From assembly GCF_003075095.1 (NCBI RefSeq), contig NZ_QCZF01000006.1, forward strand, positions 101,881-165,880: a DNA stretch of 64,000 bases, read 5' to 3'. Position 1 is the first letter of the stretch; each line of letters opens with the position of its first letter. Both the position numbers and the translations under genes were made by a program. This DNA is from Blastococcus litoris. GTDB taxonomy: Bacteria > Actinomycetota > Actinomycetes > Mycobacteriales > Geodermatophilaceae. Of the stretch, positions 1 through 64,000 are shown one piece after another. The notes below the pieces were generated by a model. The model was not told the DNA's origin and made no database searches. It saw only the letters and a list, made by a program, of their open reading frames with translations.

Positions 1-1424
1 GTGGTCTGCCGGTCGGAGATCTGCCCGACGATCGAGGAGATCTCCTCGATCGCGGCCACGGCCGCCGTCGTGTCGCCCTGGATCGCCAGCACCCGGCGGG
101 CGATGTCCTCGGTCGCCTTCGCCGTCTCCTGCGCCAGCTCCTTCACCTCGTTCGCCACGACCGCGAAGCCCTTGCCGGCCTCGCCGGCCCGCGCGGCCTC
201 GATAGTGGCGTTGAGCGCCAGCAGGTTCGTCTGCTCCGCGATGCTCGTGATCACCTTCACCACGTTGCCGATCTCGGCCGACGACTCGCCCAGCTTCGCC
301 ACCGTCGCCGTCGTCGTCTCCGCAGCGGTGACCGCGCGGGCGGCGACCGCGCTGGCCTCCGCCGCGTTCTGCGAGATCTCCCTGATCGAGGCACCCATCT
401 GCTCCGCGCCGGCCGCGACCGTGGCAACGCTGCGCGACACCTCCTCCGCCGCACCGGACACCACGCCGGACTGCGCGGCCGTCTCCTCCGCCGAGGCCGA
501 GATGGCCGCCGACGACGCCGACAGCTCCTCCGAGGACGACGCGACCGCGGCGGCCGACGCGACGATCTCCTCGACCGTCGTGGCCATCGCATCCGCGGCG
601 GTGTTGAGAGCCGTCGCCATCTGCCCGAGCTCGTCGCGGCCGCGCACCGGGGTCCGCACCGTGAGGTCGCGGGCGGCGAGCCGCTCGAGCCCGCCGTGCA
701 CCTCGCGGACACCCCGGGCGATGCCCCGGGACACGAACCAGGCCAGCCCGCCACCGAGCACGAAGGCCAGGGCCGAGACGAGCACCGAGACCACGAGCGT
801 CTCCGTCTTGGCGTCCGCGACCGCCTGCTCGGTGCGCGCCACCCGGGCGTCCACGGAGTCGACGAGCTCGGTCATCGCCTGGTCGAGCACGTAGAAGACG
901 TCCCACTTCTCGCCGGTGGACATCGCGTCGCCCTCGTCGAGCCGGCCCTGCTGCCAGAGCGCGAAGATCTGGTCGTTGTAGCCGCTCATCGTCGTCCAGT
1001 TCTCCTGGATGACGGCGAGGCTGGCCTCCGCGTCGCCGTCGAGCTGGCTGCGGTCGATGTCGAACAGCCGCTCGAAGCCCTCCGCCCCGTCGGTGTAGTT
1101 CGCGATGTTGTCGCCGTCCGGTGCGGCCGCCACCTCGCCGCCGACCACCCGGGAGTTCCAGGCGGTGATGTTCTGCCAGTTCGCCGCCCACAGCAGGTCG
1201 TAGCGGGCATCCTCCACGGTGCGCTGGGCCGCGACGGCGGCCGTGGCCTCCTCGTGCAGGTCGCCCACCCGCTGGGTGCCCGCGACGCCCGACACGGTCG
1301 CGGCCAGCGTGCCCAGCAGCAGGGCCGCGCTGACGGCGAAGATGCGGGTCGCGATGCCGCGGTCCCGGTACCAGTGCCGGGTGGGTCCGGCCTCGCGGAA
1401 CTGTGCCCCTCGTGCGTGTGTCAT
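1..1424 (-). CDS. Methyl-accepting chemotaxis protein 1 (3' end cut by window edge)
   Basis: Membrane chemoreceptor that would signal to CheA/CheW. It starts at the ATG at 1424-1422, 6-7 nt after an AGGAAAG ribosome site, and runs off the left edge without a stop. The visible 474 codons show a short basic cytoplasmic N-terminus, TM1 at about residues 26-48, a helical extracytoplasmic sensor to about 208, TM2 at 209-231, a HAMP linker to about 285, then the coiled-coil signalling domain with the conserved tip around [19 protein letters not shown]. It is the last of four minus-strand receptor genes. Unlike the next three it lacks the FADR motif before TM1, and its sensor is the most divergent. 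The ligand cannot be told from the sequence. Part of its signalling region is identical at the DNA level to the gene at 3585-5195. Confidence 0.95.
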
Positions 1425-1594
1425 GTGCTCTTTCCTCGTTCGTCCGGCGCGCTGCCCGGGGGCGCCGCCTGATCGGCCCGTGACGCGTGGTGCGCACTGC
1501 GAGGAAGTCTGCGATACGAGAACGGATTATTTAGCGCTGAGACAATCGTGTCGCGGCATCGCCCGAGATCGTGCGCCGACCGTCCCGGCGGAGA

Positions 1595-1606
1595 CCATTT
1601 GTCGAC
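1595..1606. promoter_or_regulatory. Shared TTGTCGAC element upstream of chemoreceptor 1
   Basis: CCATTTGTCGAC lies about 170 bp upstream of the start at 1424. The same core occurs upstream of the other three chemoreceptor genes, and the copy at 7199-7210 has the identical 12 bases. It could be a regulator site or part of a promoter with a long leader; the function is inferred only from recurrence. Confidence 0.4.
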
Positions 1607-1627
1607 CTGGAATGGTCGCCGGAATGG

Positions 1628-1663
1628 CGAGAGCGCACGGCCTGGAGGGGCCGTGCGCTCTCG
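1628..1663 (-). terminator. Terminator-like hairpin after chemoreceptor 2
   Basis: A perfect 15-bp stem (1628-1642 with 1649-1663) and a 6-nt loop lie 40 bp past the stop of the gene at 1703-3313. No strong T-run follows, as is common in very GC-rich actinobacteria. Confidence 0.75.
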
Positions 1664-1702
1664 TCGTCCTCCGGGATCAGTGCCGGTCCACTCCCAGGCG
1701 GC

Positions 1703-3313
1703 TCAGAAGCTGAAGCGTCCGACCGTGCCGCGCAGGTCCGAGGCCATGCGCGAGAGCTCGTCGACCGCGGTGCGGGTCTGGGTCAGCGCCTGGGTGGTGG
1801 ACTCGGCCGCCGAGGAGACGCCGGTGATGTTGGCGGCGATCTCCGTCGTGCCGCCCGCGGCCTCCTGGACCGAGCGCGACATCTCGCTCGTCGTCGCGGT
1901 CTGCTCCTCCACCGCCGAGGCGATGGTCGTCTGCCGGTCGGAGATCTGCGCGACGATCGAGGAGATCTCCTCGATCGCGGCCACGGCCGCCGTGGTGTCG
2001 CCCTGGATCGCCAGCACCCGCTGGGCGATGTCCTCGGTCGCCTTCGCCGTCTCCTGCGCCAGCTCCTTCACCTCGTTGGCCACGACCGCGAATCCCTTGC
2101 CCGCCTCGCCGGCCCGCGCCGCCTCGATGGTCGCGTTGAGGGCGAGGAGGTTGGTCTGCTCGGCGATGCTCGTGATCACCTTGACCACGTTGCCGATCTC
2201 GGCCGACGAGTCGCCCAGCTTCGCCACCGTCGCCGTCGTGGTCTCGGCCGCGGTGACCGCGCGGGCGGCGACCTCGCTGGCCTCCGCCGCGTTCGAGGCG
2301 ATCTCCCGGATCGAGGCGCCCATCTGCTCCGCGCCGGCCGCGACGGTCTGCACGTTCCGGCTGACCTCCTCCGCCGCGCTGGACACGACGCCCGACTGGG
2401 CAGAGGTCTCCTGGGCAGAGGCCGAGATCTGCGCCGAGGAGGCGCTCAGCTCCTCCGACGAGGCGGCGACCGCGTCGGCCGACGCGACGACGGAGGAGAG
2501 CACGCCGCGCAGGCTGTCCTGGGCGGCGTCGAGCGCGGCAGCCATGCGGCCGAGCTCGTCGTTCGCCGTCACGCCGGTGGCGACCGTGAGGTCGCCGGCC
2601 GCCATGGCCTCGGCCGAGGTCTGCACGGCCCTCACGGTGCGGGTGATCCGCCGGACGACGTAGACGGTGATGCCGACGGCCACCACGGTCGAGATCAGCC
2701 CTGCGGTCAGGAGAAGGGTGATCGCCGACGACGCGTCCTCCTCGGCTTCGGCGTTGCGGGCGGCGGCCTCCTCGGACTGGGCGATGCCCTCCTCCTCCAG
2801 GCCGTCGGCGATGTCGGTCAGCAGCGGGCTGGAGACGTCGCGGTAGATCTGCGCGTAGGTGGCCAGGTCGCCGGCGTCCGCCGCGGGGAACAACTGGGTG
2901 GCGCTGCTCGCCAGGAACTGCTCACGGGCGTCCTGGTACTTGCCCATCGCCTCCGGGGAGATGACGTAGGGCTCGTACTCCGCCAGGGCGGCGTCGACGT
3001 CGGCCTGCTTCTCGTCCATCTCGCCCAGCAGTTCGAGCCGGCGGGCCGGGTCGGACACGGCGTACTCGAGCACGCGGGCCCGGTGCGCGGCCGTGGCCCG
3101 CTGGACGGCGGAGAGCGCGTTCAGCGGCTCGAGGTTCTCCTCGTAGATCCGCTCCTGGTCGTGGGACATCTCCGTCATGCGCGAGATGGCGAGGGCGCTG
3201 GTACCGAAGAGGACGACGACGAGAATGGCGACGACGGCGCCGATCTTCACGCCTATCGGCCGGTCGGCGAACCAACCGCCCCCGGTTCGGGTGGTGCGGG
3301 CTGGGACGGTCAT
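1703..3313 (-). CDS. Methyl-accepting chemotaxis protein 2
   Basis: A 536-residue transmembrane chemoreceptor. The start ATG at 3313 follows a GGAG site and precedes the shared motif [14 protein letters not shown]; upstream in-frame codons read through non-coding DNA. TM1 is at about 22-43, then a helical sensor of about 150 residues that looks like a four-helix-bundle MCP sensor, TM2 at about 197-220, HAMP, and the signalling coiled coil with the usual [19 protein letters not shown] tip. The C-terminus ends [10 protein letters not shown]; there is no CheR/CheB-tethering pentapeptide of the Tar/Tsr type. It is one of four tandem paralogues, each behind its own intergenic region with hairpin and shared element, so each is probably transcribed separately. 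No cheA, cheW, cheB or cheR lies in the window. The ligand is unknown. Confidence 0.96.
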
Positions 3314-3481
3314 GACGGGGCTCCAGTGGGTGCGGGGCTTCGCAGGGAGTGGTGTTCCGGACAACCGCCGTCGTCCCGGACGCGGGAAGAGTGGCGCATT
3401 TCTCGGGTGCGGATGCGTACGGCAGTGGCGTGTCGCGGACCGCGGGGGAAATCGACCGCTCATCGCCCGAATGGCGTCCTC

Positions 3482-3491
3482 TTGTCGACAA
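3482..3491. promoter_or_regulatory. Shared TTGTCGACAA palindrome upstream of chemoreceptor 2
   Basis: TTGTCGACAA is a perfect 10-bp palindrome about 170 bp before the start at 3313. It is the most symmetrical copy of the element found in the chemoreceptor intergenic regions. Confidence 0.4.
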
Positions 3492-3509
3492 TTCGTGGCG
3501 TGGGAATGC

Positions 3510-3547
3510 AGAGGAGCGCACGACCCGGCCGGGTCGTGCGCTCCTCT
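3510..3547 (-). terminator. Terminator hairpin after chemoreceptor 3
   Basis: A perfect 17-bp stem with a GGCC loop lies 38 bp past the stop of the gene at 3585-5195. Length and perfection match the hairpins behind the neighbouring receptor genes. Confidence 0.8.
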
Positions 3548-3584
3548 CTCCGTCCGGATCGGCGCCGATGCGCGGATCGCTTCC

Positions 3585-5195
3585 TCAGTAGGTGAACGTC
3601 CCGACGGTGCTGCGGAGGTCGGCGGCCATGCGCGAGAGCTCGTCGACCGCGGTGCGGGTCTGGGTCAGCGCCTGGGTGGTGGACTCGGCCGCCGAGGAGA
3701 CGCCGGTGATGTTGGCCGCGATCTCCGTCGTGCCGCCCGCAGCCTCCTGGACCGAGCGCGACATCTCGCTCGTCGTCGCCGTCTGCTCCTCCACCGCCGA
3801 GGCGATAGTGGTCTGCCGGTCGGAGATCTGCCCGACGATCGAGGAGATCTCCTCGATCGCGGCCACGGCCGCCGTCGTGTCGCCCTGGATCGCCAGCACC
3901 CGGCGGGCGATGTCCTCGGTCGCCTTCGCCGTCTCCTGCGCCAGCTCCTTCACCTCGTTCGCGACCACGGCGAACCCCTTGCCGGCCTCGCCGGCCCGGG
4001 CCGCCTCGATGGTCGCGTTGAGCGCCAGCAGGTTCGTCTGCTCCGCGATGCTCGTGATCACCTTGACCACGTTGCCGATCTCGGCCGAGGACTCGCCCAG
4101 CTTGGCCACGGTGGCGGTGGTCGTCCCCGCGGCGGTCACGGCGCGGGCCGCGACCTCGCTGGCCTCGGCGGCGTTCGAGGCGATCTCCCGGATCGACGCG
4201 CCCATCTGCTCCGCGCCGGCCGCGACGGTCTGCACGTTCCGGGAAACCTCCTCCGCCGCGCTGGACACCACACCCGACTGCGCGGAGGTCTCCTCCGCCG
4301 ACGCGGAGATCTGCGCCGACGAGGCGCTCAGCTCCTCCGACGAGGCCGCCACCGCATCGGCGTTCGCGGCGACGGACCCGAGCACGGCGCGCAGGTTCTG
4401 CTGCGCCCGGGCCAGCGCGCCTGCCATCTGGCCCACCTCGTCGGCCGAGTCGACGGCGGCGTCCTTCGTGAGGTCGCCCTCCGCGAGGGCGTCCAGGCTG
4501 CGCTTGACCCGCGCCAGCGGACGGGTGATCTGCCGGGCGATGGCGAGGGCGAGCCCCACGCCGATCAGGGCCCCCGCCGCCAGGACGACGGCGACCTCGA
4601 CGACGCCCGCCCGGTAGGTGCTCTCCGCGTGCTCCTTGGTCTGGTCGACCGTGGTCACCTGCGCGTCGCTGAGCTCGTCGCCGAGCGACACCACGATGCC
4701 GAACAGCCGGTCGCACTCGGCAAGGATGGGAGCGACGTCGACGTTCGGGTCCATGGCCCGGCTGGCCGGAACGATGGTGGCGTCGCGGAACGTCCGGTAG
4801 TCGGCCACCGCCGCCAGGTACCGGGCCAGGAGGTCTCCCTGCGCCCGGTACTCCTCCTCGAGCGAGGGCGCCAGACCGTCGAACTGGGCGTCCAGCTCGG
4901 CGATCTCGGCCTCGCGCCGGGGCTTGTCGGCCACCGGCCCCGCCAGGTGCAGGAGCACCCGCTGGCGCATGCTGCTGTTGGCCTGCTGGGCCTCGGCGAG
5001 GTCGCGCAGCGGGACCGCGCCGGCGTCGTAGATGCTGTCCGCCGCGGCGGCCACGGAGCCGAGCTGCACGATGGCGAAGCCACCGACCGCTCCGGCCACC
5101 AGCAGCAGCGTGACCAGCAGGGTCATCAGCTTGGTGGTGATCCTGCGGTCGGCGAACAGCCGACGGGACCGGAGCGACTCTTCCGTGGATCTCAT
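3585..5195 (-). CDS. Methyl-accepting chemotaxis protein 3
   Basis: A 536-residue chemoreceptor with the same plan as its neighbours. The start ATG at 5195 lies 8 nt after AGGAG. The N-terminus carries the [14 protein letters not shown] motif, TM1 is at about 23-43, the sensor extends to about 198, TM2 to about 220, then HAMP and the conserved signalling domain; it ends [10 protein letters not shown]. The sensor (for example its [11 protein letters not shown] segment) is clearly different from those of MCP 2 and MCP 4, while the signalling halves are nearly identical. This is the pattern expected when a tandem family diverges in ligand range while a fixed cytoplasmic half keeps the same CheA/CheW contacts. 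Bases 3808-3962 are identical to bases 1-155, including silent positions, which suggests recent gene conversion. Confidence 0.96.
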
Positions 5196-5293
5196 GACCG
5201 TTCTCCTGCGAGCGAATGGGCGCGCTCGATTGCGCACAATGGAAGTGTTCCAGCGCCCGCCGGTGTAGTCGTTACACGATTCGGGTGTGTCTC

Positions 5294-5312
5294 GATGTTT
5301 CCTGGAAACATC
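5294..5312. promoter_or_regulatory. Perfect 9-1-9 inverted repeat upstream of chemoreceptor 3
   Basis: GATGTTTCC-T-GGAAACATC lies about 100 bp before the start at 5195. A 19-bp near-continuous palindrome in a promoter region resembles a dimeric repressor or activator site. It is not repeated upstream of the other receptors. Confidence 0.4.
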
Positions 5313-5337
5313 AGCGAGCGGCTCCCCGTCGCAGATA

Positions 5338-5346
5338 TGTCGACAA
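5338..5346. promoter_or_regulatory. Shared TGTCGACAA element upstream of chemoreceptor 3
   Basis: TGTCGACAA lies about 145 bp before the start at 5195 and matches the core found upstream of the other chemoreceptor genes. Confidence 0.35.
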
Positions 5347-5388
5347 TGTATGGCCAGGAATGGCTGCGGCGAGAACACCGGTGGGACG

Positions 5389-5430
5389 CCGTCGGGGGCG
5401 GTGACCGTCACCGGTCACCGCCCCCGACGG
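5389..5430 (-). terminator. Terminator hairpin after chemoreceptor 4
   Basis: A perfect 18-bp stem (5389-5406 with 5413-5430) and a 6-nt loop lie 18 bp past the stop of the gene at 5448-7055. Confidence 0.8.
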
Positions 5431-5447
5431 AGCTGGAGGAGCAGCTG

Positions 5448-7055
5448 TCAGTAGGTGAACCGACCGACGGTCGCACGCAGGTCGGCCGCCATCTGCGACA
5501 GCTCGTCGACCGCGACCCGGGTCTGGGTCAGCGCCTGGGTGGTGGACTCCGCCGCCGAGGAGACGCCGGTGATGTTGGCCGCGATCTCACCGGTGCCACC
5601 CGCGGCTTCTTGCACCGACCGCGACATCTCGCTCGTGGTCGCCGTCTGCTCCTCCACCGCGCTGGCGATGGTGGTCTGCCGGTCGGAGATCTGCGCGACG
5701 ATCGTGGAGATCTCGTCGATGGCCGCCACGGCGGCGGTGGTGTCGCCCTGGATGGCGAGAACCCGCTTGGCGATGTCCTCGGTCGCCTTCGCGGTCTCCT
5801 GCGCCAGCTCCTTCACCTCGTTCGCGACCACGGCGAAGCCCTTGCCCGCCTCGCCGGCCCGGGCCGCCTCGATGGTGGCGTTCAGGGCGAGGAGGTTGGT
5901 CTGCTCGGCGATCGAGGTGATCACCTTGACGACGTTGCCGATCTCCGTCGAGGACTCGCCGAGCTTGTCGACCGTGGCCTTCGTGGTGGCGGCGGCGTCC
6001 ACCGCCCGCTGGGCGACCTCGCTGGCCTCCGCCGCGTTCTGCGAGATCTCGCGGATCGAGGCGCCCATCTGCTCGGCACCCGCGGCGACCGTCTCCACGC
6101 TCCGGGAGACCTCCTCCGCCGCGGAGGCGACCACGCCGGACTGGGTCGAGGTCTCCTCGGCCGATGCGGAGATCTGCGCCGAGGTCATGCTCAGCTCCTC
6201 CGAGGAGGACGCGACGGCGTGGGCCGACGAGGCGACGCCGGCGAGCACCTCGCGGAGGCTGGCCTGCGCGGTGTCCAGCGAGGCGGCCATCTGGCCGACC
6301 TCGTCCTTGGACCGGATCCCCGTGGACCGGGTGAGGTCGCCTGCCGCCAGGGCCTCGAGCGAGGCCTTCACCAGCTTCACCGGCTGGGTGATCGAGCGCA
6401 TCGTGACCCAGCAGACCAGCGCGATGAGGATCAGACCGCCCAGGGTGATCGCCGAACCCAGCAGCTGGGAGCGGGTGATCGCCTCGTCCAGGCGGACCTG
6501 CGCCGCGTCGCTCTCGGCGGCGAGCGCGTCCTTGGCCGCTCCGACCGCACCGTCGGACAGGTCGTTGGCCTGCTGGATCTCCTCCCAGCGCAACCGCATC
6601 GCAGCGGGGTCGGCCACCGCCAGGTCCACCCACGCGGAGATCGCGTCGGTGTAGGCGCCGAAGGCCTCGGAGAGCCCGGCCACCGCCTCGGCCGAGTCGC
6701 CGGTGAGGGGGATCGTGTCGAGCTCGGCCAGCATCGCCTCGGGCGTGGCGATGTCGTCGGCGAGCTCCGGCAGCTGCTCGGCCGGGTTGTCCCGGGTGAT
6801 GGTCTTGAAGCCGTCGACCTTGAGCTCGCTGGCGCGGGTGTCGAGCTGGAGGACCAGCTCCTCCGCCTCGTTCAGGTGCTCCAGATCGGTGTTCGCCTCG
6901 CGCACGTCGGCGTTGCCGATGAGCACCGCGCCGAGGACGCCGCCGAGGGCGAGGACGACGGCGGCGAGGAGCACGCCGAACTTGACGGCGAGCGGACGGT
7001 CGGCGAACCAGCCGCTTCGCCGCCCGGGCGCGAGGGAGGAGGGAGTGGCTTTCAC
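5448..7055 (-). CDS. Methyl-accepting chemotaxis protein 4
   Basis: A 535-residue chemoreceptor. I chose the GTG at 7055, preceded by CAGGACGG about 8 nt upstream and followed by KATPSS and the family motif [13 protein letters not shown]; longer in-frame starts up to 7514 would run through promoter DNA and into the neighbouring otsB. TM1 lies at about 25-47, then a helical sensor, TM2 near 200-222, HAMP and the conserved signalling tip. The C-terminus is [10 protein letters not shown]. It is probably the first gene of the array in transcription order. Its sensor has few residues in common with the other three outside the membrane-proximal helices, so it probably senses something different. 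Start confidence is moderate. Confidence 0.94.
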
Positions 7056-7359
7056 GAGGACCGTCCTGAGAAGAATGTGGAGCACGTGCCGGATGTGGTG
7101 ACACGGAGATTGTTGTGACTCCACGCAGGATTTCCCGGTTCGGCGGCGCGGGCGAGATGGAATGTGATGTTTGATGGGGGTCAGCGCATTGTCACCGACC
7201 ATTTGTCGACTCCGCCGACCGGTCATCCCGACCCGCCGGCCGGTCCTGCTCCGGATCGGCCTGCGCTTTTCCGGGATTGTCGACATCGACGGGGAGGTCA
7301 CCGACCCGTCGGGACTTTCGTCCTCTCCGGTCGCACGCGACACGGACCCGTGCGGGGGC
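7056..7359. promoter_or_regulatory. Intergenic region between otsB and the chemoreceptor array, with two TTGTCGAC elements
   Basis: This 304-bp gap holds two copies of the shared element: CCATTTGTCGAC at 7199-7210, about 145 bp before the chemoreceptor 4 start, and ATTGTCGACAT at 7276-7286. It must contain the chemoreceptor 4 promoter and the 3' end of the otsAB transcript. I see no convincing -35/-10 pair, no long terminator hairpin and no further coding sequence. Confidence 0.4.
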
Positions 7360-8127
7360 TCAGCCGAGCAGGTCGGCCAGGTGCTCCAGGACGGCGAGTG
7401 CGCCGGCGGTGTCGGGCACCCGGTGCCGGGCCGCGGTGTCGCCGTCGCCGATCTTGACCGTGACGTCGCCGGGTCCGAGGCTGCGGAAGGCGTCCTCGTC
7501 GGTGAGGTCGTCACCGAGGTAGAGCGTCCCGGCCGCCCCGAGCTCCGCGCCGAGACGCTGCATGGCGCTGCCCTTGTCCGCGTCGGTCACCGCGAGTTCC
7601 AGGACGTCCTTGCCCGGCTTCATCGTCAGTGACGAATCCGCCGAAGACCTGGCCTCGTCGAGCAGCCCGGCGGCCGCGGCGCGGTCGGCGACCTGGCGGA
7701 CGTGCACCGCGACGCTCGCCGGCTTCACCTCCAGCCGGGCGCCGGGTGTCCCGGCGACGAGAGGCGCGAGCCGCTCGGCCAGCGCGTCCCGGCGGTGGGC
7801 CAGCTCGCCGGAGAGCGGACCGTCGAACTCGGCCCCGTGGCTGCCCACCCAGCGGAGCGGACCGGTGAGGCCGCTCGTGGCCCGGAGATCGGCCACGCCC
7901 CGTCCGCTCACCATGGCCACGGTGACGCCGTCGACCGCGGCCAGCCGAGCGAGCACCTCGGCCACACCCTCCTCCGGGACGGCGTCGGACGGGTCGTCGC
8001 GCAACCGGGCGAGGACGCCGTCGTAGTCGCTGGCCACGAGGAGCGGCCGGCGACCGGCCAGGGCGGCCAGGGCGGCAGCGAGGTCGGCGGGGAGCGCGGC
8101 GGGGGACTCGGCGGGGAACTCGGTCAT
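7360..8127 (-). CDS. otsB: Trehalose-6-phosphate phosphatase
   Basis: A 255-residue HAD-superfamily phosphatase that removes phosphate from trehalose 6-phosphate, the second step of the OtsAB pathway. HAD motif I is SDYDGVLA with the nucleophile Asp34 and general acid Asp36, motif II is in MVSGRG, and motif III is the metal site [10 protein letters not shown]. The length fits the short bacterial OtsB type. The ATG at 8127 overlaps the otsA stop in an ATGA quartet (8127-8124), so it is translationally coupled to otsA. Trehalose is a major osmotic and desiccation protectant in actinobacteria, and the NAGGN genes nearby serve the same need. Assignment is firm. Confidence 0.96.
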
Positions 8128-9629
8128 CCCTGCGCCCCACCCCGCCCCGCGGAGAGCGGGGTGGCCGTCCTCCCGGCGGGCCGCCCGACGGGCTGGCCGC
8201 CGTCCTGGGCCTTCAGGGCGTCGAAGAAGGAGGACGCCCAGTGCTCCAGGTCGTTCTTCGCCAGGTGCCGGCGCATCGCCCGCATGCGCGAGGCCGCCTC
8301 CCGCGGATCCACCCGCAGGGCACGGACCAGCTGGTTCTTCACCCCGGCGATGTCGTGCGGGTTCACGAGGAACGCCTGCTTGAGCTCGGCGGCGGCCCCG
8401 GCGAACTCCGACAGCACCAGCGCGCCGCCGAGATCGGACCGCGCGGCCACGTACTCCTTCGCGACGAGGTTCATCCCGTCGCGGTACGGCGTCACGAGCA
8501 TGACGTCGGCCGCCCGGTACAGGGCGGCCAGCTCCTCGCGGGGCATGGACTGGTTGAAGTAGTGCACCGCCGGGCCCGCGATCGAGCCGAAGACACCGTT
8601 GATGTGGCCGACCTGCTGCTCGATCTGCTCCCGCATGTGCACGTAGTGCTCCACGCGCTCCCGGCTGGGAGTGGCCACCTGCACCAGCACGGTGCCCGGT
8701 GCCTCGACGGCGCCGTCCTCGAGCAGCTCCTCGAACGCGTTGAGCCGGACGCTGATGCCCTTGGTGTAGTCGAGCCGGTCGACGCCGAGGATGATCTTCT
8801 CCGGGTTGCCGAGCTCCTTGCGGATCTCCTCTGCCCGGGCCAGCACGTCGGGCGAGCGCGCCAGCTCGTCGAAGGCCGCGACGTCGATCGAGATGGGGAA
8901 CGCCTTCGCCGTCACCGTCCGGCCGTCGTACTCGATCACGTTCTTGCGGGCCGGCAGGTCGTGCAGCCGCCGCGCGAGCTGCACGAAGTTCGTCGCCGCG
9001 GACGGGCGCTGGAAGCCCACGAGGTCCGCGCCGAGGAGGCCCTCGACGATGGCCGACCGCCACGGGAGCTGGGTGAACAGCTCGTAGGGCGGGAACGGGA
9101 TGTGCAGGAAGAAGCCGATCGTCAGGTCGGGGCGCTGCTGGCGCAGGAGGGCGGGCACCAGCTGCAGCTGGTAGTCGTGCACCCACACGATCGCGTTCTC
9201 GGCGGCCACCGCCGCGGCGCGCTCGGCGAAGCGCTTGTTGACCTGGACGTAGGTGTCCCACCAGGTCCGGTGGTACTCCGGCTTCTCGACGACGTCGTGG
9301 TAGAGCGGCCACAGCGAGGCGTTGGACATGCCCTCGTAGTAGCGGTCGACCTCCTCGTCGGTGAGCGCCACCGGGATGAGCGACATGCCCCCGGACTCGA
9401 AGGGCTCGGGTGCCTCGCCGGCCGAGCCGGACCAGCCGACCCACGCGCCACCGCGACCCGCCACGAACGGCTCGAGGGCGGTCACCAGACCGCCGGGGCT
9501 GCGCTGCCAGCGGGTGCTGCCGTCTGCTTCGGTCACCTGGTCGACCGGCAGCCGGTTGGCCACGACCACGACGGGGCTGTCCGCCCCCGGCCGCGCTGTC
9601 GTGGGGATGTCCCCCGGTTCGTCCGCCAT
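8124..9629 (-). CDS. otsA: Trehalose-6-phosphate synthase (GT20)
   Basis: A 501-residue GT20 glycosyltransferase that joins UDP- or GDP/ADP-glucose to glucose 6-phosphate to give trehalose 6-phosphate. Seen motifs are NRLPV (25-29), SPGGLVTAL (about 44-52), [11 protein letters not shown] (from 149) and [12 protein letters not shown] (from 172), with [11 protein letters not shown] further on holding the Arg and Lys that contact the donor phosphates. I chose ATG 9629 (MADEPGDIP), since upstream codons would overlap the crcB gene. It is followed by otsB with a 4-bp overlap, and the crcB pair ends 13 bp upstream, so all four genes may share a transcript. Confidence 0.96.
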
Positions 9630-9642
9630 ACCGCCTAGGACC

Positions 9643-9996
9643 CTATCGGCACAGCGCGTACCCGGTCGCCGCGGCACCGAGACCCAGCACCAGGCTGGCG
9701 GCGACATAGGCGGCTGCCCGGCCCACGGCGCGTTCCTCGACCAGCCGGACCACGTCGTACCCGAACGTGGAGAACGTGGTGAGCGTGCCGCAGAAGCCGG
9801 TGCCCACGAGGGCGACGACGGCGGGGGAGAGCCCGCGCGCCCCCAGCAGCGCTCCGAGCACCGCGCTGCCGACGACGTTCACGGTCAGGATGCCGAGCAC
9901 GCTGCCCGGTCCTCGGCGCGCGACCGCGAGCCGGTCGGCCAGCAGGCGCAGGGGTGCACCGGCCAGGGCGCCCAGGGCCACCCAGACGGCGGTCAC
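9643..9996 (-). CDS. crcB: Fluoride channel CrcB/FluC, second copy
   Basis: A 117-residue, four-helix membrane protein of the Fluc family, which exports fluoride passively from the cytoplasm. The family signature [15 protein letters not shown] carries the Thr-Phe-Ser-Thr-Phe 'phenylalanine box' stretch. The GTG at 9996 overlaps the stop of the upstream copy in a GTGA quartet (9996-9993), so the two subunits should be made together. Paired crcB genes in Gram-positive bacteria often make an antiparallel heterodimer instead of the dual-topology homodimer; that is family knowledge applied here. No fluoride riboswitch could be recognised upstream. Confidence 0.93.
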
Positions 9997-10415
9997 GAGC
10001 GACCCTCCCCGGCCACGAGCTCCTCGTCCGCGGTGGCGGTGGCGCGGATCGCCGTCCGGCCGAGCAGGAGCCCGCCCACCACGGCCAGCAGACCACCGAG
10101 CACGGAGGCGACGACGTAGCCGCCGGCGACGGCCCACGCGCCGGCGTCGGCCAGCCGGACCACGTCGACGGCGAAGGTCGAGTACGTCGTGAACCCGCCG
10201 AGCACACCGGTGGCCAGGAAGGGGCGCAGCAGCGTCATCGTGCGGAAGCGCTCGAGCAGGACCGCCAGCAGGAACCCGATCAGCAGGCAGCCGGTGAGGT
10301 TGACCGCCAGGGTCGGCCAGGGCCAGCCGGCGGGGGAGGAGGGCAGCGCCTCGCCCACGGCCCACCGCGCCAGCGCGCCCAGCGCACCGCCCAGCGCCAC
10401 CACGAGGTAGACCAT
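9993..10415 (-). CDS. crcB: Fluoride channel CrcB/FluC, first copy
   Basis: A 140-residue Fluc-family channel with four hydrophobic helices and the signature GVLGGFTTYSTFAVD, in which the usual TTFSTF has become TTYSTF. The start ATG at 10415 is preceded by AGGAGGTC about 11 nt upstream, which is longer than the usual spacing. The C-terminus has an acidic tail of about 10 residues after the fourth helix. It is cotranscribed with the second copy and is divergent from the racemase gene at 10514; only 98 bp separate the two starts. Confidence 0.92.
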   Translation of the reverse strand: MVYLVVALGGALGALARWAVGEALPSSPAGWPWPTLAVNLTGCLLIGFLLAVLLERFRTMTLLRPFLATGVLGGFTTYSTFAVDVVRLADAGAWAVAGGYVVASVLGGLLAVVGGLLLGRTAIRATATADEELVAGEGRS

Positions 10416-10513
10416 CGGCGGCCGGGACCTCCTGCTCGGGGTCGGTACGGGGTCGGGCAGCATGCCCGGAGGAGGGTCGCACGCCGGCGGCCCGAGTCCG
10501 AGGAGGAGCCACG

Positions 10514-11614
10514 GTGGGCGGACCGCTGCAGGGCGTACGGGTCGTGGAGTTCGCCGGGCTCGGGCCCGGGCCGTTCTGCGGCATGCTGCTGGCCGACCTG
10601 GGCGCGGACGTGGTCCGGATCGACCGGCGCGGCTCGCGCGGCGGCCTGATCGGCGCCCTCGGTGCGACGTCCCTGCTCGACCGCGGCAAGCGCTCGATCG
10701 CCCTGGACCTCAAGGACGACGCCGATCTGGCCGTCGTGCGGGCGCTGGTGGCGCGGGCCGACGTCCTGCTGGAGGGGTTCCGGCCCGGCGTCATGGAGCG
10801 CCTGGGGCTGGGGCCCGACGACCTGCTGGCGCTGCGCCCGTCGCTGGTCTACGGCCGGATGACCGGCTGGGGGCAGACCGGCCCGCTGGCGTCGTCGGCC
10901 GGGCACGACATCGGGTACATCGCGCTCACCGGGGCGCTCGGTGCCTCGGGCCGGCCGGACGAGCGACCGGCGCCGCCGCTGAACCTGCTGGGCGACTTCG
11001 GCGGTGGGGGCGTCTTCCTGGCCCTGGGTGCCGTGGCGGCGCTCGTGCACGCCCGGGCGACGGGGGAGGGGCAGGTCGTGGACGCCGCCATCGTCGACGG
11101 CACCGCCGTCCTGACCACGATGATCCACGGGATGCTCGACGCCGGCGTCTGGACCGACCGCCGGGGCCGCAACCTGCTCGACACCGGAGCGCCGTTCTAC
11201 GACGTCTACCGCTGCGCCGACGGCCAGTTCCTCGCCGTCGGGGCGCTGGAGGAGCAGTTCTACGCGGCGCTGCTGGACGGCCTGGGGCTGGCCGGCGACG
11301 AGTCGCTGCCCGACCGGAACGACCCGCGCCAGTGGGGCGCCCTGCGCGAGCGGTTCACGCAGGCGTTCGCCGCACGCTCGCGGGACGAGTGGTGGACGGT
11401 CTTCGCCGGCACCGACGCGTGCGTGGCCCCCGTCTGGTCGCTGCTCGAGGCGACGCGCGACGAGCACAACCGCGAGCGCGGTGTCTTCGTCGAGGTCGAC
11501 GGCGTCGTGCAGCCCGAGGTCGCGCCCCGGTTCTCGGTCACTCCCGGAGCCGTGGGCTCCGTGCCGCGACCCGGCCAGCACGACGCCGAGATCCGCGCCG
11601 AACTCGGCCTGTAG
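10514..11614 (+). CDS. Alpha-methylacyl-CoA racemase (CoA-transferase family III fold)
   Basis: A 366-residue enzyme that epimerises 2-methylacyl-CoA thioesters so branched chains or sterol side chains can enter beta-oxidation. It has the family III CoA-transferase fold, but the residues of the Mycobacterium tuberculosis racemase MCR (His126, Asp156, Glu241) match His131 in SAGHDIGY, Asp161 in LLGDFGGGG and Glu246 in ALEEQFY at a constant offset of five. This separates it from formyl- or carnitine-CoA transferases. The GTG start at 10514 sits 6 nt after a strong AGGAGGAG. It stands alone, convergent with ngg across a short hairpin. Substrate preference cannot be read from the sequence. Confidence 0.92.
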   Translation: MGGPLQGVRVVEFAGLGPGPFCGMLLADLGADVVRIDRRGSRGGLIGALGATSLLDRGKRSIALDLKDDADLAVVRALVARADVLLEGFRPGVMERLGLGPDDLLALRPSLVYGRMTGWGQTGPLASSAGHDIGYIALTGALGASGRPDERPAPPLNLLGDFGGGGVFLALGAVAALVHARATGEGQVVDAAIVDGTAVLTTMIHGMLDAGVWTDRRGRNLLDTGAPFYDVYRCADGQFLAVGALEEQFYAALLDGLGLAGDESLPDRNDPRQWGALRERFTQAFAARSRDEWWTVFAGTDACVAPVWSLLEATRDEHNRERGVFVEVDGVVQPEVAPRFSVTPGAVGSVPRPGQHDAEIRAELGL

Positions 11615-11640
11615 ACCGGCTTTCCGTACCGGAAGCCGGT
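11615..11640. terminator. Bidirectional hairpin between racemase and ngg
   Basis: ACCGGCTT and AAGCCGGT arms extended by CC/GG fill the 28-bp gap between two convergent stop codons. It could stop transcription in both directions. Confidence 0.6.
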
Positions 11641-11642
11641 CC

Positions 11643-13400
11643 TCAGCGGCGGCGGGTCTCGGGGAAGAGCAGGTCGACGAAGCGCTCGGCCGTGGGCCGC
11701 GGCTCGTGGTTGGCCAGCCCCGGCCGCTCGTTCGCCTCGATGAACACGTAGTCCGGCCCCTCGACGTCGGGCACCAGGAAGTCCAGCCCCGTCACCGGGA
11801 TGCCCAGCGCCGAGGCCGCCCGCACGGACGCCTCCGCGATCTCCGGGTTCAGCTGGTCGGTGACGTCCACGATCGTCCCGCCGGTGTGCAGGTTCGCCGT
11901 GCGCCGCACCCGGATGCGCTCGCCGTTGGGTGGGACGTCGTCCATCGCGTAGCCGGCGTCGGCGACGACCTCGGCCGTCGCGTCGTCGAGGGGGATGCGC
12001 GACTCCCCGCCCGTCGCACGCTCCCGGCGGCGGCTGGTGGAGCGGACCAGCTCGGCGACCGTGTGCCGGCCGTCCCCGACGACCTCGGCCGGACGGCGGA
12101 CGGCGGCGGCCACCACCTCGCGGTCGATGACGACGACCCGCAGGTCGTCGCCGTCCACCAGCTCCTCCACCAGGACGTCGGGGCAGAACTGAAGGGCGAG
12201 CGCGACCGCCCGCTCGAGGCCGGCCTCGTCCTTCACGCCGACGGTGATGCCCCGGCCCTGCTCGCCACGCGCGGGCTTGACCACCACCTGCCCGACGTCG
12301 CGGAGGAAGGCCGTCGCGTCGTCCAGCTCGCCCTCGCAGGCCAGCGCACCCCGGGCCACCCGGACGCCGGCCCGCTCCATGATCCGGCGGGTCACCCGCT
12401 TGTCGTCGCAGCGGCTCATCGCCACGGCGCTGGTGAACTCCGACAGCGACTCCCGGGTGAGCACCGTCCGGCCACCGACCGACAGGCGCATCTCGCCCCA
12501 CTCGGGATCGGTCACCTCCACCCGGATGCCACGCCGCAGCGCCTCCTCGGCGATGATCCGGGCGTAGGGGTTCACGTCCTCGAGCCCGGGCGGCCGGGCG
12601 GCGAACAGCGGGGTGTTGATCGGGTTCTTCCGCTTGACGCAGACCGCCGCCACCCGTGTGAAGCCGAGCTTGTCGTAGAGCCGGATCGCCCCCGCGTTGT
12701 CGTGCATCACCGAGAGGTCCATGTAGGACCGCCCCCGGCCGACGTAGCGCTCGGCCAGCACCCGGACCAGCGCCTCACCGGTGCCGGGCGGGGCGTCCTG
12801 CGCGTGCACGGCCAGGCACCAGAGGCTGCTTCCGCCCTCCGGGTCGTCGAAGGCCAGCTGGTGGTCGACGCCGGTGACGGTGCCGACGATCGCGCCGGTG
12901 CGCTGGTCCTCGGCCACGAGGTAGGTGAAGGCGCGGGTCCGGTGGTTGCGCCACATCAGCTCGGCGTCGCCGACGACCATCCCGTTGCGGGCGTAGATCT
13001 CGTTGATCGCCTCCATGTCGGCCAGCGAGGTGACCGTGCGCACGAACACGCCGCGGATCAGCTCGGTGCGCGGCCGGTACCGGTGCAGGTCGAGCCGGTA
13101 GGTGTAGCTCGGGTCGATGAACAGCTCGTCGGGCGCGAGCCCCACCAGCACGTGCGGGTCCCGCGGGTAGATGCAGATGTCGCGCTCGCCGGCCTCCTCG
13201 GCGCGCATGGCGTCCACGATGTCGAGGAGGTCGGCGAAGGTCTGGCCGAAGACCAGCCGCCCCCACGCGAGGTCGAGGACGACGTCGGTCTGCATGCCCT
13301 GCCGCTCGTGCTGCGAGGGCGCCTTCCACGAGCGGCTGGTCATCGCGGGGGCGGGGGAGACGGGCGTGCGACGGCGGTGGCCGGCGAGCCGGGGTGACAC
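11643..13400 (-). CDS. ngg: N-acetylglutaminylglutamine synthetase (GNAT-ATP-grasp fusion)
   Basis: A 585-residue two-domain enzyme of the osmoprotectant NAGGN pathway. The first half (about 30-270) includes a GNAT acetyltransferase with SLADMEAINEIYARNGMVV, ending in the DNAGAIRLYDKLGF helix typical of GNAT proteins. The second half (about 300-580) is an ATP-grasp ligase with KPARGEQGRGITV and the metal site FIEANERPG. In Sinorhizobium this type of protein makes N-acetyl-glutaminylglutamine, which AsnO then amidates. GTG 13400 is backed by GAGGAGG lying over the asnO stop, 11 bp away, so the pair is an operon. The M42-type peptidase that often completes the trio is not nearby. Confidence 0.9.
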   Translation of the reverse strand: MSPRLAGHRRRTPVSPAPAMTSRSWKAPSQHERQGMQTDVVLDLAWGRLVFGQTFADLLDIVDAMRAEEAGERDICIYPRDPHVLVGLAPDELFIDPSYTYRLDLHRYRPRTELIRGVFVRTVTSLADMEAINEIYARNGMVVGDAELMWRNHRTRAFTYLVAEDQRTGAIVGTVTGVDHQLAFDDPEGGSSLWCLAVHAQDAPPGTGEALVRVLAERYVGRGRSYMDLSVMHDNAGAIRLYDKLGFTRVAAVCVKRKNPINTPLFAARPPGLEDVNPYARIIAEEALRRGIRVEVTDPEWGEMRLSVGGRTVLTRESLSEFTSAVAMSRCDDKRVTRRIMERAGVRVARGALACEGELDDATAFLRDVGQVVVKPARGEQGRGITVGVKDEAGLERAVALALQFCPDVLVEELVDGDDLRVVVIDREVVAAAVRRPAEVVGDGRHTVAELVRSTSRRRERATGGESRIPLDDATAEVVADAGYAMDDVPPNGERIRVRRTANLHTGGTIVDVTDQLNPEIAEASVRAASALGIPVTGLDFLVPDVEGPDYVFIEANERPGLANHEPRPTAERFVDLLFPETRRR

Positions 13401-13411
13401 GGGAGCCCTCC

Positions 13412-15196
13412 TCAGACCGCGTGGGCCTGCAGCCAGAGCTCGAGCAGGCCGAGCTGCCAGAGCTTGTTGCCCCGCAGCGGCGTGAGCTCGCCGTTGGGGT
13501 CGGCGAGCAGCGCGTCGACGTACTCCGGCCGGAAGAGCCCGCGGTCACGGGCCGCGTCGGAGGCGAGGGCGTCGCGCACCTGGTCGAGCACCTTGCCCTG
13601 CAGGTGGGTGATCGCCGGCACGGGGAAGTAGCCCTTGGGCCGGTCGATGACCTCCGGCGGGATGATCCGCCGGCCGATCGCCTTGAGGATCCCCTTGCCG
13701 CCGTCGGCCAGCTTCAGCTCCGGCGGGCACAGCGCCGCGAGCTCGACCAGGTCGTGGTCGAGGAACGGCACGCGGGCCTCCAGCCCCCAGGCCATGGACA
13801 TGTTGTCGACCCGCTTCACCGGGTCGTCGACCAGCATGATCTCGCTGTCGAGGCGCAGGGCGGCGTCCACGGCGGTCTCGGCGCCGGCACGGGACATGTG
13901 CTCGCGCACGAAGGCGAGGCTCGGGTCCTGGTCGAGCAGGTAGCGGTCGGAGACGACCGAGCGCATCCGCTCGTGGTCGCGGTCGAAGAAGGCCTTCGCG
14001 TACCTCTCCACGGCCTCGTCCCGGCCCGCTCCGGCCAGCGGCGGGTACCAGTGGTAGCCGGCGAAGACCTCGTCCGCGCCCTGCCCCGACTGGACGACGC
14101 GGATGGTCTCGCTGACCCGCTCGCTGAGCAGGTCGAAGGCGACGACGTCGTGGCTGACCATGGGCTCGGCCATCGCCCCGATGGCGTGCCCGAGCGCGGC
14201 GGACAGCTCGTCGGAGGTCACCCGGATGCGGTGGTGGTCGGTGGCGAAGTGCTCGGCGATGACGTCGGAGTACGCGAACTCGTCACCCTCGCGCCCGCCG
14301 ACCGACTCGAAGCCGATCGAGTAGGTGGCCAGGCCGGTCTGCCCCTCCTGCGCCAGCAGGCCGACGATGAGGCTGGAGTCCAGCCCGCCGGACAGCAGCA
14401 CGCCGACCGGGATGTCGGCGACCAGGCGCCGGCGCACGGCGACCCGGAGCGCCTCCTCGACGGCGTCCTCCCAGTCGCGCGCCGACCAGCCCGCGTGCTC
14501 GGGGCGGCGCTCGTAGGTGGCGTTCCAGTACCGGTGCTCGGTGCTGGTGCCGTCGGCCTCGATCACCCGCACCGTGGCCGGGGGGAGCTTGCGGACGCCG
14601 CTGAGGATGGTCCGCGGCGCCGGGACCACGGCGTGCCACGTCAGGTAGTGGTGCAGCGCCACGGGGTCGATCGAGGTGTCGACGTCACCGCCCTTCAGCA
14701 GCGCAGGCAGCGTCGAGGCGAAGCGGAGCCGCTTCCCCGGCGTCTCGGCCAGGTAGAGCGGCTTGATGCCCAGCCGGTCGCGGGCCATCACGACGCGGCC
14801 GGTGTCCCGCTCGTGGATCACGAAGGCGAACATCCCGTGCAGGTGCGAGACGACGTCGGTGCCCCAGTGGTGGTAGCCCTTGAGGATCACCTCGGTGTCG
14901 CTGTGCGAGAAGAACCGGTAGCCGTGGCCCTCGAGCTCGGCGCGCAGCTCCTGGTAGTCGTAGATGCAGCCGTTGAAGACGGCGGTCAGCCCGAGGTCGT
15001 TGTCCACCATGGGCTGCGAGCCGCAGGTGGACAGGTCGATGACCGACAGCCGGCGGTGACCGAAGGCCACCCGCCCGTTGCTCCACGAACCCTGGCCGTC
15101 CGGTCCCCGGGGGACGAGGGACTCGACCATGCGGGCGACCGCGGTCGTGTCGGCCAGGGACCCGTCGAAGGTGATCTCGCCGCAGAGGCCGCACAT
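13412..15196 (-). CDS. asnO: NAGGN amidotransferase, asparagine-synthetase family
   Basis: A 594-residue class II glutamine amidotransferase. Cys2 of MCGLCGEITF is the N-terminal nucleophile of the glutaminase domain (about 1-200), and the synthetase domain carries the PP-loop-like SGGLDSSLIVGLL. Paired with ngg, it should convert N-acetylglutaminylglutamine to its amide, a compatible solute. It could be a plain asparagine synthetase, but the adjacency to the GNAT-ATP-grasp fusion and the overall length point to the osmolyte enzyme. The ATG at 15196 fixes Cys2 after Met removal. It is the first gene of the two-gene operon; a hairpin and a parS-like site lie upstream. Confidence 0.9.
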   Translation of the reverse strand: MCGLCGEITFDGSLADTTAVARMVESLVPRGPDGQGSWSNGRVAFGHRRLSVIDLSTCGSQPMVDNDLGLTAVFNGCIYDYQELRAELEGHGYRFFSHSDTEVILKGYHHWGTDVVSHLHGMFAFVIHERDTGRVVMARDRLGIKPLYLAETPGKRLRFASTLPALLKGGDVDTSIDPVALHHYLTWHAVVPAPRTILSGVRKLPPATVRVIEADGTSTEHRYWNATYERRPEHAGWSARDWEDAVEEALRVAVRRRLVADIPVGVLLSGGLDSSLIVGLLAQEGQTGLATYSIGFESVGGREGDEFAYSDVIAEHFATDHHRIRVTSDELSAALGHAIGAMAEPMVSHDVVAFDLLSERVSETIRVVQSGQGADEVFAGYHWYPPLAGAGRDEAVERYAKAFFDRDHERMRSVVSDRYLLDQDPSLAFVREHMSRAGAETAVDAALRLDSEIMLVDDPVKRVDNMSMAWGLEARVPFLDHDLVELAALCPPELKLADGGKGILKAIGRRIIPPEVIDRPKGYFPVPAITHLQGKVLDQVRDALASDAARDRGLFRPEYVDALLADPNGELTPLRGNKLWQLGLLELWLQAHAV

Positions 15197-15239
15197 GCAG
15201 ACCTATCCAACTCGGGCGTCGCGGCCTTGGCGAGTCGGA

Positions 15240-15280
15240 ACCGGCCCGGGGTGGCGCAGTTCACGCCGCCCCGGGCCGGT
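15240..15280 (-). terminator. Hairpin after the subtilase gene, abutting a parS-like site
   Basis: Arms at 15240-15256 and 15264-15280 pair over 16 of 17 positions, with a loop of CAGTTCA. It lies downstream of the stop at 15297 on the minus strand and touches the parS-like palindrome at 15281. Confidence 0.7.
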
Positions 15281-15294
15281 GTTCCACGTGGAAC
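15281..15294. other. parS-like site 1 (ParB-binding palindrome)
   Basis: GTTCCACGTGGAAC is a perfect 14-bp palindrome that differs from the classical parS core GTTTCACGTGAAAC only by a symmetrical T/A to C/G change. It lies 2 bp past the subtilase stop. Three more identical copies are in the window. Parallel origin-proximal clusters of such sites load ParB for chromosome segregation. Confidence 0.85.
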
Positions 15295-15296
15295 GG

Positions 15297-16766
15297 CTAC
15301 TCGGTCAGCCGGGCCACCGCCGCGACCACGTCGACGAGGCCGGTGCCCTTGTCGTACGAGGTCGGGTAGCCGTCGACGGACTGGTAGGCCGCGCCGTCCG
15401 TGAACCGGTGGGTGGTGCCCTTCAGCGCCGCCTCGACCTCGGCCGGGGTGGCCGTCGGGTCGGCCTGGAAGAGCTGGGCCACGATGCCGGCGATGTGCGG
15501 CGCCGCCATCGACGTCCCGCTGATGGTGTTGAACGTGCCGACGTCGAGGAGGCCGGGACCGTTGCGCGGGTCGAGACCGGTCGAGCAGATCGGCAGGTAG
15601 AGCCGGCAGGAGGACGTGATGTTCTCGCCCGGCGCCGAGAGGTCGGGCCAGGTGGAGGGGTCGGTCGCCGCGCCGCGCGAAGAGAACTCGCTGACGACGC
15701 CGTCGCGCGTGCCGGTGTCCTGGTCGTAGTACGACGCCACCGAGAGGATGCCGCCGGTCGGGTCCTGGCCGGGCGGGTTCGTCAGCGACGCGGAGCCGTC
15801 GCCGCCGTCGTTGCCGGCCGCCCAGACGGTGACGACCCCGTCCTCGACGAGGGCCCGCTGCAGCTTCACCGTCGCGGAGTTCGGGTCGAACTCGCCACCG
15901 CCGCTCGGTCCGTAGGAGTTGTTGGTGACCTTGATCGGCGGGCAGGTGGCGGCGGGGACGCCCGCACCGCAGGGCGCCTCGTGGTTCTCCAGCACCCAGT
16001 TGAGCGCGGAGTCCGCGCCGACGATCAGCAGGACGGCGCCGGTCGAGATGGAGACGATGCTGGCGCCGGGCGCGGCACCCTGCAGCTGACCGCCGTCGGC
16101 GAGGGTGGTCGGCCGGCCGGCGACGATGCCGCTCACGTGCGTGCCGTGCCCGCCGCCGGAGATGGTGTCGGTGTCGAGCACGCCCGGCACGCGGAGCACG
16201 CAGTCGGTGCCCGTGTCGGACTCGACGAGGCACACGCTCTTGAGGTTGGCGACGACGGCGCTGCTGCCGTCGTCGTTCCGGAAGTACGGGTGCGTGGGGT
16301 CGACACCGGAGTCGATGACCGCCACCGAGACCCCGCTGCCGTCCAGCGCCTGGCCGTTCGCGCCGGTCAGCGTCTGCACCGCCTCGGCCCCGCGCGTGGC
16401 GGCGTTGGAGGTCTCCTGGCTGAACTCGATCGGGGTGTTGCCCTCGAGGTAGGTGACGCCGGGCTCGCCGCGGGTCGCCTCGATCTGCTCCGCGGTGCCC
16501 GACGCCACCACGACGCCGATCCGCTCGAACTCGGTGACCGTCCGGAGCCCGGCCGACGCCACGGCGGCCCGTGCCGCGTCGATGTCGGTGCCGTGCACCA
16601 GCACGGTCGCCTGCGCCGCGCCGGTCAGCCCGTCGAGCTGCTCGGCGAGGAAGTCCTGCACGGGAGCCAGCGGTCCGGGCGCCGCCTGGGCGGGTGTGGC
16701 GAGGACCGCCGCCGTCAGGGCGGACAGACCTCCCACGGCGAGAGCTCGACGCAACGACCGGTTCAT
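15297..16766 (-). CDS. Secreted S8 subtilisin-like serine peptidase
   Basis: A 489-residue secreted protease. ATG 16766 follows GAGGAG and gives a Sec signal peptide with RR near the N-terminus and a likely AQA-A cleavage near residue 29. An inhibitor-like propeptide extends to about 115, then the catalytic domain with Asp152 (VAVIDSGVD), His207 (GHGTHVSG), oxyanion Asn319 (AAGNDGG) and Ser419 (GTSMAAP). Cysteines near 179/189, 266/275 and 387/394 could form disulfides outside the cell. There is no sorting signal or C-terminal anchor, so the enzyme should be released. It lies upstream of asnO but is separated from it by a hairpin, so it is probably not part of the NAGGN operon. Confidence 0.94.
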   Translation of the reverse strand: MNRSLRRALAVGGLSALTAAVLATPAQAAPGPLAPVQDFLAEQLDGLTGAAQATVLVHGTDIDAARAAVASAGLRTVTEFERIGVVVASGTAEQIEATRGEPGVTYLEGNTPIEFSQETSNAATRGAEAVQTLTGANGQALDGSGVSVAVIDSGVDPTHPYFRNDDGSSAVVANLKSVCLVESDTGTDCVLRVPGVLDTDTISGGGHGTHVSGIVAGRPTTLADGGQLQGAAPGASIVSISTGAVLLIVGADSALNWVLENHEAPCGAGVPAATCPPIKVTNNSYGPSGGGEFDPNSATVKLQRALVEDGVVTVWAAGNDGGDGSASLTNPPGQDPTGGILSVASYYDQDTGTRDGVVSEFSSRGAATDPSTWPDLSAPGENITSSCRLYLPICSTGLDPRNGPGLLDVGTFNTISGTSMAAPHIAGIVAQLFQADPTATPAEVEAALKGTTHRFTDGAAYQSVDGYPTSYDKGTGLVDVVAAVARLTE

Positions 16767-16887
16767 GGGCACTCCTCGCGGGTCCACGGCGATGTGTGCG
16801 CTGTCTCAACGAGGGCGGGGCGCCGGGGTTACTGCCCGGTAGGCCTGGGTCCGGTTGCCCGAGTCGCGGACCGGGCAGGAGCAGGCC

Positions 16888-17880
16888 ATGCGCACACGGA
16901 GACTCGGCGAGCTGACCGTCCCGGCAGAGGGGCTCGGCTGCATGGGGATGAGCGAGTTCTACGGGACGGCGGACCAGGCGGAGGCGGAGCGGACCATCCA
17001 CCGCGCGCTGGACCTCGGCGTCACCTTCCTCGACACCGCGGACATGTACGGCCCGTTCACCAACGAGCGGCTCGTCGGCCAGGCGATCGCCGGCCGCCGC
17101 GACGAGGTGGTGCTGGCGACCAAGTTCGGCAACGAGCGGGGCGAGGACGGCTCCTACCGCGGCGTCAACGGCCGGCCCGACTACGTCAGGACGGCCTGCG
17201 ACGCCTCGCTGCAGCGGCTCGGCGTCGACGTCATCGACCTCTACTACCAGCACCGCGTGGACACGACCGTGCCCGTGGAGGACACGTGGGGTGCCCTCGC
17301 CGAGCTCGTGGCCGCCGGGAAGATCCGGCACGCCGGAATCTCCGAGGCCAGCCCGGAGACGATCCGCCGGGCGCACGCGGTGCAGCCGGTCACGGCGGTG
17401 CAGACGGAGTACTCGCTGTGGACGCGCGACCCCGAGGAGAACGGCGTGCTCGCGACCTGCGCCGAGCTGGGGATCGGGTTCGTGTCCTACTCACCGATCG
17501 GCCGGGGCTTCCTGTCGGGGGAGATCCGCAGCGTCGACGACCTGGCCTCCGACGACTTCCGCCGGCACAACCCGCGCTTCCAGGGCGAGGCTTTCGAGCA
17601 GAACCTGCGGCTCGTCGACCGGGTGCGCGAGATCGCGGACGAGAAGGGCGTCACCGCGAGCCAGCTGGCGCTGGCGTGGGTGATGGCGCAGAGCGACCGC
17701 CCGGGCAGTCCGGACGTGGTCCCGATCCCCGGCACGAAGCGCGTGGCCTACCTCGAGGAGAACGCGGCGGCCGCCGACATCGAGCTGACCGCGGACGAGC
17801 TCGCCCGGATCGACCAGGCCGCCCCGGTCGGTGCGGCGCAGGGAGACCGCTACCCGGACATGTCCACCGTCCACCGCTGA
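16888..17880 (+). CDS. Aldo/keto reductase
   Basis: A 330-residue NADPH-dependent oxidoreductase of the AKR superfamily. The catalytic tetrad is visible as Asp49 and Tyr54 (DTADMYG), Lys79 (LATKFG) and His122 (YYQHRVD). The C-terminal [16 protein letters not shown] matches the cofactor-binding end of the AKR13-like group, which act on assorted aldehydes and ketones. The start is ATG 16888 with AGGAG 6 nt before it; an earlier in-frame ATG has no ribosome site. It is divergent from the subtilase across 121 bp. The physiological substrate is unknown. Confidence 0.93.
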
Positions 17881-17962
17881 GGGGACCTCGCTGCGGCCGG
17901 GGCGGGCGACCGCGAGAGGATGGGCCGGTGCTGACCGGCCCCTCCGCCCCGGACCTCCGCCG

Positions 17963-18328
17963 GTGACGCCGTTCCTGGTCGGCACGATCACCGTGGTGGC
18001 GGCGGCGATGACCCTGCTCGGACTGCTCTCCACGCTGGCCCACCGGCGCATCGGCCTGGTGCACCTGGCGGCCGCCGGGGTCCTGGAGGCGCTGCTGCTG
18101 GTGCAGGCGGTCATCGCGGCGGCGGCCCTGCTCGGCGGTGAGCGGCCGGAGGAGACCGCGACCTTCCTGGGCTACCTGCTCGGCGTCGTCCTGGTGCCGG
18201 TCGCCGGGGTGCTGTGGGCGCGGACCGAGCGCACGCGGTGGGCCGGCACCGTCCTCGCCGTGGCCGGCGCCGTCGTCGGCGTCATGGTCTGGCGGCTGCT
18301 GCAGCTCTGGGAGGCCACCGGTGCGTGA
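17963..18328 (+). CDS. Small four-helix membrane protein, unknown function
   Basis: A 121-residue protein with four predicted membrane helices and short loops; I do not recognise the family. The GTG at 17963 is chosen because the protein then begins directly at the first helix (TPFLVGTITVVAAAM); no clear ribosome site supports it. Its stop overlaps the start of the next membrane protein by 8 bp, so the two are coupled and may form a complex. A charged RTERTRW segment lies between helices 3 and 4. Confidence 0.75.
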   Translation: MTPFLVGTITVVAAAMTLLGLLSTLAHRRIGLVHLAAAGVLEALLLVQAVIAAAALLGGERPEETATFLGYLLGVVLVPVAGVLWARTERTRWAGTVLAVAGAVVGVMVWRLLQLWEATGA

Positions 18329-18791
18329 GGAGAGGGCGCTGGGAGCGCCCGCGGAGGAGGGCACGTCCGGTCCCGGCCGGGTGCTCGTGGCCGTGTACGG
18401 CACCTTCGCGCTCGCCGCGGGCGCCCGAGCGGGGGTGCAGCTGGCCACCCGGTTCTCCGAGGCGCCGGTCGCCTACCTGCTGTCGGCGTTCGCCGCTGTC
18501 GTCTACGTCGTCGCCACCGTCGGCCTGGCCCGCGGGCCGCGGGGACGGCGCCTGGCGCTGGCCGCGATCACCGTGGAGCTGGTCGGCGTCCTCGTCGTGG
18601 GGACGCTCTCCCTCGCGGACCGCGCCGCGTTCCCCGACGAGACGGTCTGGTCGGCGTACGGGCGCGGCTACTACTTCGTGCCGCTGGTGCTGCCGGTGCT
18701 GGGGCTGCTCCTGCTGCGCCGGAACCGGGCTCAGAAGTCCCCGCCGCCGAAGTCGCCACCGCCGAAGTCCCCGCCCCCGACGTCGCCGTAG
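18321..18791 (+). CDS. Small membrane protein with Pro-rich tail, unknown function
   Basis: A 156-residue protein with four hydrophobic segments (VLVAVYGTFALAAGA, VAYLLSAFAAVVYVVATV, LALAAITVELVGVLVVGTL, FVPLVLPVLGLLLL) and then a tail of SPPPK repeats. The GTG at 18321 overlaps the upstream gene. The last 61 bp are antisense to the 3' end of the gene at 18731-19375, and the SPPPK repeats are the reverse reading of that gene's GGGDF repeats. The tail may be neutral sequence accepted because the neighbour needs it. No family recognised. Confidence 0.75.
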   Translation: MREERALGAPAEEGTSGPGRVLVAVYGTFALAAGARAGVQLATRFSEAPVAYLLSAFAAVVYVVATVGLARGPRGRRLALAAITVELVGVLVVGTLSLADRAAFPDETVWSAYGRGYYFVPLVLPVLGLLLLRRNRAQKSPPPKSPPPKSPPPTSP

Positions 18792-19375
18792 TCCCCGCCG
18801 TTGTCGGCGCCGTAACCGCCGGCGCCGTCCTCGTACCCCTGGGCGTAGGCCTCCTCGTCGCCGCCGCCGAAGAGGCCGCCGTCACCGATGCCGGTGTCGA
18901 AGAGCGCGTCGGCCACCGCGGTGCCGATCACCAGGCCGCCGATCGTGCCGAGCAGGCTGCCGCCGATCATGCCGCCCATGCCCATGCCGCCGCCGTAGCC
19001 GTACCCGCCGCGGCCGTACGGCTGCTCGCCGTAGCCCGGGCCGTAGCCGCCCAGCGCGCGTTCCCGCGTCCCCGGCCGGCGCATCTCGGCCCTGGTGGCG
19101 ACCCGGGCGAGAGTCCCGGGATCGTCGGTCCGCGGCCGCTCGCCGACCGGCACCGCCGCGGCGAGCTGCGCGAGCACCTGCTGCCGCTGGTCGGTGGTCA
19201 GCTGCGCGAAGGCCTCGGCGTGCGCCTGCTCGATCTGCTCCGGGGGAGCGGTGCGCAGCAGGTACCGGTAGCGCGCGATGGCCTGGTCGTCGGGCAGCTG
19301 CTCCCGCCGTCCCTGCGGCCGGGGGTGCTGCTCCTGGTGCGGACGACGGCCGAAGAGCCGGTCGAGCAGTCCCAT
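18731..19375 (-). CDS. Gly-rich protein with GGGDF repeats, unknown function
   Basis: A 214-residue protein. It begins MGLLDRLFGRRP, continues with a charged helical part to about 105 (PEQIEQAHAEAFAQL, TTDQRQQVLAQLAAAV), then a Gly/Tyr-rich linker, a hydrophobic Gly-rich segment (MIGGSLLGTIGGLVIGTAVA, about 138-157), and an acidic C-terminus ending in three GGGDF repeats. The layout suggests an amphipathic or membrane-associated protein. The family is not recognised. The 3' end overlaps the convergent membrane gene by 61 bp. It is divergent from the LOV phosphatase gene. Confidence 0.8.
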   Translation of the reverse strand: MGLLDRLFGRRPHQEQHPRPQGRREQLPDDQAIARYRYLLRTAPPEQIEQAHAEAFAQLTTDQRQQVLAQLAAAVPVGERPRTDDPGTLARVATRAEMRRPGTRERALGGYGPGYGEQPYGRGGYGYGGGMGMGGMIGGSLLGTIGGLVIGTAVADALFDTGIGDGGLFGGGDEEAYAQGYEDGAGGYGADNGGDYGDVGGGDFGGGDFGGGDF

Positions 19376-19530
19376 GGCGCTTCCTCTCGGCGGAACCGCG
19401 GGGCGCGGTGCCCACCCCCGGTGACGAACGGCTGGGTTGGGGCGTTCCCCGTGCGTTCCCCGGCCACACCCGTCCGGTGTACGTCCTGGTCAGAGGGGGT
19501 CGGCGGCGTGAAACGATCGGTGGCACACGG

Positions 19531-19536
19531 TTAAAT
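19531..19536 (+). promoter_or_regulatory. Possible -10 element for a leaderless LOV-phosphatase transcript
   Basis: TTAAAT is one of very few AT-rich hexamers in this region. It ends 6 bp before the GTG at 19543, so transcription would begin at or next to the start codon. No ribosome site is present, which fits a leaderless mRNA. Inference only. Confidence 0.4.
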
Positions 19537-19542
19537 GGCTGT

Positions 19543-21843
19543 GTGCCCTCCGAGCGCGACCGTCCCGGGTCGACCCCCGCCTCCGACGCCGGCCTGGGCC
19601 AGCAGGCGGGCATCGTCACCGCCGCGAGCGCCGCGGTCGCCGGCCGGGACGGCCACACCGGTGAGGCCTCCCTGCCCGGGGTGCTCGCCGACGTGCCGGT
19701 CGCCGTCCTGGTCATCGACCGGCTGAGCAGCTCCGTCGTCTACGCCAACACGGCCGCCGTCGAGCTCGCCGGCAACGTGCACCTGCCGGTGGACGTGGAC
19801 ACCTGGGGCGCCTCGGCCGGGCTGACCGATGTCTCCGGAGAACCGCTGGCGAGCTCCAGCGGCCCGCTGTCGACGGTCGCGCAGGGCCGGCCGGTGACCG
19901 GCGAGGCGGTGCGCCTGGCCCCCGGGACCAGCACGGAGCCGGGCCGGGCGGACGCCGCGGACGACGGCGGGCGCGACGACCAGCTGCTCTGGGTGACCGG
20001 TTTCCCGCTGTCGCAGATCGGCAGCGAGGAGCAGCTCTCCCTCGTCGTGTTCCTCCACCTGGACCCGCCGGACAAGGTCGAGGACCCCGAGGGCTATCTG
20101 CAGGCGCTGCGCGAGCGGGCGGTCATCGCCACCGACATCACCTTCACGATCACCGACCCCCGCCAGGCGGACAACCCGCTGGTCTGGGTGAACCCGTCGT
20201 TCACCCGGGTCACCGGGTACGAGGCGGAGGAGGCCATCGGCCGCAACTGCCGCTTCCTCCAGGGCCCGGCCACCGACCGGGCCGCCGTGGCGGAGATCCG
20301 GGAGGGCCTGGCGGCGCAGCGGACCGTGACCACGACGCTGCTCAACTACCGCAAGGACGGGACCGCGTTCTGGAACCAGCTGTCGGTCAGCCCGGTGTTC
20401 GACGGCGACGGCGAGCTGGTCAGCTTCGTCGGCGTGCAGACCGACGTCACCGAGCGCGTCCGCGTGGAGCGCGAGCGGGAGGCCGCGTTCGCGGCCGAGC
20501 AGACCGCACGCCAGGAGGCGGAGCTGGCCCGCGCGGTCGCCGAGCAGGCGCGCGGCGACGCCGAGCAGGCCCAGGAGGCCGCGGAGCGGGCGCAGGGGCG
20601 GCTGGCGCTGATGGCCGAGGCGACGAGCGCGCTCATCGCGACCCTCGACATGGACGAGCTGCTGGACCTGCTCGCCGGCCTGTGCGCCCCCGCCCTCGCC
20701 GACTGGGTGTTCGTCACCCTCCTCGACGACCACGGGCAGATGAGCCGGTGGGCCGCCCGGCACCGCGACGGGCGGGGGGAGGAGCTCGACGAGTTCGCGT
20801 CGCTGCACGTGATGCACCTCGGCTCGGGGTCGCCCAGCCTGCGCAGCATGGCCACCGCCCGCCCCGTGCTGCTCGACCAGCTCGACGACGGCACGCTCCG
20901 GCGGGTGTTCACCCATCCCGGCGCGCTGGAGGCCTTCCAGCAGCTGGGCGGGCAGCAGGTGCTGACCGTCCCGATGATCGCCCGACGCCGCACCCTCGGG
21001 GCGATCGCGCTCGTCCGCGCGCCGGGCAACCTGCCCTTCTCCCAGGACGACGTCGACCTGGCGGCGGACCTCGGCGGTCGCGCGGCGCTGGCCATCGACA
21101 ACGTGCGGCTCTACCAGCGCGAGCACGCCGTCGCCGACACGCTCCAGCGCTCGCTGCTGCCGGTGCTGGGGGAGATCCCCGGCATCGAGTCGGCCGCGCA
21201 CTACGTCAGCGCGTCCCAGGCGGCGGACGTCGGCGGTGACTTCTACGACCTGCTGGCCCTGCCCGACGAGTCGGTCGCCATCGTGGTGGGCGACGTGGTC
21301 GGGCACGACGTGGCGGCCGCCGCCGCGATGGGCCACCTCCGCGGTGTGCTGCGGGCCAGCATCTGGGAGGCCGAGGACGCCGACCCCGAGGTCGTGCTGG
21401 GCCGGGTGGACCGGCTGGTCCAGGGCCTGCGCGTGGCGCCCATGGCGACCATGGTCTACGCCCGCGCGCTGCGGCCCGATGCGCCCGGCCGGCCGTGGCG
21501 GCTGCACGTGGCCAACGCCGGGCACCCGCCGATGCTGCTGCGCACCCCCGACGGCTCGGTGCGGGTGCTGGCGGAGGTGACCGGGATGCTCGTGGGCGTC
21601 GACGCCACGACCCAGCGCACGACCGTCTCCCTCGAGGTCCCGCCCGGCTCGACGCTGCTGGCCTACACCGACGGGCTGATCGAGCGGCCCGGTGCGGACA
21701 TGGACGAGGGCATCAGCGAGCTGTGCGGCCGGATCGCCGCGGCGCCGGCCGGCGCAGGTCCCCGAGAGCTCTGCGACGCGGCGGTCAGCGGGGCCCTCGA
21801 CCACCGCGACGACGTGGCGCTGATCGCCGTCCGCTTCGGCTGA
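19543..21843 (+). CDS. LOV-GAF-PP2C blue-light-regulated phosphatase
   Basis: A 766-residue cytoplasmic sensor phosphatase. Residues about 45-170 form a degenerate PAS-like domain. Residues 188-305 are a canonical LOV domain: GRNCRFLQG with the flavin-adduct Cys236, NYRKDG with Asn268, FWNQL with Asn278, and FVGVQTDVTE with Gln299, all the FMN contacts. An Ala/Glu-rich coiled coil (about 305-355) leads to a GAF domain (about 353-525) and a SpoIIE/RsbU-type PP2C phosphatase (about 555-766) with metal residues in VGGDFYD and VGDVVGHD, then ANAGHPP and YTDGLIE. Such enzymes usually dephosphorylate an anti-anti-sigma protein, so light may set a stress sigma factor; no such partner is nearby. The GTG at 19543 has no ribosome site. 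Confidence 0.93.
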   Translation: MPSERDRPGSTPASDAGLGQQAGIVTAASAAVAGRDGHTGEASLPGVLADVPVAVLVIDRLSSSVVYANTAAVELAGNVHLPVDVDTWGASAGLTDVSGEPLASSSGPLSTVAQGRPVTGEAVRLAPGTSTEPGRADAADDGGRDDQLLWVTGFPLSQIGSEEQLSLVVFLHLDPPDKVEDPEGYLQALRERAVIATDITFTITDPRQADNPLVWVNPSFTRVTGYEAEEAIGRNCRFLQGPATDRAAVAEIREGLAAQRTVTTTLLNYRKDGTAFWNQLSVSPVFDGDGELVSFVGVQTDVTERVRVEREREAAFAAEQTARQEAELARAVAEQARGDAEQAQEAAERAQGRLALMAEATSALIATLDMDELLDLLAGLCAPALADWVFVTLLDDHGQMSRWAARHRDGRGEELDEFASLHVMHLGSGSPSLRSMATARPVLLDQLDDGTLRRVFTHPGALEAFQQLGGQQVLTVPMIARRRTLGAIALVRAPGNLPFSQDDVDLAADLGGRAALAIDNVRLYQREHAVADTLQRSLLPVLGEIPGIESAAHYVSASQAADVGGDFYDLLALPDESVAIVVGDVVGHDVAAAAAMGHLRGVLRASIWEAEDADPEVVLGRVDRLVQGLRVAPMATMVYARALRPDAPGRPWRLHVANAGHPPMLLRTPDGSVRVLAEVTGMLVGVDATTQRTTVSLEVPPGSTLLAYTDGLIERPGADMDEGISELCGRIAAAPAGAGPRELCDAAVSGALDHRDDVALIAVRFG

Positions 21844-21862
21844 CCGGGGACCGGGAGCGGGC

Positions 21863-22369
21863 TCAGCCCTCGCGCAGCAGCCCGTAGGACCCGCGGTGGA
21901 ACAGCAGGGGACGCCGGTCGGGATGGGCGCCGAGGTCGAGGACGCGCGCCACGACGATCGTGTGGTCGCCGCCCTCGTGCTCGGCCTCCAGCTCCCCGTC
22001 GATCCAGGCGACGACGTCGTCGAGCACCGGTGACCCGTGCGGGCTCGGCGTCCAGGCGACCCCCGCGAACTTGTCCGCCCCCGACCGGGCGAAGTTCTGC
22101 GAGACGGCGTCCTGCCCCTCGGCCAGCACGTTCACGCAGAAGCGGCCGATGTCGCGCAGTCGCGGCCAGGTGCGCGAGGTGCGTGCCGGGGCGAACGCGA
22201 TGAGCGGCGGGTCCAGCGACAGGGAGCTGAACGACTGGCAGGTGAAGCCGATCGGCCCGTCCGCGGTGTCGGCGGTGACGACCGTGACCCCGGACGCGAA
22301 GTGGCCGAGGACGTCGCGCATGACCGCCGGGTCGACGATGCGGGGCGTGCCCTCCGGCACCCCCGTCAC
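21863..22369 (-). CDS. Flavin reductase-like FMN-binding protein
   Basis: A 168-residue protein of the flavin reductase-like (HpaC/FRP) family, which reduces FMN or FAD with NAD(P)H for a partner monooxygenase. It shows the family's VMRDVLGHFASGVTVVT start, the flavin-binding GFTCQSFSSLSLDPPLIAF segment, and FCVNVLAEGQ. The GTG at 22369 overlaps the lyase stop in a GTGA quartet, so both are in one operon. No monooxygenase is adjacent, so the partner is unknown. Confidence 0.88.
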   Translation of the reverse strand: MTGVPEGTPRIVDPAVMRDVLGHFASGVTVVTADTADGPIGFTCQSFSSLSLDPPLIAFAPARTSRTWPRLRDIGRFCVNVLAEGQDAVSQNFARSGADKFAGVAWTPSPHGSPVLDDVVAWIDGELEAEHEGGDHTIVVARVLDLGAHPDRRPLLFHRGSYGLLREG

Positions 22370-23304
22370 CCGGCCACCGGCGCCGGGCGGGGGACCGAGC
22401 GGCCGCCGGCGCGGTAGAGCGAGCTCGGCAGCTCGTGGCCGACGGCCTCCTCCGTGACCTTCGCGGCGGCGAGGACGGCGTCGAGGTCGAGCCCGGTGCG
22501 CACGCCCGACTCCTCGAGCATGTAGACCAGCTCCTCGGTGGCGATGTTGCCGCTGGCGCCGGGCGCGAACGGGCAGCCGCCCAAGCCGCCGACGGAGGAG
22601 TCGAGCTGGGTCACCCCGGCCTGGATCGCCGCGAGCGCGTTCGCCTGGCCCGTCCCCCGGGTGTCGTGGAAGTGCACGCCGACCGGGACGCCGGGGCACG
22701 CGCGGCGGACGGCGTCGAGCAGCTGGACCACCCGGAGCGGCGTGGTCGTGCCGATCGTGTCGCCCAGGCAGAGCTGGTCCGCGCCCGCGGTGACGGCGGC
22801 GCGGGCGACGTCGACGGTGCGCGTGATCGGGGTGCGGCCGTCGAAGGGGCAGTCCCAGGCGGTGGCGATGACCACCTCGAGGGATCCACCCGCGCCGTGC
22901 GCCAGGCCGGCGATCTCGGCGACGGCGGCGACCGCCTCGGCGGTCGGTCGGCCGGCGTTGGCGCGGCTGTGCCCGTCGGACGCCGACACCACGTACTCCA
23001 GGTCGGCGATCCCGGTGTCGACGGCGCGGACGGCGCCACGGGGGTTGGCGACCAGCGCCGACCAGTGCACGTCGCCCCACCGGGAGAGCTCCGCGGCCAC
23101 CTGGTCGGCGTCGGCCAGGGCGGGCACCGCCCGGGGGGAGACGAACGACGTCACCTCGATGCGGCGGACGCCGGTCGCGACCAGCGCCTCCAGCATGGCG
23201 AGCTTCGCGTCGAGCGGGAGGGGGGCCTCCAGCTGCAGACCGTCGCGCATGCCGACCTCGCGGACGTCGACCGCCGTGGGCAGCACCAGGTCGAACTCGA
23301 ACAC
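22366..23304 (-). CDS. Hydroxymethylglutaryl-CoA lyase-like protein
   Basis: A 312-residue TIM-barrel enzyme of the HMG-CoA lyase/homocitrate synthase family. HMG-CoA lyase cleaves HMG-CoA to acetyl-CoA and acetoacetate in leucine breakdown. Key features are REVGMRDGLQ with the metal Asp21, His211 and His213 in VHFHDTRG, and the signature GGLGGCPFAPGASGN with catalytic Cys244 and Asn253. The GTG at 23304 has GAGGAG 5 nt before it. Coupling to a flavin reductase is unusual for a leucine-pathway gene, so a related acyl-CoA lyase role is possible. Confidence 0.87.
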   Translation of the reverse strand: MFEFDLVLPTAVDVREVGMRDGLQLEAPLPLDAKLAMLEALVATGVRRIEVTSFVSPRAVPALADADQVAAELSRWGDVHWSALVANPRGAVRAVDTGIADLEYVVSASDGHSRANAGRPTAEAVAAVAEIAGLAHGAGGSLEVVIATAWDCPFDGRTPITRTVDVARAAVTAGADQLCLGDTIGTTTPLRVVQLLDAVRRACPGVPVGVHFHDTRGTGQANALAAIQAGVTQLDSSVGGLGGCPFAPGASGNIATEELVYMLEESGVRTGLDLDAVLAAAKVTEEAVGHELPSSLYRAGGRSVPRPAPVAG

Positions 23305-23452
23305 GGGAGCTCCTCGGACTGTCGGTGGTCCCCCGCATCCTGCACCTTCCCGCGGACACCCGGCCGGGTGACCCGGAACGGATCCGTGACGCCTGCTGCA
23401 TCCAACGGGGTACCGGTCACGCAAGATGTGGGCAGGAGAAGGGAGGTGGCAC

Positions 23453-24361
23453 GTGGTCGAGGTGGTCGACGCGCTGCCCCCCGGCGACCGGCGCAGCGCC
23501 TTCTCCAATGCGCCGATGGGCATCGCGCTCACCACCCCGGCGGGTGTCCTCGTCGACGCCAACCCGGCCCTCTGCGCCATGCTCGGCCGCGGCGAGGAGG
23601 AGCTGCACGGCCGCTCGGTGCTCGACCAGGTGCACCCCGACCACGTGGTGGCCGCGAACGAGGCGCACGCGTCGTGGATCGCCGACCCCGTCCGCCCGAT
23701 GCGCCACGAGACCCGGTTGCGGCGGGCCGACGGCTCCGACGTGCCGGTCCAGGTCACCGCCTCGTGGGTGGCCGAGGGCAGCGACGGCCTGGCCGCGCAC
23801 CTGGTGATGATCGTGGAGGACATCACCGAGCGGAAGGAGCTCGAGGCGCAGCTGGTGCACCGCTCGCTGCACGACCCGCTCACCGGGCTGCCCAACCGGC
23901 TGCTGTTCCAGGACAGGCTGTGGCACGCGCTGGAGCGCGGCCGCCGGGAGAACACCCCCACCTGCGTGCTGATCACCGACCTCGACGGCTTCAAGGCCAT
24001 CAACGACGAGCTGGGCCACCCCATGGGCGACCTGGTGCTGGTGACCTTCGCCGAGCGCCTGCGGTCGGTGCTGCGGGCCAGCGACACCGCGGCCCGCCTG
24101 GGCGGGGACGAGTTCAGCATCGTCTGCGAGAACACGCAGCCGGCCGACGCGGAGGTGCTCGCCGACCGGTTGCGCGGATCGGTGACCGAGCCGCTGGTGC
24201 TCAGCGGGACGACGGTCTCGGTCGGGTTGAGCATCGGCATCGGGTCGGTGGCCGGTGGGGAGCAGCCCGGCGACGTCTACGAGCAGGTCATCCGCGAGGC
24301 GGACGACGCGATGTACGCCGACAAGGCCCTCCGGCGCCGGGAGCAGCGCGCCGGCTCCTGA
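23453..24361 (+). CDS. PAS-GGDEF diguanylate cyclase
   Basis: A 302-residue cytoplasmic enzyme that would make cyclic di-GMP from two GTP. Residues about 13-125 are a PAS domain ending in EDITERK; the GGDEF domain follows from about 135, with HDPLTGLPNR, DLDGFKAINDELGH and an intact GGDEF at 217-221. A product-inhibition I-site, RASD at 208-211, lies exactly five residues before the GGDEF, so feedback control by c-di-GMP is expected. I prefer the GTG at 23453, 6 nt after GGGAGG, to the ATG at 23426. It lies close to a chemoreceptor gene, so both may feed motility or surface behaviour. Confidence 0.93.
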   Translation: MVEVVDALPPGDRRSAFSNAPMGIALTTPAGVLVDANPALCAMLGRGEEELHGRSVLDQVHPDHVVAANEAHASWIADPVRPMRHETRLRRADGSDVPVQVTASWVAEGSDGLAAHLVMIVEDITERKELEAQLVHRSLHDPLTGLPNRLLFQDRLWHALERGRRENTPTCVLITDLDGFKAINDELGHPMGDLVLVTFAERLRSVLRASDTAARLGGDEFSIVCENTQPADAEVLADRLRGSVTEPLVLSGTTVSVGLSIGIGSVAGGEQPGDVYEQVIREADDAMYADKALRRREQRAGS

Positions 24362-24365
24362 CGGG

Positions 24366-25019
24366 TCAGCCCGCGTCGACCCAGGCCCGCACCACGGGAC
24401 GCGCCGCGAAGACCGCCGTCAGGATCGGCAGCGGCAGCGCCACGACGACCACCATCCCCATGCCGGCGCGGTCCGGGCCGGAGAGCGTGGCCATGCCGAC
24501 CAGCAGGACGACCACGAGGACGGCGACGGATGCCAGGGCGCCGCGGAACAGGATCTCCTCGCTCCGCCGGTCCAGCAGGGCGGCAGCGCCCGCGACGAGC
24601 GTGATCGCGCACGGGACGCCCAGCAGCATGAGCAGCGTGGCGGGGTCGGTCGTCCCCTCGACGACGGCGAGCAGCACCGCCACCATCACGAGGGCGGTCA
24701 GCCCGGCCGTGACGAACCCGAGGACCGCGGCCGCGGTGGCGATGCCCGGACGGCCCGGCCCGTGCGGCCACGGGAGGGGCACGGCGAGGGCCGGCGGGTA
24801 GCCCGGGCCGTACGGGCCGTACCCGGGCTGGGGCCAGCCGTGCGGGGCGTACGGCTGCGGGGCGTACGGCTGCGGGGCGTACGGCTGCGGGGCGTACGGC
24901 TGGGGTGTGGAGGGGCCGTGCCCCGGGGGCGGTCCGTAGGCGGGCTGCCCGTACCCGGGCGGCGGCGCCTGCCCCGGCGGGTACGCCTCCCAGTCCTGCG
25001 CGCTGGCCTGTCCGTCCAC
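24366..25019 (-). CDS. Membrane protein with Pro/Tyr/Gln-rich N-terminus, unknown function
   Basis: About 217 residues (227 if it begins at ATG 25049). The first 80-90 residues are a cytoplasmic low-complexity region rich in Pro, Gly, Tyr and Gln, including four QPYAP repeats encoded by a perfect tandem DNA repeat. Then come four hydrophobic helices (about 95-215). This plan is common in actinobacterial DUF4190-like proteins, but I cannot name the family. It is convergent with the diguanylate cyclase, with only 4 bp between stops. The start is uncertain because neither candidate has a good ribosome site. Confidence 0.75.
24841..24900. repeat. Four perfect 15-bp tandem repeats
   Basis: TGCGGGGCGTACGGC is repeated four times without a mismatch inside the gene at 24366-25019, encoding the QPYAP repeats on the minus strand. 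The unit is a multiple of three, so copy-number change would keep the frame and only alter the length of the tail. Confidence 0.9.
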
Positions 25020-25207
25020 GCCGCCAGTCTGCCGTGGCCGGGACGACATCCGGCGGCGCCAGGAGAACGGCTCACCCGCTGGGGGCACGTGGGGCCTGCG
25101 TGAGAACACTGCGTGTCCTGCGGTCACACCTGTCACGCCCGCGTGGAGACAAGGCGACCGGCGGCCGATGGGGGAGGCACCGATCCCGTCGTCCCGAAGG
25201 CGCCCCC

Positions 25208-27160
25208 ATGGCCGCACGCAGCACCTCACTGCGCACCAAGCTCATCGTGTTCGTCCTGCTCCTGGTGATCGCACCCCTGGGCCTGCTCGGGGCGGTGGCC
25301 TACGGCAAGAGCAGCGGCGACTGGCTCTCCGCGCAGGGCGACCTGCTCCGCAGCGAGGCCGTCTCCACCATCGACAAGATCGACCGCAACCTGTTCGAGC
25401 GCTACGGCGACGTCCAGGCCTTCGCGTTCAACCCCGCCGCTCAGGGCGACGCGGCCACCGTGCGGGCGGCAGCCGACTTCTACAGCAAGAACTACGGCAT
25501 CTACGACGTCCTGCTGATCGCCGACGCCGACGGCACTGTGGTCGCGACCAACACCGTCACCGGCGACGGGCAGCCGGTCGACTCGTCGTCGCTCGTCGGG
25601 ACGAACGTGGCCTCGGCCGCCTGGTTCCAGGCGGCGATGGGCCTGTCGGCGGGCGAGACGCACTACAGCGAGGCGGTCGTCGAACCCCTGGTGACGACGG
25701 CGACCGGCCGCGAGGTGCTGTCCCTGCCCTACGCCGCGCCGGTGCTCGACGCCTACGGCACGCCGGTCCGGGTGTGGGCGAACTTCACCTCCTGGGATCG
25801 CGTGGTGGGGCAGATCCTCGACGAGCAGGTGGCCAAGCTGCGCGACCGGGGGATGGGCTCCGTCGACGGCCAGGTGCTGCGCTCGGACGGCGTCGTCCTC
25901 GCCGGCCCCGGCGCGGACGGGACCGACGGGCTCGACCTGGCCGCCGCCGGCCTCCCCGCCGCAGAGGCACTGGTCGACGGACGTTCCGGCTCGGGCCGGG
26001 CCGACTACGCCGACGGCACCGACCAGGTGCACGGGTACGCGGCGTCCGAGGGGGCGCTCGGCTTCGCCGGCTACGGCTGGGGGGTCCTGATGCGCGAGGA
26101 CGCCGACGAGGCGACGGCCCCGGCCGGCGCCCTCCTCGGATCCATCCTCGCGGTGGCAGGCGCGGCCGCCCTGGTGGTCGGCCTGGTCGCGGCCCGCTTC
26201 GCCGGCGGCATCACCCGACCGCTGCGCACCGCCGCCGGCGTCCTGCAGCAGGTCGCCCGGGGGGATCTCACCGGGCGGCTGACGGTGCGCTCCGGCGACG
26301 AGGTGGGCCGGCTGTCCGCCGCGCTCAACAGCAGCCTCGACGACCTCTCCGGTGTGCTGGGCGCCACCCGCGACGCGGCGACCGGCCTGGCCGCCTCCTC
26401 GGCGGAGCTGCTGAGCCTGGCGGACCGGGTGGCCGGCGACGCCGACACCGCCGCGTCGTCGGCCTCCGAGGTGTCGGCCGCCGCCGGCCGGGTCGCCACG
26501 TCCGTGCAGGCCGTCGCGGCCGGCGGAGAGCAGATGGGGGCCTCGATCCGCGAGATCTCCGGCAACGCGACCGAGGCCGCCCGGGTCGCCGCCCAGGCGG
26601 TCACGGTCGCAGCGACCACGAACGACACGGTGCGCGAGCTGGGGGAGTCGTCGGCGCGCATCGGGGAGGTGGTCAAGGTGATCACCTCGATCGCCGAGCA
26701 GACCAACCTCCTCGCCCTGAACGCCACCATCGAGGCGGCCCGGGCCGGCGAGGCGGGCAAGGGCTTCGCCGTCGTCGCCAACGAGGTCAAGGAGCTCGCC
26801 CAGGAGACCGCGACGGCGACCGACGAGATCGCCCGCCGCGTGGCCGCGATCCAGGCCGATTCGGCCGGCGCCGCCACGGCCATCGAGGAGATCACCGCGA
26901 TCATCGGGCAGATCGACGACTACCAGACCACGATCGCCTCGGCCGTCGAGGAGCAGACGGCGACCACCGCCGAGATGAACCGCGGCGTCGGCGAGGTGGC
27001 CGCCGGCGCCGGCGGCATGACCGACCGGATCGAGGGGATCACGGCCGCCGCGCGGTCGACCAGCGGCTCCGTCGGCGAGCTGCGCGCCGCCGCGGACGAG
27101 CTGACCGGCACGGCCGAGGAGCTCAGCGGTCTCGTCGAGCGGTTCCGCCTCTCGGTCTGA
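25208..27160 (+). CDS. Methyl-accepting chemotaxis protein 5, Cache-type sensor
   Basis: A 650-residue chemoreceptor. Residues 1-10 are cytoplasmic, TM1 is at about 11-33, and a large extracytoplasmic sensor of about 260 residues (to about 295) looks like a double Cache domain, with [17 protein letters not shown] and [20 protein letters not shown] typical of that fold. TM2 (about 300-322) leads into HAMP and the signalling domain with the [19 protein letters not shown] tip. Double Cache sensors bind small molecules such as amino acids or carboxylates. The N-terminal half is unrelated to the four-gene array at the left end. The ribosome site (GAAGG) is weak. Confidence 0.94.
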
Positions 27161-27178
27161 CCGATCCCGTTCCGCGGC

Positions 27179-27212
27179 GGAGGCCCGTTCCCCCGGCTGG
27201 GAGCGGGCCTCC
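27179..27212. terminator. Bidirectional hairpin between chemoreceptor 5 and M20 peptidase
   Basis: A 14-bp stem (27179-27192 with 27199-27212, one G-T wobble) lies between convergent stops at 27160 and 27225. Confidence 0.75.
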
Positions 27213-27224
27213 CGTGCGTCCGGG

Positions 27225-28328
27225 TCAGGAGCCTCGGCCCCAGGCGGCCGCGACCTCGCCGAAGGCGGCGGCCGCCTGCTCCAGCTCGGCGACCTCGACG
27301 TACTCGTCACGGGCGTGCATGACCGCCGGGGTCCCCGGCCCCCAGACGACGATCGGTGCGCCGCCGGTGACCTCGCCCAGCACGGAGGCGTCGGTGAAGT
27401 AGGTGGCCGGGACCGGGCGCACCGGCGCGGGGAGGGCCGCCACCCACGGGTCGTCGGCGGACGTCCTGACCGGCGGCAGGTCGACGCGCACGTCGACCTC
27501 GACGACCTCCGGCTGCTCCTGCCACCACCCGAGCAGGTCGGCGCCCGCGCCCACGGTGCGCATGTCGACCACCGCCTCCGCGCGGTCGGGGACGACGTTC
27601 GGCACGGTGCCACCGCTGATCACGCCGGTGTTCCAGGTCTCCGTCCCGAGGAAGTCGTCGCTGCGCAGCGGCAGCTCCGCGCAGGCCCGCGCGAGGACGG
27701 CGACGAGGTCCAGGACGGCGTTGTGCCCCCGCTCGGGCGTGCTGCCGTGGGCCGCCCGCCCGGCGGTCCGCACGGCGACCCACAGGGCGCCCTTGTGGCC
27801 CAGGACGACCTCGTTGCCGGTGGCCTCCGGCACGATCACCGCCCCGATGCGCTCACCGGCCAGCGCCCCGGCGGCCGCGGCAGCGCCCTTGGAGCCGATC
27901 TCCTCGTCGCTGGTCAGCAGCAGCGCGACCGGCGTCTCCGGATCGACGCCGGCCAGGGCGGCGGCAGCGGCGACCACGCCGGCCTTCATGTCGCTGCCGC
28001 CCCGGCCCCACACCCGCCCGCCGTCGAGGTCGGCGTCGAACGGGTCGCGGGCCCACTCGGTGGCATCGGGGACCGGCACCGTGTCCACGTGGCAGGCGAG
28101 CAGCAGCAGCGGCCGCGACGGATCGGCCGGTGTGCGCAGCAGCGTCCACGGCTGGTCGGGGTCCTCGCCCCGGACCGCCTGCAGGTGCGGCGCCCGCTCC
28201 CGCAGGACCTCCGCGAGCATCCCCATGACCTGCCGTTGCGGAGCGGGGTTGCCCGAGACGGTCGGCCACCGAACCAGCTCCTGGAGGAGCTCCACCAGGT
28301 CCGGGGTCGGCACGGCCACCTCAGGCAC
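27225..28328 (-). CDS. M20-family metallopeptidase / amidohydrolase
   Basis: A 367-residue dizinc hydrolase of the ArgE/DapE/CPG2 family that cleaves N-acyl amino acids or small peptides. Visible ligands are His80 (ACHVDTVPV), Asp113 (GGSDMKAGV), catalytic Glu142 and ligand Glu143 (SDEEIG), Glu168 (VPEATG) and a C-terminal His in VMHARDEYV. It has an Ala/Gly-rich lid domain in the middle. The GTG at 28328 overlaps the phosphoglucomutase stop by 8 bp. Its order is close to that of succinyl-diaminopimelate desuccinylase, but other N-acyl substrates are equally likely. Confidence 0.88.
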
Positions 28329-29955
28329 CCAGCGCCGCGGAGACCACGGCCCGGGCCTCTTCCTGCACCTGCGCGAGGTGCTCGGGGCCGCGGAAGGACT
28401 CGGCGTAGATCTTGTAGACGTCCTCCGTGCCGGACGGCCGGGCCGCGAACCACGCGTTCTCCGTCGTCACCTTGAGGCCGCCGATCGCGGCGTCGTTGCC
28501 GGGTGCGCGGGTCAGCTTGGCCGTGATGGGCTCGCCGGCCAGCTCGGTGGCCTCGACGTCGTCGGGCGACAGCTTGCCCAGGGCCGCCTTCTGCGCGCGG
28601 TCGGCCGGCGCGTCGATGCGGGCGTACGCGGACTCGCCGAAGTGGTCGGTCAGCTGCTTGTGCAGCTTGGAGGGGGAGCGCCCGGTCACGGCCTGGATCT
28701 CGCTCGCGAGGAGCGCGAGCAGGATGCCGTCCTTGTCCGTCGTCCAGACACCGCCGTCCCGGCGCAGGAAGGAGGCGCCGGCCGACTCCTCGCCCCCGAA
28801 GACCACCGAGCCGTCGAGCAGCCCGGGGACGAACCACTTGAAGCCGACCGGCACCTCGACGAGCGGGCGGCCGAGGTCGCCGACCACCCGGTCGATGAGC
28901 GAGCTGGACACCAGCGTCTTGCCGACGGCCGCGGTCGCGGACCAGCCCGGGCGGTGGCTGAGCAGGTAGGCGATCGCCACGGCGAGGAAGTGGTTGGGGT
29001 TCATCAGCCCGCCGTCGGGGGTGACGATGCCGTGCCGGTCGGCGTCGGCGTCGTTGCCGGTGGCGATCTGGAACCGGTCGCGCTTGCCCACCAGGGAAGC
29101 CATGGCCGAGGGCGAGGAGCAGTCCATCCGGATCTTGCCGTCCCAGTCGAGCGTCATGAACCGCCACGTGGGGTCGACCAGCGGGTTCACGACCGTCAGG
29201 TCGAGGCGGTGCCGTTCGGCGATCGCCGCCCAGTAGTCGACGCTCGCCCCGCCGAGCGGGTCGGCGCCGATGCGCACTCCGGCGTCCCGGATGGCGTCGA
29301 GGTCGACCACGTTCGGCAGGTCGTCGACGTAGGTGCCCAGGAAGTCGTAGGGCTGCGTGGCGGCGCGGGCCTGGTCCACCGGTACGCGGCGGACGCCGCT
29401 GAGTCCGGCCCGCAGCAGGTCGTTGGCGCGGCCGGCGATCCAGCTGGTCGCGTCGGTGTCGGCCGGGCCGCCGTGCGGCGGGTTGTACTTGAACCCGCCG
29501 TCGCGGGGCGGGTTGTGCGACGGGGTGACGACGATGCCGTCGGCCAGGCCCGTGGTCCTCCCTCGATTGGCGGTGAGGATCGCGTGGCTGACGGCCGGCG
29601 TGGGCGTGTACCGCTCGCCGGCGTCGACCAGGACGGTCACGTCGTTGGCGGCCAGGACCTCCAGCGCAGAGGTCCACGCGGGCTCGGACAACGCGTGGGT
29701 GTCCCGCCCGATGAACAGCGGCCCGTCGAACCCCTGTTCCGCGCGGTACTCGCAGATCGCCTGCGTGGTGGCCAGGATGTGCGCCTCGTTGAAGGCGGCG
29801 TCCAGGCTCGAGCCGCGGTGCCCCGAGGTCCCGAAGACGACCTGCTGCGCGGGCTCGGCCGGATCCGGCTCCACCGTGTAGTAGGCGCTGACGAGAGCGG
29901 GGACGTCGACCAGGTCGCTGGGCTGGGCGGGCTGTCCGGCGCGCGGGGAGGTCAT
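28321..29955 (-). CDS. pgm: Phosphoglucomutase (alpha-D-glucose phosphate-specific)
   Basis: A 544-residue phosphohexomutase that interconverts glucose 1-phosphate and glucose 6-phosphate, linking glycolysis to UDP-glucose, glycogen and trehalose synthesis. The phosphoserine loop TPSHNPP lies near residue 145; the metal loop DADADRHG and the sugar loop GGEESAG follow; the C-terminal phosphate-binding [15 protein letters not shown] is complete. The length matches the bacterial Pgm type of about 545 residues. ATG 29955 has no strong ribosome site. It is the first gene of a two-gene operon with the M20 peptidase. Confidence 0.96.
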
Positions 29956-30027
29956 GCGCTGATCTTGACGCTCACCCCGGCGGCGGCGCGACCCGGACCC
30001 GCCCGCCGCCACTCGCGGCTCGCCACC

Positions 30028-30363
30028 TCAGGCCGGGCGCGGGGCGTACATGATCACGCCGACGCCGACGAGGCAGATCAGGGCACCCACGACGTCGTAG
30101 CGATCCGGCCGGAAGCCGTCGACCGCCATGCCCCAGAGCAGCGAACCGGCGACGAAGACCCCGCCGTACGCGGCGAGGATGCGACCGAAGTGCGCATCGG
30201 GCTGCAGCGTCGCCGCGAAGCCGTAGAGGCCCAGCGCGATCACCCCGGCCCCGATCCACACCCACCCGCGGTGCTCCCGCACGCCCTGCCAGACCAGCCA
30301 CGCGCCGCCGATCTCCGCCAGCGCGGCCAGGCCGAAGAGCACGAGCGAGCGGGCGACCGTCAC
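30028..30363 (-). CDS. YnfA/UPF0060-family membrane protein
   Basis: A 111-residue protein with four membrane helices, related to the small multidrug resistance fold. Typical features are [25 protein letters not shown], a conserved Glu in the first helix, and [27 protein letters not shown] in the third. UPF0060 proteins are proposed transporters without a settled substrate. The GTG at 30363 overlaps the hydrolase stop in a GTGA quartet, so it is coupled to that gene. Confidence 0.9.
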
Positions 30364-31208
30364 TGCTCCACCCGCTCCAGGAACCGCCGCAGCGTCTCCA
30401 GGAAGATCTCCGGCTGCTCGGAGTGGACCCAGTGCCCGGCGTTCTTGATCCGCACCAGCCGGGTGGCCGGGAACAGCGCGTCCATGTGCGGGCGGTCCTC
30501 GTCGAGCACGTAGGTGGAGTTCGCACCGGCGATCCACAGCACCGGCCCGTCGAAGCTCGCGCCGTCCGGCGGCTCGGGGAAGCCGCGCAGCTCGCCGAGG
30601 TCGCGGCCGAGCAGGTCGAGGTTCAGCCGCCAGCGCCACCCGTCGCCGCCCGCCCCCTCCCGCACGAGGCTCTGCAGCAGGAAGCTGCGCACCATCCGGC
30701 TGGGGACCGCCGTCAGCAGCGCGGCGTCGGCGTCGGCGCGCGAGGCCAGCGACCCGAGGTCCATCGCCTTCATCGCCTCGATGAAGGCCGCGAACGGCGA
30801 CGCCTCCTCGTCCGGGTCGTCGGTCCGGCCGCCCTGCAGCGGGTACTCGACCGGGGCGATGTCGACGACGACCAGCGCGCGCAGCAGCTCGGGCCGGCGC
30901 AGGGCGAGGGTCATCGCCACCTTTCCGCCCATCGAGTGCCCGACGAGCGTGACCGGCTCCCCCAGGCCCTCGAGCTCGGCGGCCAGCAGCGCGGCCATGT
31001 CCTGGTAGTCGACCCGGTCGGTCCACGGCGAGTGCCCGTGGTTGGGCAGGTCGACCAGGGTCACGCGGTGCCCGTCGGCGAGGCCCTTCGCGATCGTCGT
31101 CCAGTTCTTGCCCTGGCCGAACAGCCCGTGCACGAAGACGACGTGCGGCCCGGACTCCCCGACGGTGCGCGTCGCGAGGCGCTCGTCGCCGTCGGGATCC
31201 TCGCTCAC
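30360..31208 (-). CDS. Alpha/beta hydrolase
   Basis: A 282-residue cytoplasmic hydrolase similar to the YbfF esterase group. It shows the oxyanion strand [14 protein letters not shown], nucleophile elbow GHSMGG with Ser92, VVVDIAP, the acid in [10 protein letters not shown] or just after, and the catalytic His in [11 protein letters not shown]. The lid segment around 140-200 is helical. GTG 31208 is the chosen start. The substrate is likely an ester or thioester but cannot be named. It is divergent from the helicase and coupled downstream to the YnfA-like gene. Confidence 0.9.
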
Positions 31209-31274
31209 CCGGCGATTCCACCACGTCGGTGTCGGTGGGCCCGCCTACCGTGCCCCGGGACGAGGGGGAGAACC

Positions 31275-32987
31275 ATGCCCGGACGACGACGGCGTTCCAG
31301 CACGACCGCCCGCAGGACCGCGACGACGCGCACCACCACGCCGGTGCGCTCGACGAAGCCCGCGCCCGAGAAGCCGGTCGCCGGGCCGGGTGAGCGGGTG
31401 TGGGTGCTGGCCGTGCCCTTCCGCGCCCCCGCGCCCGGGGCCGTCTGGCACCGCGACCTCCAGGCGCACGTCTGGGTCGGCCGCGAGCTGCCCCCGGAGC
31501 TGGCGTCCTACGACCCGCCGCCGTACACGTTCGAGCGCTTCCTCGAGGACGAGCTGAACGAGAAGCCGCGGCCGATCCCGCTGGCCCGGCCGATGACCCC
31601 GCGCGAGCAGCAGTGCGACGGCGCCGACGTGGTCGCCGCGCACGCCGCGGCCGGCGGCCGGGTGTTCCTGCTCGGCGACGACCCCGGCGTCGGCAAGACC
31701 GGGACGGCGATCCTCGCGGTCAAGGCGATCGCCGAGCAGCGGGAGGTGTCCACCGTGCTGGTCGTCGCCGACCGCCCCGCGGCCATCACCATCCCGCACT
31801 GGACCCGGTCCATCGCCGGCTTCGGCGACGGCGGCATCCGCTGGTGCGTGACCACGTGGGACCGCCTGGCCAAGGTCTCGAAGCTCCGGTTCGACGTCGT
31901 CGTCGCCGACGAGGCGCACATGGTGCGGCACACGACGACGCAGCGGTGGAAGCACTGGAAGGCCGTCTCCGGTGCCGGCCGGGTGAAGGACGCGCCCTAC
32001 GTGCTCGCCACGACGGCCACCCCCGCGCACACCCCGCTCGAGCTGCCCTACCTCGCGCCGGAGTTCGCCGCACGGCACGGCGAGGGCGTCCGGGAGTGGG
32101 CCGACCTGCCGAAGCGGCTCGAGGCGCACGGGTTCCACGTGGAACGTGGCCGCTACGGCTGGCAGTGGACCGAGGACGCCGACGAGCGCCGCACCGACCT
32201 CGCGCGGCTCCAGTCCTGGCTGGCCGACGTCGACCCGCCGGCGACGCTGCACCGGCCCGCACCCTGGGGCCCGGTGTCGGTCACCGGCACGCCCGTCGCG
32301 CTCACGCCCGCCGAGCGCGCCGCCTACGAGTCCGAGTGGTCGGAGTTCCGCGCCGAGATGCAGCTGGCCCGGCGCGCCCGGCAGAGCGCGCGCGGCCGAG
32401 CGGCGCTGCTGCGCTTCCGCCAGAAGGCCGGGCTCATCCGCGTGCAGGCCACCGTCGACTGGATCCGCGCCCAGGTCGAGGCCGAGCGGCAGGTCGCGGT
32501 GTCGGTCGAGTTCGTCGAGACCGCGGCCGACCCGATCCGCGACGCGCTGCTGGACGCAGGGATCCCGGTGGCAGGGATCTACGGACGCGACCGGTTCGAC
32601 GTGGAGGCGGAGCGGCTGCGGTTCCAGCGGGGCGAGGCGATGGTGTGCGTGTTCACCGTGACCGCGTCCATCTCGCTGCACGCCGGGGAGACCCTCCCGG
32701 ACGGGCGCCCGGCGTCGGGCACCCCGCGCGTCGGGCTGTTCCACCAGCCGCGGTTCTCCGGCATCCAGGCCCGCCAGGTGACCGGCCGCACGCACCGCGA
32801 CGGGAAGGTGTCGCCGTGGCGGATCGCCTTCGCCGAGGACACCGTCGAGGAGCAGGTCGCCCGGGTGATGGTGGAGCGGCTCGCGGTCAGCGGCTCCGCG
32901 GCCGGCGCCGACACCTCGTCCCTGCAGGAGATCGCCGAGCTCCTCGACGCCGACTGGCTGCCGGCCACCGCGCTCACCGAGGACTGA
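31275..32987 (+). CDS. SF2 helicase, phage-style SNF2-like
   Basis: A 570-residue ATPase. ATG 31275 follows GGGGGAG. After a basic Thr/Arg-rich N-terminus comes [23 protein letters not shown], then Walker [13 protein letters not shown] with Lys141, the DEAH box at 212-215, motif III LATTATP and motif [12 protein letters not shown]. This makes a complete SF2 core of the SNF2 type. Its N-terminal module resembles helicases carried by actinobacteriophages (an impression from memory, not from a search), yet no other phage gene is here. A parS-like palindrome lies inside the reading frame and encodes GFHVER near residue 288. The 3' end overlaps the convergent gene by 14 bp. Confidence 0.88.
32132..32145. 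other. parS-like site 2, inside the helicase gene
   Basis: GTTCCACGTGGAAC, identical to the other three copies, is embedded in coding sequence where it specifies FHVE. It is the only copy not next to a hairpin. Confidence 0.8.
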
Positions 32988-33357
32988 CCGGCGGTCTCCT
33001 CGAGGTCCACAGCAGCCAGGCGGGGACGCCGACGATCGCCAGCCCGCTGAGCGCGTGCAGCCCGCCGAGCCAGGCCTCGTCGAACCCCAGGTCCGCGAGC
33101 AGGTGCTGCACCAGACCGGCCAGCACCAGCACGACCGCGGTCGCCGCGATGTGCCGGACCCCGGCCCGGGCGACGATCGCCAGCACGAACAGGACGACGG
33201 CCGCCCCGGCGATCACGAGGCTGAAGAACCGGTGCGGCTCGAAGCCGGGGTCGCCGCGGGAGGAGAAGACCCCCAGGCCGGCCAGGAAGATCTGCACCGC
33301 GCCCAGCAGGACGAACGCCGCCAGCGCCCACCGGTAGACACCGCCGATCCGGTCCAT
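32974..33357 (-). CDS. Four-helix membrane protein, unknown function
   Basis: A 127-residue membrane protein with four hydrophobic helices (ALAAFVLLGAVQIFLAGLGVF, FFSLVIAGAAVVLFVLAIVA, HIAATAVVLVLAGLVQHLLA, GLHALSGLAIVGVPAWLLW). A pattern of His residues near helix ends (PHRFF, RHIA, QHLL, LHALSG) recalls small heme- or quinone-associated membrane proteins, and it may belong to the DUF6220-type group; neither idea is tested. The stop lies 14 bp inside the helicase gene. ATG 33357 is only 12 bp from the next gene's stop, so the two are probably cotranscribed. Confidence 0.75.
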   Translation of the reverse strand: MDRIGGVYRWALAAFVLLGAVQIFLAGLGVFSSRGDPGFEPHRFFSLVIAGAAVVLFVLAIVARAGVRHIAATAVVLVLAGLVQHLLADLGFDEAWLGGLHALSGLAIVGVPAWLLWTSRRPPVSPR

Positions 33358-33369
33358 CGCGCGCCCCCG

Positions 33370-33990
33370 TCAGCCCAGGCGCCCGGCGAGGCGGCCGGCT
33401 CCGGGGCCGGTCAGTTCACCGGCCACCGCGGCCCGCCCCGCGACGGCCAGGAGCAGCGCCTCCGCCGGCGCGCGCACCTCGGGCCCCCGCCCGAACGACC
33501 AGTCGATGTCGGTGGCCACGAGCCGGACGTCGCGCGCCCGGAGCACGCCGCGCAGCACCGGGCCGAACAGCGCCGTCCGGAACGCCGGCACGAGGTGGTC
33601 CGCCGGGATGGTCCTCGGCTCCCCGAGCGGGCGGCGGATGTCCTGCTGGTGGATGAGGCCGTCGGTCAGGGCGATCGCCCCGCCCATCCCGGCGGTCAGA
33701 CCCTGGGGCGTGAGGTGCTGCCGGAGCAGCTCCACGAGCTCGGCGGGCGAGCGTCCGCCGTCGTCGGCCAGACCGACGGCGTTCGTGCGGTCGACCAGGA
33801 ACCGGCCGCGGGCGAACCGGGTCGCCAGCTCACGCGGACCCAGACCGTCGTAGCTCAGCACGTGGGCGACGACGTCGCGGACGGTCCACCCGGGGCACAG
33901 GGACGGCGTCCGCCACTGCTCGTCGGGCAGCCGCTCGAGCAGCTCCAGCAGGTCCTCCCGCTCGGCGCGGGCCTGCGCCATCACGCTCAT
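33370..33990 (-). CDS. Maleylpyruvate isomerase-family (DinB-fold) protein
   Basis: A 206-residue protein of the mycothiol-dependent maleylpyruvate isomerase N-domain type. The start LLELLERLPDEQWRTPSLCPGWTVRDVVAHVL is the family hallmark, with His43 as a probable metal ligand; DGLIHQQDIRRPLG supplies the second His, with Asp in place of the usual Glu four residues earlier. These DinB-fold proteins often use mycothiol, the actinobacterial thiol, but most have unknown substrates. The presence of this family is one sign that the host is a mycothiol-making actinobacterium. Confidence 0.85.
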   Translation of the reverse strand: MSVMAQARAEREDLLELLERLPDEQWRTPSLCPGWTVRDVVAHVLSYDGLGPRELATRFARGRFLVDRTNAVGLADDGGRSPAELVELLRQHLTPQGLTAGMGGAIALTDGLIHQQDIRRPLGEPRTIPADHLVPAFRTALFGPVLRGVLRARDVRLVATDIDWSFGRGPEVRAPAEALLLAVAGRAAVAGELTGPGAGRLAGRLG

Positions 33991-34011
33991 GCGCGGAGAC
34001 CCTAGGGCCGA

Positions 34012-34953
34012 TCAGCGCGCCGATGGGTCCCGCGCGTCGCGCTCCAGCGCGGTCCGGTCCCAGTCGCCGAGGTCGGCCGCCGCCTCGTACGTGCGCTGGA
34101 GGAACGCCAGCAGCAGCGCGTCCGGGTCCGGGGCGGTGCGCACCAGCTCGTAGGGCAGCACGAACTCGCCCAGCTCGTCGTCCCAGCGCGCGCCCTCGGG
34201 GAGTCCACCGATCGTCCGGTAGCCGGCCGGCTCGGGGTAGGCGTAGCTGTAGAAGACGCCCTCCTCGCCCGGGCCGCCGGGCCAGTAGCCGCAGCTGCTG
34301 ACCTCGTGCGAGTAGGCCTCGAGCATCACGTGCGGCCCGCAGTTGGGGGCGCCACCCGGGTGCTCGGGCGCGGGGCGGCCGGAGAACCGGGTCGTGGCGA
34401 GGTCGATGGCACCCCAGAAGAAGTGCACCGGGCTGGACTTGCCCACGAACCCGTCCCGGAACGTGGTGAGGACGCGGGTCATCTGCACCAGAGCCAGCCA
34501 GAAGCGATGCACGGCGTCGGCGTCGTAGCTGGCGTGCTCCCGGTCGTCGGGGAACGGGATCGCACCGGGGATCTCGACCGGCACCGGCCAGATCTCCGTC
34601 CCGACGTCGAGCTCGTCGAGCAGCCGCACCACCTCGGCGTGGAAGTCCGCCACCGGGCGGGGCCTCAGCGGCAGCACTCCTGTCCGGCCGTCGACGGTGA
34701 CGACCTCGAGCCGGTGCGCGACGAGGTCGAGGTCGATCTGGAAGGACGGACCCGTGGGGTGCGGCATCAGCGAGGTGGTCAGCCCGCGGGCGGTCACGTA
34801 CAACGGGACGTTCCACCAGTGGTTGGCCAGCGTCGTGTTCGCCATCCGGATCTTGCCGATCACCTGCGTGTACAGCTGGAACGTGTCCCGGGTGTCCACC
34901 CAGTCGGCGACAGGGATCGAGGGCCAGTGCTGGGCGGCGCGTCGGTCGGTCAT
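34012..34953 (-). CDS. DUF5996-family protein
   Basis: A 313-residue cytoplasmic protein without signal peptide or membrane segment. It matches my memory of the DUF5996 family: WPSIPVADWVDTRDTFQLYTQVIGKIR near the start, NHWWNVPLYVTARGLTTS, and a central HFFWGAIDLATTRFSGR, all rich in conserved Trp and aromatic residues. The function of the family is unknown. The start at ATG 34953 has only a weak ribosome site. It is followed 21 bp later by the isomerase-family gene in the same direction. Confidence 0.8.
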   Translation of the reverse strand: MTDRRAAQHWPSIPVADWVDTRDTFQLYTQVIGKIRMANTTLANHWWNVPLYVTARGLTTSLMPHPTGPSFQIDLDLVAHRLEVVTVDGRTGVLPLRPRPVADFHAEVVRLLDELDVGTEIWPVPVEIPGAIPFPDDREHASYDADAVHRFWLALVQMTRVLTTFRDGFVGKSSPVHFFWGAIDLATTRFSGRPAPEHPGGAPNCGPHVMLEAYSHEVSSCGYWPGGPGEEGVFYSYAYPEPAGYRTIGGLPEGARWDDELGEFVLPYELVRTAPDPDALLLAFLQRTYEAAADLGDWDRTALERDARDPSAR

Positions 34954-34996
34954 CGCACCCAGTCTGTCGGCCCTCCGGCCGGCCCGCGCCGTCGGG

Positions 34997-36535
34997 TCAG
35001 GCGTGCCCGTTCTGCGCCGCCGCGTCGCCGTCCGACGAGATGGGGACGCGGGTGACGCCGTCGACGGTGCTCGCCGTGCTGCCGCTGAGGCGGCGCAGCA
35101 GCGCCGCGACATCGATGCCGGTGAGGTCGCCGGAGAGCTGGAGCCCCTGGGCGACGTTGGCGGCCACGGACTTCCCGATCGCGCCGGCGCCGTCGGAGGA
35201 GATGACGGTCATCTTGTCCACCGACGACAGGGGGGCCGCGGCCGCGCCGACGACGTCGGGCAGCACCTTGACCAGCATCTCGAGGATGGCTGCCTCACCG
35301 TACTTGGCGAAGGCGTCCGACCGGGCGTCCAGCGCCTCGGCCTCGGCCTGACCGCGGGCCAGGATCGCGGCCGCCTCGGCGGCACCCTCGCGCTCGACGG
35401 CGTCGGCGACTGCCTGGCGGCGCAGCTTCTCCGCCTCACCGCGCTTGGCGCCCTCGATGGCCTCGGCCTCGGCGAGCGCCGAGCGGCGGGCCCGCTCGCC
35501 CTCACCGGAGAGCTTCGCCTGCTCGGCGGCGGCCTGGGCGGCAGCGATGGTGGCCTGGCGCTGGGCCTCGGCGGTGAGGATGGCGGAGTTCTTGCGGCCC
35601 TCGGCCTCCTGCTCGACGCGGTAGCGCTCGGCGTCCGCGGGCCGCCGGACCTGGGTGTCCAGCTGGCGCTCGGTCAGCGCCGCCGTCCGCTCCGCGACCT
35701 TCTCCTGCTCCATGAGCACCGCCTGGTCCTGCGCGGCCTGCGCCAGCGGGCCGGCCGCGGCGGCGCGGGCCTTGGCGGCGTCGGTCTCGGCGGTGATCTC
35801 GGCCTGCCGCAGGGCGAGCTGGCGCTGCGCGACCGCGATCGCCTCGTCGGCGAGCAGCTGCTCCTGCTGCGCGGCCTGACGGGCCCGCGCCTCGGCGATG
35901 CTGGCCTCCTTGAGCACCCGCGCCGCCTCCGGGCGGCCGAGGTCGGCCAGGTAGGAGCCCTCGGCCTGGATGTCCTGGAGCTGGAAGGTGTCGAGCACCA
36001 GCCCCTGCCCGGTGAGCGAGGACTCGGCCTCCTCGGCGACGGCGGAGGCGAAGGCCGCGCGGTCGCGGATGATCTCCTCGATCGTCAGCCGGCCGACGAT
36101 CGAGCGCAGGGCACCGGCGAGCACCTCCGAGGTGAAGGTGTCGATCCCCTCCTGCTGGTTGAGGAAGCGCTGCGCGGCGGCGCGGATGGAGCTCTCCGTC
36201 CCGCCGACCTTGACGATCGCCACGCCCTCGAGGTCGCACTTCACGCCCTGCTTGGAGACCGCCCCGCGGATGCCGACCGGGATCCGGCGGCTGGAGAGGT
36301 CCATCGTGTGCAGCTTCTGCACCACGGGGAGCACGAAGACGCTCGCGCCCATGACCACCTTCTGGCCGGAGCTGTCCCGGGACACCACGCCCGAGGCGTC
36401 GGTGATCTGGCGCCCCTGGCGCCCGGTCACGAGGAACGCCTGGTTCGGCCCGGCGACCTTGATCCGCGACAGGACCAGGAGGACCAGCAGGATGACCAGG
36501 ACGGCGATGCCGCCGATGGCGTAGAGCAGCGTCAT
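34997..36535 (-). CDS. Flotillin-like SPFH-domain protein
   Basis: A 512-residue membrane-anchored scaffold. One N-terminal helix (about 3-24) is followed by an SPFH/PHB domain (about 25-200) and a long Ala/Glu coiled coil (about 200-400) with many EA and AEA repeats, ending in a Gly/Ala-rich C-terminus. This is the flotillin plan; flotillins organise membrane microdomains and affect fluidity. The ATG at 36535 overlaps the NfeD stop in an ATGA quartet. NfeD-flotillin pairing is a common bacterial arrangement and supports the call. Confidence 0.92.
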   Translation of the reverse strand: MTLLYAIGGIAVLVILLVLLVLSRIKVAGPNQAFLVTGRQGRQITDASGVVSRDSSGQKVVMGASVFVLPVVQKLHTMDLSSRRIPVGIRGAVSKQGVKCDLEGVAIVKVGGTESSIRAAAQRFLNQQEGIDTFTSEVLAGALRSIVGRLTIEEIIRDRAAFASAVAEEAESSLTGQGLVLDTFQLQDIQAEGSYLADLGRPEAARVLKEASIAEARARQAAQQEQLLADEAIAVAQRQLALRQAEITAETDAAKARAAAAGPLAQAAQDQAVLMEQEKVAERTAALTERQLDTQVRRPADAERYRVEQEAEGRKNSAILTAEAQRQATIAAAQAAAEQAKLSGEGERARRSALAEAEAIEGAKRGEAEKLRRQAVADAVEREGAAEAAAILARGQAEAEALDARSDAFAKYGEAAILEMLVKVLPDVVGAAAAPLSSVDKMTVISSDGAGAIGKSVAANVAQGLQLSGDLTGIDVAALLRRLSGSTASTVDGVTRVPISSDGDAAAQNGHA

Positions 36536-37083
36536 GGGGTTCCTCCGGGCTCGGGCAGGGGGTGCGGAGCGGTCGAGACGACGTGCACCGAGGTGTCGCT
36601 GAGCGCCTCGACGACGTAGACGGGGGTGCCGGCGGGCAGCGGCAGGTCGCTGCGGGCGGCGAACTTGAGGTGCTGGCCGGCCAGCGCGAGCCGGACCTCG
36701 CCGAAGCCCGCGCTCGGCACGGCCGAGACGACGACGCCCTGCGTGCCGGCGAGGTCGTCGCGGGTCAGCGTGGCCTGCGTCGGCATGTCCTTCAGCGCCC
36801 GCGTGAGGCGGATCGCGCCCCAGGCCAGGGGGACGGCGACCACGAGACCCGCGGCCAGCGCCAGCAGGGCCGCCGCGGCGTCGGGCAGGCCGTCCGGGAG
36901 GAGGCTCACCGCGGCCGCTCCCCCGAAGCCGATCCCGCCGAGGAGCGCGGCGATCGCCGGCACCGAGAAGGGCCCGTCCGCGTCGACGTCGCCCAGCCCC
37001 AGCTCACCGATCTCGCCGACGAACAGCGAGACGAGGAGCACGAGCAGGCCGAGCGCGCCGACGACGAGGAAGACCGTTGCCAC
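36532..37083 (-). CDS. NfeD-like membrane protein
   Basis: A 183-residue protein. Three to four hydrophobic segments (about 3-21, 42-60, 68-93) are followed by a soluble OB-fold domain (about 115-170), with the start of that domain at AGTQGVVVSAVPSAGFGEVRL. This is the short NfeD1b type, without a protease domain, that accompanies flotillins. GTG 37083 follows AGGAGG at a 9-nt spacing. It is the first gene of the two-gene operon and is divergent from dinB. Confidence 0.85.
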   Translation of the reverse strand: MATVFLVVGALGLLVLLVSLFVGEIGELGLGDVDADGPFSVPAIAALLGGIGFGGAAAVSLLPDGLPDAAAALLALAAGLVVAVPLAWGAIRLTRALKDMPTQATLTRDDLAGTQGVVVSAVPSAGFGEVRLALAGQHLKFAARSDLPLPAGTPVYVVEALSDTSVHVVSTAPHPLPEPGGTP

Positions 37084-37216
37084 TCCGCGCGTCCTCCTCG
37101 TCGATCTTGGTGGCCGCAGCCTCCCAGTTCCGGCACGGCCGCGGCAAGGAAATCCACAGTCGGGTGACGCGGGGCCGCGGCGCGGCCGGTCGGTGGCACG
37201 GGCGATCATCGGGGGC

Positions 37217-38569
37217 ATGCGGCGGGAGGCGAGCGTGCTGCACCTCGACCTCGATGCCTTCTTCGCCGCGGTCGAGCAACGGGACAAGCCCTCCCTGCGC
37301 GGCCGGCCGGTGGTCGTCGGCGGCGTCGGCGGCCGCGGCGTCGTCGCCACGGCGTCCTACGAGGCGCGCGCCTACGGCGCCCGCTCGGCCATGTCCACGG
37401 CCGAGGCCCGGCGGCGCTGCCCGGCCGGGACGGCGTTCCTCGGCGGGCGGTTCGCCGCCTACCGGCGGACCTCCGACGTCGTCATGGCCCTGCTGCGCGA
37501 GCTGTCCCCGCTGGTCGAGCCCGCCTCGCTGGACGAGGCGTACGTGGACCTGGCGGCCGGTGACGGGCACGACCTGTCGGTGGAGGGCGTGACGGAGATC
37601 GGGCGGCGGCTCAAGGAGCGGATCGCGGCGGCCACCGGGGGAGTGACGGGGTCGGTGGGCATCGGGACGTCGAAGCTCATGGCGAAGATCGGGTCGGACC
37701 TGCAGAAGCCCGACGGGCTGGTCGTCGTCCCGCCCGGCCGCGAGCTCGACGTCCTGCACCCGCTGCCGGTCACCCGGCTGGGCGGGGTCGGCCCGGCGAC
37801 GGCCGAGCGGCTGCACCAGGTGGGCGTGAAGACCGTCGGCGACCTGGCCGCCAAGTCCCTGGCCGACCTGGTCGCCCTGGCCGGCCGCGCGCACGGCGCC
37901 GGGCTGCACGCGCTCGCGCGGGCGGAGGACGACCGCCCCGTCGTCGCAGACCGGGAGGCAAAGTCGGTCTCGCACGAGGAGACGTTCGAGCGGGACCTCA
38001 CCGACCTCGACGTCCTGGGGCGGGAGATCGACTCGATGGCCGCGCGGGTGGGGGAGCGGCTGCGGAAGTCGTCGGTGTCGGGGCGGACGGTGACGCTGAA
38101 GCTGCGGCGCTACGACTTCACCACGCTCACCCGCTCGCAGACCCTGCCCCAGCCGACCGACGACGTCCGCACCATCGCGACCACGGCCCGGCGGCTGCTG
38201 GGCGAGGCCGGCACGCACGGCGGTCTGCGGCTGCTCGGCGTCGGGGTCTCGGGGCTGTCGGTGTACGCGCAGGGCGACCTGTTCGCCGAGGAGGACCCCG
38301 CCGACGCCCCCGACGTCCTCGCCGCCGGCACGGCGGACCCCGAGCCGGCCGCCGAGCCGCCGCTGGAACCGGCCGAGACGCGCTGGTGGCCGGGGCAGGA
38401 CGTGCGCCACGAGGAGCTCGGGGCCGGCTGGGTGTGGGGACGCGGGCTCGGCCGGGTCACCGTCCGCTTCGAGGGCCCGCGGACCGCTCCCGGCCCGGTG
38501 CGCACACTGGCCGCCGACGACCCGCTGCTGCACGCCGCCGACCCGCCGGACTGGAGGATCCCCGAGTGA
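37217..38569 (+). CDS. dinB: DNA polymerase IV (Y family)
   Basis: A 450-residue translesion polymerase. The catalytic residues are Asp11 in HLDLDAFFAAVEQ and Asp106-Glu107 in SLDEAY; the helix-hairpin-helix region is GGVGPATAERLHQVGVKTVGDLA, then the little-finger domain to about 345. A beta-clamp-binding motif QGDLF sits at 352-356. An extra C-terminal domain (about 380-450, PGQDVRHEELGAGWVWGRGLG) of the type found on actinobacterial DinB proteins follows. ATG 37217 is chosen; earlier in-frame starts lie within the NfeD gene region. No LexA box was seen upstream, so it is perhaps not SOS-controlled. The next gene overlaps by 4 bp. Confidence 0.95.
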   Translation: MRREASVLHLDLDAFFAAVEQRDKPSLRGRPVVVGGVGGRGVVATASYEARAYGARSAMSTAEARRRCPAGTAFLGGRFAAYRRTSDVVMALLRELSPLVEPASLDEAYVDLAAGDGHDLSVEGVTEIGRRLKERIAAATGGVTGSVGIGTSKLMAKIGSDLQKPDGLVVVPPGRELDVLHPLPVTRLGGVGPATAERLHQVGVKTVGDLAAKSLADLVALAGRAHGAGLHALARAEDDRPVVADREAKSVSHEETFERDLTDLDVLGREIDSMAARVGERLRKSSVSGRTVTLKLRRYDFTTLTRSQTLPQPTDDVRTIATTARRLLGEAGTHGGLRLLGVGVSGLSVYAQGDLFAEEDPADAPDVLAAGTADPEPAAEPPLEPAETRWWPGQDVRHEELGAGWVWGRGLGRVTVRFEGPRTAPGPVRTLAADDPLLHAADPPDWRIPE

Positions 38570-40119
38570 TCGCCGCCGAACGTTCCTGGTGGGGTTGGGG
38601 AACGACCGACCGCGCCCTGCCGGACGACGAGTGCGCGGCCCTGGCGGCGATGATCCCCGGCCTGCCCGACCGCCCGCGCCCGGTGCCCCGCGTGGCCGAC
38701 CTCGAACTACCGGCGCCCCGGGTCGGCCCGCCGTCCACGCTCCCCCTGACCACCGACCCGGCGGACCGGGCGGCGCACACGTACGGCAAGGCCTACCGGG
38801 ACGTCGTCCGTGCCCTGTCGGGCGACCTGAGGGGCGCCCCCGACGCGGTGGCGCACCCGGCCACGGAGGACGACGTGGTGCGGCTGCTCGACTGGGCGGC
38901 GTCGGCGGGGACCGTCGTCGTCCCCTTCGGCGGCGGCAGCTCGGTCGTGGGCGGCGTGGAGTACCGCGGTGACCGGCCCTGGGTGTCGATGGACCTCACC
39001 GGGCTGGACCGCGTGCTGGAGATCGACCCGGTGAGCCGGGCAGCCCGCATCCAGGGTGGCGCGCTCGGACCGGTGCTGGAGGCGCAGCTGCGCCCGCACG
39101 GGCTGACGCTGCGGCACTTCCCGCAGAGCTTCGAGTTCTCCACCCTCGGCGGGTGGCTGGCCACGCGGGCGGGCGGGCACTACGCGACCCTGCACACGCA
39201 CATCGACGACCTCGTCGAGTCGATGCGGGTGGTCACGCCGATCGGCGTCAGCGAGTCCTGGCGGCTGCCCGGCTCCGGGGCGGGCCCCTCACCGGACCGG
39301 CTGTTCCTCGGCTCGGAGGGCACGCTCGGCGTCATCACCGAGGCCTGGATGCGGTTGCAGGACCGGCCCCGGTCCAAGGCCTCGGCGTCGGTGACGTTCG
39401 CGGACATGACGGCCGCCACGGCCGCCGTCCGGGCCATCGCGCAGTCGGGTCTGCACCCGGCGAACTGCCGCCTGCTCGACCCCGGCGAGGCCGCCATGTC
39501 GGGGGCGTCGGCGGGCTCGCCCGTGCTGGTCCTGGGCGTGGAGTCGGCCGTGCACCCGGTGGAGAGCCGGCTGGCGGAGCTCACCGCCCTGGCGCAGGAC
39601 GCCGGCGGCACGGTGGAGGAGGGCAGCCGCGGGTCGGCCGCCGACACGTGGCGCTCGGCGTTCCTGCGCATGCCGTACGTCCGGGACGGGATGGCCCGGA
39701 TGAGCGCGGTCGTCGAGACCTTCGAGACGGCGTGCACCTGGGACCGGGCCGAGGAGCTCTACGCCACCGTGCGGGCGGAGGTCGGCGCCGCCGTGCGCGA
39801 GGTGACGGGGGCCGACGGGCTGGTCAACTGCCGGTTCACGCACGTGTACCCCGACGGACCGGCGCCCTACTTCACGGTGATCGCCGCCGGCCGGCCCGGA
39901 TCGGAGGTGGCCATGTGGGACGAGGTGAAGACGGCGTCGACCGAGGTGCTCGGGCGGCTCCGGGCGACGATCACCCACCACCACGCGGTCGGCCGCGACC
40001 ACCGCCCCGGCTACGACCGGCAGCGGCCGGAGCCGTTCGCCGTCGCGCTGCGGGCGGCCAAGGCGGCGCTCGACCCGGCGGAGGTCCTCAACCCCGGGGT
40101 GCTCGTGGGCCCGGTGTAG
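38566..40119 (+). CDS. FAD-binding oxidase, alkyldihydroxyacetonephosphate synthase-like
   Basis: A 517-residue flavoenzyme of the VAO/PCMH family. The FAD phosphate loop is VVPFGGGSSVVGGV (about 118-131), FSTLGGWLATRAGGH lies near the isoalloxazine, and THHHAVG (His471-473) matches the active-site histidine cluster of alkyl-DHAP synthase, which swaps a fatty acyl group for a fatty alcohol in ether-lipid synthesis. Actinobacterial relatives are annotated agpS, though their reaction is largely unproven. The start GTG overlaps the dinB stop (38566-38569). Confidence 0.88.
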   Translation: MIAAERSWWGWGTTDRALPDDECAALAAMIPGLPDRPRPVPRVADLELPAPRVGPPSTLPLTTDPADRAAHTYGKAYRDVVRALSGDLRGAPDAVAHPATEDDVVRLLDWAASAGTVVVPFGGGSSVVGGVEYRGDRPWVSMDLTGLDRVLEIDPVSRAARIQGGALGPVLEAQLRPHGLTLRHFPQSFEFSTLGGWLATRAGGHYATLHTHIDDLVESMRVVTPIGVSESWRLPGSGAGPSPDRLFLGSEGTLGVITEAWMRLQDRPRSKASASVTFADMTAATAAVRAIAQSGLHPANCRLLDPGEAAMSGASAGSPVLVLGVESAVHPVESRLAELTALAQDAGGTVEEGSRGSAADTWRSAFLRMPYVRDGMARMSAVVETFETACTWDRAEELYATVRAEVGAAVREVTGADGLVNCRFTHVYPDGPAPYFTVIAAGRPGSEVAMWDEVKTASTEVLGRLRATITHHHAVGRDHRPGYDRQRPEPFAVALRAAKAALDPAEVLNPGVLVGPV

Positions 40120-40128
40120 AACCGGACC

Positions 40129-40734
40129 GTGACCGAACCCAGCGCGTGGACGCGGATGACGACCGAGAACCCGGACCACTCCACCGCGTACGTGCAGCGC
40201 TTCCGCGACCTCGCCGCCGCCGGCCACGACCTGGTCGGGGAGGCTCGGATGGTCGACGCGATGCTGCCCCGGGGCGCGCGGGTGCTGGACGCCGGCTCGG
40301 GAACGGGCCGGATCGGCGGCTTCCTGGCGTCGGTGGGGCACGAGGTCGTCGGTGTGGACGGCGACCCGGTGCTCGTCGCCGAGGCCGAGCGGCTGCACCC
40401 GGGGGCCCGGTGGCTGGTGGGCGACCTGGCGGAGCTCGACCTCCCGGCCGCGGGGATCGACGAGCCGTTCGACGTCGTCGTGTGCGCCGGGAACGTGGTG
40501 ACCTTCCTGGCCGAGTCCACCCGGACCGAGGTGCTGCGCCGCATGCGCGCCCACGTGCGGCCGGGGGGACGGGCGGCGATCGGGTTCGGCGCCGGCCGGG
40601 GCTACGAGTTCGACGACTTCCTGGCTGACGCCCGGTCCGCCGGCTGGGCACCCGACCTGCTGCTGTCCACCTGGGACCTGCGTCCCTTCGGGCCGGAGTC
40701 CGACTTCCTGGTGGCCGTCCTCCGCCCGGCCTGA
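40129..40734 (+). CDS. Class I SAM-dependent methyltransferase
   Basis: A 201-residue methyltransferase with the Rossmann motifs VLDAGSGTGRIGGFL (motif I), VGVDGDPVLVAEAERL (acidic loop), VVVCAGNVVTFL (motif IV) and RPGGRAAIGFG. The GTG start at 40129 lies 9 bp after the oxidase stop. The small size suggests a small-molecule substrate. It closes the dinB operon; a small minus-strand candidate gene overlaps its 3' end. Confidence 0.88.
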   Translation: MTEPSAWTRMTTENPDHSTAYVQRFRDLAAAGHDLVGEARMVDAMLPRGARVLDAGSGTGRIGGFLASVGHEVVGVDGDPVLVAEAERLHPGARWLVGDLAELDLPAAGIDEPFDVVVCAGNVVTFLAESTRTEVLRRMRAHVRPGGRAAIGFGAGRGYEFDDFLADARSAGWAPDLLLSTWDLRPFGPESDFLVAVLRPA

Positions 40735-40991
40735 CCGGGCGTCGCGCGGCCCACCCTGGGGGCATGGGGCGGACCGCGCGACATCCGGTGTTCGCGAGCC
40801 GGGGCCTGGACGGCCGGGTCGCTGCTCGACGCCCCGCCGGTGGTCGCGTCCTCGTCGGTCGTCGTGCCGTCGCGCCGTCGCGCCGTCGCGCCGTCGCTCA
40901 GGGTGCCGCCGGCGACCAGGCCCAACGTGCGCACCCAGGCGTGGCCGCCGATCCGTTCGCGGCGGGCGGGCTGCTGGTCCACGTCGTCCAT
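40602..40991 (-). CDS. Candidate small gene with strong ribosome site, possibly frameshifted
   Basis: The ATG at 40991 follows GAAAGGAG at good spacing, and the first 30 codons (MDDVDQQPARRERIGGHAWV then RTLGLVAGG) use G/C at nearly every third position like real genes here. After that the product becomes low-complexity and continues as antisense of the methyltransferase gene to a stop at 40602. A four-copy 8-bp repeat at 40866-40897 lies within the frame, and slippage there would change the reading frame. A short real protein that is frameshifted in this copy is possible; so is chance. Confidence 0.35.
   Translation of the reverse strand: MDDVDQQPARRERIGGHAWVRTLGLVAGGTLSDGATARRRDGTTTDEDATTGGASSSDPAVQAPAREHRMSRGPPHAPRVGRATPGQAGRRTATRKSDSGPKGRRSQVDSSRSGAQPADRASARKSSNS
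40866..40897. repeat. Four perfect 8-bp repeats
   Basis: GCCGTCGC is repeated four times without a mismatch. The unit length is not a multiple of three, so gain or loss of a copy would shift the frame of the candidate gene that spans it on the minus strand. Confidence 0.85.
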
Positions 40992-41107
40992 GGGTCTGCT
41001 CCTTTCGTCCGTCGGTCCCCGTGCGGACCGCTCGGGGTTGCCGATGACGGCGTCCGCTGTGACCCGACTGGCCCGCGACCTGGACCTTCCCCGAAAAGTG
41101 TCACTGG

Positions 41108-41123
41108 TCGAACGTATGTTCTC
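41108..41123 (+). promoter_or_regulatory. LexA-type SOS box before the HNH gene
   Basis: TCGAAC-GTAT-GTTCTC matches the actinobacterial LexA site TCGAAC-N4-GTTCGA at 10 of 12 defined positions. It ends 3 bp before the ATG at 41127. Repressor binding there would block transcription. Members of the 13E12 family in Mycobacterium tuberculosis are known LexA targets, which supports the reading. Confidence 0.7.
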
Positions 41124-41126
41124 CTC

Positions 41127-42608
41127 ATGCAGCGGATGCAGGCGTCGTCCAGGTTCGAGAGCCTGGTGAGCGACTGGCTGCGCGGCCGACCGGAGCCCGA
41201 GCTGCAGCGGCCCCTGACATCACTGGGCGACGGGGAGGTCACCGCCGAACTGGCGCGGATAGAGCGCAACCGGGCGCGGGACGCCGCACGCGAAGCCGAC
41301 CTCATCCTCCGTCTGGCCGAACTGCGCCCCGACACGGACGACCCTCCCCCCGGCAGCCGCGGTGGGCGCAGCCGCACCTGGCGGCGAACCGACCCGGAGT
41401 TCCCCGGGGTGAGCGAGTTCTTCCCCGACGAGGTCGCGCTCGCGCTCAACCTCGGCCGCGGCACGGCCGCGTTCCGTGCCCGGCGCGCCTACACCTGGCG
41501 TGACAACCTCCCGGCGACGTTCGCCGCGCTGCACTGCGGCGAGATCGACGAGCGCCGGGCTGGGGTGCTCGCCGACGCGCTGCAGCACACCACGCCCGAC
41601 CTGGCTCGTGCGGTGGAGGCGGGGCTGCTGCCCGAGGCGGGCGACCTGTCCCCGGCCCGGCTGCGGGCACGGGCGCTGGAACTGCTGGCCGAGCTCGACG
41701 CCACCGCGATGGACGAGCGGCGGCGGCAGGCGCAGCGGGCCGCCGACGTGCGCGCCTACGGCACCGGCGACGGCATGGCCAGCCTGACCACCGACATGAC
41801 CGCCGACGAGGCGGCCGCCTGCTACGACGTGATCGACCAGCTGGCGACGATGGCGAAGGCCGACGGTGATCCGCGCCCGATCGGCGAGATCCGGTCCTCG
41901 ATCCACTCCATGTTGATCCTGCGGCCGGCGGACTCCGGCCTGCCCGGGGTCACTGTCGACCTGAGTGTCACCGCAGCCCTCGACGGTCTGGAGGGCTCCA
42001 GCGCCCGGGGCGGGGAGGTCAACGGCTTCCCGGTCACCGCTGCCCACCTGCGCGAACTGCTCCGCCGGCTCGGCGCGCTCGGCCTGACCACGCCGGAGGG
42101 CGGGTCGCTGACGGTCGCGATCACCGACCAGAACGGGCAGCTGCTCGCAGCCCTCTCCGCCGCCGAACTCGACCGTCGGGCGACGCGGGGCTGCCCCGAG
42201 CACTCGGACGCCGACGGCCAGACGGGCGCCGACTGCCGGTGCCCGGTGCTGGACGCGCCGCCGGCCACCGACGCCTACGAGCCCACGGCCGCCCAACGGC
42301 GGTTCGTGAAGACCCGGGACCGCCGCTGCAGGTTCCCCAACTGCGGGCAGCGGGTCGGCTGGGCCGACCTCGACCACGTGGTCGAGCACGCCCGGGGCGG
42401 CGCGACGGCCTGCTCGAACCTGTGCTGCGCGTGCCGCTCGCACCACCGGCTGAAGACCTTCGCCCGCGGCTGGGTCTTCCGCATGGACGCCGACGGCACC
42501 CTGCACGTGACCAGCCCGTCCGGGATCACCCGCACCACCCGGCCACCGGGCCTGCGACCACCCGAACCACCGCCGCACATACCAGCGGACGACCCTCCAC
42601 CGTTCTGA
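41127..42608 (+). CDS. 13E12-repeat-family protein with HNH nuclease domain
   Basis: A 493-residue protein. The N-terminal two thirds is a DUF222 (13E12) domain (about 25-330) with DEVALALNLGRGTAAFRARRA and the QRAADVRAYGTGDGMASLTTDM core. The C-terminal HNH nuclease (about 385-440) contains CRFPNCG, DLDHVVEHARGGATACSNL and CRSHHRLK, with the Cys pairs binding zinc and the DH as catalytic pair. This family is abundant in actinobacteria, often in many copies per genome, with unsettled function. The SOS box directly before the ATG at 41127 implies damage-induced expression. There is no ribosome site, so a leaderless transcript is possible. Confidence 0.9.
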   Translation: MQRMQASSRFESLVSDWLRGRPEPELQRPLTSLGDGEVTAELARIERNRARDAAREADLILRLAELRPDTDDPPPGSRGGRSRTWRRTDPEFPGVSEFFPDEVALALNLGRGTAAFRARRAYTWRDNLPATFAALHCGEIDERRAGVLADALQHTTPDLARAVEAGLLPEAGDLSPARLRARALELLAELDATAMDERRRQAQRAADVRAYGTGDGMASLTTDMTADEAAACYDVIDQLATMAKADGDPRPIGEIRSSIHSMLILRPADSGLPGVTVDLSVTAALDGLEGSSARGGEVNGFPVTAAHLRELLRRLGALGLTTPEGGSLTVAITDQNGQLLAALSAAELDRRATRGCPEHSDADGQTGADCRCPVLDAPPATDAYEPTAAQRRFVKTRDRRCRFPNCGQRVGWADLDHVVEHARGGATACSNLCCACRSHHRLKTFARGWVFRMDADGTLHVTSPSGITRTTRPPGLRPPEPPPHIPADDPPPF

Positions 42609-42614
42609 CCCGCC

Positions 42615-42652
42615 GGGCGCACGACCGCCGATCCGGAGACGGCCGTGCGCCC
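42615..42652 (+). terminator. Terminator hairpin after the HNH gene
   Basis: GGGCGCACG at 42615-42623 pairs with 42644-42652, and CCG/CGG extend the stem after one mismatch. It begins 6 bp past the stop at 42608. The rest of the gap to 42777 shows nothing recognisable. Confidence 0.7.
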
Positions 42653-42776
42653 GACGGAGAGCGGGGAGCCCCGACCAGTGGCGCCCGCGCGCGGGAAGGA
42701 CTCGGGACGACCGTGTCGGGCGAACCTGGCGGCAACCTGTGAGTCGGGTGTCAGGCCGCCGTGAATCGGGCCCCGG

Positions 42777-43667
42777 TCACCCGAGGACACCGTTGGCGCG
42801 CAGCAGGACCAGCGCCTGGACGGTGCGGTGGCCGCGCCACTCCAGGGCGGCGGCGGGGGAGTAGCTGGCGAAGTCCACCGCCCAGCCGCCGTCGGGCTGC
42901 TGGCCGGCCGCGAGCCGCTCGAGCTCGGCCTCGACCACCCCGTCGGCGAACAACGTGCGCGCCGGCCCACCCGGGAGCGGCGCGAGATCCAGCGGTCGCA
43001 TGAACTCGTCGTCGGCACCGCCGGTCACGTGCAGGAGTCCGTCCTCGGGCACGTGCGGCCGGAGGGCGTCGACCAGCGTGCCCGCCTCGGGGACCGACGG
43101 GGCCGCCGCGTCCAGCAGCTGCGCGGCGAAGGCGAGCACCATGGCGTGCGGCTCGTCGTCCAGGTCCCGCACGGCCCGCAGGCAGTACCCGGTCGCCCGT
43201 TCCAGCCACGGGTGGCCCGCCACCGCCGGATCCGCCGCCGCGACCCGGTGGGCGACCGCCGCGACGACGGCGGTGATCTGCAGGGAGGACGTCCCGCTGT
43301 CCGCCCCCGACCAGAACGGCGCGCAGGCGGCCGGGTCGGGTATCGGCAGCGCGAACGGCAGGCCGCCGTCCGGGAGGGTCACCGCGTCGAGCCAGTCGCA
43401 CAGCTGCACGGCGCGGGTGGAGACCAGCGGGGCGACATCGGCGAACACCTCGAGCGCGTGCAGGGCGCCGCCGGGCTGGCTGGTGCGCGAGCGCAGGTCG
43501 GGCTCCAGCCCCCACCCGTAGCCGCCGTCGGGGTTGCGGTAGCCGTCGACGGCGGCGAGCACCGCCTCGGGTCCGCCGTCGCCGAACAGCAGGTCGAACC
43601 GGCGCCGGTCGAGGACCCGGGCGGAGCCGGCCAGGAAGTCCGCGGCCGCGGCGAGGTCGACGGTCAT
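42777..43667 (-). CDS. Alpha/alpha-barrel protein (prenyltransferase/terpene cyclase-like fold), unknown function
   Basis: A 296-residue soluble protein. Repeated patterns such as NPDGGYGWGLEPDL, DGGLPFALPIP and QPDGGWAVDFASY resemble the QW-like repeats of alpha/alpha-toroid proteins such as terpene cyclases and prenyltransferases. No DDxD or other catalytic motif of those enzymes is seen, so it may be a binding or regulatory relative. ATG 43667 is 7 bp after the PucR-type gene's stop, so it is probably cotranscribed with that gene. Confidence 0.72.
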   Translation of the reverse strand: MTVDLAAAADFLAGSARVLDRRRFDLLFGDGGPEAVLAAVDGYRNPDGGYGWGLEPDLRSRTSQPGGALHALEVFADVAPLVSTRAVQLCDWLDAVTLPDGGLPFALPIPDPAACAPFWSGADSGTSSLQITAVVAAVAHRVAAADPAVAGHPWLERATGYCLRAVRDLDDEPHAMVLAFAAQLLDAAAPSVPEAGTLVDALRPHVPEDGLLHVTGGADDEFMRPLDLAPLPGGPARTLFADGVVEAELERLAAGQQPDGGWAVDFASYSPAAALEWRGHRTVQALVLLRANGVLG

Positions 43668-43674
43668 GAGGTGA

Positions 43675-44865
43675 TCATGACTGCGACGGGACGCCCAGGG
43701 CCAACGTGAGCTCCAGGACCGTGCGCGGGTCCTCCAGCCGCTTGCCGTACAGCTCGCGCAGCTGCCCCATGCGGTAGCGCACCGTCTGCGGGTGCACGAA
43801 CAGCTCCGCCGCGATCGCCTCCCGGCGGCCGTGGTGCAGCAGCCACGCGCGCAGGGTCTCGGTGAGCTTCTCGCGGGCGCTGTCGCCGAGATCTGCCAGC
43901 GGGGCCAGCGCCTGGGCGCGGAGGTCGGCCAGCGCTCCCTCGTCGGCGCGGAGCACCAGCTCGGCCAGCCGCACCTCTGTGTCCACGGGCTCCACGCCGT
44001 CCGGGGCCAGCCCGAGCTGGGCGGCCCGGCAGGCTCGCGTGTAGGAACCCCCGACCTGCTCCCACGGTCGCGCGGGCCCGACCACCGCTTCCGACTCCGC
44101 CAGCGAGCGCATCAGCGCCGGTCGCGACCGTCCCTCCGCGTCGGGCACGAGCAGCGCCACCATCTCGCCCGAGGACTCCGGCGCCGGCACCTCGGCAGTG
44201 GAGCGCAGGGTTCGGGGGTCCAGCGAGGCCAGCGCCCCACGGACACGGGCCTCGGGCACGATCACGGCCGTCAGGGTCCGCGGCGGCGTCCAGTCGGCTC
44301 GTTCCGCCGCCGCATCCAGCTCCTGCCGCGGTGCGCCGGCCAGCAGCTGGTCGGCGAGCCGCTCGCGGTACCGCTCCCTGACCCGCCCCGTGGTGGCCAG
44401 CTCGTCGCTGTGCCCGGCCACGCTGGCCGCCGAGAGCTGGTCGATGTAGGCGAACACCAGCTCGGCGAACCGCGCGAGCTGCTCGGCGGTGAGGCCCGCC
44501 CGGACCCCGCTCTCCGCCATGTGCCGCCAGGACACGCGCGCGCCCACGCGGTAGGCGCCCAGCAGCGCGTCCATCGACCGGCCGCTGCGCGCCTCGCCGC
44601 GGCCGAGCGCGTAGGCGCCGTCCAGCGCCGGCTGGATCGGGGTGCTGGCGTCGGTGGATCCACCGGACGAGGCCAGCACGAGGAAACCACCCAGCGCCAG
44701 CTGGACGGCGGTCTCGATCTTGGGCCCCATCTCGCCGCTGAACGCATCGGCGTAGCTGGGCACCTCGACCACGATCGCGGCGACGGTCTGCTCGGCCACC
44801 GCCGGCAGCTCGTCGCGGATCGCCTCGGCCGCGGCCGGTGGGATGCTCAGTTCGTCGTCGGTCAT
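43675..44865 (-). CDS. PucR/CdaR-type transcriptional regulator
   Basis: A 396-residue regulator. The N-terminal part (about 10-165) is an all-helical sensor with LLGAYRVGARVSWRHM, the middle (about 180-320) is a GGDEF-like fold without the catalytic motif, and the C-terminus has the PucR helix-turn-helix, REAIAAELFVHPQTVRYRM. ATG 44865 follows GAGGGTGG. It is divergent from a reductase-desaturase operon, and an inverted repeat lies just upstream of its start, so it probably controls that operon in response to lipid or membrane state. In Mycobacterium tuberculosis the related operon is controlled by a TetR-type protein instead. Confidence 0.88.
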   Translation of the reverse strand: MTDDELSIPPAAAEAIRDELPAVAEQTVAAIVVEVPSYADAFSGEMGPKIETAVQLALGGFLVLASSGGSTDASTPIQPALDGAYALGRGEARSGRSMDALLGAYRVGARVSWRHMAESGVRAGLTAEQLARFAELVFAYIDQLSAASVAGHSDELATTGRVRERYRERLADQLLAGAPRQELDAAAERADWTPPRTLTAVIVPEARVRGALASLDPRTLRSTAEVPAPESSGEMVALLVPDAEGRSRPALMRSLAESEAVVGPARPWEQVGGSYTRACRAAQLGLAPDGVEPVDTEVRLAELVLRADEGALADLRAQALAPLADLGDSAREKLTETLRAWLLHHGRREAIAAELFVHPQTVRYRMGQLRELYGKRLEDPRTVLELTLALGVPSQS

Positions 44866-44875
44866 TCCACCCTCT

Positions 44876-44890
44876 TGTTCGCAGGGAACA
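44876..44890. promoter_or_regulatory. Inverted repeat in the PucR/reductase divergent promoter
   Basis: TGTTC-N5-GAACA lies 11 bp upstream of the PucR-type start and 67 bp upstream of the reductase start. It is a plausible operator for the regulator; it also slightly resembles a LexA site but lacks the flanking TC/GA bases. Confidence 0.4.
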
Positions 44891-44956
44891 GAACCTACCC
44901 GCCGATTCACGTCGGGGGCACAGGTAGTTGCGCGCTGGGCTGGGAAAGCTAGGTGC

Positions 44957-46069
44957 ATGACGACCACCGATCCGCGTCCGACCACGGCTGCGCCGCGCCG
45001 TGGTCGATCATCGGGAGCCCTGCGCGACCGGCTGCTCAAATTCGCCGAGCTGGTGACCACCCCCCTGCTCCCCAGCGACTACCTCGACCTCGTCGACCCG
45101 CTGCGGTCGGGCGCCGACCTGCGCGGACGCATCGAGGCCATCCACCCCGAGACGCGCGACGCCGCCACGATCGTCATCCGACCCGGTCGCAGCTGGCGCC
45201 CGCACAAGCCGGGGCAGTACATCCGCATCGGGATCGACGTGAACGGCGTCCGCCAGTGGCGGGCCTACTCGCTGACGTCCGACCTGACCCGCACCGACGG
45301 CTGCATCTCCGTCACCGTGAAGGCCATCCCGGGCGGCAAGGTCAGCAACCACCTGGTGCACCGCGCGAAGCCCGGCACCATCGTGCAGCTCGACCAGGCC
45401 GCCGGTGAGTTCTGCCTGCCCGACGACCGTCCCGAGAAGGCGTTGTTCGTCACCGCCGGCTCCGGCATCACCCCGGTGATGGGCATCCTGCGCAACCACC
45501 CCGAGCTGACCGATGTCGTCCTGGTGCACTCCGCGCCCACAGCGGACGACGTCGTCTTCGGCGCCGACCTGCGGCAGATGGCGGCCGAGGGCCGGATCAC
45601 CCTGATCGAGCAGCACACCGACTCCGCCGGGATGCTCGACGCCCGCTCCGTCGCCGACCTGGTGCCCGACCTGCACGAGCGCGCCACCTGGGCCTGCGGC
45701 CCGGTCGGGATGCTCGAGGCCCTCGAGGAGCACTTCGCGCAGGCCGGTATCGCCGACCGCCTCTACACCGAGCGCTTCCGCCCCTCGGTCGTCGTCACCG
45801 GCGAGGGCGGCACGGTCTCGTTCACGAAGAACGGCACCACGCTCGAGGCCGACGGGGCGACCCCGATCCTCGACGCCGCCGAGGACGCCGGCGTCCTCAT
45901 GCCGAGCGGCTGCCGCATGGGCATCTGCTACGGCTGCGTCCTCCCGTTGCGCGAGGGCGCCGTGCGCGACCTGCGCAACGGCGAGCTGACCGTCGCCGCA
46001 CCCGGCGACGGCGTGCTCATCCAGACCTGCGTGAGCGCCGCCGCCGGCGCCTGCGACATCGACCACTGA
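44957..46069 (+). CDS. Ferredoxin-type oxidoreductase for fatty acid desaturase
   Basis: A 370-residue NAD(P)H oxidoreductase. The FAD domain (about 50-155) has RAYS at 102-105; the NAD domain (about 160-260) has TAGSGITPVMG and CGPVGM; the C-terminal plant-type [2Fe-2S] domain (about 283-370) has Cys319, Cys324, Cys327 and Cys358. The arrangement matches mycobacterial Rv3230c, the electron donor of the stearoyl-CoA desaturase DesA3. The desaturase gene starts 17 bp downstream, which makes the electron-transfer role very likely. Confidence 0.93.
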   Translation: MTTTDPRPTTAAPRRGRSSGALRDRLLKFAELVTTPLLPSDYLDLVDPLRSGADLRGRIEAIHPETRDAATIVIRPGRSWRPHKPGQYIRIGIDVNGVRQWRAYSLTSDLTRTDGCISVTVKAIPGGKVSNHLVHRAKPGTIVQLDQAAGEFCLPDDRPEKALFVTAGSGITPVMGILRNHPELTDVVLVHSAPTADDVVFGADLRQMAAEGRITLIEQHTDSAGMLDARSVADLVPDLHERATWACGPVGMLEALEEHFAQAGIADRLYTERFRPSVVVTGEGGTVSFTKNGTTLEADGATPILDAAEDAGVLMPSGCRMGICYGCVLPLREGAVRDLRNGELTVAAPGDGVLIQTCVSAAAGACDIDH

Positions 46070-46086
46070 CCTCTGAGGAGACCACC

Positions 46087-47283
46087 GTGACCGTGATCCA
46101 GAAGAAGTCCGAGAACCCGATCGCCCACCTGTCCGCCGAGGACATCGAGATCATCGGCAAGGAGCTCGACACCATCCGCCAGGAGGTGCGCGACAGCCTG
46201 GGCGAGGACGACGCCAAGTACATCCGCCGCGTCATCGACGTCCAGCGCAAGCTCGAGCTGGGCAGCCGCGCGGCCCTGCTGGTCTCGATGTTCCCGCCGG
46301 CCTGGGTCGTCGGGACGGTCGGCCTCTCGGTCGCCAAGATCCTCGAGAACATGGAGATCGGGCACAACATCCTGCACGGCCAGTGGGACTGGATGCGCGA
46401 CCCGAAGATCCACTCCACGACGTGGGAGTGGGACATGGCCAGCCCGGCCGAGCAGTGGAAGCACTCGCACAACGAGCTGCACCACACGTACACGAACGTG
46501 ATCGGCAAGGACAACGACCTCGGCTACGGCATCATGCGCGTCGACGAGGACCAGAAGTGGCACCCGATGTACCTGGCGCAGCCGCTGTGGAACTTCATCA
46601 ACGCCTGCTTCTTCGAGTACGGGATCGCCGCCTACGACCTCGAGCTGGGCAAGAACCTGGCGACCAAGAAGCGCCGGGCGAACCCGAAGTTCCGGGCCGA
46701 CGCCAAGAACGTGCTGAAGAAGATCCGCAACCAGGCCACCAAGGACTACCTGGTCCACCCGGTGCTCTCGGGCCCCTCGTTCCTGCCCACCCTGGCCGCG
46801 AACTTCACGGCCAACGTGGTGCGCAACCTCTGGTCGCACTCGGTGATCATGTGCGGCCACTTCCCCGAGGGCGTCGAGACCTTCGAGAAGAAGTCGATCG
46901 ACGGCGAGACCCGCGGCGAGTGGTACCTGCGCCAGATGCTCGGCTCGGCCAACATCTCGGGCAGCAAGGCCATGCACATCATGACCGGGAACCTGAGCCA
47001 CCAGGTGGAGCACCACCTGTTCCCCGACCTCCCCAGCAACCGGTACGCCGAGATCGCGCCGCGGGTGAAGGACGTCTTCGACCGCTACGGCCTGACCTAC
47101 CACTCCGCCCCGCTGTACAAGCAGGTCGCGAGCGCGTGGCACAAGGTGATCCGGCTGTCGTTGCCCAACGGCTGGCTGGCCGAGACGACGCCGAAGAACG
47201 CGCCGGCGCAGGTCGTCAAGCTGGCCCGCATGACGTTCGGCGGCAAGCAGGTCCGCCGCCAGCTGTCGCGCGTCGCCGCCTAG
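46087..47283 (+). CDS. Membrane fatty acyl-CoA desaturase, DesA3-like
   Basis: A 398-residue diiron desaturase that should introduce a double bond (probably delta-9) into acyl chains. The three histidine boxes are His93/His97 (GHNILHG), His128-His133 (HNELHH) and His305-His310 (HQVEHH). A hydrophobic segment of about 20 residues lies at 64-83. The GTG at 46087 follows TGAGGAGACC. It is the second gene of the reductase-desaturase operon and is followed by a strong hairpin. Through unsaturated lipids it would adapt membrane fluidity to cold or stress. Confidence 0.93.
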   Translation: MTVIQKKSENPIAHLSAEDIEIIGKELDTIRQEVRDSLGEDDAKYIRRVIDVQRKLELGSRAALLVSMFPPAWVVGTVGLSVAKILENMEIGHNILHGQWDWMRDPKIHSTTWEWDMASPAEQWKHSHNELHHTYTNVIGKDNDLGYGIMRVDEDQKWHPMYLAQPLWNFINACFFEYGIAAYDLELGKNLATKKRRANPKFRADAKNVLKKIRNQATKDYLVHPVLSGPSFLPTLAANFTANVVRNLWSHSVIMCGHFPEGVETFEKKSIDGETRGEWYLRQMLGSANISGSKAMHIMTGNLSHQVEHHLFPDLPSNRYAEIAPRVKDVFDRYGLTYHSAPLYKQVASAWHKVIRLSLPNGWLAETTPKNAPAQVVKLARMTFGGKQVRRQLSRVAA

Positions 47284-47304
47284 TTCCGCAGCTCGTCGAG
47301 CCGC

Positions 47305-47337
47305 CGAGGCCCGGAACCGTCCTGGTTCCGGGCCTCG
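47305..47337. terminator. Bidirectional hairpin after the desaturase operon
   Basis: A perfect 14-bp stem with loop GTCCT lies between convergent stops at 47283 and 47344. Confidence 0.85.
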
Positions 47338-47343
47338 CTGCGT

Positions 47344-47763
47344 TCACTGCTCCGCGATCCCGCTGGGCTCCGACCGCCAGGTCAGGTGGTCCAGCCGCCG
47401 GCCGACCACGGCGCCGACCGGCAGCTGCGCGATCTGCGCCAGGTCCTCCAGCGTCGCCGCGACCACCTCCTGGAACTCCGTCCCCCCGATCACGTCCGGA
47501 CCGATCCCGGCGGAGACGTGGTAACCCTCGACGGCCATGCGGACGTCGTCCGGCGAGACGTCGAGGTCGCGCACCAGGGCCGTCGTGGTCGCCCGCATCG
47601 AGCTCATCCCGGAGAAGGCCCGACCGCAGCCGCAGCCGCCGTCGGGGTCGGCCTCGTCCTCCGGGCAGACGTAGCCGAGCAGGACCAGCTCGCCCTCGAT
47701 CGCGAAGCAGAAGTCGCCCTCCCGGGCTCCCTGGGTGTCGTGCGTCGCGGTCAGCAGCTTCAT
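47344..47763 (-). CDS. Conserved small protein with Cys pair, unknown function
   Basis: A 139-residue soluble protein starting MKLLTATHDTQGAREGDFCF. The segment YVCPEDEADPDGGCGCGRAFSGM has four Cys residues that could bind a metal. The second half is helical, with DVSPDDVRMAVEGYHVSAG. I recall similar small actinobacterial proteins but cannot name a function. ATG 47763 has a weak ribosome site, and a parS-like site lies 40 bp upstream. Confidence 0.8.
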   Translation of the reverse strand: MKLLTATHDTQGAREGDFCFAIEGELVLLGYVCPEDEADPDGGCGCGRAFSGMSSMRATTTALVRDLDVSPDDVRMAVEGYHVSAGIGPDVIGGTEFQEVVAATLEDLAQIAQLPVGAVVGRRLDHLTWRSEPSGIAEQ

Positions 47764-47802
47764 GCCCGCACCCTCGCACCGGGGTCCGACAGGACCGGGC
47801 GC

Positions 47803-47816
47803 GTTCCACGTGGAAC
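47803..47816. other. parS-like site 3
   Basis: GTTCCACGTGGAAC, identical to the other copies, lies in an intergenic region 3 bp from the hairpin at 47820-47852. Confidence 0.85.
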
Positions 47817-47819
47817 CCG

Positions 47820-47852
47820 GAGGGGCCCAGGACCTGCGGTCCTGGGCCCCTC
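47820..47852 (-). terminator. Terminator hairpin after the secreted hydrolase gene
   Basis: A perfect 15-bp stem with loop TGC lies 21 bp past the stop at 47874. It sits next to parS-like site 3. Confidence 0.85.
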
Positions 47853-47873
47853 GGGTCGCCGTCCCTACCTGTC

Positions 47874-49775
47874 TCAGGGACGCAGCGCCGGCTGCGGGAA
47901 GTTCAGCCGCAGCAGCACCGCCGGGTCGGCGACGGGCACCTCCCACACGGCACCGGCGCCGTCGGGGTCGATGACCTCTCCCCGGCCCAGGAAGGCCGTC
48001 ACCTGGGCCTGTCCCTGCGCCGCGGCCGGGTTGGTCAGCACCAGCAGGAACGAGTGCGGGTTCGCCAGCGGCGTCACCGCCCTGTCGTTGCGGTAGAGGC
48101 TCGTGCGCGACCACAGCTCACCGGCGTCGACCAGCGTGTACGACGTCGGGTTCGGCACCGTCTGGTCCCCGAACGCGACCTGGACGAGCACGCGCTCGGG
48201 CCGGATCAGCGGCGCGAACGCCTCCGGGCTACCCGACCGGGTCAACCACGTCGACCTCGCCAGGTAGTCCTGGATCGCCAGCGCCCCCGGGACCGTCGCG
48301 GTGACCGGGCCCTCCCCGCGCAACGGGAGCTGCTCCTGGAAGAACGCCCGGGTCGCGTCCTGGCTGTTGAGCAGCCCGGCCGCCTGGAGGGCCTGCGTGG
48401 TGAGCAGGCGGAACGACGGCGACAGCCGCGCGATCTCCGTGATCGGACCACCGGGGACGTTCAGCACCGACCGGGTCACCGCCGGGTCGGCACCGGTGAG
48501 CAGGGTCGCGTAGATGCCCCCGAAGCTCTGCCCGAAGTAGGTGACGCCCTGTCCGGAGAGATCCGGCGTGCGGTCGCCGTCCACGTCGGTGCCGCCCAGG
48601 GTGCGGATCAGGGTGGAGATGTCCGCCGAGGTCTGCCTCAGGGCGTCCCGCGAGGAGATGGCTGCCGCGTCGCCGGTGGCCGACGAGCCCTCGGTGTTGC
48701 CGATCTGGCCGTCGCCGTTCTGGTCCACGCCACGGCCGTAGGCGGGCAGGCTGCGGGTGCCGCCGGCGGTGGTGATCTCCCAGGTGCTGCCCGGCCCGAA
48801 GCCGTGGCCGACGACGTTCGTCCCGATCGTGGCGATCCCGCTGCGGGCGTTCGCCGGCGCGGCGAGGAGGACCGACGTCATGGATGCGGTGAACCCGTGG
48901 CCGAAGACCGCGACCGGCCAGCCGCCGGCCGGTGCCCGACCGGGCGGGAGGACGGCCACGAAGGGCAGCCGTGCGGCGGCCACCGGGGCAGGGCCGAGGT
49001 CCCGGGTCGGCGTCTGCGCGATCGTGACGTCCTGCCGCAGCCACGACGGCGCGAGGTAGGAACCGAACACGAGCCGGCTGTCCGCGGGGAGCTGTGCGGT
49101 GGGCTGGACCGGCTGGGCGAGCGTGCCACGGTCCGGGCGCAGCGCGACCGTGGTCCCCGCGACCGGGAAGACGCCGTCGATCGTCAGGCCGGGCGTCACG
49201 CCGACGGCCGTCAGCGCCCGGCTGCCGAACTGGATCTGGCGGGTGAGGTCCTGGAGGCCGTCCGTGGCGCTCAGCGTCGTGAACGTGTCCCGGGCGGCCT
49301 TGTTGGCCGGGCCGCCCTGGACGCTGAGCCGGTAGGTGGTGCCGGGCGCGAGCTGCTCGGCGGGGTGGGCGTAGATCGTGTTCGTCGCCGGGTCGTGGAC
49401 GACCCGGTCGACACCGGTGCGCCAGCCGCCCCGCGTTTCCTGGACGGTGATCCGCTGCGCGATCTGCGCCGGGTCGACCGGCGAGCTGAAGGTGATCGCC
49501 AGCCGCGGGTCGAGGTCGAAGCCGTCGAGCTCGTTCAGCCGCTGCACCAGCCCGCAGGTGATGACCGGACCGCAGTTCTGGGTGGGCAGCGCCACGCGCC
49601 GGCCGGTGAGCTGGCGGGCATCGGGGACGGTCAGCGAGTCGGTCGGGAAGAACGACACCGGCTCGGCCTTGGCCGGAGCGGCGAGGGCGGGTGAGGCGGT
49701 GGCCGTGACGGTGAGCGTCAGGGCCAGGGCGCCGACCAGGGATGCGCTGGTGCGGCGCCAGAGGGAGTGGGGCAC
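47874..49775 (-). CDS. Large secreted alpha/beta hydrolase with Ig-like and EF-hand segments
   Basis: A 633-residue exported protein. The signal peptide has RR at 7-8 and a likely cleavage after ALA near residue 32. Residues about 90-170 resemble a Big_5-type Ig-like domain (RLAITFSSPVDPAQI). The hydrolase part from about 270 has the elbow GQSFGG with Ser417. An insertion carries a perfect EF-hand loop, DQNGDGQIGNTE (351-362), and a second acidic DVDGDRTPD (397-405), so calcium binding is likely. Cys68 and Cys74 may pair. Start GTG 49775 has TTGGAG before it. It is probably a secreted esterase or lipase; the substrate is unknown. Confidence 0.88.
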   Translation of the reverse strand: MPHSLWRRTSASLVGALALTLTVTATASPALAAPAKAEPVSFFPTDSLTVPDARQLTGRRVALPTQNCGPVITCGLVQRLNELDGFDLDPRLAITFSSPVDPAQIAQRITVQETRGGWRTGVDRVVHDPATNTIYAHPAEQLAPGTTYRLSVQGGPANKAARDTFTTLSATDGLQDLTRQIQFGSRALTAVGVTPGLTIDGVFPVAGTTVALRPDRGTLAQPVQPTAQLPADSRLVFGSYLAPSWLRQDVTIAQTPTRDLGPAPVAAARLPFVAVLPPGRAPAGGWPVAVFGHGFTASMTSVLLAAPANARSGIATIGTNVVGHGFGPGSTWEITTAGGTRSLPAYGRGVDQNGDGQIGNTEGSSATGDAAAISSRDALRQTSADISTLIRTLGGTDVDGDRTPDLSGQGVTYFGQSFGGIYATLLTGADPAVTRSVLNVPGGPITEIARLSPSFRLLTTQALQAAGLLNSQDATRAFFQEQLPLRGEGPVTATVPGALAIQDYLARSTWLTRSGSPEAFAPLIRPERVLVQVAFGDQTVPNPTSYTLVDAGELWSRTSLYRNDRAVTPLANPHSFLLVLTNPAAAQGQAQVTAFLGRGEVIDPDGAGAVWEVPVADPAVLLRLNFPQPALRP

Positions 49776-49879
49776 GGGGTCTCCAATGACTCGGTGGACC
49801 CTCTTCCTAGCTCAGCGTGACGTGGGTCTCACCACCGGGTCCTTCCAGCCGGAAGTTCTCTCGCCGCCGCCGGGGGCCG

Positions 49880-49913
49880 GAGAGGCCCGGGACCTCGTGG
49901 TCCCGGACCTCTC
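49880..49913 (-). terminator. Terminator hairpin after dnaB and its trailing small ORF
   Basis: A 15-bp stem with one mismatch and loop TCGT lies 5 bp past the stop of the small ORF at 49918 and 165 bp past the dnaB stop. Confidence 0.75.
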
Positions 49914-49917
49914 GCGG

Positions 49918-50076
49918 TCACGTCCTCGGCCTGCGCCGGCCCGCTGACGGGTGCGCGGCCATCTCGGCGGCGCGGAGCATGCCGGCGATCCGGCCGAGCC
50001 GCTCCTGGCTCGGTGAGTCGGCAGCACGCGTGCTGACCTCCAGCACGAGGCTGCCCGGCGCGATGGCGGCGGCCAC
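49918..50076 (-). CDS. Possible 52-residue gene coupled to dnaB
   Basis: A GTG at 50076 lies 2 bp past the dnaB stop codon and opens a frame of 52 codons (VAAAIAPGSLVLEVSTR, then a helical ERLGRIAGMLRAAEMAA and a basic tail) that ends 5 bp before the terminator. The position between dnaB and its hairpin and the codon use favour a real gene. It has no independent ribosome site and I do not recognise the product. Confidence 0.42.
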   Translation of the reverse strand: MAAAIAPGSLVLEVSTRAADSPSQERLGRIAGMLRAAEMAAHPSAGRRRPRT

Positions 50077-50077
50077 G

Positions 50078-51463
50078 TCAGTTCGCCATGTCCACGAAGC
50101 GGCTGTAGTGGCCCTGGAAGGCGACCGTGACGTTCGCGGTCGGGCCGTTGCGGTGCTTGACCAGCATGATGTCGGCCTCGCCCGCCCGCGGGCTCTCCTT
50201 CTCGTACATGTCCTCGCGGTGGATCATCATGACCATGTCGGCGTCCTGCTCGATCGAGCCGGACTCGCGGAGGTCGGACAGCATCGGCTTCTTGTCCTGA
50301 CGCTGCTCGGAGCCACGGTTGAGCTGCGACATGGCGATGACCGGCACCTCGAGCTCCTTGGCCAGCAGCTTGAGCGCACGGGAGAACTCCGAGACCTCCT
50401 GCTGGCGGCTCTCCACGCGCTTGCCGGACGTCATGAGCTGCAGGTAGTCGATGACCACGAGCTTGAGGTCGTTGCGCTGCTTGAGCCGCCGCGCCTTGGC
50501 CCGGATCTCCATCATCGTCATGTTCGGGGAGTCGTCGATGTAGAGGGGTGCGTCCGCGATCTCGCCCATCCGCCGGGCGAGCTTCGACCAGTCCTCGTCG
50601 CTCAGCGTTCCCGCGCGCATGTGGTGCAGCGGCACCTTGGCCTCCGCCGACAGCAGACGCATGGTGATCTCGTGCTTGCTCATCTCCAGCGAGAAGATGG
50701 CGGCCGGCAGGTGGTGCTTCACCGACGCCGACCGCGCGATGTCCAGGCCGAGCGTCGACTTGCCCACACCGGGACGGGCGGCGATGACGACCATCTGGCC
50801 GGCCTGCAGGCCGTTGGTGAGCTCGTCGAGGTCCCGGATGCCGGTCGGGACCCCGCGGCTGACCCCGCCGCGGCTGGCGATGGCGTCCAGCTCGTCCATC
50901 GTCGGCTGCAGGATGTCCTCGAGGCGCGAGTAGTCCTCGCTCATCCGCTTCTCGGTGACGTCGTAGATCTCCTGCTGCGCCCGGTCGACGATGTCGTCGA
51001 CGTCGCCCTTGCCGCCGGCCGCGCCGTAGCCGAGCTGGACCACCCGGGTGCCCGCCTCGACGAGCCGCCGCAGCACGGCCTGCTCCGCGACGATCGCGGC
51101 GTAGTACCCCGCGTTGGCCGCCGTGGGCGTCGAGGCGATCAGCGTGTGCAGGTAGACCGCGCCGCCCATCTTGGACAGCTGGTCGGTGCGGTTGAGCTCG
51201 GCCGCGACGGTGATCGCGTCGGCCGGCTCGCCGCGGCCGTACAGGTCGAGGATGCAGTCGAAGATGATCTGGTGCGCGGGCCGGTAGAAGTCGGGGCCCT
51301 GCAGCGCCTCGACGACGTCGGCGATCGCGTCCTTGCTGAGCAGCATGCCGCCGAGCACCGACTGCTCGGCGGGGATGTCCTGCGGCGGCTGCCGGTCGTA
51401 GGCCGGCGCCGTCGCTGAGGGCCGGCTGAGTTCGTCGGCCACCGCCACGCTGGGTTCCTCCAT
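50078..51463 (-). CDS. dnaB: Replicative DNA helicase
   Basis: A 461-residue hexameric helicase that unwinds DNA ahead of the replication fork and recruits primase. The N-terminal DnaB domain (about 27-130) is followed by a linker and the RecA-like ATPase with Walker A ARPGVGKST at 229-237, Walker B LVVIDYLQLM and the arginine-finger region near SDLRESGSIEQDADMV. There is no intein at the Walker A site, a frequent insertion point in actinobacteria. ATG 51463 is chosen; GTG 51448 is an alternative. The promoter region upstream contains DnaA-box-like sites and a hairpin. Confidence 0.97.
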   Translation of the reverse strand: MEEPSVAVADELSRPSATAPAYDRQPPQDIPAEQSVLGGMLLSKDAIADVVEALQGPDFYRPAHQIIFDCILDLYGRGEPADAITVAAELNRTDQLSKMGGAVYLHTLIASTPTAANAGYYAAIVAEQAVLRRLVEAGTRVVQLGYGAAGGKGDVDDIVDRAQQEIYDVTEKRMSEDYSRLEDILQPTMDELDAIASRGGVSRGVPTGIRDLDELTNGLQAGQMVVIAARPGVGKSTLGLDIARSASVKHHLPAAIFSLEMSKHEITMRLLSAEAKVPLHHMRAGTLSDEDWSKLARRMGEIADAPLYIDDSPNMTMMEIRAKARRLKQRNDLKLVVIDYLQLMTSGKRVESRQQEVSEFSRALKLLAKELEVPVIAMSQLNRGSEQRQDKKPMLSDLRESGSIEQDADMVMMIHREDMYEKESPRAGEADIMLVKHRNGPTANVTVAFQGHYSRFVDMAN

Positions 51464-51553
51464 CTCGTGCAGGGCGCGCCCGCACCACCACTCCGTGGGG
51501 AAGCCGGAGTTCGACGGGCGCCGCCGGACCGAACATCTGTTCGGTGATTGCTA

Positions 51554-51586
51554 CCGCCGGGCACTGACAGATTCGGTGCCCGGCGG
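51554..51586 (-). terminator. Hairpin upstream of dnaB
   Basis: An 11-bp perfect stem (51554-51564 with 51576-51586) with an 11-nt loop lies 90 bp upstream of dnaB. It could stop read-through from the ribosomal operon or act as leader structure. Confidence 0.5.
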
Positions 51587-51658
51587 CAGCTGGGGAGGAC
51601 GTTATGGAGCGGGAGGGGGCCAGGTCCAACACCCGTGTGCACGTCGATCTGCACAACT

Positions 51659-51794
51659 TGTGGACAAGTCGGTGGATTCACGCCTGTCGACATGTGGAGA
51701 CGTCGGGGGACACGAGGCGGTCATCCCCTGTCCTCCCCCTCGTCACCTGCGCTGACGCCACCCACGGGCTGTGGACGGGAGAAAGTTCTCCACA
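51659..51794. promoter_or_regulatory. Cluster of DnaA-box-like sites upstream of dnaB
   Basis: A perfect actinobacterial DnaA box TTGTCCACA lies on the minus strand at 51659-51667, inside the inverted repeat ACTTGT-GG-ACAAGT. Near matches follow: 51693-51701 (GTCTCCACA on minus, two mismatches), 51770-51778 (CCGTCCACA on minus, two mismatches) and 51786-51794 (TTCTCCACA on plus, one mismatch). A local AT-rich run CATTTTTC adjoins the last. It may let DnaA control dnaB, or titrate DnaA. Confidence 0.5.
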
Positions 51795-52383
51795 TTTTTC
51801 CCCGTCGTGCACCACGTGTCACAGGCGCGCACCACCCGTCGCGGAGCTCGCGCCCACGTCCGTCCACCGTTCCGCCGACTCCCCGGGGTGTTCCCGGCAG
51901 GCCGGCGTCCGGCACGGCTGGATTCCGTCCGTGCCGAGCGGCGGAGCGTTCGTCAGCGGAGCCTGCCTCCTGGCCCTGTCAGCGCTCCTCTCCGGCTGCA
52001 CCGCGACGGTGAGGGGTCCCGCGGCCCGGGACACCGGGGTGGCCCGTCCTACGGGCCGCTCGGGGGAGCTGCGGTACCCGGTGCCTCCGACGACGCGCAG
52101 CCGGTCGGCGTCGTGCTCCGGTCGGCCGGCTGCCCCGGGCTGGGGTGCCGGCCGCGTGCTCGACGTCGCCGCAGAGGCGAGGGAGGAGTGACGGGCTGCC
52201 CCCATGCGCCCCGTCCGGCCGGGACCGCCTCGCGGTCGACGCCTCGCCCATGTGCTCCGACGCCCAGGACGACCGCGTCTCCTCGTCGGTCCCGAGCCAC
52301 GGCTCGGAGCAGGGGGTGGCCGCCGACAGCGCCCTGTTCCACGACCCGCGGGGGCCCTGTGCACGCAGAGGTGCCCCGAGACG

Positions 52384-52423
52384 CCGGAAGGGGCGCCGGA
52401 CCGGAGTCCGACGCCCCTTCCGG
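52384..52423 (-). terminator. Terminator hairpin after rplI
   Basis: A 12-bp outer stem (52384-52395 with 52412-52423) plus a short inner stem lies 18 bp past the rplI stop. It ends the rpsF-ssb-rpsR-rplI operon. Confidence 0.85.
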
Positions 52424-52441
52424 GCGGTGCTGCCAGCCGGC

Positions 52442-52888
52442 TCAGCCGGGGACGACCTCGATCGCCAGCTGGGTCGTGACCTCCGGGTGCACCCGCACGG
52501 TGACGGTGTGCTCGCCCGTGGTCTTGATGCTGCTCGGGAGCTCGATCCGGCGACGGTCGAGCTCCGGGCCGCCGGCAGCGGTGACCGCGGCGGCGACGTC
52601 GGCGGTGGTGACGCGGCCGAACAGGCGGCCACCCTCACCGGCACGGGCCGGGACGCGCACCGTGAGGCCGGACAGCTGCCCGGCCACGGCGGTGGCCTCC
52701 TCGTGCGAGCGCACCTCACGGGTGGCACGCGCCCGGCGGAGCGACTCGACCTGCTTCTCGGCGCCGCGGGTGGCCTTGATGGCCAGGCCGCGAGGCAGCA
52801 GGTAGTTGCGGCCGTACCCGCCCTTGACCTCCACGGTGTCGCCGGAGGAACCGAGGCCGGTGACCTCCTGCGTCAGGATCAGCTTCAT
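52442..52888 (-). CDS. rplI: 50S ribosomal protein L9
   Basis: A 148-residue ribosomal protein binding 23S rRNA at the base of the L1 stalk. The start MKLILTQEVTGLGSSGDTVEVK and GYGRNYLLPRGLAIKAT are the L9 signature; the long connecting helix and a C-terminal domain follow. ATG 52888 gives the usual family start; ATG 52897, three codons upstream, is possible too. It is the last gene of the conserved operon, 11 bp after rpsR. Confidence 0.97.
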   Translation of the reverse strand: MKLILTQEVTGLGSSGDTVEVKGGYGRNYLLPRGLAIKATRGAEKQVESLRRARATREVRSHEEATAVAGQLSGLTVRVPARAGEGGRLFGRVTTADVAAAVTAAGGPELDRRRIELPSSIKTTGEHTVTVRVHPEVTTQLAIEVVPG

Positions 52889-52899
52889 CGTGCTCATGA

Positions 52900-53136
52900 T
52901 CAGCGCGCCGTCGAGGTGTAGGGCAGCAGGGCCATCTCACGGCTGTTCTTGACGGCCGTGGCGACGTCCCGCTGGTGCTGGCTGCAGTTGCCGCTGACGC
53001 GGCGGGCACGGATCTTGCCGCGGTCGGAGATGAACTTCCGCAGCAGCGTCGTGTCCTTGTAGTCGATGTAGGTCGCCTTGTCCTTGCAGAACTGGCAGAC
53101 CTTCTTCTTGACCTTGCGGATGGGGGGCTTGGGCAC
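52900..53136 (-). CDS. rpsR: 30S ribosomal protein S18, zinc-binding form
   Basis: A 78-residue platform protein that pairs with S6. It begins with GTG at 53136. Cys14, Cys17, Cys51 and His54 form the zinc site of the C-plus type; many actinobacteria also keep a zinc-free paralogue for zinc starvation elsewhere. The conserved core is [24 protein letters not shown] in two halves around residues 18-41. It lies 35 bp after ssb. Confidence 0.97.
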
Positions 53137-53171
53137 CGGGTTCTCCAGGTGTGTCGTTCAGGGAGGTGAGA

Positions 53172-53660
53172 TCAGAAGGGCGGTTCGTCGGACGGACCGG
53201 CGGGCGTCGACCACGGGTCGCTCGCACCGCCCCCGCCGCCACCGCCGCCGGAGAAGCCGCCGCCGCCACCACCGAAGCTGCCGCCGCCCTCACCGCGCGA
53301 GGCACGGGTGACCTTCGCGGTGGCGTAGCGGAGCGAGGGGCCGATCTCGTCGACCTCGAGCTCGATGACGGTGCGCTTCTCGCCTTCCTTCGTGTCGAAG
53401 GAACGCTGCTTGAGCCGGCCGCTGACGATGACCCGCGAGCCGCGGGTGAGCGACTCGGCCACGTTCTCCGCGGCCTGCCGCCAGACGTTGCAGCGGAGGA
53501 ACAGCGCCTCGCCGTCCTTCCACTCCTGCGACTGGCGGTCGAAGGTGCGGGGGGTCGACGCAACGGTGAAGTTGGCGACGGCAGCGCCCGACGGCGTGAA
53601 GCGCAGCTCCGGATCGGCGGTCAGGTTGCCGATGACGGTGATGACGGTTTCGCCGGCCAT
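53172..53660 (-). CDS. ssb: Single-stranded DNA-binding protein
   Basis: A 162-residue SSB that coats single-stranded DNA at forks and repair sites. The OB-fold occupies about 3-115, with [19 protein letters not shown] and [19 protein letters not shown] Gly-rich flexible linker (about 122-145) leads to the acidic tip DEPPF that docks replication and repair partners. ATG 53660 is 2 bp past the rpsF stop. It is the ssb copy embedded in the ribosomal operon. Confidence 0.97.
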
Positions 53661-53662
53661 GG

Positions 53663-53950
53663 TCAGTGGACCTCGGGCCGCATCAGCTTCGTGCGCAGCA
53701 CCGACTCGTTCAGGTTGAGCTGGCGGTCCAGCTCGGCGACCGCTGCAGGCTCGGACTCGATCGTGACGATCGCGTAGATGCCCTCGACCTGCTTCTTGAT
53801 CTCGTAGGCCAGGCGACGCCGGCCCCAGATCTCGGTCTTGACGGTGCCACCGGCCTTGGTGACCACGGTCAGGAACCGGTCGAGCGAGGGAGCGATCGTG
53901 CGCTCCTCGAGCTCGGGGTCGAGGATGACCATCAGTTCGTAATTCCGCAC
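53663..53950 (-). CDS. rpsF: 30S ribosomal protein S6
   Basis: A 95-residue ribosomal protein that binds 16S rRNA with S18. It shows the family start [17 protein letters not shown] and [21 protein letters not shown]. The GTG at 53950 is preceded by AGGAGGTGGGG at a spacing of about 11 nt. It is first in the operon; the mRNA leader contains a small hairpin that might take part in S6:S18 feedback. Confidence 0.97.
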
Positions 53951-53979
53951 GGAGAACCCCACCTCCTCTGGACTTGGCG

Positions 53980-53998
53980 GCTGCAGGACATCTGCAGC
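53980..53998 (-). promoter_or_regulatory. Hairpin in the rpsF leader
   Basis: GCTGCAG-N5-CTGCAGC, a 7-bp stem 30 bp upstream of the rpsF start, is followed on the RNA by CGCC. Many bacteria have an S6:S18-binding leader motif here; the match to that motif is only approximate. Confidence 0.35.
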
Positions 53999-54110
53999 AG
54001 GAGGGTCGTGCATGCGTAGCGCGCCCCGGCACGTGCCGAGAGCGCGCAGCACGAGGCTACCAGCGCCTCGGACGGCGCCGTCCTCCGCCGTCCACAGGGC
54101 CCCCCGACGA

Positions 54111-54144
54111 CGCCGGCCGCCGTCCCGTGGGACGGCGGCCGGCG
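54111..54144 (-). terminator. Terminator hairpin after the membrane-anchored secreted protein gene
   Basis: A perfect 15-bp stem with loop CGTG lies 13 bp past the stop at 54157. Confidence 0.85.
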
Positions 54145-54156
54145 GCCGTGCGATGG

Positions 54157-55188
54157 CTAGCGCGAAGCGCGGGATGCCTGGTGGGTGCGGACCAGCGCGG
54201 CGGTCACCGCGGCGAGGGCCACGACCGCGGCCAGGGCCGCAGCCGGCAGTGCCTGCGCCGGCGTGGACTCCGACGCCGCCTCGGTCACGGCGTCGCCCTC
54301 CTCGAGCGCGGCGCCGTCGAGCCCGGCGAGCTGGCCGAAGACCGGGACGGAGGCGCCGTCGTAGCTGCCGGGCACGCCCCCGGCGCCGCCGGCGCCGGCA
54401 CGGTCGGAGCCACCCAGGCTCTGGCCCGGGACGAAGTAGCGCGAGGGGTCGAACGCGGCGGCGGCGACGATGTCCGACGGCGACATGCGCGGGGCCGAGC
54501 CGCCGACGTCGTAGGCGTACGGGTCGCCGGGCGTCGGCGGGATCTGGTTCGTGGGCGCCGTCGGCGCCGGGGCGCCCTCGGGTGCCGGCAGCGGCGCGCC
54601 GGTCCCCGGGGGCGCGGGGACCTGGCCGGTCGGCAGCGGCACGTTCACCTGGGGCAGCGGCGGGAGCCCGACGCTGGGCAGGTTCGGCAGGTTCGGCGCG
54701 ATGGTCTGGACGACGTAGGGGATCGGGGCCGGGAGCGGGGGGAGCGACCCGAGCACGGCGTTGACCACCTGGTTGGCGGAGACGCCCAGCGGCAGCTGCG
54801 CCTGCGGGACGACCCGGTAGGTGTAGGTGATGGTGCCGGGGGTCGCCGGAGCGCTGAACGTCCAGGCCGTGCTCTGCTCGGGGGCCAGCGTGCGCTGCTC
54901 GCCGAAGAAGCTCACCGAGACGTCGGTGTAGACCGTCGCCGAGACGCTGACGATGCCGAGGTTGATCCCGCCCTTGTTCGCGGCCGGGATCTTGTTGACG
55001 AAGGTGATCGTGCCGCCGGCGTCCACGCTCGCCACCGGGGGCGTCAGGTTCCTGATCTCGATCGTGGCCGTGGGGGCTGCGGCGGCGCTGGGGGCCATCA
55101 GCACCGAGAAGGCGGCCACACCTAGCCAGCCGAGGACGGCAGCGGCGATGCCCCGCTGCGCCGTTCGACGGATCCGACCGGTTGCCAT
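54157..55188 (-). CDS. Secreted, C-terminally membrane-anchored Pro-rich protein
   Basis: A 343-residue envelope protein; family not recognised. ATG 55188 follows GGAGGT. A signal peptide (about 1-38, cleavage near SAAAA-P) precedes a beta-rich domain (about 40-130) with [20 protein letters not shown] and [13 protein letters not shown], loosely like a cupredoxin or Ig fold but without copper ligands. A long Pro-rich region (about 140-230) and a low-complexity segment follow, then a C-terminal helix ([17 protein letters not shown]) and a basic tail, the layout of a cell-surface protein held in the membrane. There is no LPXTG motif. A palindrome lies in its promoter region. Confidence 0.8.
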
Positions 55189-55232
55189 GTTCTGCTCTAC
55201 CTCCACTGTGCGCTGCGGAACCACACCCCGCC

Positions 55233-55244
55233 TACTGGCGAGTA
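55233..55244. promoter_or_regulatory. TACT-GGCG-AGTA palindrome in a divergent promoter region
   Basis: A 12-bp inverted repeat lies 45 bp upstream of the secreted protein gene and 85 bp upstream of the endonuclease gene. On the minus strand it reads GTTACTCGCCAGTA. It is a possible operator or promoter element; the regulator is unknown. Confidence 0.35.
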
Positions 55245-55328
55245 ACCCCCGTCACGCTGCATGAACGATGATGTGTGATCGCAGTTACGGCTAAACCTGA
55301 ATTCACCGACGAACTAGGGTCGGCGAGC

Positions 55329-56144
55329 GTGGGCAGACACCCGATCGGCGTACACGTCGGACCAGGCCTGACCGATGACGGCGAGCTCGAGGACGGCGGG
55401 CCGCTGGCCCGGGCGGCGGAGATGGACGCCGACGGCGTGCAGGTGTTCCTCACCGACCCGCAGAGCTACAAGAACCCGAAGCCGCGCCCCGACCAGGCCG
55501 ACCTGCTGGCCTCCGACGTCGTCGTCGTGGTCCACGCGCCGTACATGCTCAACGTGGCGACCACGAACAACCGGATCCGCGTGCCCGGCCGCAAGCTGCT
55601 CGCTGCCCACGCCTCGGCGGCCGCGGCCATCGGCGCCGCGGGCCTGGTCGTGCACGGCGGCCACGTGCTGGCCGAGGACGACCCGGCGGTCGGCGTGGAC
55701 AACTGGCGCAAGACGTTCGCCTATCAGGAGAAGGACGGCGGCTTCCCCCTGCCGCTGCTGATCGAGAACACGGCCGGCGGCGGCAACGCCATGGCGCGCG
55801 ACCTCGACGCGGTCGACCGGCTCTTCGACGCCGTGGGGGACCACGGGGCAGGGTTCGTGCTCGACACCTGCCACGCCTGGGCGGCCGGGTGGGACCTCGC
55901 CACCGTGGTCGACGACGTCCGCGCCCGCACCGGCCGGATCGACCTCGTGCACCTGAACAACAGCCGCGACCCGCACGGCTCGAGCCGCGACCGGCACGCG
56001 CCGCTGGCCGACGGCGAGATCCCGACGGAGCTACTCCTCGAGGTCGCCCGGGCCGCCGACTGCCCGATCGTGCTCGAGACGCCCGGCGACGCCGCGTCGC
56101 ACGCCGCGGAGATCAGCCTGCTGAGGACGGCCCTGGGCGGCTGA
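55329..56144 (+). CDS. nfo: Endonuclease IV-type AP endonuclease
   Basis: A 271-residue TIM-barrel metalloenzyme that cuts DNA 5' to abasic sites in base excision repair. Metal ligands are visible in VHAPYMLN, VVHGGHV, PLLIENTAGGGN, VLDTCHAWAAG, NSRDPHGSSRDRHAPLADGEI and IVLETPG, matching the trinuclear zinc site of the family. I chose GTG 55329, just after AGGGTCGGCGAG; an in-frame extension to 55275 would include promoter-like DNA. The 3' end overlaps a convergent glycosyltransferase gene by 114 bp. Confidence 0.92.
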   Translation: MGRHPIGVHVGPGLTDDGELEDGGPLARAAEMDADGVQVFLTDPQSYKNPKPRPDQADLLASDVVVVVHAPYMLNVATTNNRIRVPGRKLLAAHASAAAAIGAAGLVVHGGHVLAEDDPAVGVDNWRKTFAYQEKDGGFPLPLLIENTAGGGNAMARDLDAVDRLFDAVGDHGAGFVLDTCHAWAAGWDLATVVDDVRARTGRIDLVHLNNSRDPHGSSRDRHAPLADGEIPTELLLEVARAADCPIVLETPGDAASHAAEISLLRTALGG

Positions 56145-57575
56145 GGCAGCGACCAGCCGCCACCCGCGGAGGACGACGCGGTCGCGGGCGTGGTCCAGCG
56201 GGCCGCCCGCGGGGTCGTCGATCCCGAGCCAGCTGGTCCGGACGACGTCGCCGTCGGGGCGCAGGACGTCGCGCACGACCAGGACCATCAGGACGACGAC
56301 GGCCGCGTCCCGCAGCAGGACCCCGAAGAAGAACCACTCGACCTCGATGCCCCGGTTGTCGGTGCCGAGGTAGTGCAGCATCGTCACGACCCACACCAGC
56401 ACCTCCGTCGCCTGCCAGAGCAGGAGGGAGCGCCAGCGCGGGCGGGCCAGGACGGCGAGCGGGAGCAACCACAGCGAGAACTGCGGGCTCCACACCTTGT
56501 TGAGCAGGAGGAAGCCGGCCACCAGCAGGAAGGCCAGCTGGGCCACCCGCGGCCGCACGGGCGCGGCCAGCGCCAGCCAGGCGACGCCGGCCGCGAGTGC
56601 CAGCAGGCAGGCCGTCACCACGGCGTTGAGCACCGTCGGCGTCTCGCCCGCGGCGAGCGGCCCGTCGAGGATCCGCGAGCCGGTGGCGTGCAGGAGCATG
56701 TTCCAGATCGACTCGGGGTTCGCCGGCCGTTGCTGGCTGAAGACGAAGAACCAGGACCAGTTGTCCGGCGCCCGCAGGGCCACCGGCACGTTCACCGCCG
56801 ACCAGGCCACCACGGCGGCGGCCAGGGTGGTGGCCCACTCGCGCAGCCGGCCGGCGCGCAGGCACAGCACGAAGAGGACGCCGAGCAGCAGCAGCGGGTA
56901 GAACTTCGCGGCGATGCCGAGCCCGAGGAGCAGGCCGGCCGGCACCGGCCGGGACCGCGCCCACGCGAACATCGCGAAGGTCGCCAGCGCGACGGCCAGC
57001 AGGTCCCAGTTGGTGAAGGCGTGGACCAGGAGGACCGGGGAGAGGCCGATCATCGCGGCGTCCCAGGGACGGCGGCCGGTGAGCCCGAGGACGGCACGCA
57101 CCAGCAGCAGCGCGCAGGACGACAGCAGCAGGCAGGTCAGCACCGTGAAGGCCTGCACGGGCGGGACGTCGGGCAGCAGGCCCACCCCGGCCGAGGCGTC
57201 GTCGTACAGCTGCGCGCCGGCCGCCGCCAGCGCCATCAGACCGCCGGTGAGCACCGGGTACTCGACGCGGGCGTCCAGGTAGGGGAGCGCGCCGTCGCCG
57301 AGCCCGTAGCCGCCGAAGAGCGGCACCGCGTCGGAGTAGCAGAAGTGCGTGTACTGGCGGGAGCCGCTCCAGTCGCCGGCCGCGCACGGTGCCTGCTTCA
57401 TCCAGGCCAGGGCGAGGACGCAGGTGGCGAACAGCAGGCACACGCGCAGCGGCGTCCAGAACCAGGCGCGGCCGGTGGCCGCGTGCCGCCCCCAGGGCCC
57501 GCCCACCGCCTCGCTGGCCTGCGCCACGACCGGGTCGACCCAGGAGGGCACCACGCGGTCGGGCCGCTCCGGCAT
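56031..57575 (-). CDS. GT87-type polytopic mannosyltransferase-like protein
   Basis: About 514 residues with some ten membrane helices, fitting the GT-C fold of the actinobacterial glycosyltransferase 87 family (PimE-like mannosyltransferases using polyprenyl-phosphate mannose). The first outer loop has DARVEYPVLTGG, a typical position for the catalytic acid of this fold. I prefer ATG 57575, because an alternative GTG at 57659 would force translation through a perfect 16-bp hairpin and a parS-like site. The last 38 codons (from about the GWRLVAASAA segment) are antisense to nfo, so either the stop was lost or the overlap is natural. Confidence 0.85.
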   Translation of the reverse strand: MPERPDRVVPSWVDPVVAQASEAVGGPWGRHAATGRAWFWTPLRVCLLFATCVLALAWMKQAPCAAGDWSGSRQYTHFCYSDAVPLFGGYGLGDGALPYLDARVEYPVLTGGLMALAAAGAQLYDDASAGVGLLPDVPPVQAFTVLTCLLLSSCALLLVRAVLGLTGRRPWDAAMIGLSPVLLVHAFTNWDLLAVALATFAMFAWARSRPVPAGLLLGLGIAAKFYPLLLLGVLFVLCLRAGRLREWATTLAAAVVAWSAVNVPVALRAPDNWSWFFVFSQQRPANPESIWNMLLHATGSRILDGPLAAGETPTVLNAVVTACLLALAAGVAWLALAAPVRPRVAQLAFLLVAGFLLLNKVWSPQFSLWLLPLAVLARPRWRSLLLWQATEVLVWVVTMLHYLGTDNRGIEVEWFFFGVLLRDAAVVVLMVLVVRDVLRPDGDVVRTSWLGIDDPAGGPLDHARDRVVLRGWRLVAASAAQGRPQQADLRGVRRGVAGRLEHDRAVGGPGDLEE

Positions 57576-57591
57576 CCCCGCGTCGCCGGCC

Positions 57592-57605
57592 GTTCCACGT
57601 GGAAC
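57592..57605. other. parS-like site 4
   Basis: GTTCCACGTGGAAC lies between the penicillin-binding protein terminator and the glycosyltransferase start, 3 bp from the hairpin. Confidence 0.85.
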
Positions 57606-57608
57606 GAG

Positions 57609-57645
57609 CACGGACCCCTCCGGAGGCGTTCCGGAGGGGTCCGTG
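57609..57645 (-). terminator. Terminator hairpin after the penicillin-binding protein gene
   Basis: A perfect 16-bp stem with a GGCGT loop lies 50 bp past the stop at 57695. Its perfection argues that it is not coding sequence. Confidence 0.85.
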
Positions 57646-57694
57646 GAGGTGCTGCTCACCCGCTCAGTGTGCGGGATCGGGGGGTGCCGGCGAC

Positions 57695-60082
57695 TCAGCC
57701 GCCGCCGCCCGGGTTCTCCGGTCGCCCGGGTTGCCCGGGTTGCCCGGGGAGGCTCGGCACGCCGGGCTGGCTGGTCGTCGGCGGCACGCTCGTGGTCGGC
57801 GCGGCCGACGTCGTCGGCGCGACCTGCGTCTCCGTCGGGACGACGGCCGTCGGCTGCGGGGCCGGTGCCTCCGGCGTGGGTTCGGGGGTCGGCGTCGGCT
57901 CGGGCACGCCCTCGCCGGTGTCGCCCTGGATGATGGCCTTGTCCGGCAGGTTCTCCTCGGGGGTGCCCGCGAGGACGGTGTCCATGAACTGCTGCCAGAT
58001 GGCGCCCGGCAGACCGGAGCCGTAGATGATCCGGCCCCGGACGTCCACGATCGGGTCGTTCCCGTCGCTGCCCATCCACACCGCCGCGGAGAGGGACGGC
58101 GTGTAGCCGACCATCCAGGCGTCGGAGTTGTCCTCGTCGGAGGAGCCCACGGTGCCGGTCTTGCTGGCCACCTCGCGGCCGTCCTCCAGCGCCCGGCGGG
58201 AGTAGGAGGCCACCCCCTCGATCGCGAACGTGGTGTCGTTGGCGACGTCGGCGTCGATGACCTGCTCACCCGGGTCGCCCGCGTTCTCCAGCAGCACCGT
58301 GCCCTCGTTGTCCGCCACCTTCGCGACGAAGTACGGGTCCCGCTGGATCCCGCCCGCCGCGAAGGTCGCGAAGCCGACGGCCTGGTCGATGGGGCGCATC
58401 TCGTACTGCCCGATGCCGAGCCCCGAGTCGGTACCCCCGGTCTGGGGATCGGCCAGGGTGGTCGAGCCCGCGAGGTTGCCGCTCTCCCAGGTCTCCCCCA
58501 GCCCGGTCGCCCGGAGCATGGTGTCCCGGACGTTCTGCGGCCCGAGCTCGTAGGTGAGGCCGTAGAACGTCGTGTTGAGCGACCGGGTGATCGCCTCGGT
58601 GAGCGTGCAGGCGGGGCAGGAGGCACCGCCGGAGTTGCGCACCGGCCGGTTCGGGGGCCGGTCCGGGAACGTCAGCGGCGAGCTGCCGTCGCGCCGGGCG
58701 TCGACGCTGATGCCGTTCTCCAGCGCCGTCGCCAGCACGTAGGGCTTGACCGAGGAACCCGGCTGCCGCTGGGCGCGGGCGTAGTCGATCGCGCCTTCGC
58801 CCGCGCCGATGTCCCCGCCGTAGTACGCCTTGACCGCGCCCGTGCGCGGGTCCACCGCCACGAGCGCCTGCCGGAGCACCTCGCGCGGCTCGCCCTCCAT
58901 GACGTCGTTGACCGCGGCCAGCGCCGCGTTCTGCATGGCCGGGTCGACGGTCGTCGTGATGCGCAGACCGCCGGCGCGGATCTGCTGCTCGTCGTAGCCG
59001 TGCTCGTTCTCCATCTCGCTGAGCACGCGGTTGACGATGAGGCCGCTGTAGTCGGTCGGGATGCCCAGCGACGACGCGGCCTTGGGCAGCACCGGCGGGT
59101 AGACCGACGCGGCCCGCTCCTCGGCGGTGAGCCAGCCCTCCTCGACCATCGCGTCGAGGACCCGCTCCCAGCGGTCGAGCGCGTCCTCGGGGCTCACCTC
59201 GGGGTCGTACCGGGACGGGCTCCGGATGAGGACGGCGAGGACCGCGCCCTGCTGGGCGGTCAGCTGCGCCGCGGGGACACCGAAGTAGGTGTTGGCCGCC
59301 GCCTCGATCCCGTAGGCGCCGCGGCCGTAGTAGATGGTGTTCAGGTAGTTCTCGAGGATCTGCTTCTTCGTGTAGTTGTTGTCGAGCTTGATCGACAGGA
59401 ACAGCTCCTGGAACTTCCGGCTGAAGGTCTGCTCGGAGTTCTGCAGGATCGCGTTCTTCACGTACTGCTGGGTGATCGTCGAGCCGCCCTGCGTCGAGCC
59501 TCCGGTGAGGTTGTTCCACGTCGCCCGGATGATGCCGGACAGCGAGATGCCGGGGTCGGAGTAGAAGCTGCGGTTCTCGGCGGCCAGGACCGCGTTCTGC
59601 GCGGGCTCGGAGATCTGCTCGAGCGAGACGCTGGTGCGGTTCTCGTCGCCGAGCCGGGCCATCTCCGTGACGCCGTCGGAGTAGTAGATGACCGTCGTCT
59701 GCGACGTCGTGATCGAGTCGGGGCTGGGCACCTCGGTGCTGGCGTAGACGACGCCGACGAAGACGCCGAGCAGCACGAGCATGCCGGCGAGGAGGCCGCC
59801 GGCGATCTTCAGCCGCCGCATGCGCTTCTGCTTCTTGGTGCGGTTCGCCTTGCCCTTCGGCTTGCCGCCCTTGGCGGCCGGCCGAGCCCCGGTCGGGCGG
59901 CTGCCCGGGGGCCGGGGCGGGGTGCCGCCGCTGCGCGACGCCGTCGTGCGCGCGCGGCCACCGGCCGGCGGCCGGCCCTGTCCACGGCCGCCCCCGCCGG
60001 TGCTCCGGGTGCGCGCGGGCGGCGGACGGCGGACCGATCCGGCGCGCGGCGCGACGGGCGAGGTCTCGTCGTGGCTCGGCAC
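57695..60082 (-). CDS. Class A penicillin-binding protein (transglycosylase/transpeptidase)
   Basis: A 795-residue peptidoglycan synthase. The GTG at 60082 follows GAGGGG. A 90-residue basic, Pro/Gly-rich cytoplasmic tail precedes one membrane helix (about 93-114). The GT51 transglycosylase has Glu169 in AAENRSFYSDPG and GGSTITQQ; the transpeptidase has SSVK with catalytic Ser443, SLN at 501-503 and SKTGT. The extracellular C-terminus is a Pro/Thr tail with repeated PT and GQPGQPG, ending in GGGG. The family (PonA1-like) builds side-wall or polar peptidoglycan. DUF5318 is encoded upstream in the same direction. Confidence 0.95.
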   Translation of the reverse strand: MPSHDETSPVAPRAGSVRRPPPARTRSTGGGGRGQGRPPAGGRARTTASRSGGTPPRPPGSRPTGARPAAKGGKPKGKANRTKKQKRMRRLKIAGGLLAGMLVLLGVFVGVVYASTEVPSPDSITTSQTTVIYYSDGVTEMARLGDENRTSVSLEQISEPAQNAVLAAENRSFYSDPGISLSGIIRATWNNLTGGSTQGGSTITQQYVKNAILQNSEQTFSRKFQELFLSIKLDNNYTKKQILENYLNTIYYGRGAYGIEAAANTYFGVPAAQLTAQQGAVLAVLIRSPSRYDPEVSPEDALDRWERVLDAMVEEGWLTAEERAASVYPPVLPKAASSLGIPTDYSGLIVNRVLSEMENEHGYDEQQIRAGGLRITTTVDPAMQNAALAAVNDVMEGEPREVLRQALVAVDPRTGAVKAYYGGDIGAGEGAIDYARAQRQPGSSVKPYVLATALENGISVDARRDGSSPLTFPDRPPNRPVRNSGGASCPACTLTEAITRSLNTTFYGLTYELGPQNVRDTMLRATGLGETWESGNLAGSTTLADPQTGGTDSGLGIGQYEMRPIDQAVGFATFAAGGIQRDPYFVAKVADNEGTVLLENAGDPGEQVIDADVANDTTFAIEGVASYSRRALEDGREVASKTGTVGSSDEDNSDAWMVGYTPSLSAAVWMGSDGNDPIVDVRGRIIYGSGLPGAIWQQFMDTVLAGTPEENLPDKAIIQGDTGEGVPEPTPTPEPTPEAPAPQPTAVVPTETQVAPTTSAAPTTSVPPTTSQPGVPSLPGQPGQPGRPENPGGGG

Positions 60083-60301
60083 GAGGAACCCCTCTCTCTC
60101 AGTTCTGTTCGGGCAAGTCTGTTCGCAGCACGTTCGTTCGCAGCAAGTCGGCGGCCGCCCGGTGTGCACCGGATCAGCGCGTGACCTGCAGCCTGGCGTC
60201 TTCGGCAGGACGAGCGGGGGAGGTCCCCGCCCAGCGGCGCCCCGCAGGGGCTGCTGTGACGGAGGGGTCCGGCGGGACGACCGCCGCCCTCCGCCCGGGA
60301 G

Positions 60302-60694
60302 CTACTCCGTGGCGGCCCGCCGCCGGCCCCTGCGGGGCTGCTGCCCCGGCACGGGCTCCGCACCCAGGACGTACGACGAGGCGAGGTGGTTCCAGCCGCA
60401 CCCGCGGCACACCTCGACGGCGTACACCGTGAACTCCTCCTGCGCGGCGTCCATCCGGGCCAGCTCGGCCTCCGTCTTGGCCTGCCCGGAGGTCGGGCCC
60501 AGGTGGTCGCCGTACACGTAGTTCACCAGCGTGAGCCGTTCCTTGCGGCACACCGGGCAGGCGACCGAGGTCGCCTCGCCGTGGTACTTCGCCGCCCGGG
60601 AGAGGTAGGGACTGGCGTCGCAGACCTCGAACAGACCCGTGCGGCCCGCGTACACGTCGGCGAGAACGGCTCGCCGCTGCAGCGAGTAGTCCAC
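60302..60694 (-). CDS. DUF5318-family zinc-ribbon-like protein
   Basis: A 130-residue soluble protein. It contains VVDYSLQRRAVLADVYAGR near the start, CDASPYLSRAAKYHGE, and two CxxC pairs (CPVCRKERL and CRGCGWNH) that probably bind zinc. This is the DUF5318 pattern found only in actinobacteria, normally next to a class A PBP gene, as here. Its role in the envelope is unproven. I chose GTG 60694 because the family starts there; an in-frame ATG at 60763 is possible. The 219-bp gap to the PBP gene holds only short inverted repeats. Confidence 0.85.
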   Translation of the reverse strand: MDYSLQRRAVLADVYAGRTGLFEVCDASPYLSRAAKYHGEATSVACPVCRKERLTLVNYVYGDHLGPTSGQAKTEAELARMDAAQEEFTVYAVEVCRGCGWNHLASSYVLGAEPVPGQQPRRGRRRAATE

Positions 60695-60813
60695 GACGGA
60701 TCGACGTCCGGGCACGGCGGCCAATGTACGCACCGGCGGGGACGGGTGGCCGGTCCGAGACACCGGTCACGGTGCCCGGCACGACGTCCGGCTGTCGGTG
60801 AGACATCGGCCCA

Positions 60814-60832
60814 ATGTATCGTCTCGATACAT
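60814..60832. promoter_or_regulatory. PadR operator palindrome
   Basis: ATGTATCG-TCT-CGATACAT is a perfect 8-3-8 inverted repeat 29 bp upstream of the padR start. PadR regulators bind ATGT...ACAT palindromes and commonly repress their own operon, so this is the likely site of autoregulation for padR-ino1. Confidence 0.75.
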
Positions 60833-60861
60833 CGAGGGCTGCGGTCGGAAGGGAGGGCGAG

Positions 60862-61479
60862 ATGCTCGAGTTCGCCATCCTCGGCCTGCTCCACCAGTCC
60901 CCGATGCACGGCTACGAGCTGCGCAAGCAACTCGCTGAGGTGCTCGGGGGGATGCGCAGCATCTCCTACGGGTCCCTGTACCCGGCGCTCAAGCGGATGC
61001 GGGCGGCCGGGCTCATCTCCACGGACGAGCCCGATCCGCACGCCCTGCTGCCGGCGGACGCACCACCGCTCACCGGCCGGCGCGGAAAGGTCGTCTACAC
61101 GATCACGGCCGACGGCAAGGAGCGCTTCCACGAGCTGGTCAGCCAGACCGGCCCGGAGGCCTACGACGACGGCGGGCTCTTCGGCGTCCGCCTGGCCTTC
61201 TTCGGGCACACGGCCGCCGACGTGCGGCTGCGGATCCTCGAAGGACGTCGTCGCACCGTCGAGCAGCAGCGCGAGGGGCTGCGGTCCTCGCTGGCGAGGA
61301 CCCGGCAGCGGCTGGACCGCTACACCCTCGAGCTGCAGCGCCACGGCCTCGAGTCGGTGGACCGCGAGGTCCGCTGGCTCAACGAACTCATCGACACGGA
61401 ACGTCGCGAGGCGACATCCCCCGCCACGGCACAGACACAGAGCAGCAGCTCGGAGAAGGAGAACCCATGGGGTCAGTGA
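60862..61479 (+). CDS. PadR-family transcriptional regulator
   Basis: A 205-residue regulator. The N-terminal winged helix (about 1-95) has [24 protein letters not shown] and [18 protein letters not shown]; the C-terminal helices (about 125-185) form the dimer coiled coil of the PadR-s2 type, [20 protein letters not shown] 60862 follows GGGAGGGCGAG. It lies directly after its probable operator and overlaps ino1 by 13 bp, so it likely controls inositol synthesis. The padR-ino1 pairing is common in actinobacteria. Confidence 0.93.
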
Positions 61480-62546
61480 AGGTCGCCATCGTCGGCGTCG
61501 GGAACTGCGCGGCCTCGCTCGTCCAGGGCGTGGAGTACTACAAGGACGCCGACGAGACCACGTCGGTCCCGGGCCTGATGCACGTCCGCTTCGGCGACTA
61601 CCACGTGTCCGACGTGGAGTTCGTGGCCGCGTTCGACGTCGACGCCAAGAAGGTCGGCCGCGACCTCTCCGAGGCCATCGTCGCCAGCGAGAACAACACC
61701 ATCAAGATCGCCGACGTCCCGCCGCTGGGCGTCACCGTGCAGCGCGGCACCACCCTCGACGGCCTCGGCAAGTACTACCGGGCCACCATCGAGGAGTCCG
61801 ACGAGCAGCCGGTCGACGTCGTCGCCGCCCTGCGCGAGTCCGGTGCCGACGTCCTCGTCTGCTACCTGCCCGTCGGCTCGCAGCAGGCCGCCGAGTTCTA
61901 CGCGCAGGCGGCGCTCGACGCCGGCGTCGGGTTCGTCAACGCGCTGCCGGTGTTCATCGCCGGGACCAAGGAGTGGGCGGACAAGTTCACCGCCGCCGGC
62001 GTCCCGATCGTGGGCGACGACATCAAGAGCCAGGTGGGCGCCACCATCACCCACCGCGTGCTGGCCAAGCTGTTCGAGGACCGCGGCGTGCAGCTGGACC
62101 GCACCATGCAGCTCAACGTCGGCGGCAACATGGACTTCAAGAACATGCTCGAGCGGGAGCGCCTGGAGTCGAAGAAGATCTCCAAGACCCAGGCCGTCAC
62201 CAGCCAGGTCGACCGCGACATGGGAACCGACAACGTGCACATCGGCCCGTCGGACCACGTGCCGTGGCTGTCGGACCGGAAGTGGGCCTACGTCCGCCTG
62301 GAGGGCCGCGCGTTCGGCGACGTCCCGCTGAACCTGGAGTACAAGCTCGAGGTCTGGGACTCCCCGAACTCGGCCGGCATCATCATCGACGCCGTCCGTG
62401 CCGCGAAGATCGCCAAGGACCGCGGGATCGGCGGCCCGATCCTGTCGGCGTCCTCGTACTTCATGAAGAGCCCGCCGGTGCAGTACAGCGACAGCGAGGC
62501 CCGGGACGCCGTCGACGCGTTCATCCGGGGCGACGTCGAGCGCTGA
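61467..62546 (+). CDS. ino1: Inositol-3-phosphate synthase
   Basis: A 359-residue NAD-dependent isomerase converting glucose 6-phosphate to 1D-myo-inositol 3-phosphate, the entry to phosphatidylinositol, mannosides and mycothiol. The NAD loop is [10 protein letters not shown] (about 10-19); the active-site region has [13 protein letters not shown] and [16 protein letters not shown]. It is the short actinobacterial type. The ATG at 61467 follows GGAGAAGGAG, inside the padR 3' end. A strong terminator follows. A mycothiol-type protein at 33370 agrees with this pathway. Confidence 0.96.
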
Positions 62547-62557
62547 CCCGCTGACGC

Positions 62558-62594
62558 ACGAGGCCCCCGCTCCGCCACGGAGCGGGGGCCTCGT
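62558..62594 (+). terminator. Terminator hairpin after ino1
   Basis: A perfect 17-bp stem with loop CCA begins 12 bp past the stop at 62546. Confidence 0.9.
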
Positions 62595-62640
62595 CGCGTC
62601 CTGCGGGGCGCCGGGCCCCCGGCTGAATACGCTCCACCGC

Positions 62641-63414
62641 ATGCCGTCCCGTGCCCGCCGCCTGCTCCTCGCGGCCGGGCTGGGGCTGACGCTCACCACC
62701 GGCTGCACGTCGGACGCCGGGGTGCGGGCCACCGGCGACGCGGTCACCGAGGAGGAGGCCGGCGTGCTGGCCGCCCTGCTGCAGCGCAACGAGCAGCGCG
62801 GCGGGGCGGACTTCGTCGTCACCGCCCCGTACGGCGAGCACGAGCTCCTCACCCTCACCGGCACCGTCGACTTCCGCGAGGACGTCGGCCGCGCGCAGGC
62901 GGTGACCAGCTTCGACGACGGCCGCCCCGACGACGTCCGGACGCTGTTCTTCACGCCCGACGAGGTCTGGGTCGGTGACGTGCCCGGCCTCACCGACGCG
63001 CTGGCCGGTGCGGGCACCCCGGCGGTGTCCTACCTGCGGCGGCCGACCACCTCGGGCACCGAGGCCGACGGCGCAGCGCTGCTGGTGGACGTGCTCACCG
63101 AGGTGCTGCTCAACCTGTCCGCACGCAGCGACGACGACCCGCGCGCCTTCCTCGACGGCGACTGGACCTGGCAGGGGCAGCGGTCGATCGACAGCCGGCT
63201 GGCCACCCTCTTCGGGGCGCCCGGCGGCCGCACGATCGCGGTGGACGCCTCCGAGGACCTGCTCACGCAGTTCGTGACCACCGTCGCCGACGCCGGGTTC
63301 GACGTGACGATCACGCTGTCGGACCACGGGATCCGCCGGATCGACCTGCCCGCCGAGGAGGAGACCGCCGACGCCGCCGAGCACGCCGACGTCGCGGCCC
63401 TGCTCGGGATATGA
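62641..63414 (+). CDS. Lipoprotein of the LppX/LprG-like type
   Basis: A 257-residue probable lipoprotein. A basic N-terminus (MPSRARRLLLAAGLG) and the lipobox-like LTTGC, with Cys22, are followed by about 235 residues of mixed beta strands and helices without motifs I can name. Its size and layout (GADFVVTAPYGEHELLTLTGTVDF, then RTLFFTPDEVWV) suggest the LppX/LprA/F/G fold, which holds lipids in the cell envelope. No ribosome site precedes the ATG, so a leaderless transcript is likely. It is convergent with the YqgE gene; both are followed by hairpins. Confidence 0.78.
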   Translation: MPSRARRLLLAAGLGLTLTTGCTSDAGVRATGDAVTEEEAGVLAALLQRNEQRGGADFVVTAPYGEHELLTLTGTVDFREDVGRAQAVTSFDDGRPDDVRTLFFTPDEVWVGDVPGLTDALAGAGTPAVSYLRRPTTSGTEADGAALLVDVLTEVLLNLSARSDDDPRAFLDGDWTWQGQRSIDSRLATLFGAPGGRTIAVDASEDLLTQFVTTVADAGFDVTITLSDHGIRRIDLPAEEETADAAEHADVAALLGI

Positions 63415-63430
63415 CCCGGGAGATGACGAC

Positions 63431-63455
63431 GGCCCCGTCCGCATCGGACGGGGCC
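63431..63455 (+). terminator. Terminator hairpin after the lipoprotein gene
   Basis: A perfect 10-bp stem with loop GCATC lies 16 bp past the stop at 63414. Confidence 0.8.
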
Positions 63456-63464
63456 CCAGACAGC

Positions 63465-63501
63465 GGGAGAGGGCGGCCTCTTCCCCAGACCGCCCTCTCC
63501 C
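63465..63501 (-). terminator. Terminator hairpin after the YqgE/AlgH gene
   Basis: A perfect 12-bp stem (63465-63476 with 63490-63501) with a 13-nt loop lies 40 bp past the minus-strand stop at 63541. Confidence 0.75.
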
Positions 63502-63540
63502 AGGCACTTTCCTACCAGATCCGGAGCGATCCGGACACCC

Positions 63541-64000
63541 TCAGTTGACGGATGGGTCTGCTGGGGCGGTCGAGAGCACCGCGAGCCGGCCGGTCTGCCG
63601 ACCCATGACCGCGCGCCACAGCTCCGGGCCCGACGCCTCGCTCAGCACGTCGTGGGGCCGGCCGGGGACGCAGGCCCAGGCACCTTCGGCGATCTCCCCG
63701 GCCAGCTGGCCCGGCGACCAGCCCGCGTAGCCGGCGAAGACCCGCAGGCCGCTGAGCTCGGTCTGCAGGTCGTCCGGGTCGCTGTCGAGGTCGACGAGGT
63801 ACACGTCGCCGGCCACCTTGCGCAGCGGGCCCTCGCCGTCGGCGACGACGACGGGGGACGTGGCCAGGCACAGCGCGGTGTCGGTCTCGCAGGGTCCGCC
63901 CACGTGGAACACCCCGGGGGAGACGGCGAGGTCGCACCAGCCGGGCAGCACGTCGCGGATCTCCACCTGGCTCGGACGGCCCAGGACCACGCCCAGGGTG
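63541..64000 (-). CDS. YqgE/AlgH-family protein (5' end cut by window edge)
   Basis: The visible 153 codons are the C-terminal part of a YqgE/AlgH protein. The usual family N-terminus (about 40 residues ending in GVVLNRP) is missing because the window ends; here TLGVVLGRPSQVEIRDVLPGW is already in frame at the edge, so the gene begins beyond 64000. LRVFAGYAGWSPGQLAGEI is the strongest family segment. Function is unsettled; the name comes from alginate regulation in Pseudomonas. Confidence 0.9.
   Translation of the reverse strand, partial: TLGVVLGRPSQVEIRDVLPGWCDLAVSPGVFHVGGPCETDTALCLATSPVVVADGEGPLRKVAGDVYLVDLDSDPDDLQTELSGLRVFAGYAGWSPGQLAGEIAEGAWACVPGRPHDVLSEASGPELWRAVMGRQTGRLAVLSTAPADPSVN

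Follow-up and report, generated by a model that had tools for sequence, protein, structure and literature searches.

RESULTS

Four exact copies of a palindrome in the window

The window, the whole 64-kb stretch of DNA analysed here, corresponds to G000:C6:101881–165880 of the Blastococcus litoris genome (4.63 Mb; 4,632 kb in 87 contigs), in which contig C6 is 397 kb long. The replicative helicase gene dnaB lies at 50078–51463 on the minus strand (Pfam DnaB_C, 1.7e-107), and an rpsF-ssb-rpsR-rplI cluster occupies 52442–53962 on the same strand; ssb (53172–53660, minus strand) and rpsF (53663–53962, minus strand) were assigned by Pfam, and rpsR and rplI by eye from their translations. Gene calls and Pfam thus placed all three of the genes (dnaB, ssb and rpsF) that an earlier note on this DNA had reported in the window. 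Three adjoining genes of 515–545 amino acids at 1703–7085 (minus strand) look chemoreceptor-like by eye from their N termini. Scanning the window for tRNAs and Rfam families returned zero hits, which carries no weight for the palindrome question.

The palindrome GTTCCACGTGGAAC occurs in the window without mismatch at 15281, 32132, 47803 and 57592, as the earlier note had claimed, and no strand is assigned to any copy. The first copy (15281–15294) was identified by exact 14-mer match and placed by gene calls and Pfam between an asparagine-synthase gene (13412–15196, minus strand) and a subtilase gene (15297–16661, minus strand), 73.3 kb left of the dnaA-dnaN intergene. The second (32132–32145) is inside a helicase-like gene (31344–32987, plus strand), 56.5 kb left of the intergene, and is translated there as (G)FHVE(R). 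The remaining two are intergenic: one (47803–47816) is 40 bp upstream of a DUF7715 gene (47344–47763, minus strand) and 40.8 kb left of the dnaA-dnaN intergene, and the other (57592–57605) is 17 bp upstream of a GT87 glycosyltransferase gene (56031–57575, minus strand) and 31.0 kb left. The copies are 16.9, 15.7 and 9.8 kb apart, in agreement with the spacing given earlier, and the window contains no further match even when up to two mismatches are allowed. Four matches were reached in none of 100 dinucleotide shuffles (mean 0.14, largest 2, up to two mismatches), which upholds the claim that such a set is rare by chance.

Exact copies are concentrated around parAB and dnaA-dnaN

Genome-wide, GTTCCACGTGGAAC has nine exact copies, all on C6 and within a span of 139 kb, approximately 3% of the genome. 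They start at C6 117161, 134012, 149683, 159472, 169718, 184334, 197893, 240211 and 256205, that is, at −73.3, −56.5, −40.8, −31.0, −20.8, −6.2, +7.4, +49.7 and +65.7 kb relative to the dnaA-dnaN intergene. The exact 14-mer is absent from the remaining 4.23 Mb outside C6, and the pattern read backwards, used as a control, has 0 copies in the genome. By simple arithmetic, if one exact copy is taken as given, the probability that chance alone puts the other eight into the same 8.6% of the genome is approximately 3e-9. Six of the nine copies are intergenic in our own gene calls, and the copy at C6:197893 translates as FHVE, like the one at 32132.

The dnaA-dnaN intergene was used as a proxy for oriC: dnaA ends at C6 190095, dnaN starts near 190.97 kb, and the 885-bp stretch (G+C 0.68) holds one of the two exact DnaA boxes (TT[AG]TCCACA) on C6. 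At E ≤ 0.001 the genome has a single match to PF02195, encoded by parB (C6 182142–183176); parA adjoins this gene, and both are 6–8 kb from the intergene. A one-mismatch copy, GTTTCACGTGGAAC, is located 31 bp from the −6.2 kb copy, upstream of parA. The earlier note had proposed a genome-wide count of the 14-mer as a check of origin proximity and had named an even spread round the chromosome as refuting its reading; no such spread was seen, and 9/9 exact copies are within the 139 kb around parAB and dnaA-dnaN. Its reading of an origin-proximal zone is supported, and four of the nine sites fall in the window, 31–73 kb from the intergene, but the window covers the left part of the array only: its right edge is 24.6 kb short of the intergene, and the pair of sites beside parA falls outside it.

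Seven one-mismatch copies were found, likewise all on C6 (exact and one-mismatch copies together, 16/16), at 16311, 67112, 73353, 73911, 184303, 217283 and 273335, and they reach out to −174 kb. Four of the seven are GTTCCACGTGCAAC or its reverse complement. The copy at 67112 recurs in the same gene in G007, and that at 273335 in the same gene in G024. The one-mismatch copies may be weak sites, relics or merely conserved coding sequence.

The palindrome is identical to published parS sites

GTTCCACGTGGAAC is exactly the 14-bp core of the published parS of Pseudomonas aeruginosa and Myxococcus xanthus. The earlier description of the palindrome as a symmetrical variant of the classical parS therefore stands as far as the parS reading goes, but the form is not an unusual one. 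In P. aeruginosa (parS, TGTTCCACGTGGAACM), the identical 14-mer is bound by ParB in vivo, as reported from ChIP-seq, at four sites near oriC, and proposed sites with two mismatches are described in the available text as lacking significant in vivo binding (PMC5098823, PMC4368675). In M. xanthus (parS, TGTTCCACGTGGAACG), the consensus is the same 14-mer, and in vitro binding by ParB was reported from gel shifts (PMC3899335).

ParB was aligned to the Caulobacter protein (6t1f), with residue numbering as in PMC7383237. The B. litoris protein has R173, T179, K184 and G201, and R173 and G201 are described as "absolutely conserved" in ParB orthologues (PMC7383237). With both residues present and parAB near the origin, this is a ParB of the parS-binding type. 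It also contains GERR and ENIHR stretches, which we take to be the CTP motifs of ParB. On the evidence of sequence and clustering, the four palindromes are almost certainly chromosomal parS (bacterial centromere) sites, belonging to a set of nine exact copies scattered through the 139 kb that includes parAB and dnaA-dnaN. The array is an already known kind of system, a ParABS centromere array.

Comparison with named systems places it more closely. P. aeruginosa, from a different phylum, has four strong sites, compared with nine exact copies over 139 kb in B. litoris. In M. xanthus, 22 sites are packed into 3 kb close to parA (PMC3899335), whereas in B. litoris two sites stand beside parA, separated by 31 bp and one of them with one mismatch, and the other exact copies are 10–42 kb apart. 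Streptomyces, Mycobacterium and Corynebacterium share with B. litoris the multiple origin-proximal parS sites and the parAB-dnaA-dnaN neighbourhood, but the sites listed for these genera in a review have GTTT- or GTTN-type half-sites (PMC7022226), and the B. litoris genome has no exact GTTTCACGTGAAAC. In 20 streptomycete chromosomes, parS sites are biased to one side of oriC and the bias is conserved; orthologous parS positions are not reported in the accessible text of that study (PMC8743542). In B. litoris, 6/9 exact copies are on the parAB side of the dnaA-dnaN intergene. Our literature search found no work joining parS, ParB and Geodermatophilaceae, and none of the Blastococcus, Modestobacter and Geodermatophilus papers among the matches listed named ParB.

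One site form prevails in the family

Among 96 genomes of the family, 92 carry only GTTCCACGTGGAAC, with 4–15 copies each (the variant lineage). The remaining four, one of g5 and three of g6, carry only the classical GTTTCACGTGAAAC, with 1–2 copies in assemblies that are fragmented into 190–520 contigs. No family genome carries both exact palindromes (0/96), and the backwards pattern was found in 0/96. G007 (8 copies) and G009 (7 copies) are one-contig genomes, and in each of them every copy is within 100 kb of the contig junction, which is approximately 5 kb from parB. The nearest named ParB relatives, among the best 16 matches listed, come from Blastococcus, Modestobacter, Klenkia and Geodermatophilus, which we take to be Geodermatophilaceae, with 75–88% identity in the best segment.

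A sample of the order comprised 199 genomes, 37 of them family members. The variant form was present in 37/37 family members and the classical form in 0/37; outside the family, the classical form was present in 147/162 genomes and the variant form in 43/162, with at most four copies. The mixed form GTTTCACGTGGAAC occurs in 118/199 genomes of this sample, and the backwards control gave a single chance match (G127). These distributions suggest that the GTTC/GAAC form replaced the classical GTTT/AAAC form in 92/96 family genomes; the family seems to have switched as a whole. Classical, mixed and variant sites stand side by side near parB in Lentzea and Saccharothrix loci, which indicates a possible path for the swap.

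Sites within pcnA and the helicase-like gene are fixed

Two sites lie within coding sequence that could be compared across the family. The pcnA site (C6:169718) is exact in 85/86 variant-lineage genomes, the exception being G046 with one mismatch, and is found in 0/4 classical-site genomes; the count covers 86 of 92 variant-lineage genes (G067, G069, G072, G082, G084 and G086 were left out). The codon over the first two bases of the site is GGT (34), AGT (33) or CGT (18), so the amino acid varies and GT is fixed. Codon invariance as such is no rarity in pcnA: of 232 degenerate positions whose amino acid never varies among the 86 genomes, 41 do not vary in codon either.

The helicase site (32132) is exact in 89/90 variant-lineage orthologues, with G091 lacking it; 90 of 92 variant-lineage genomes were counted, leaving out G052 (weak match) and G055 (partial gene). 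Here, the codon that ends in the first base of the site is GGG, ACG, AGG, CGG or TCG, always with the final G, and encodes Gly (74), Thr (7), Arg (7) or Ser (1). The GAA codon of the site is fixed in 89/89, compared with 93/3092 Glu codons elsewhere in the gene. None of the four classical-site genomes gave a match to the helicase-like gene; the match in G052 is weak, and the G022 gene contains an internal stop.

As read from these orthologous sequences, the patterns show that the DNA of both in-gene sites is under constraint. The site is retained while the overlapping codon changes its amino acid, and this supports the parS reading. No P value is attached to the conserved-site counts, because related genomes are not independent.

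Alternative explanations for the palindromes

The 14-mer could be the operator of an unrelated regulator that recognizes a CACGTG palindrome and has its targets near the origin by chance. Two of the four window copies, 57592 and 47803, do sit just upstream of genes, but sites deep within pcnA and the helicase gene are retained, 9/9 copies are on the contig that carries parAB and dnaA, and the sequence equals a published parS; we consider an operator very unlikely. Codon usage could also make the 14-mer recur by chance, as TTC CAC GTG are likely to be preferred codons at 74% GC, and the copies at 32132 and C6:197893 do translate as FHVE. Such a bias is exceedingly improbable as the source, given that no shuffle reached four copies, that the other 4.23 Mb has no exact copy and that 6/9 exact copies are intergenic. 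The helicase codons point the same way, with GAA at every copy of the site and at so few of the Glu codons elsewhere in the gene.

The sites could instead serve nucleoid occlusion through Noc, whose family is sister to that of ParB. Noc sites are spread over the chromosome. The Noc-type residues Q173 and R201 are not present in the only PF02195 protein of this genome, which has R and G at these positions, and Noc specificity is reported to require Q173 together with R201 (PMC7383237). That the palindromes are Noc sites is therefore extremely improbable, and parS remains the reading that we adopt.

If the palindromes are parS, then, by analogy with known ParABS systems, a ParB dimer would recognize each one through its helix-turn-helix, close there into a CTP-dependent clamp and then slide onto the adjoining DNA. 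ParA would move the ParB-coated origin region, which would also recruit SMC. The exact copies, 10–42 kb apart, are predicted to seed several ParB domains over approximately 140 kb, not one compact cluster.

Other sites have turned over

Site positions were compared with the origin regions of four relatives (G007, G091, G024 and G065). The pcnA site, the site upstream of parA and the site beside g211/g212 (C6:240211) recur in 4/4. The 15281 copy lies beside the same genes in three (G007, G024 and G091; absent from G065), the 32132 copy is present in three (absent from G091), the 57592 copy in two and the 47803 copy in none. For the last of these, 19 DUF7715 loci from 18 genomes contained an exact copy in one, the B. 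litoris locus itself, and G025 carries a copy with one mismatch in that place; the 47803 copy is apparently recent. The DUF7715 gene is itself patchy, with matches in 18/96 family genomes. An exact copy stands just upstream of the GT87 gene, as at 57592, in 11/30 loci (30 of 96 loci were counted), and in five more of the 30 the exact copy stands in another place, either inside the gene or downstream of it. Judged by these positions, the array has not been held unchanged in its entirety but combines long-fixed sites with more recent ones.

The ParB recognition helix and the change of site form

The ten residues compared from the recognition helix of B. litoris ParB are identical in 28/28 other family rows (three of which, L047, L051 and L052, came from short loci that showed no site) and in two classical-site genomes (L123 and L127, both g6); four ParB loci (L100, L103, L105 and L110) gave no row in this alignment. 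The other classical-site sequences differ at two residues (L121, g6) or one (L117, g5). A serine in the helix marks the family, being present in 28/28 family rows and in the classical-site genomes, with proline in 60/60 rows outside the family; Caulobacter ParB also has serine at this position. Just past the helix, residue 184 is K in 28/28 variant-lineage rows and R in 4/4 classical-site genomes. Outside the family, the 60 rows have N (25), K (24), R (10) or S (1), and Amycolatopsis loci with classical sites have K184. Both K and R are described as permissive at this position (PMC7383237). More differences between the two lineages are visible in the alignment upstream and downstream of the helix.

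The helix is identical in variant-lineage rows and two of the four classical-site genomes, so no change within the recognition helix tracks the GTTT to GTTC swap, and none was required there. Residue 184 sets the two lineages apart, which speaks against a wholly unchanged ParB, but K184 also occurs with classical sites in Amycolatopsis, and a ParB change that explains the swap is not established.

We propose tentatively, with slightly less than even confidence, that the whole array was swapped from GTTT/AAAC to GTTC/GAAC within one family while its reader stayed nearly unchanged, and that in this dispersed array a subset of sites is locked at gene positions by selection that outweighs the overlapping amino acid choice. 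If true, selection on a bacterial centromere would act on where its sites stand and how they are spaced, as well as on how many there are and how near to oriC they lie. The change of site form across the family and the sites held in place within genes merit further work. Centromere turnover can be studied in this family as a natural experiment, with 92 genomes of one site form set against four of the other and ParB recognition helices that are the same or one to two residues apart, and it makes two questions testable: whether flipping a half-site letter needs any ParB change, and whether selection also acts on where a parS site stands. At the in-gene sites, selection on centromere DNA can be tested codon by codon.

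As a minor observation on the family genomes, parB and pcnA each match twice in G034, with identical scores on two contigs (C6 and C30), perhaps through assembly duplication.
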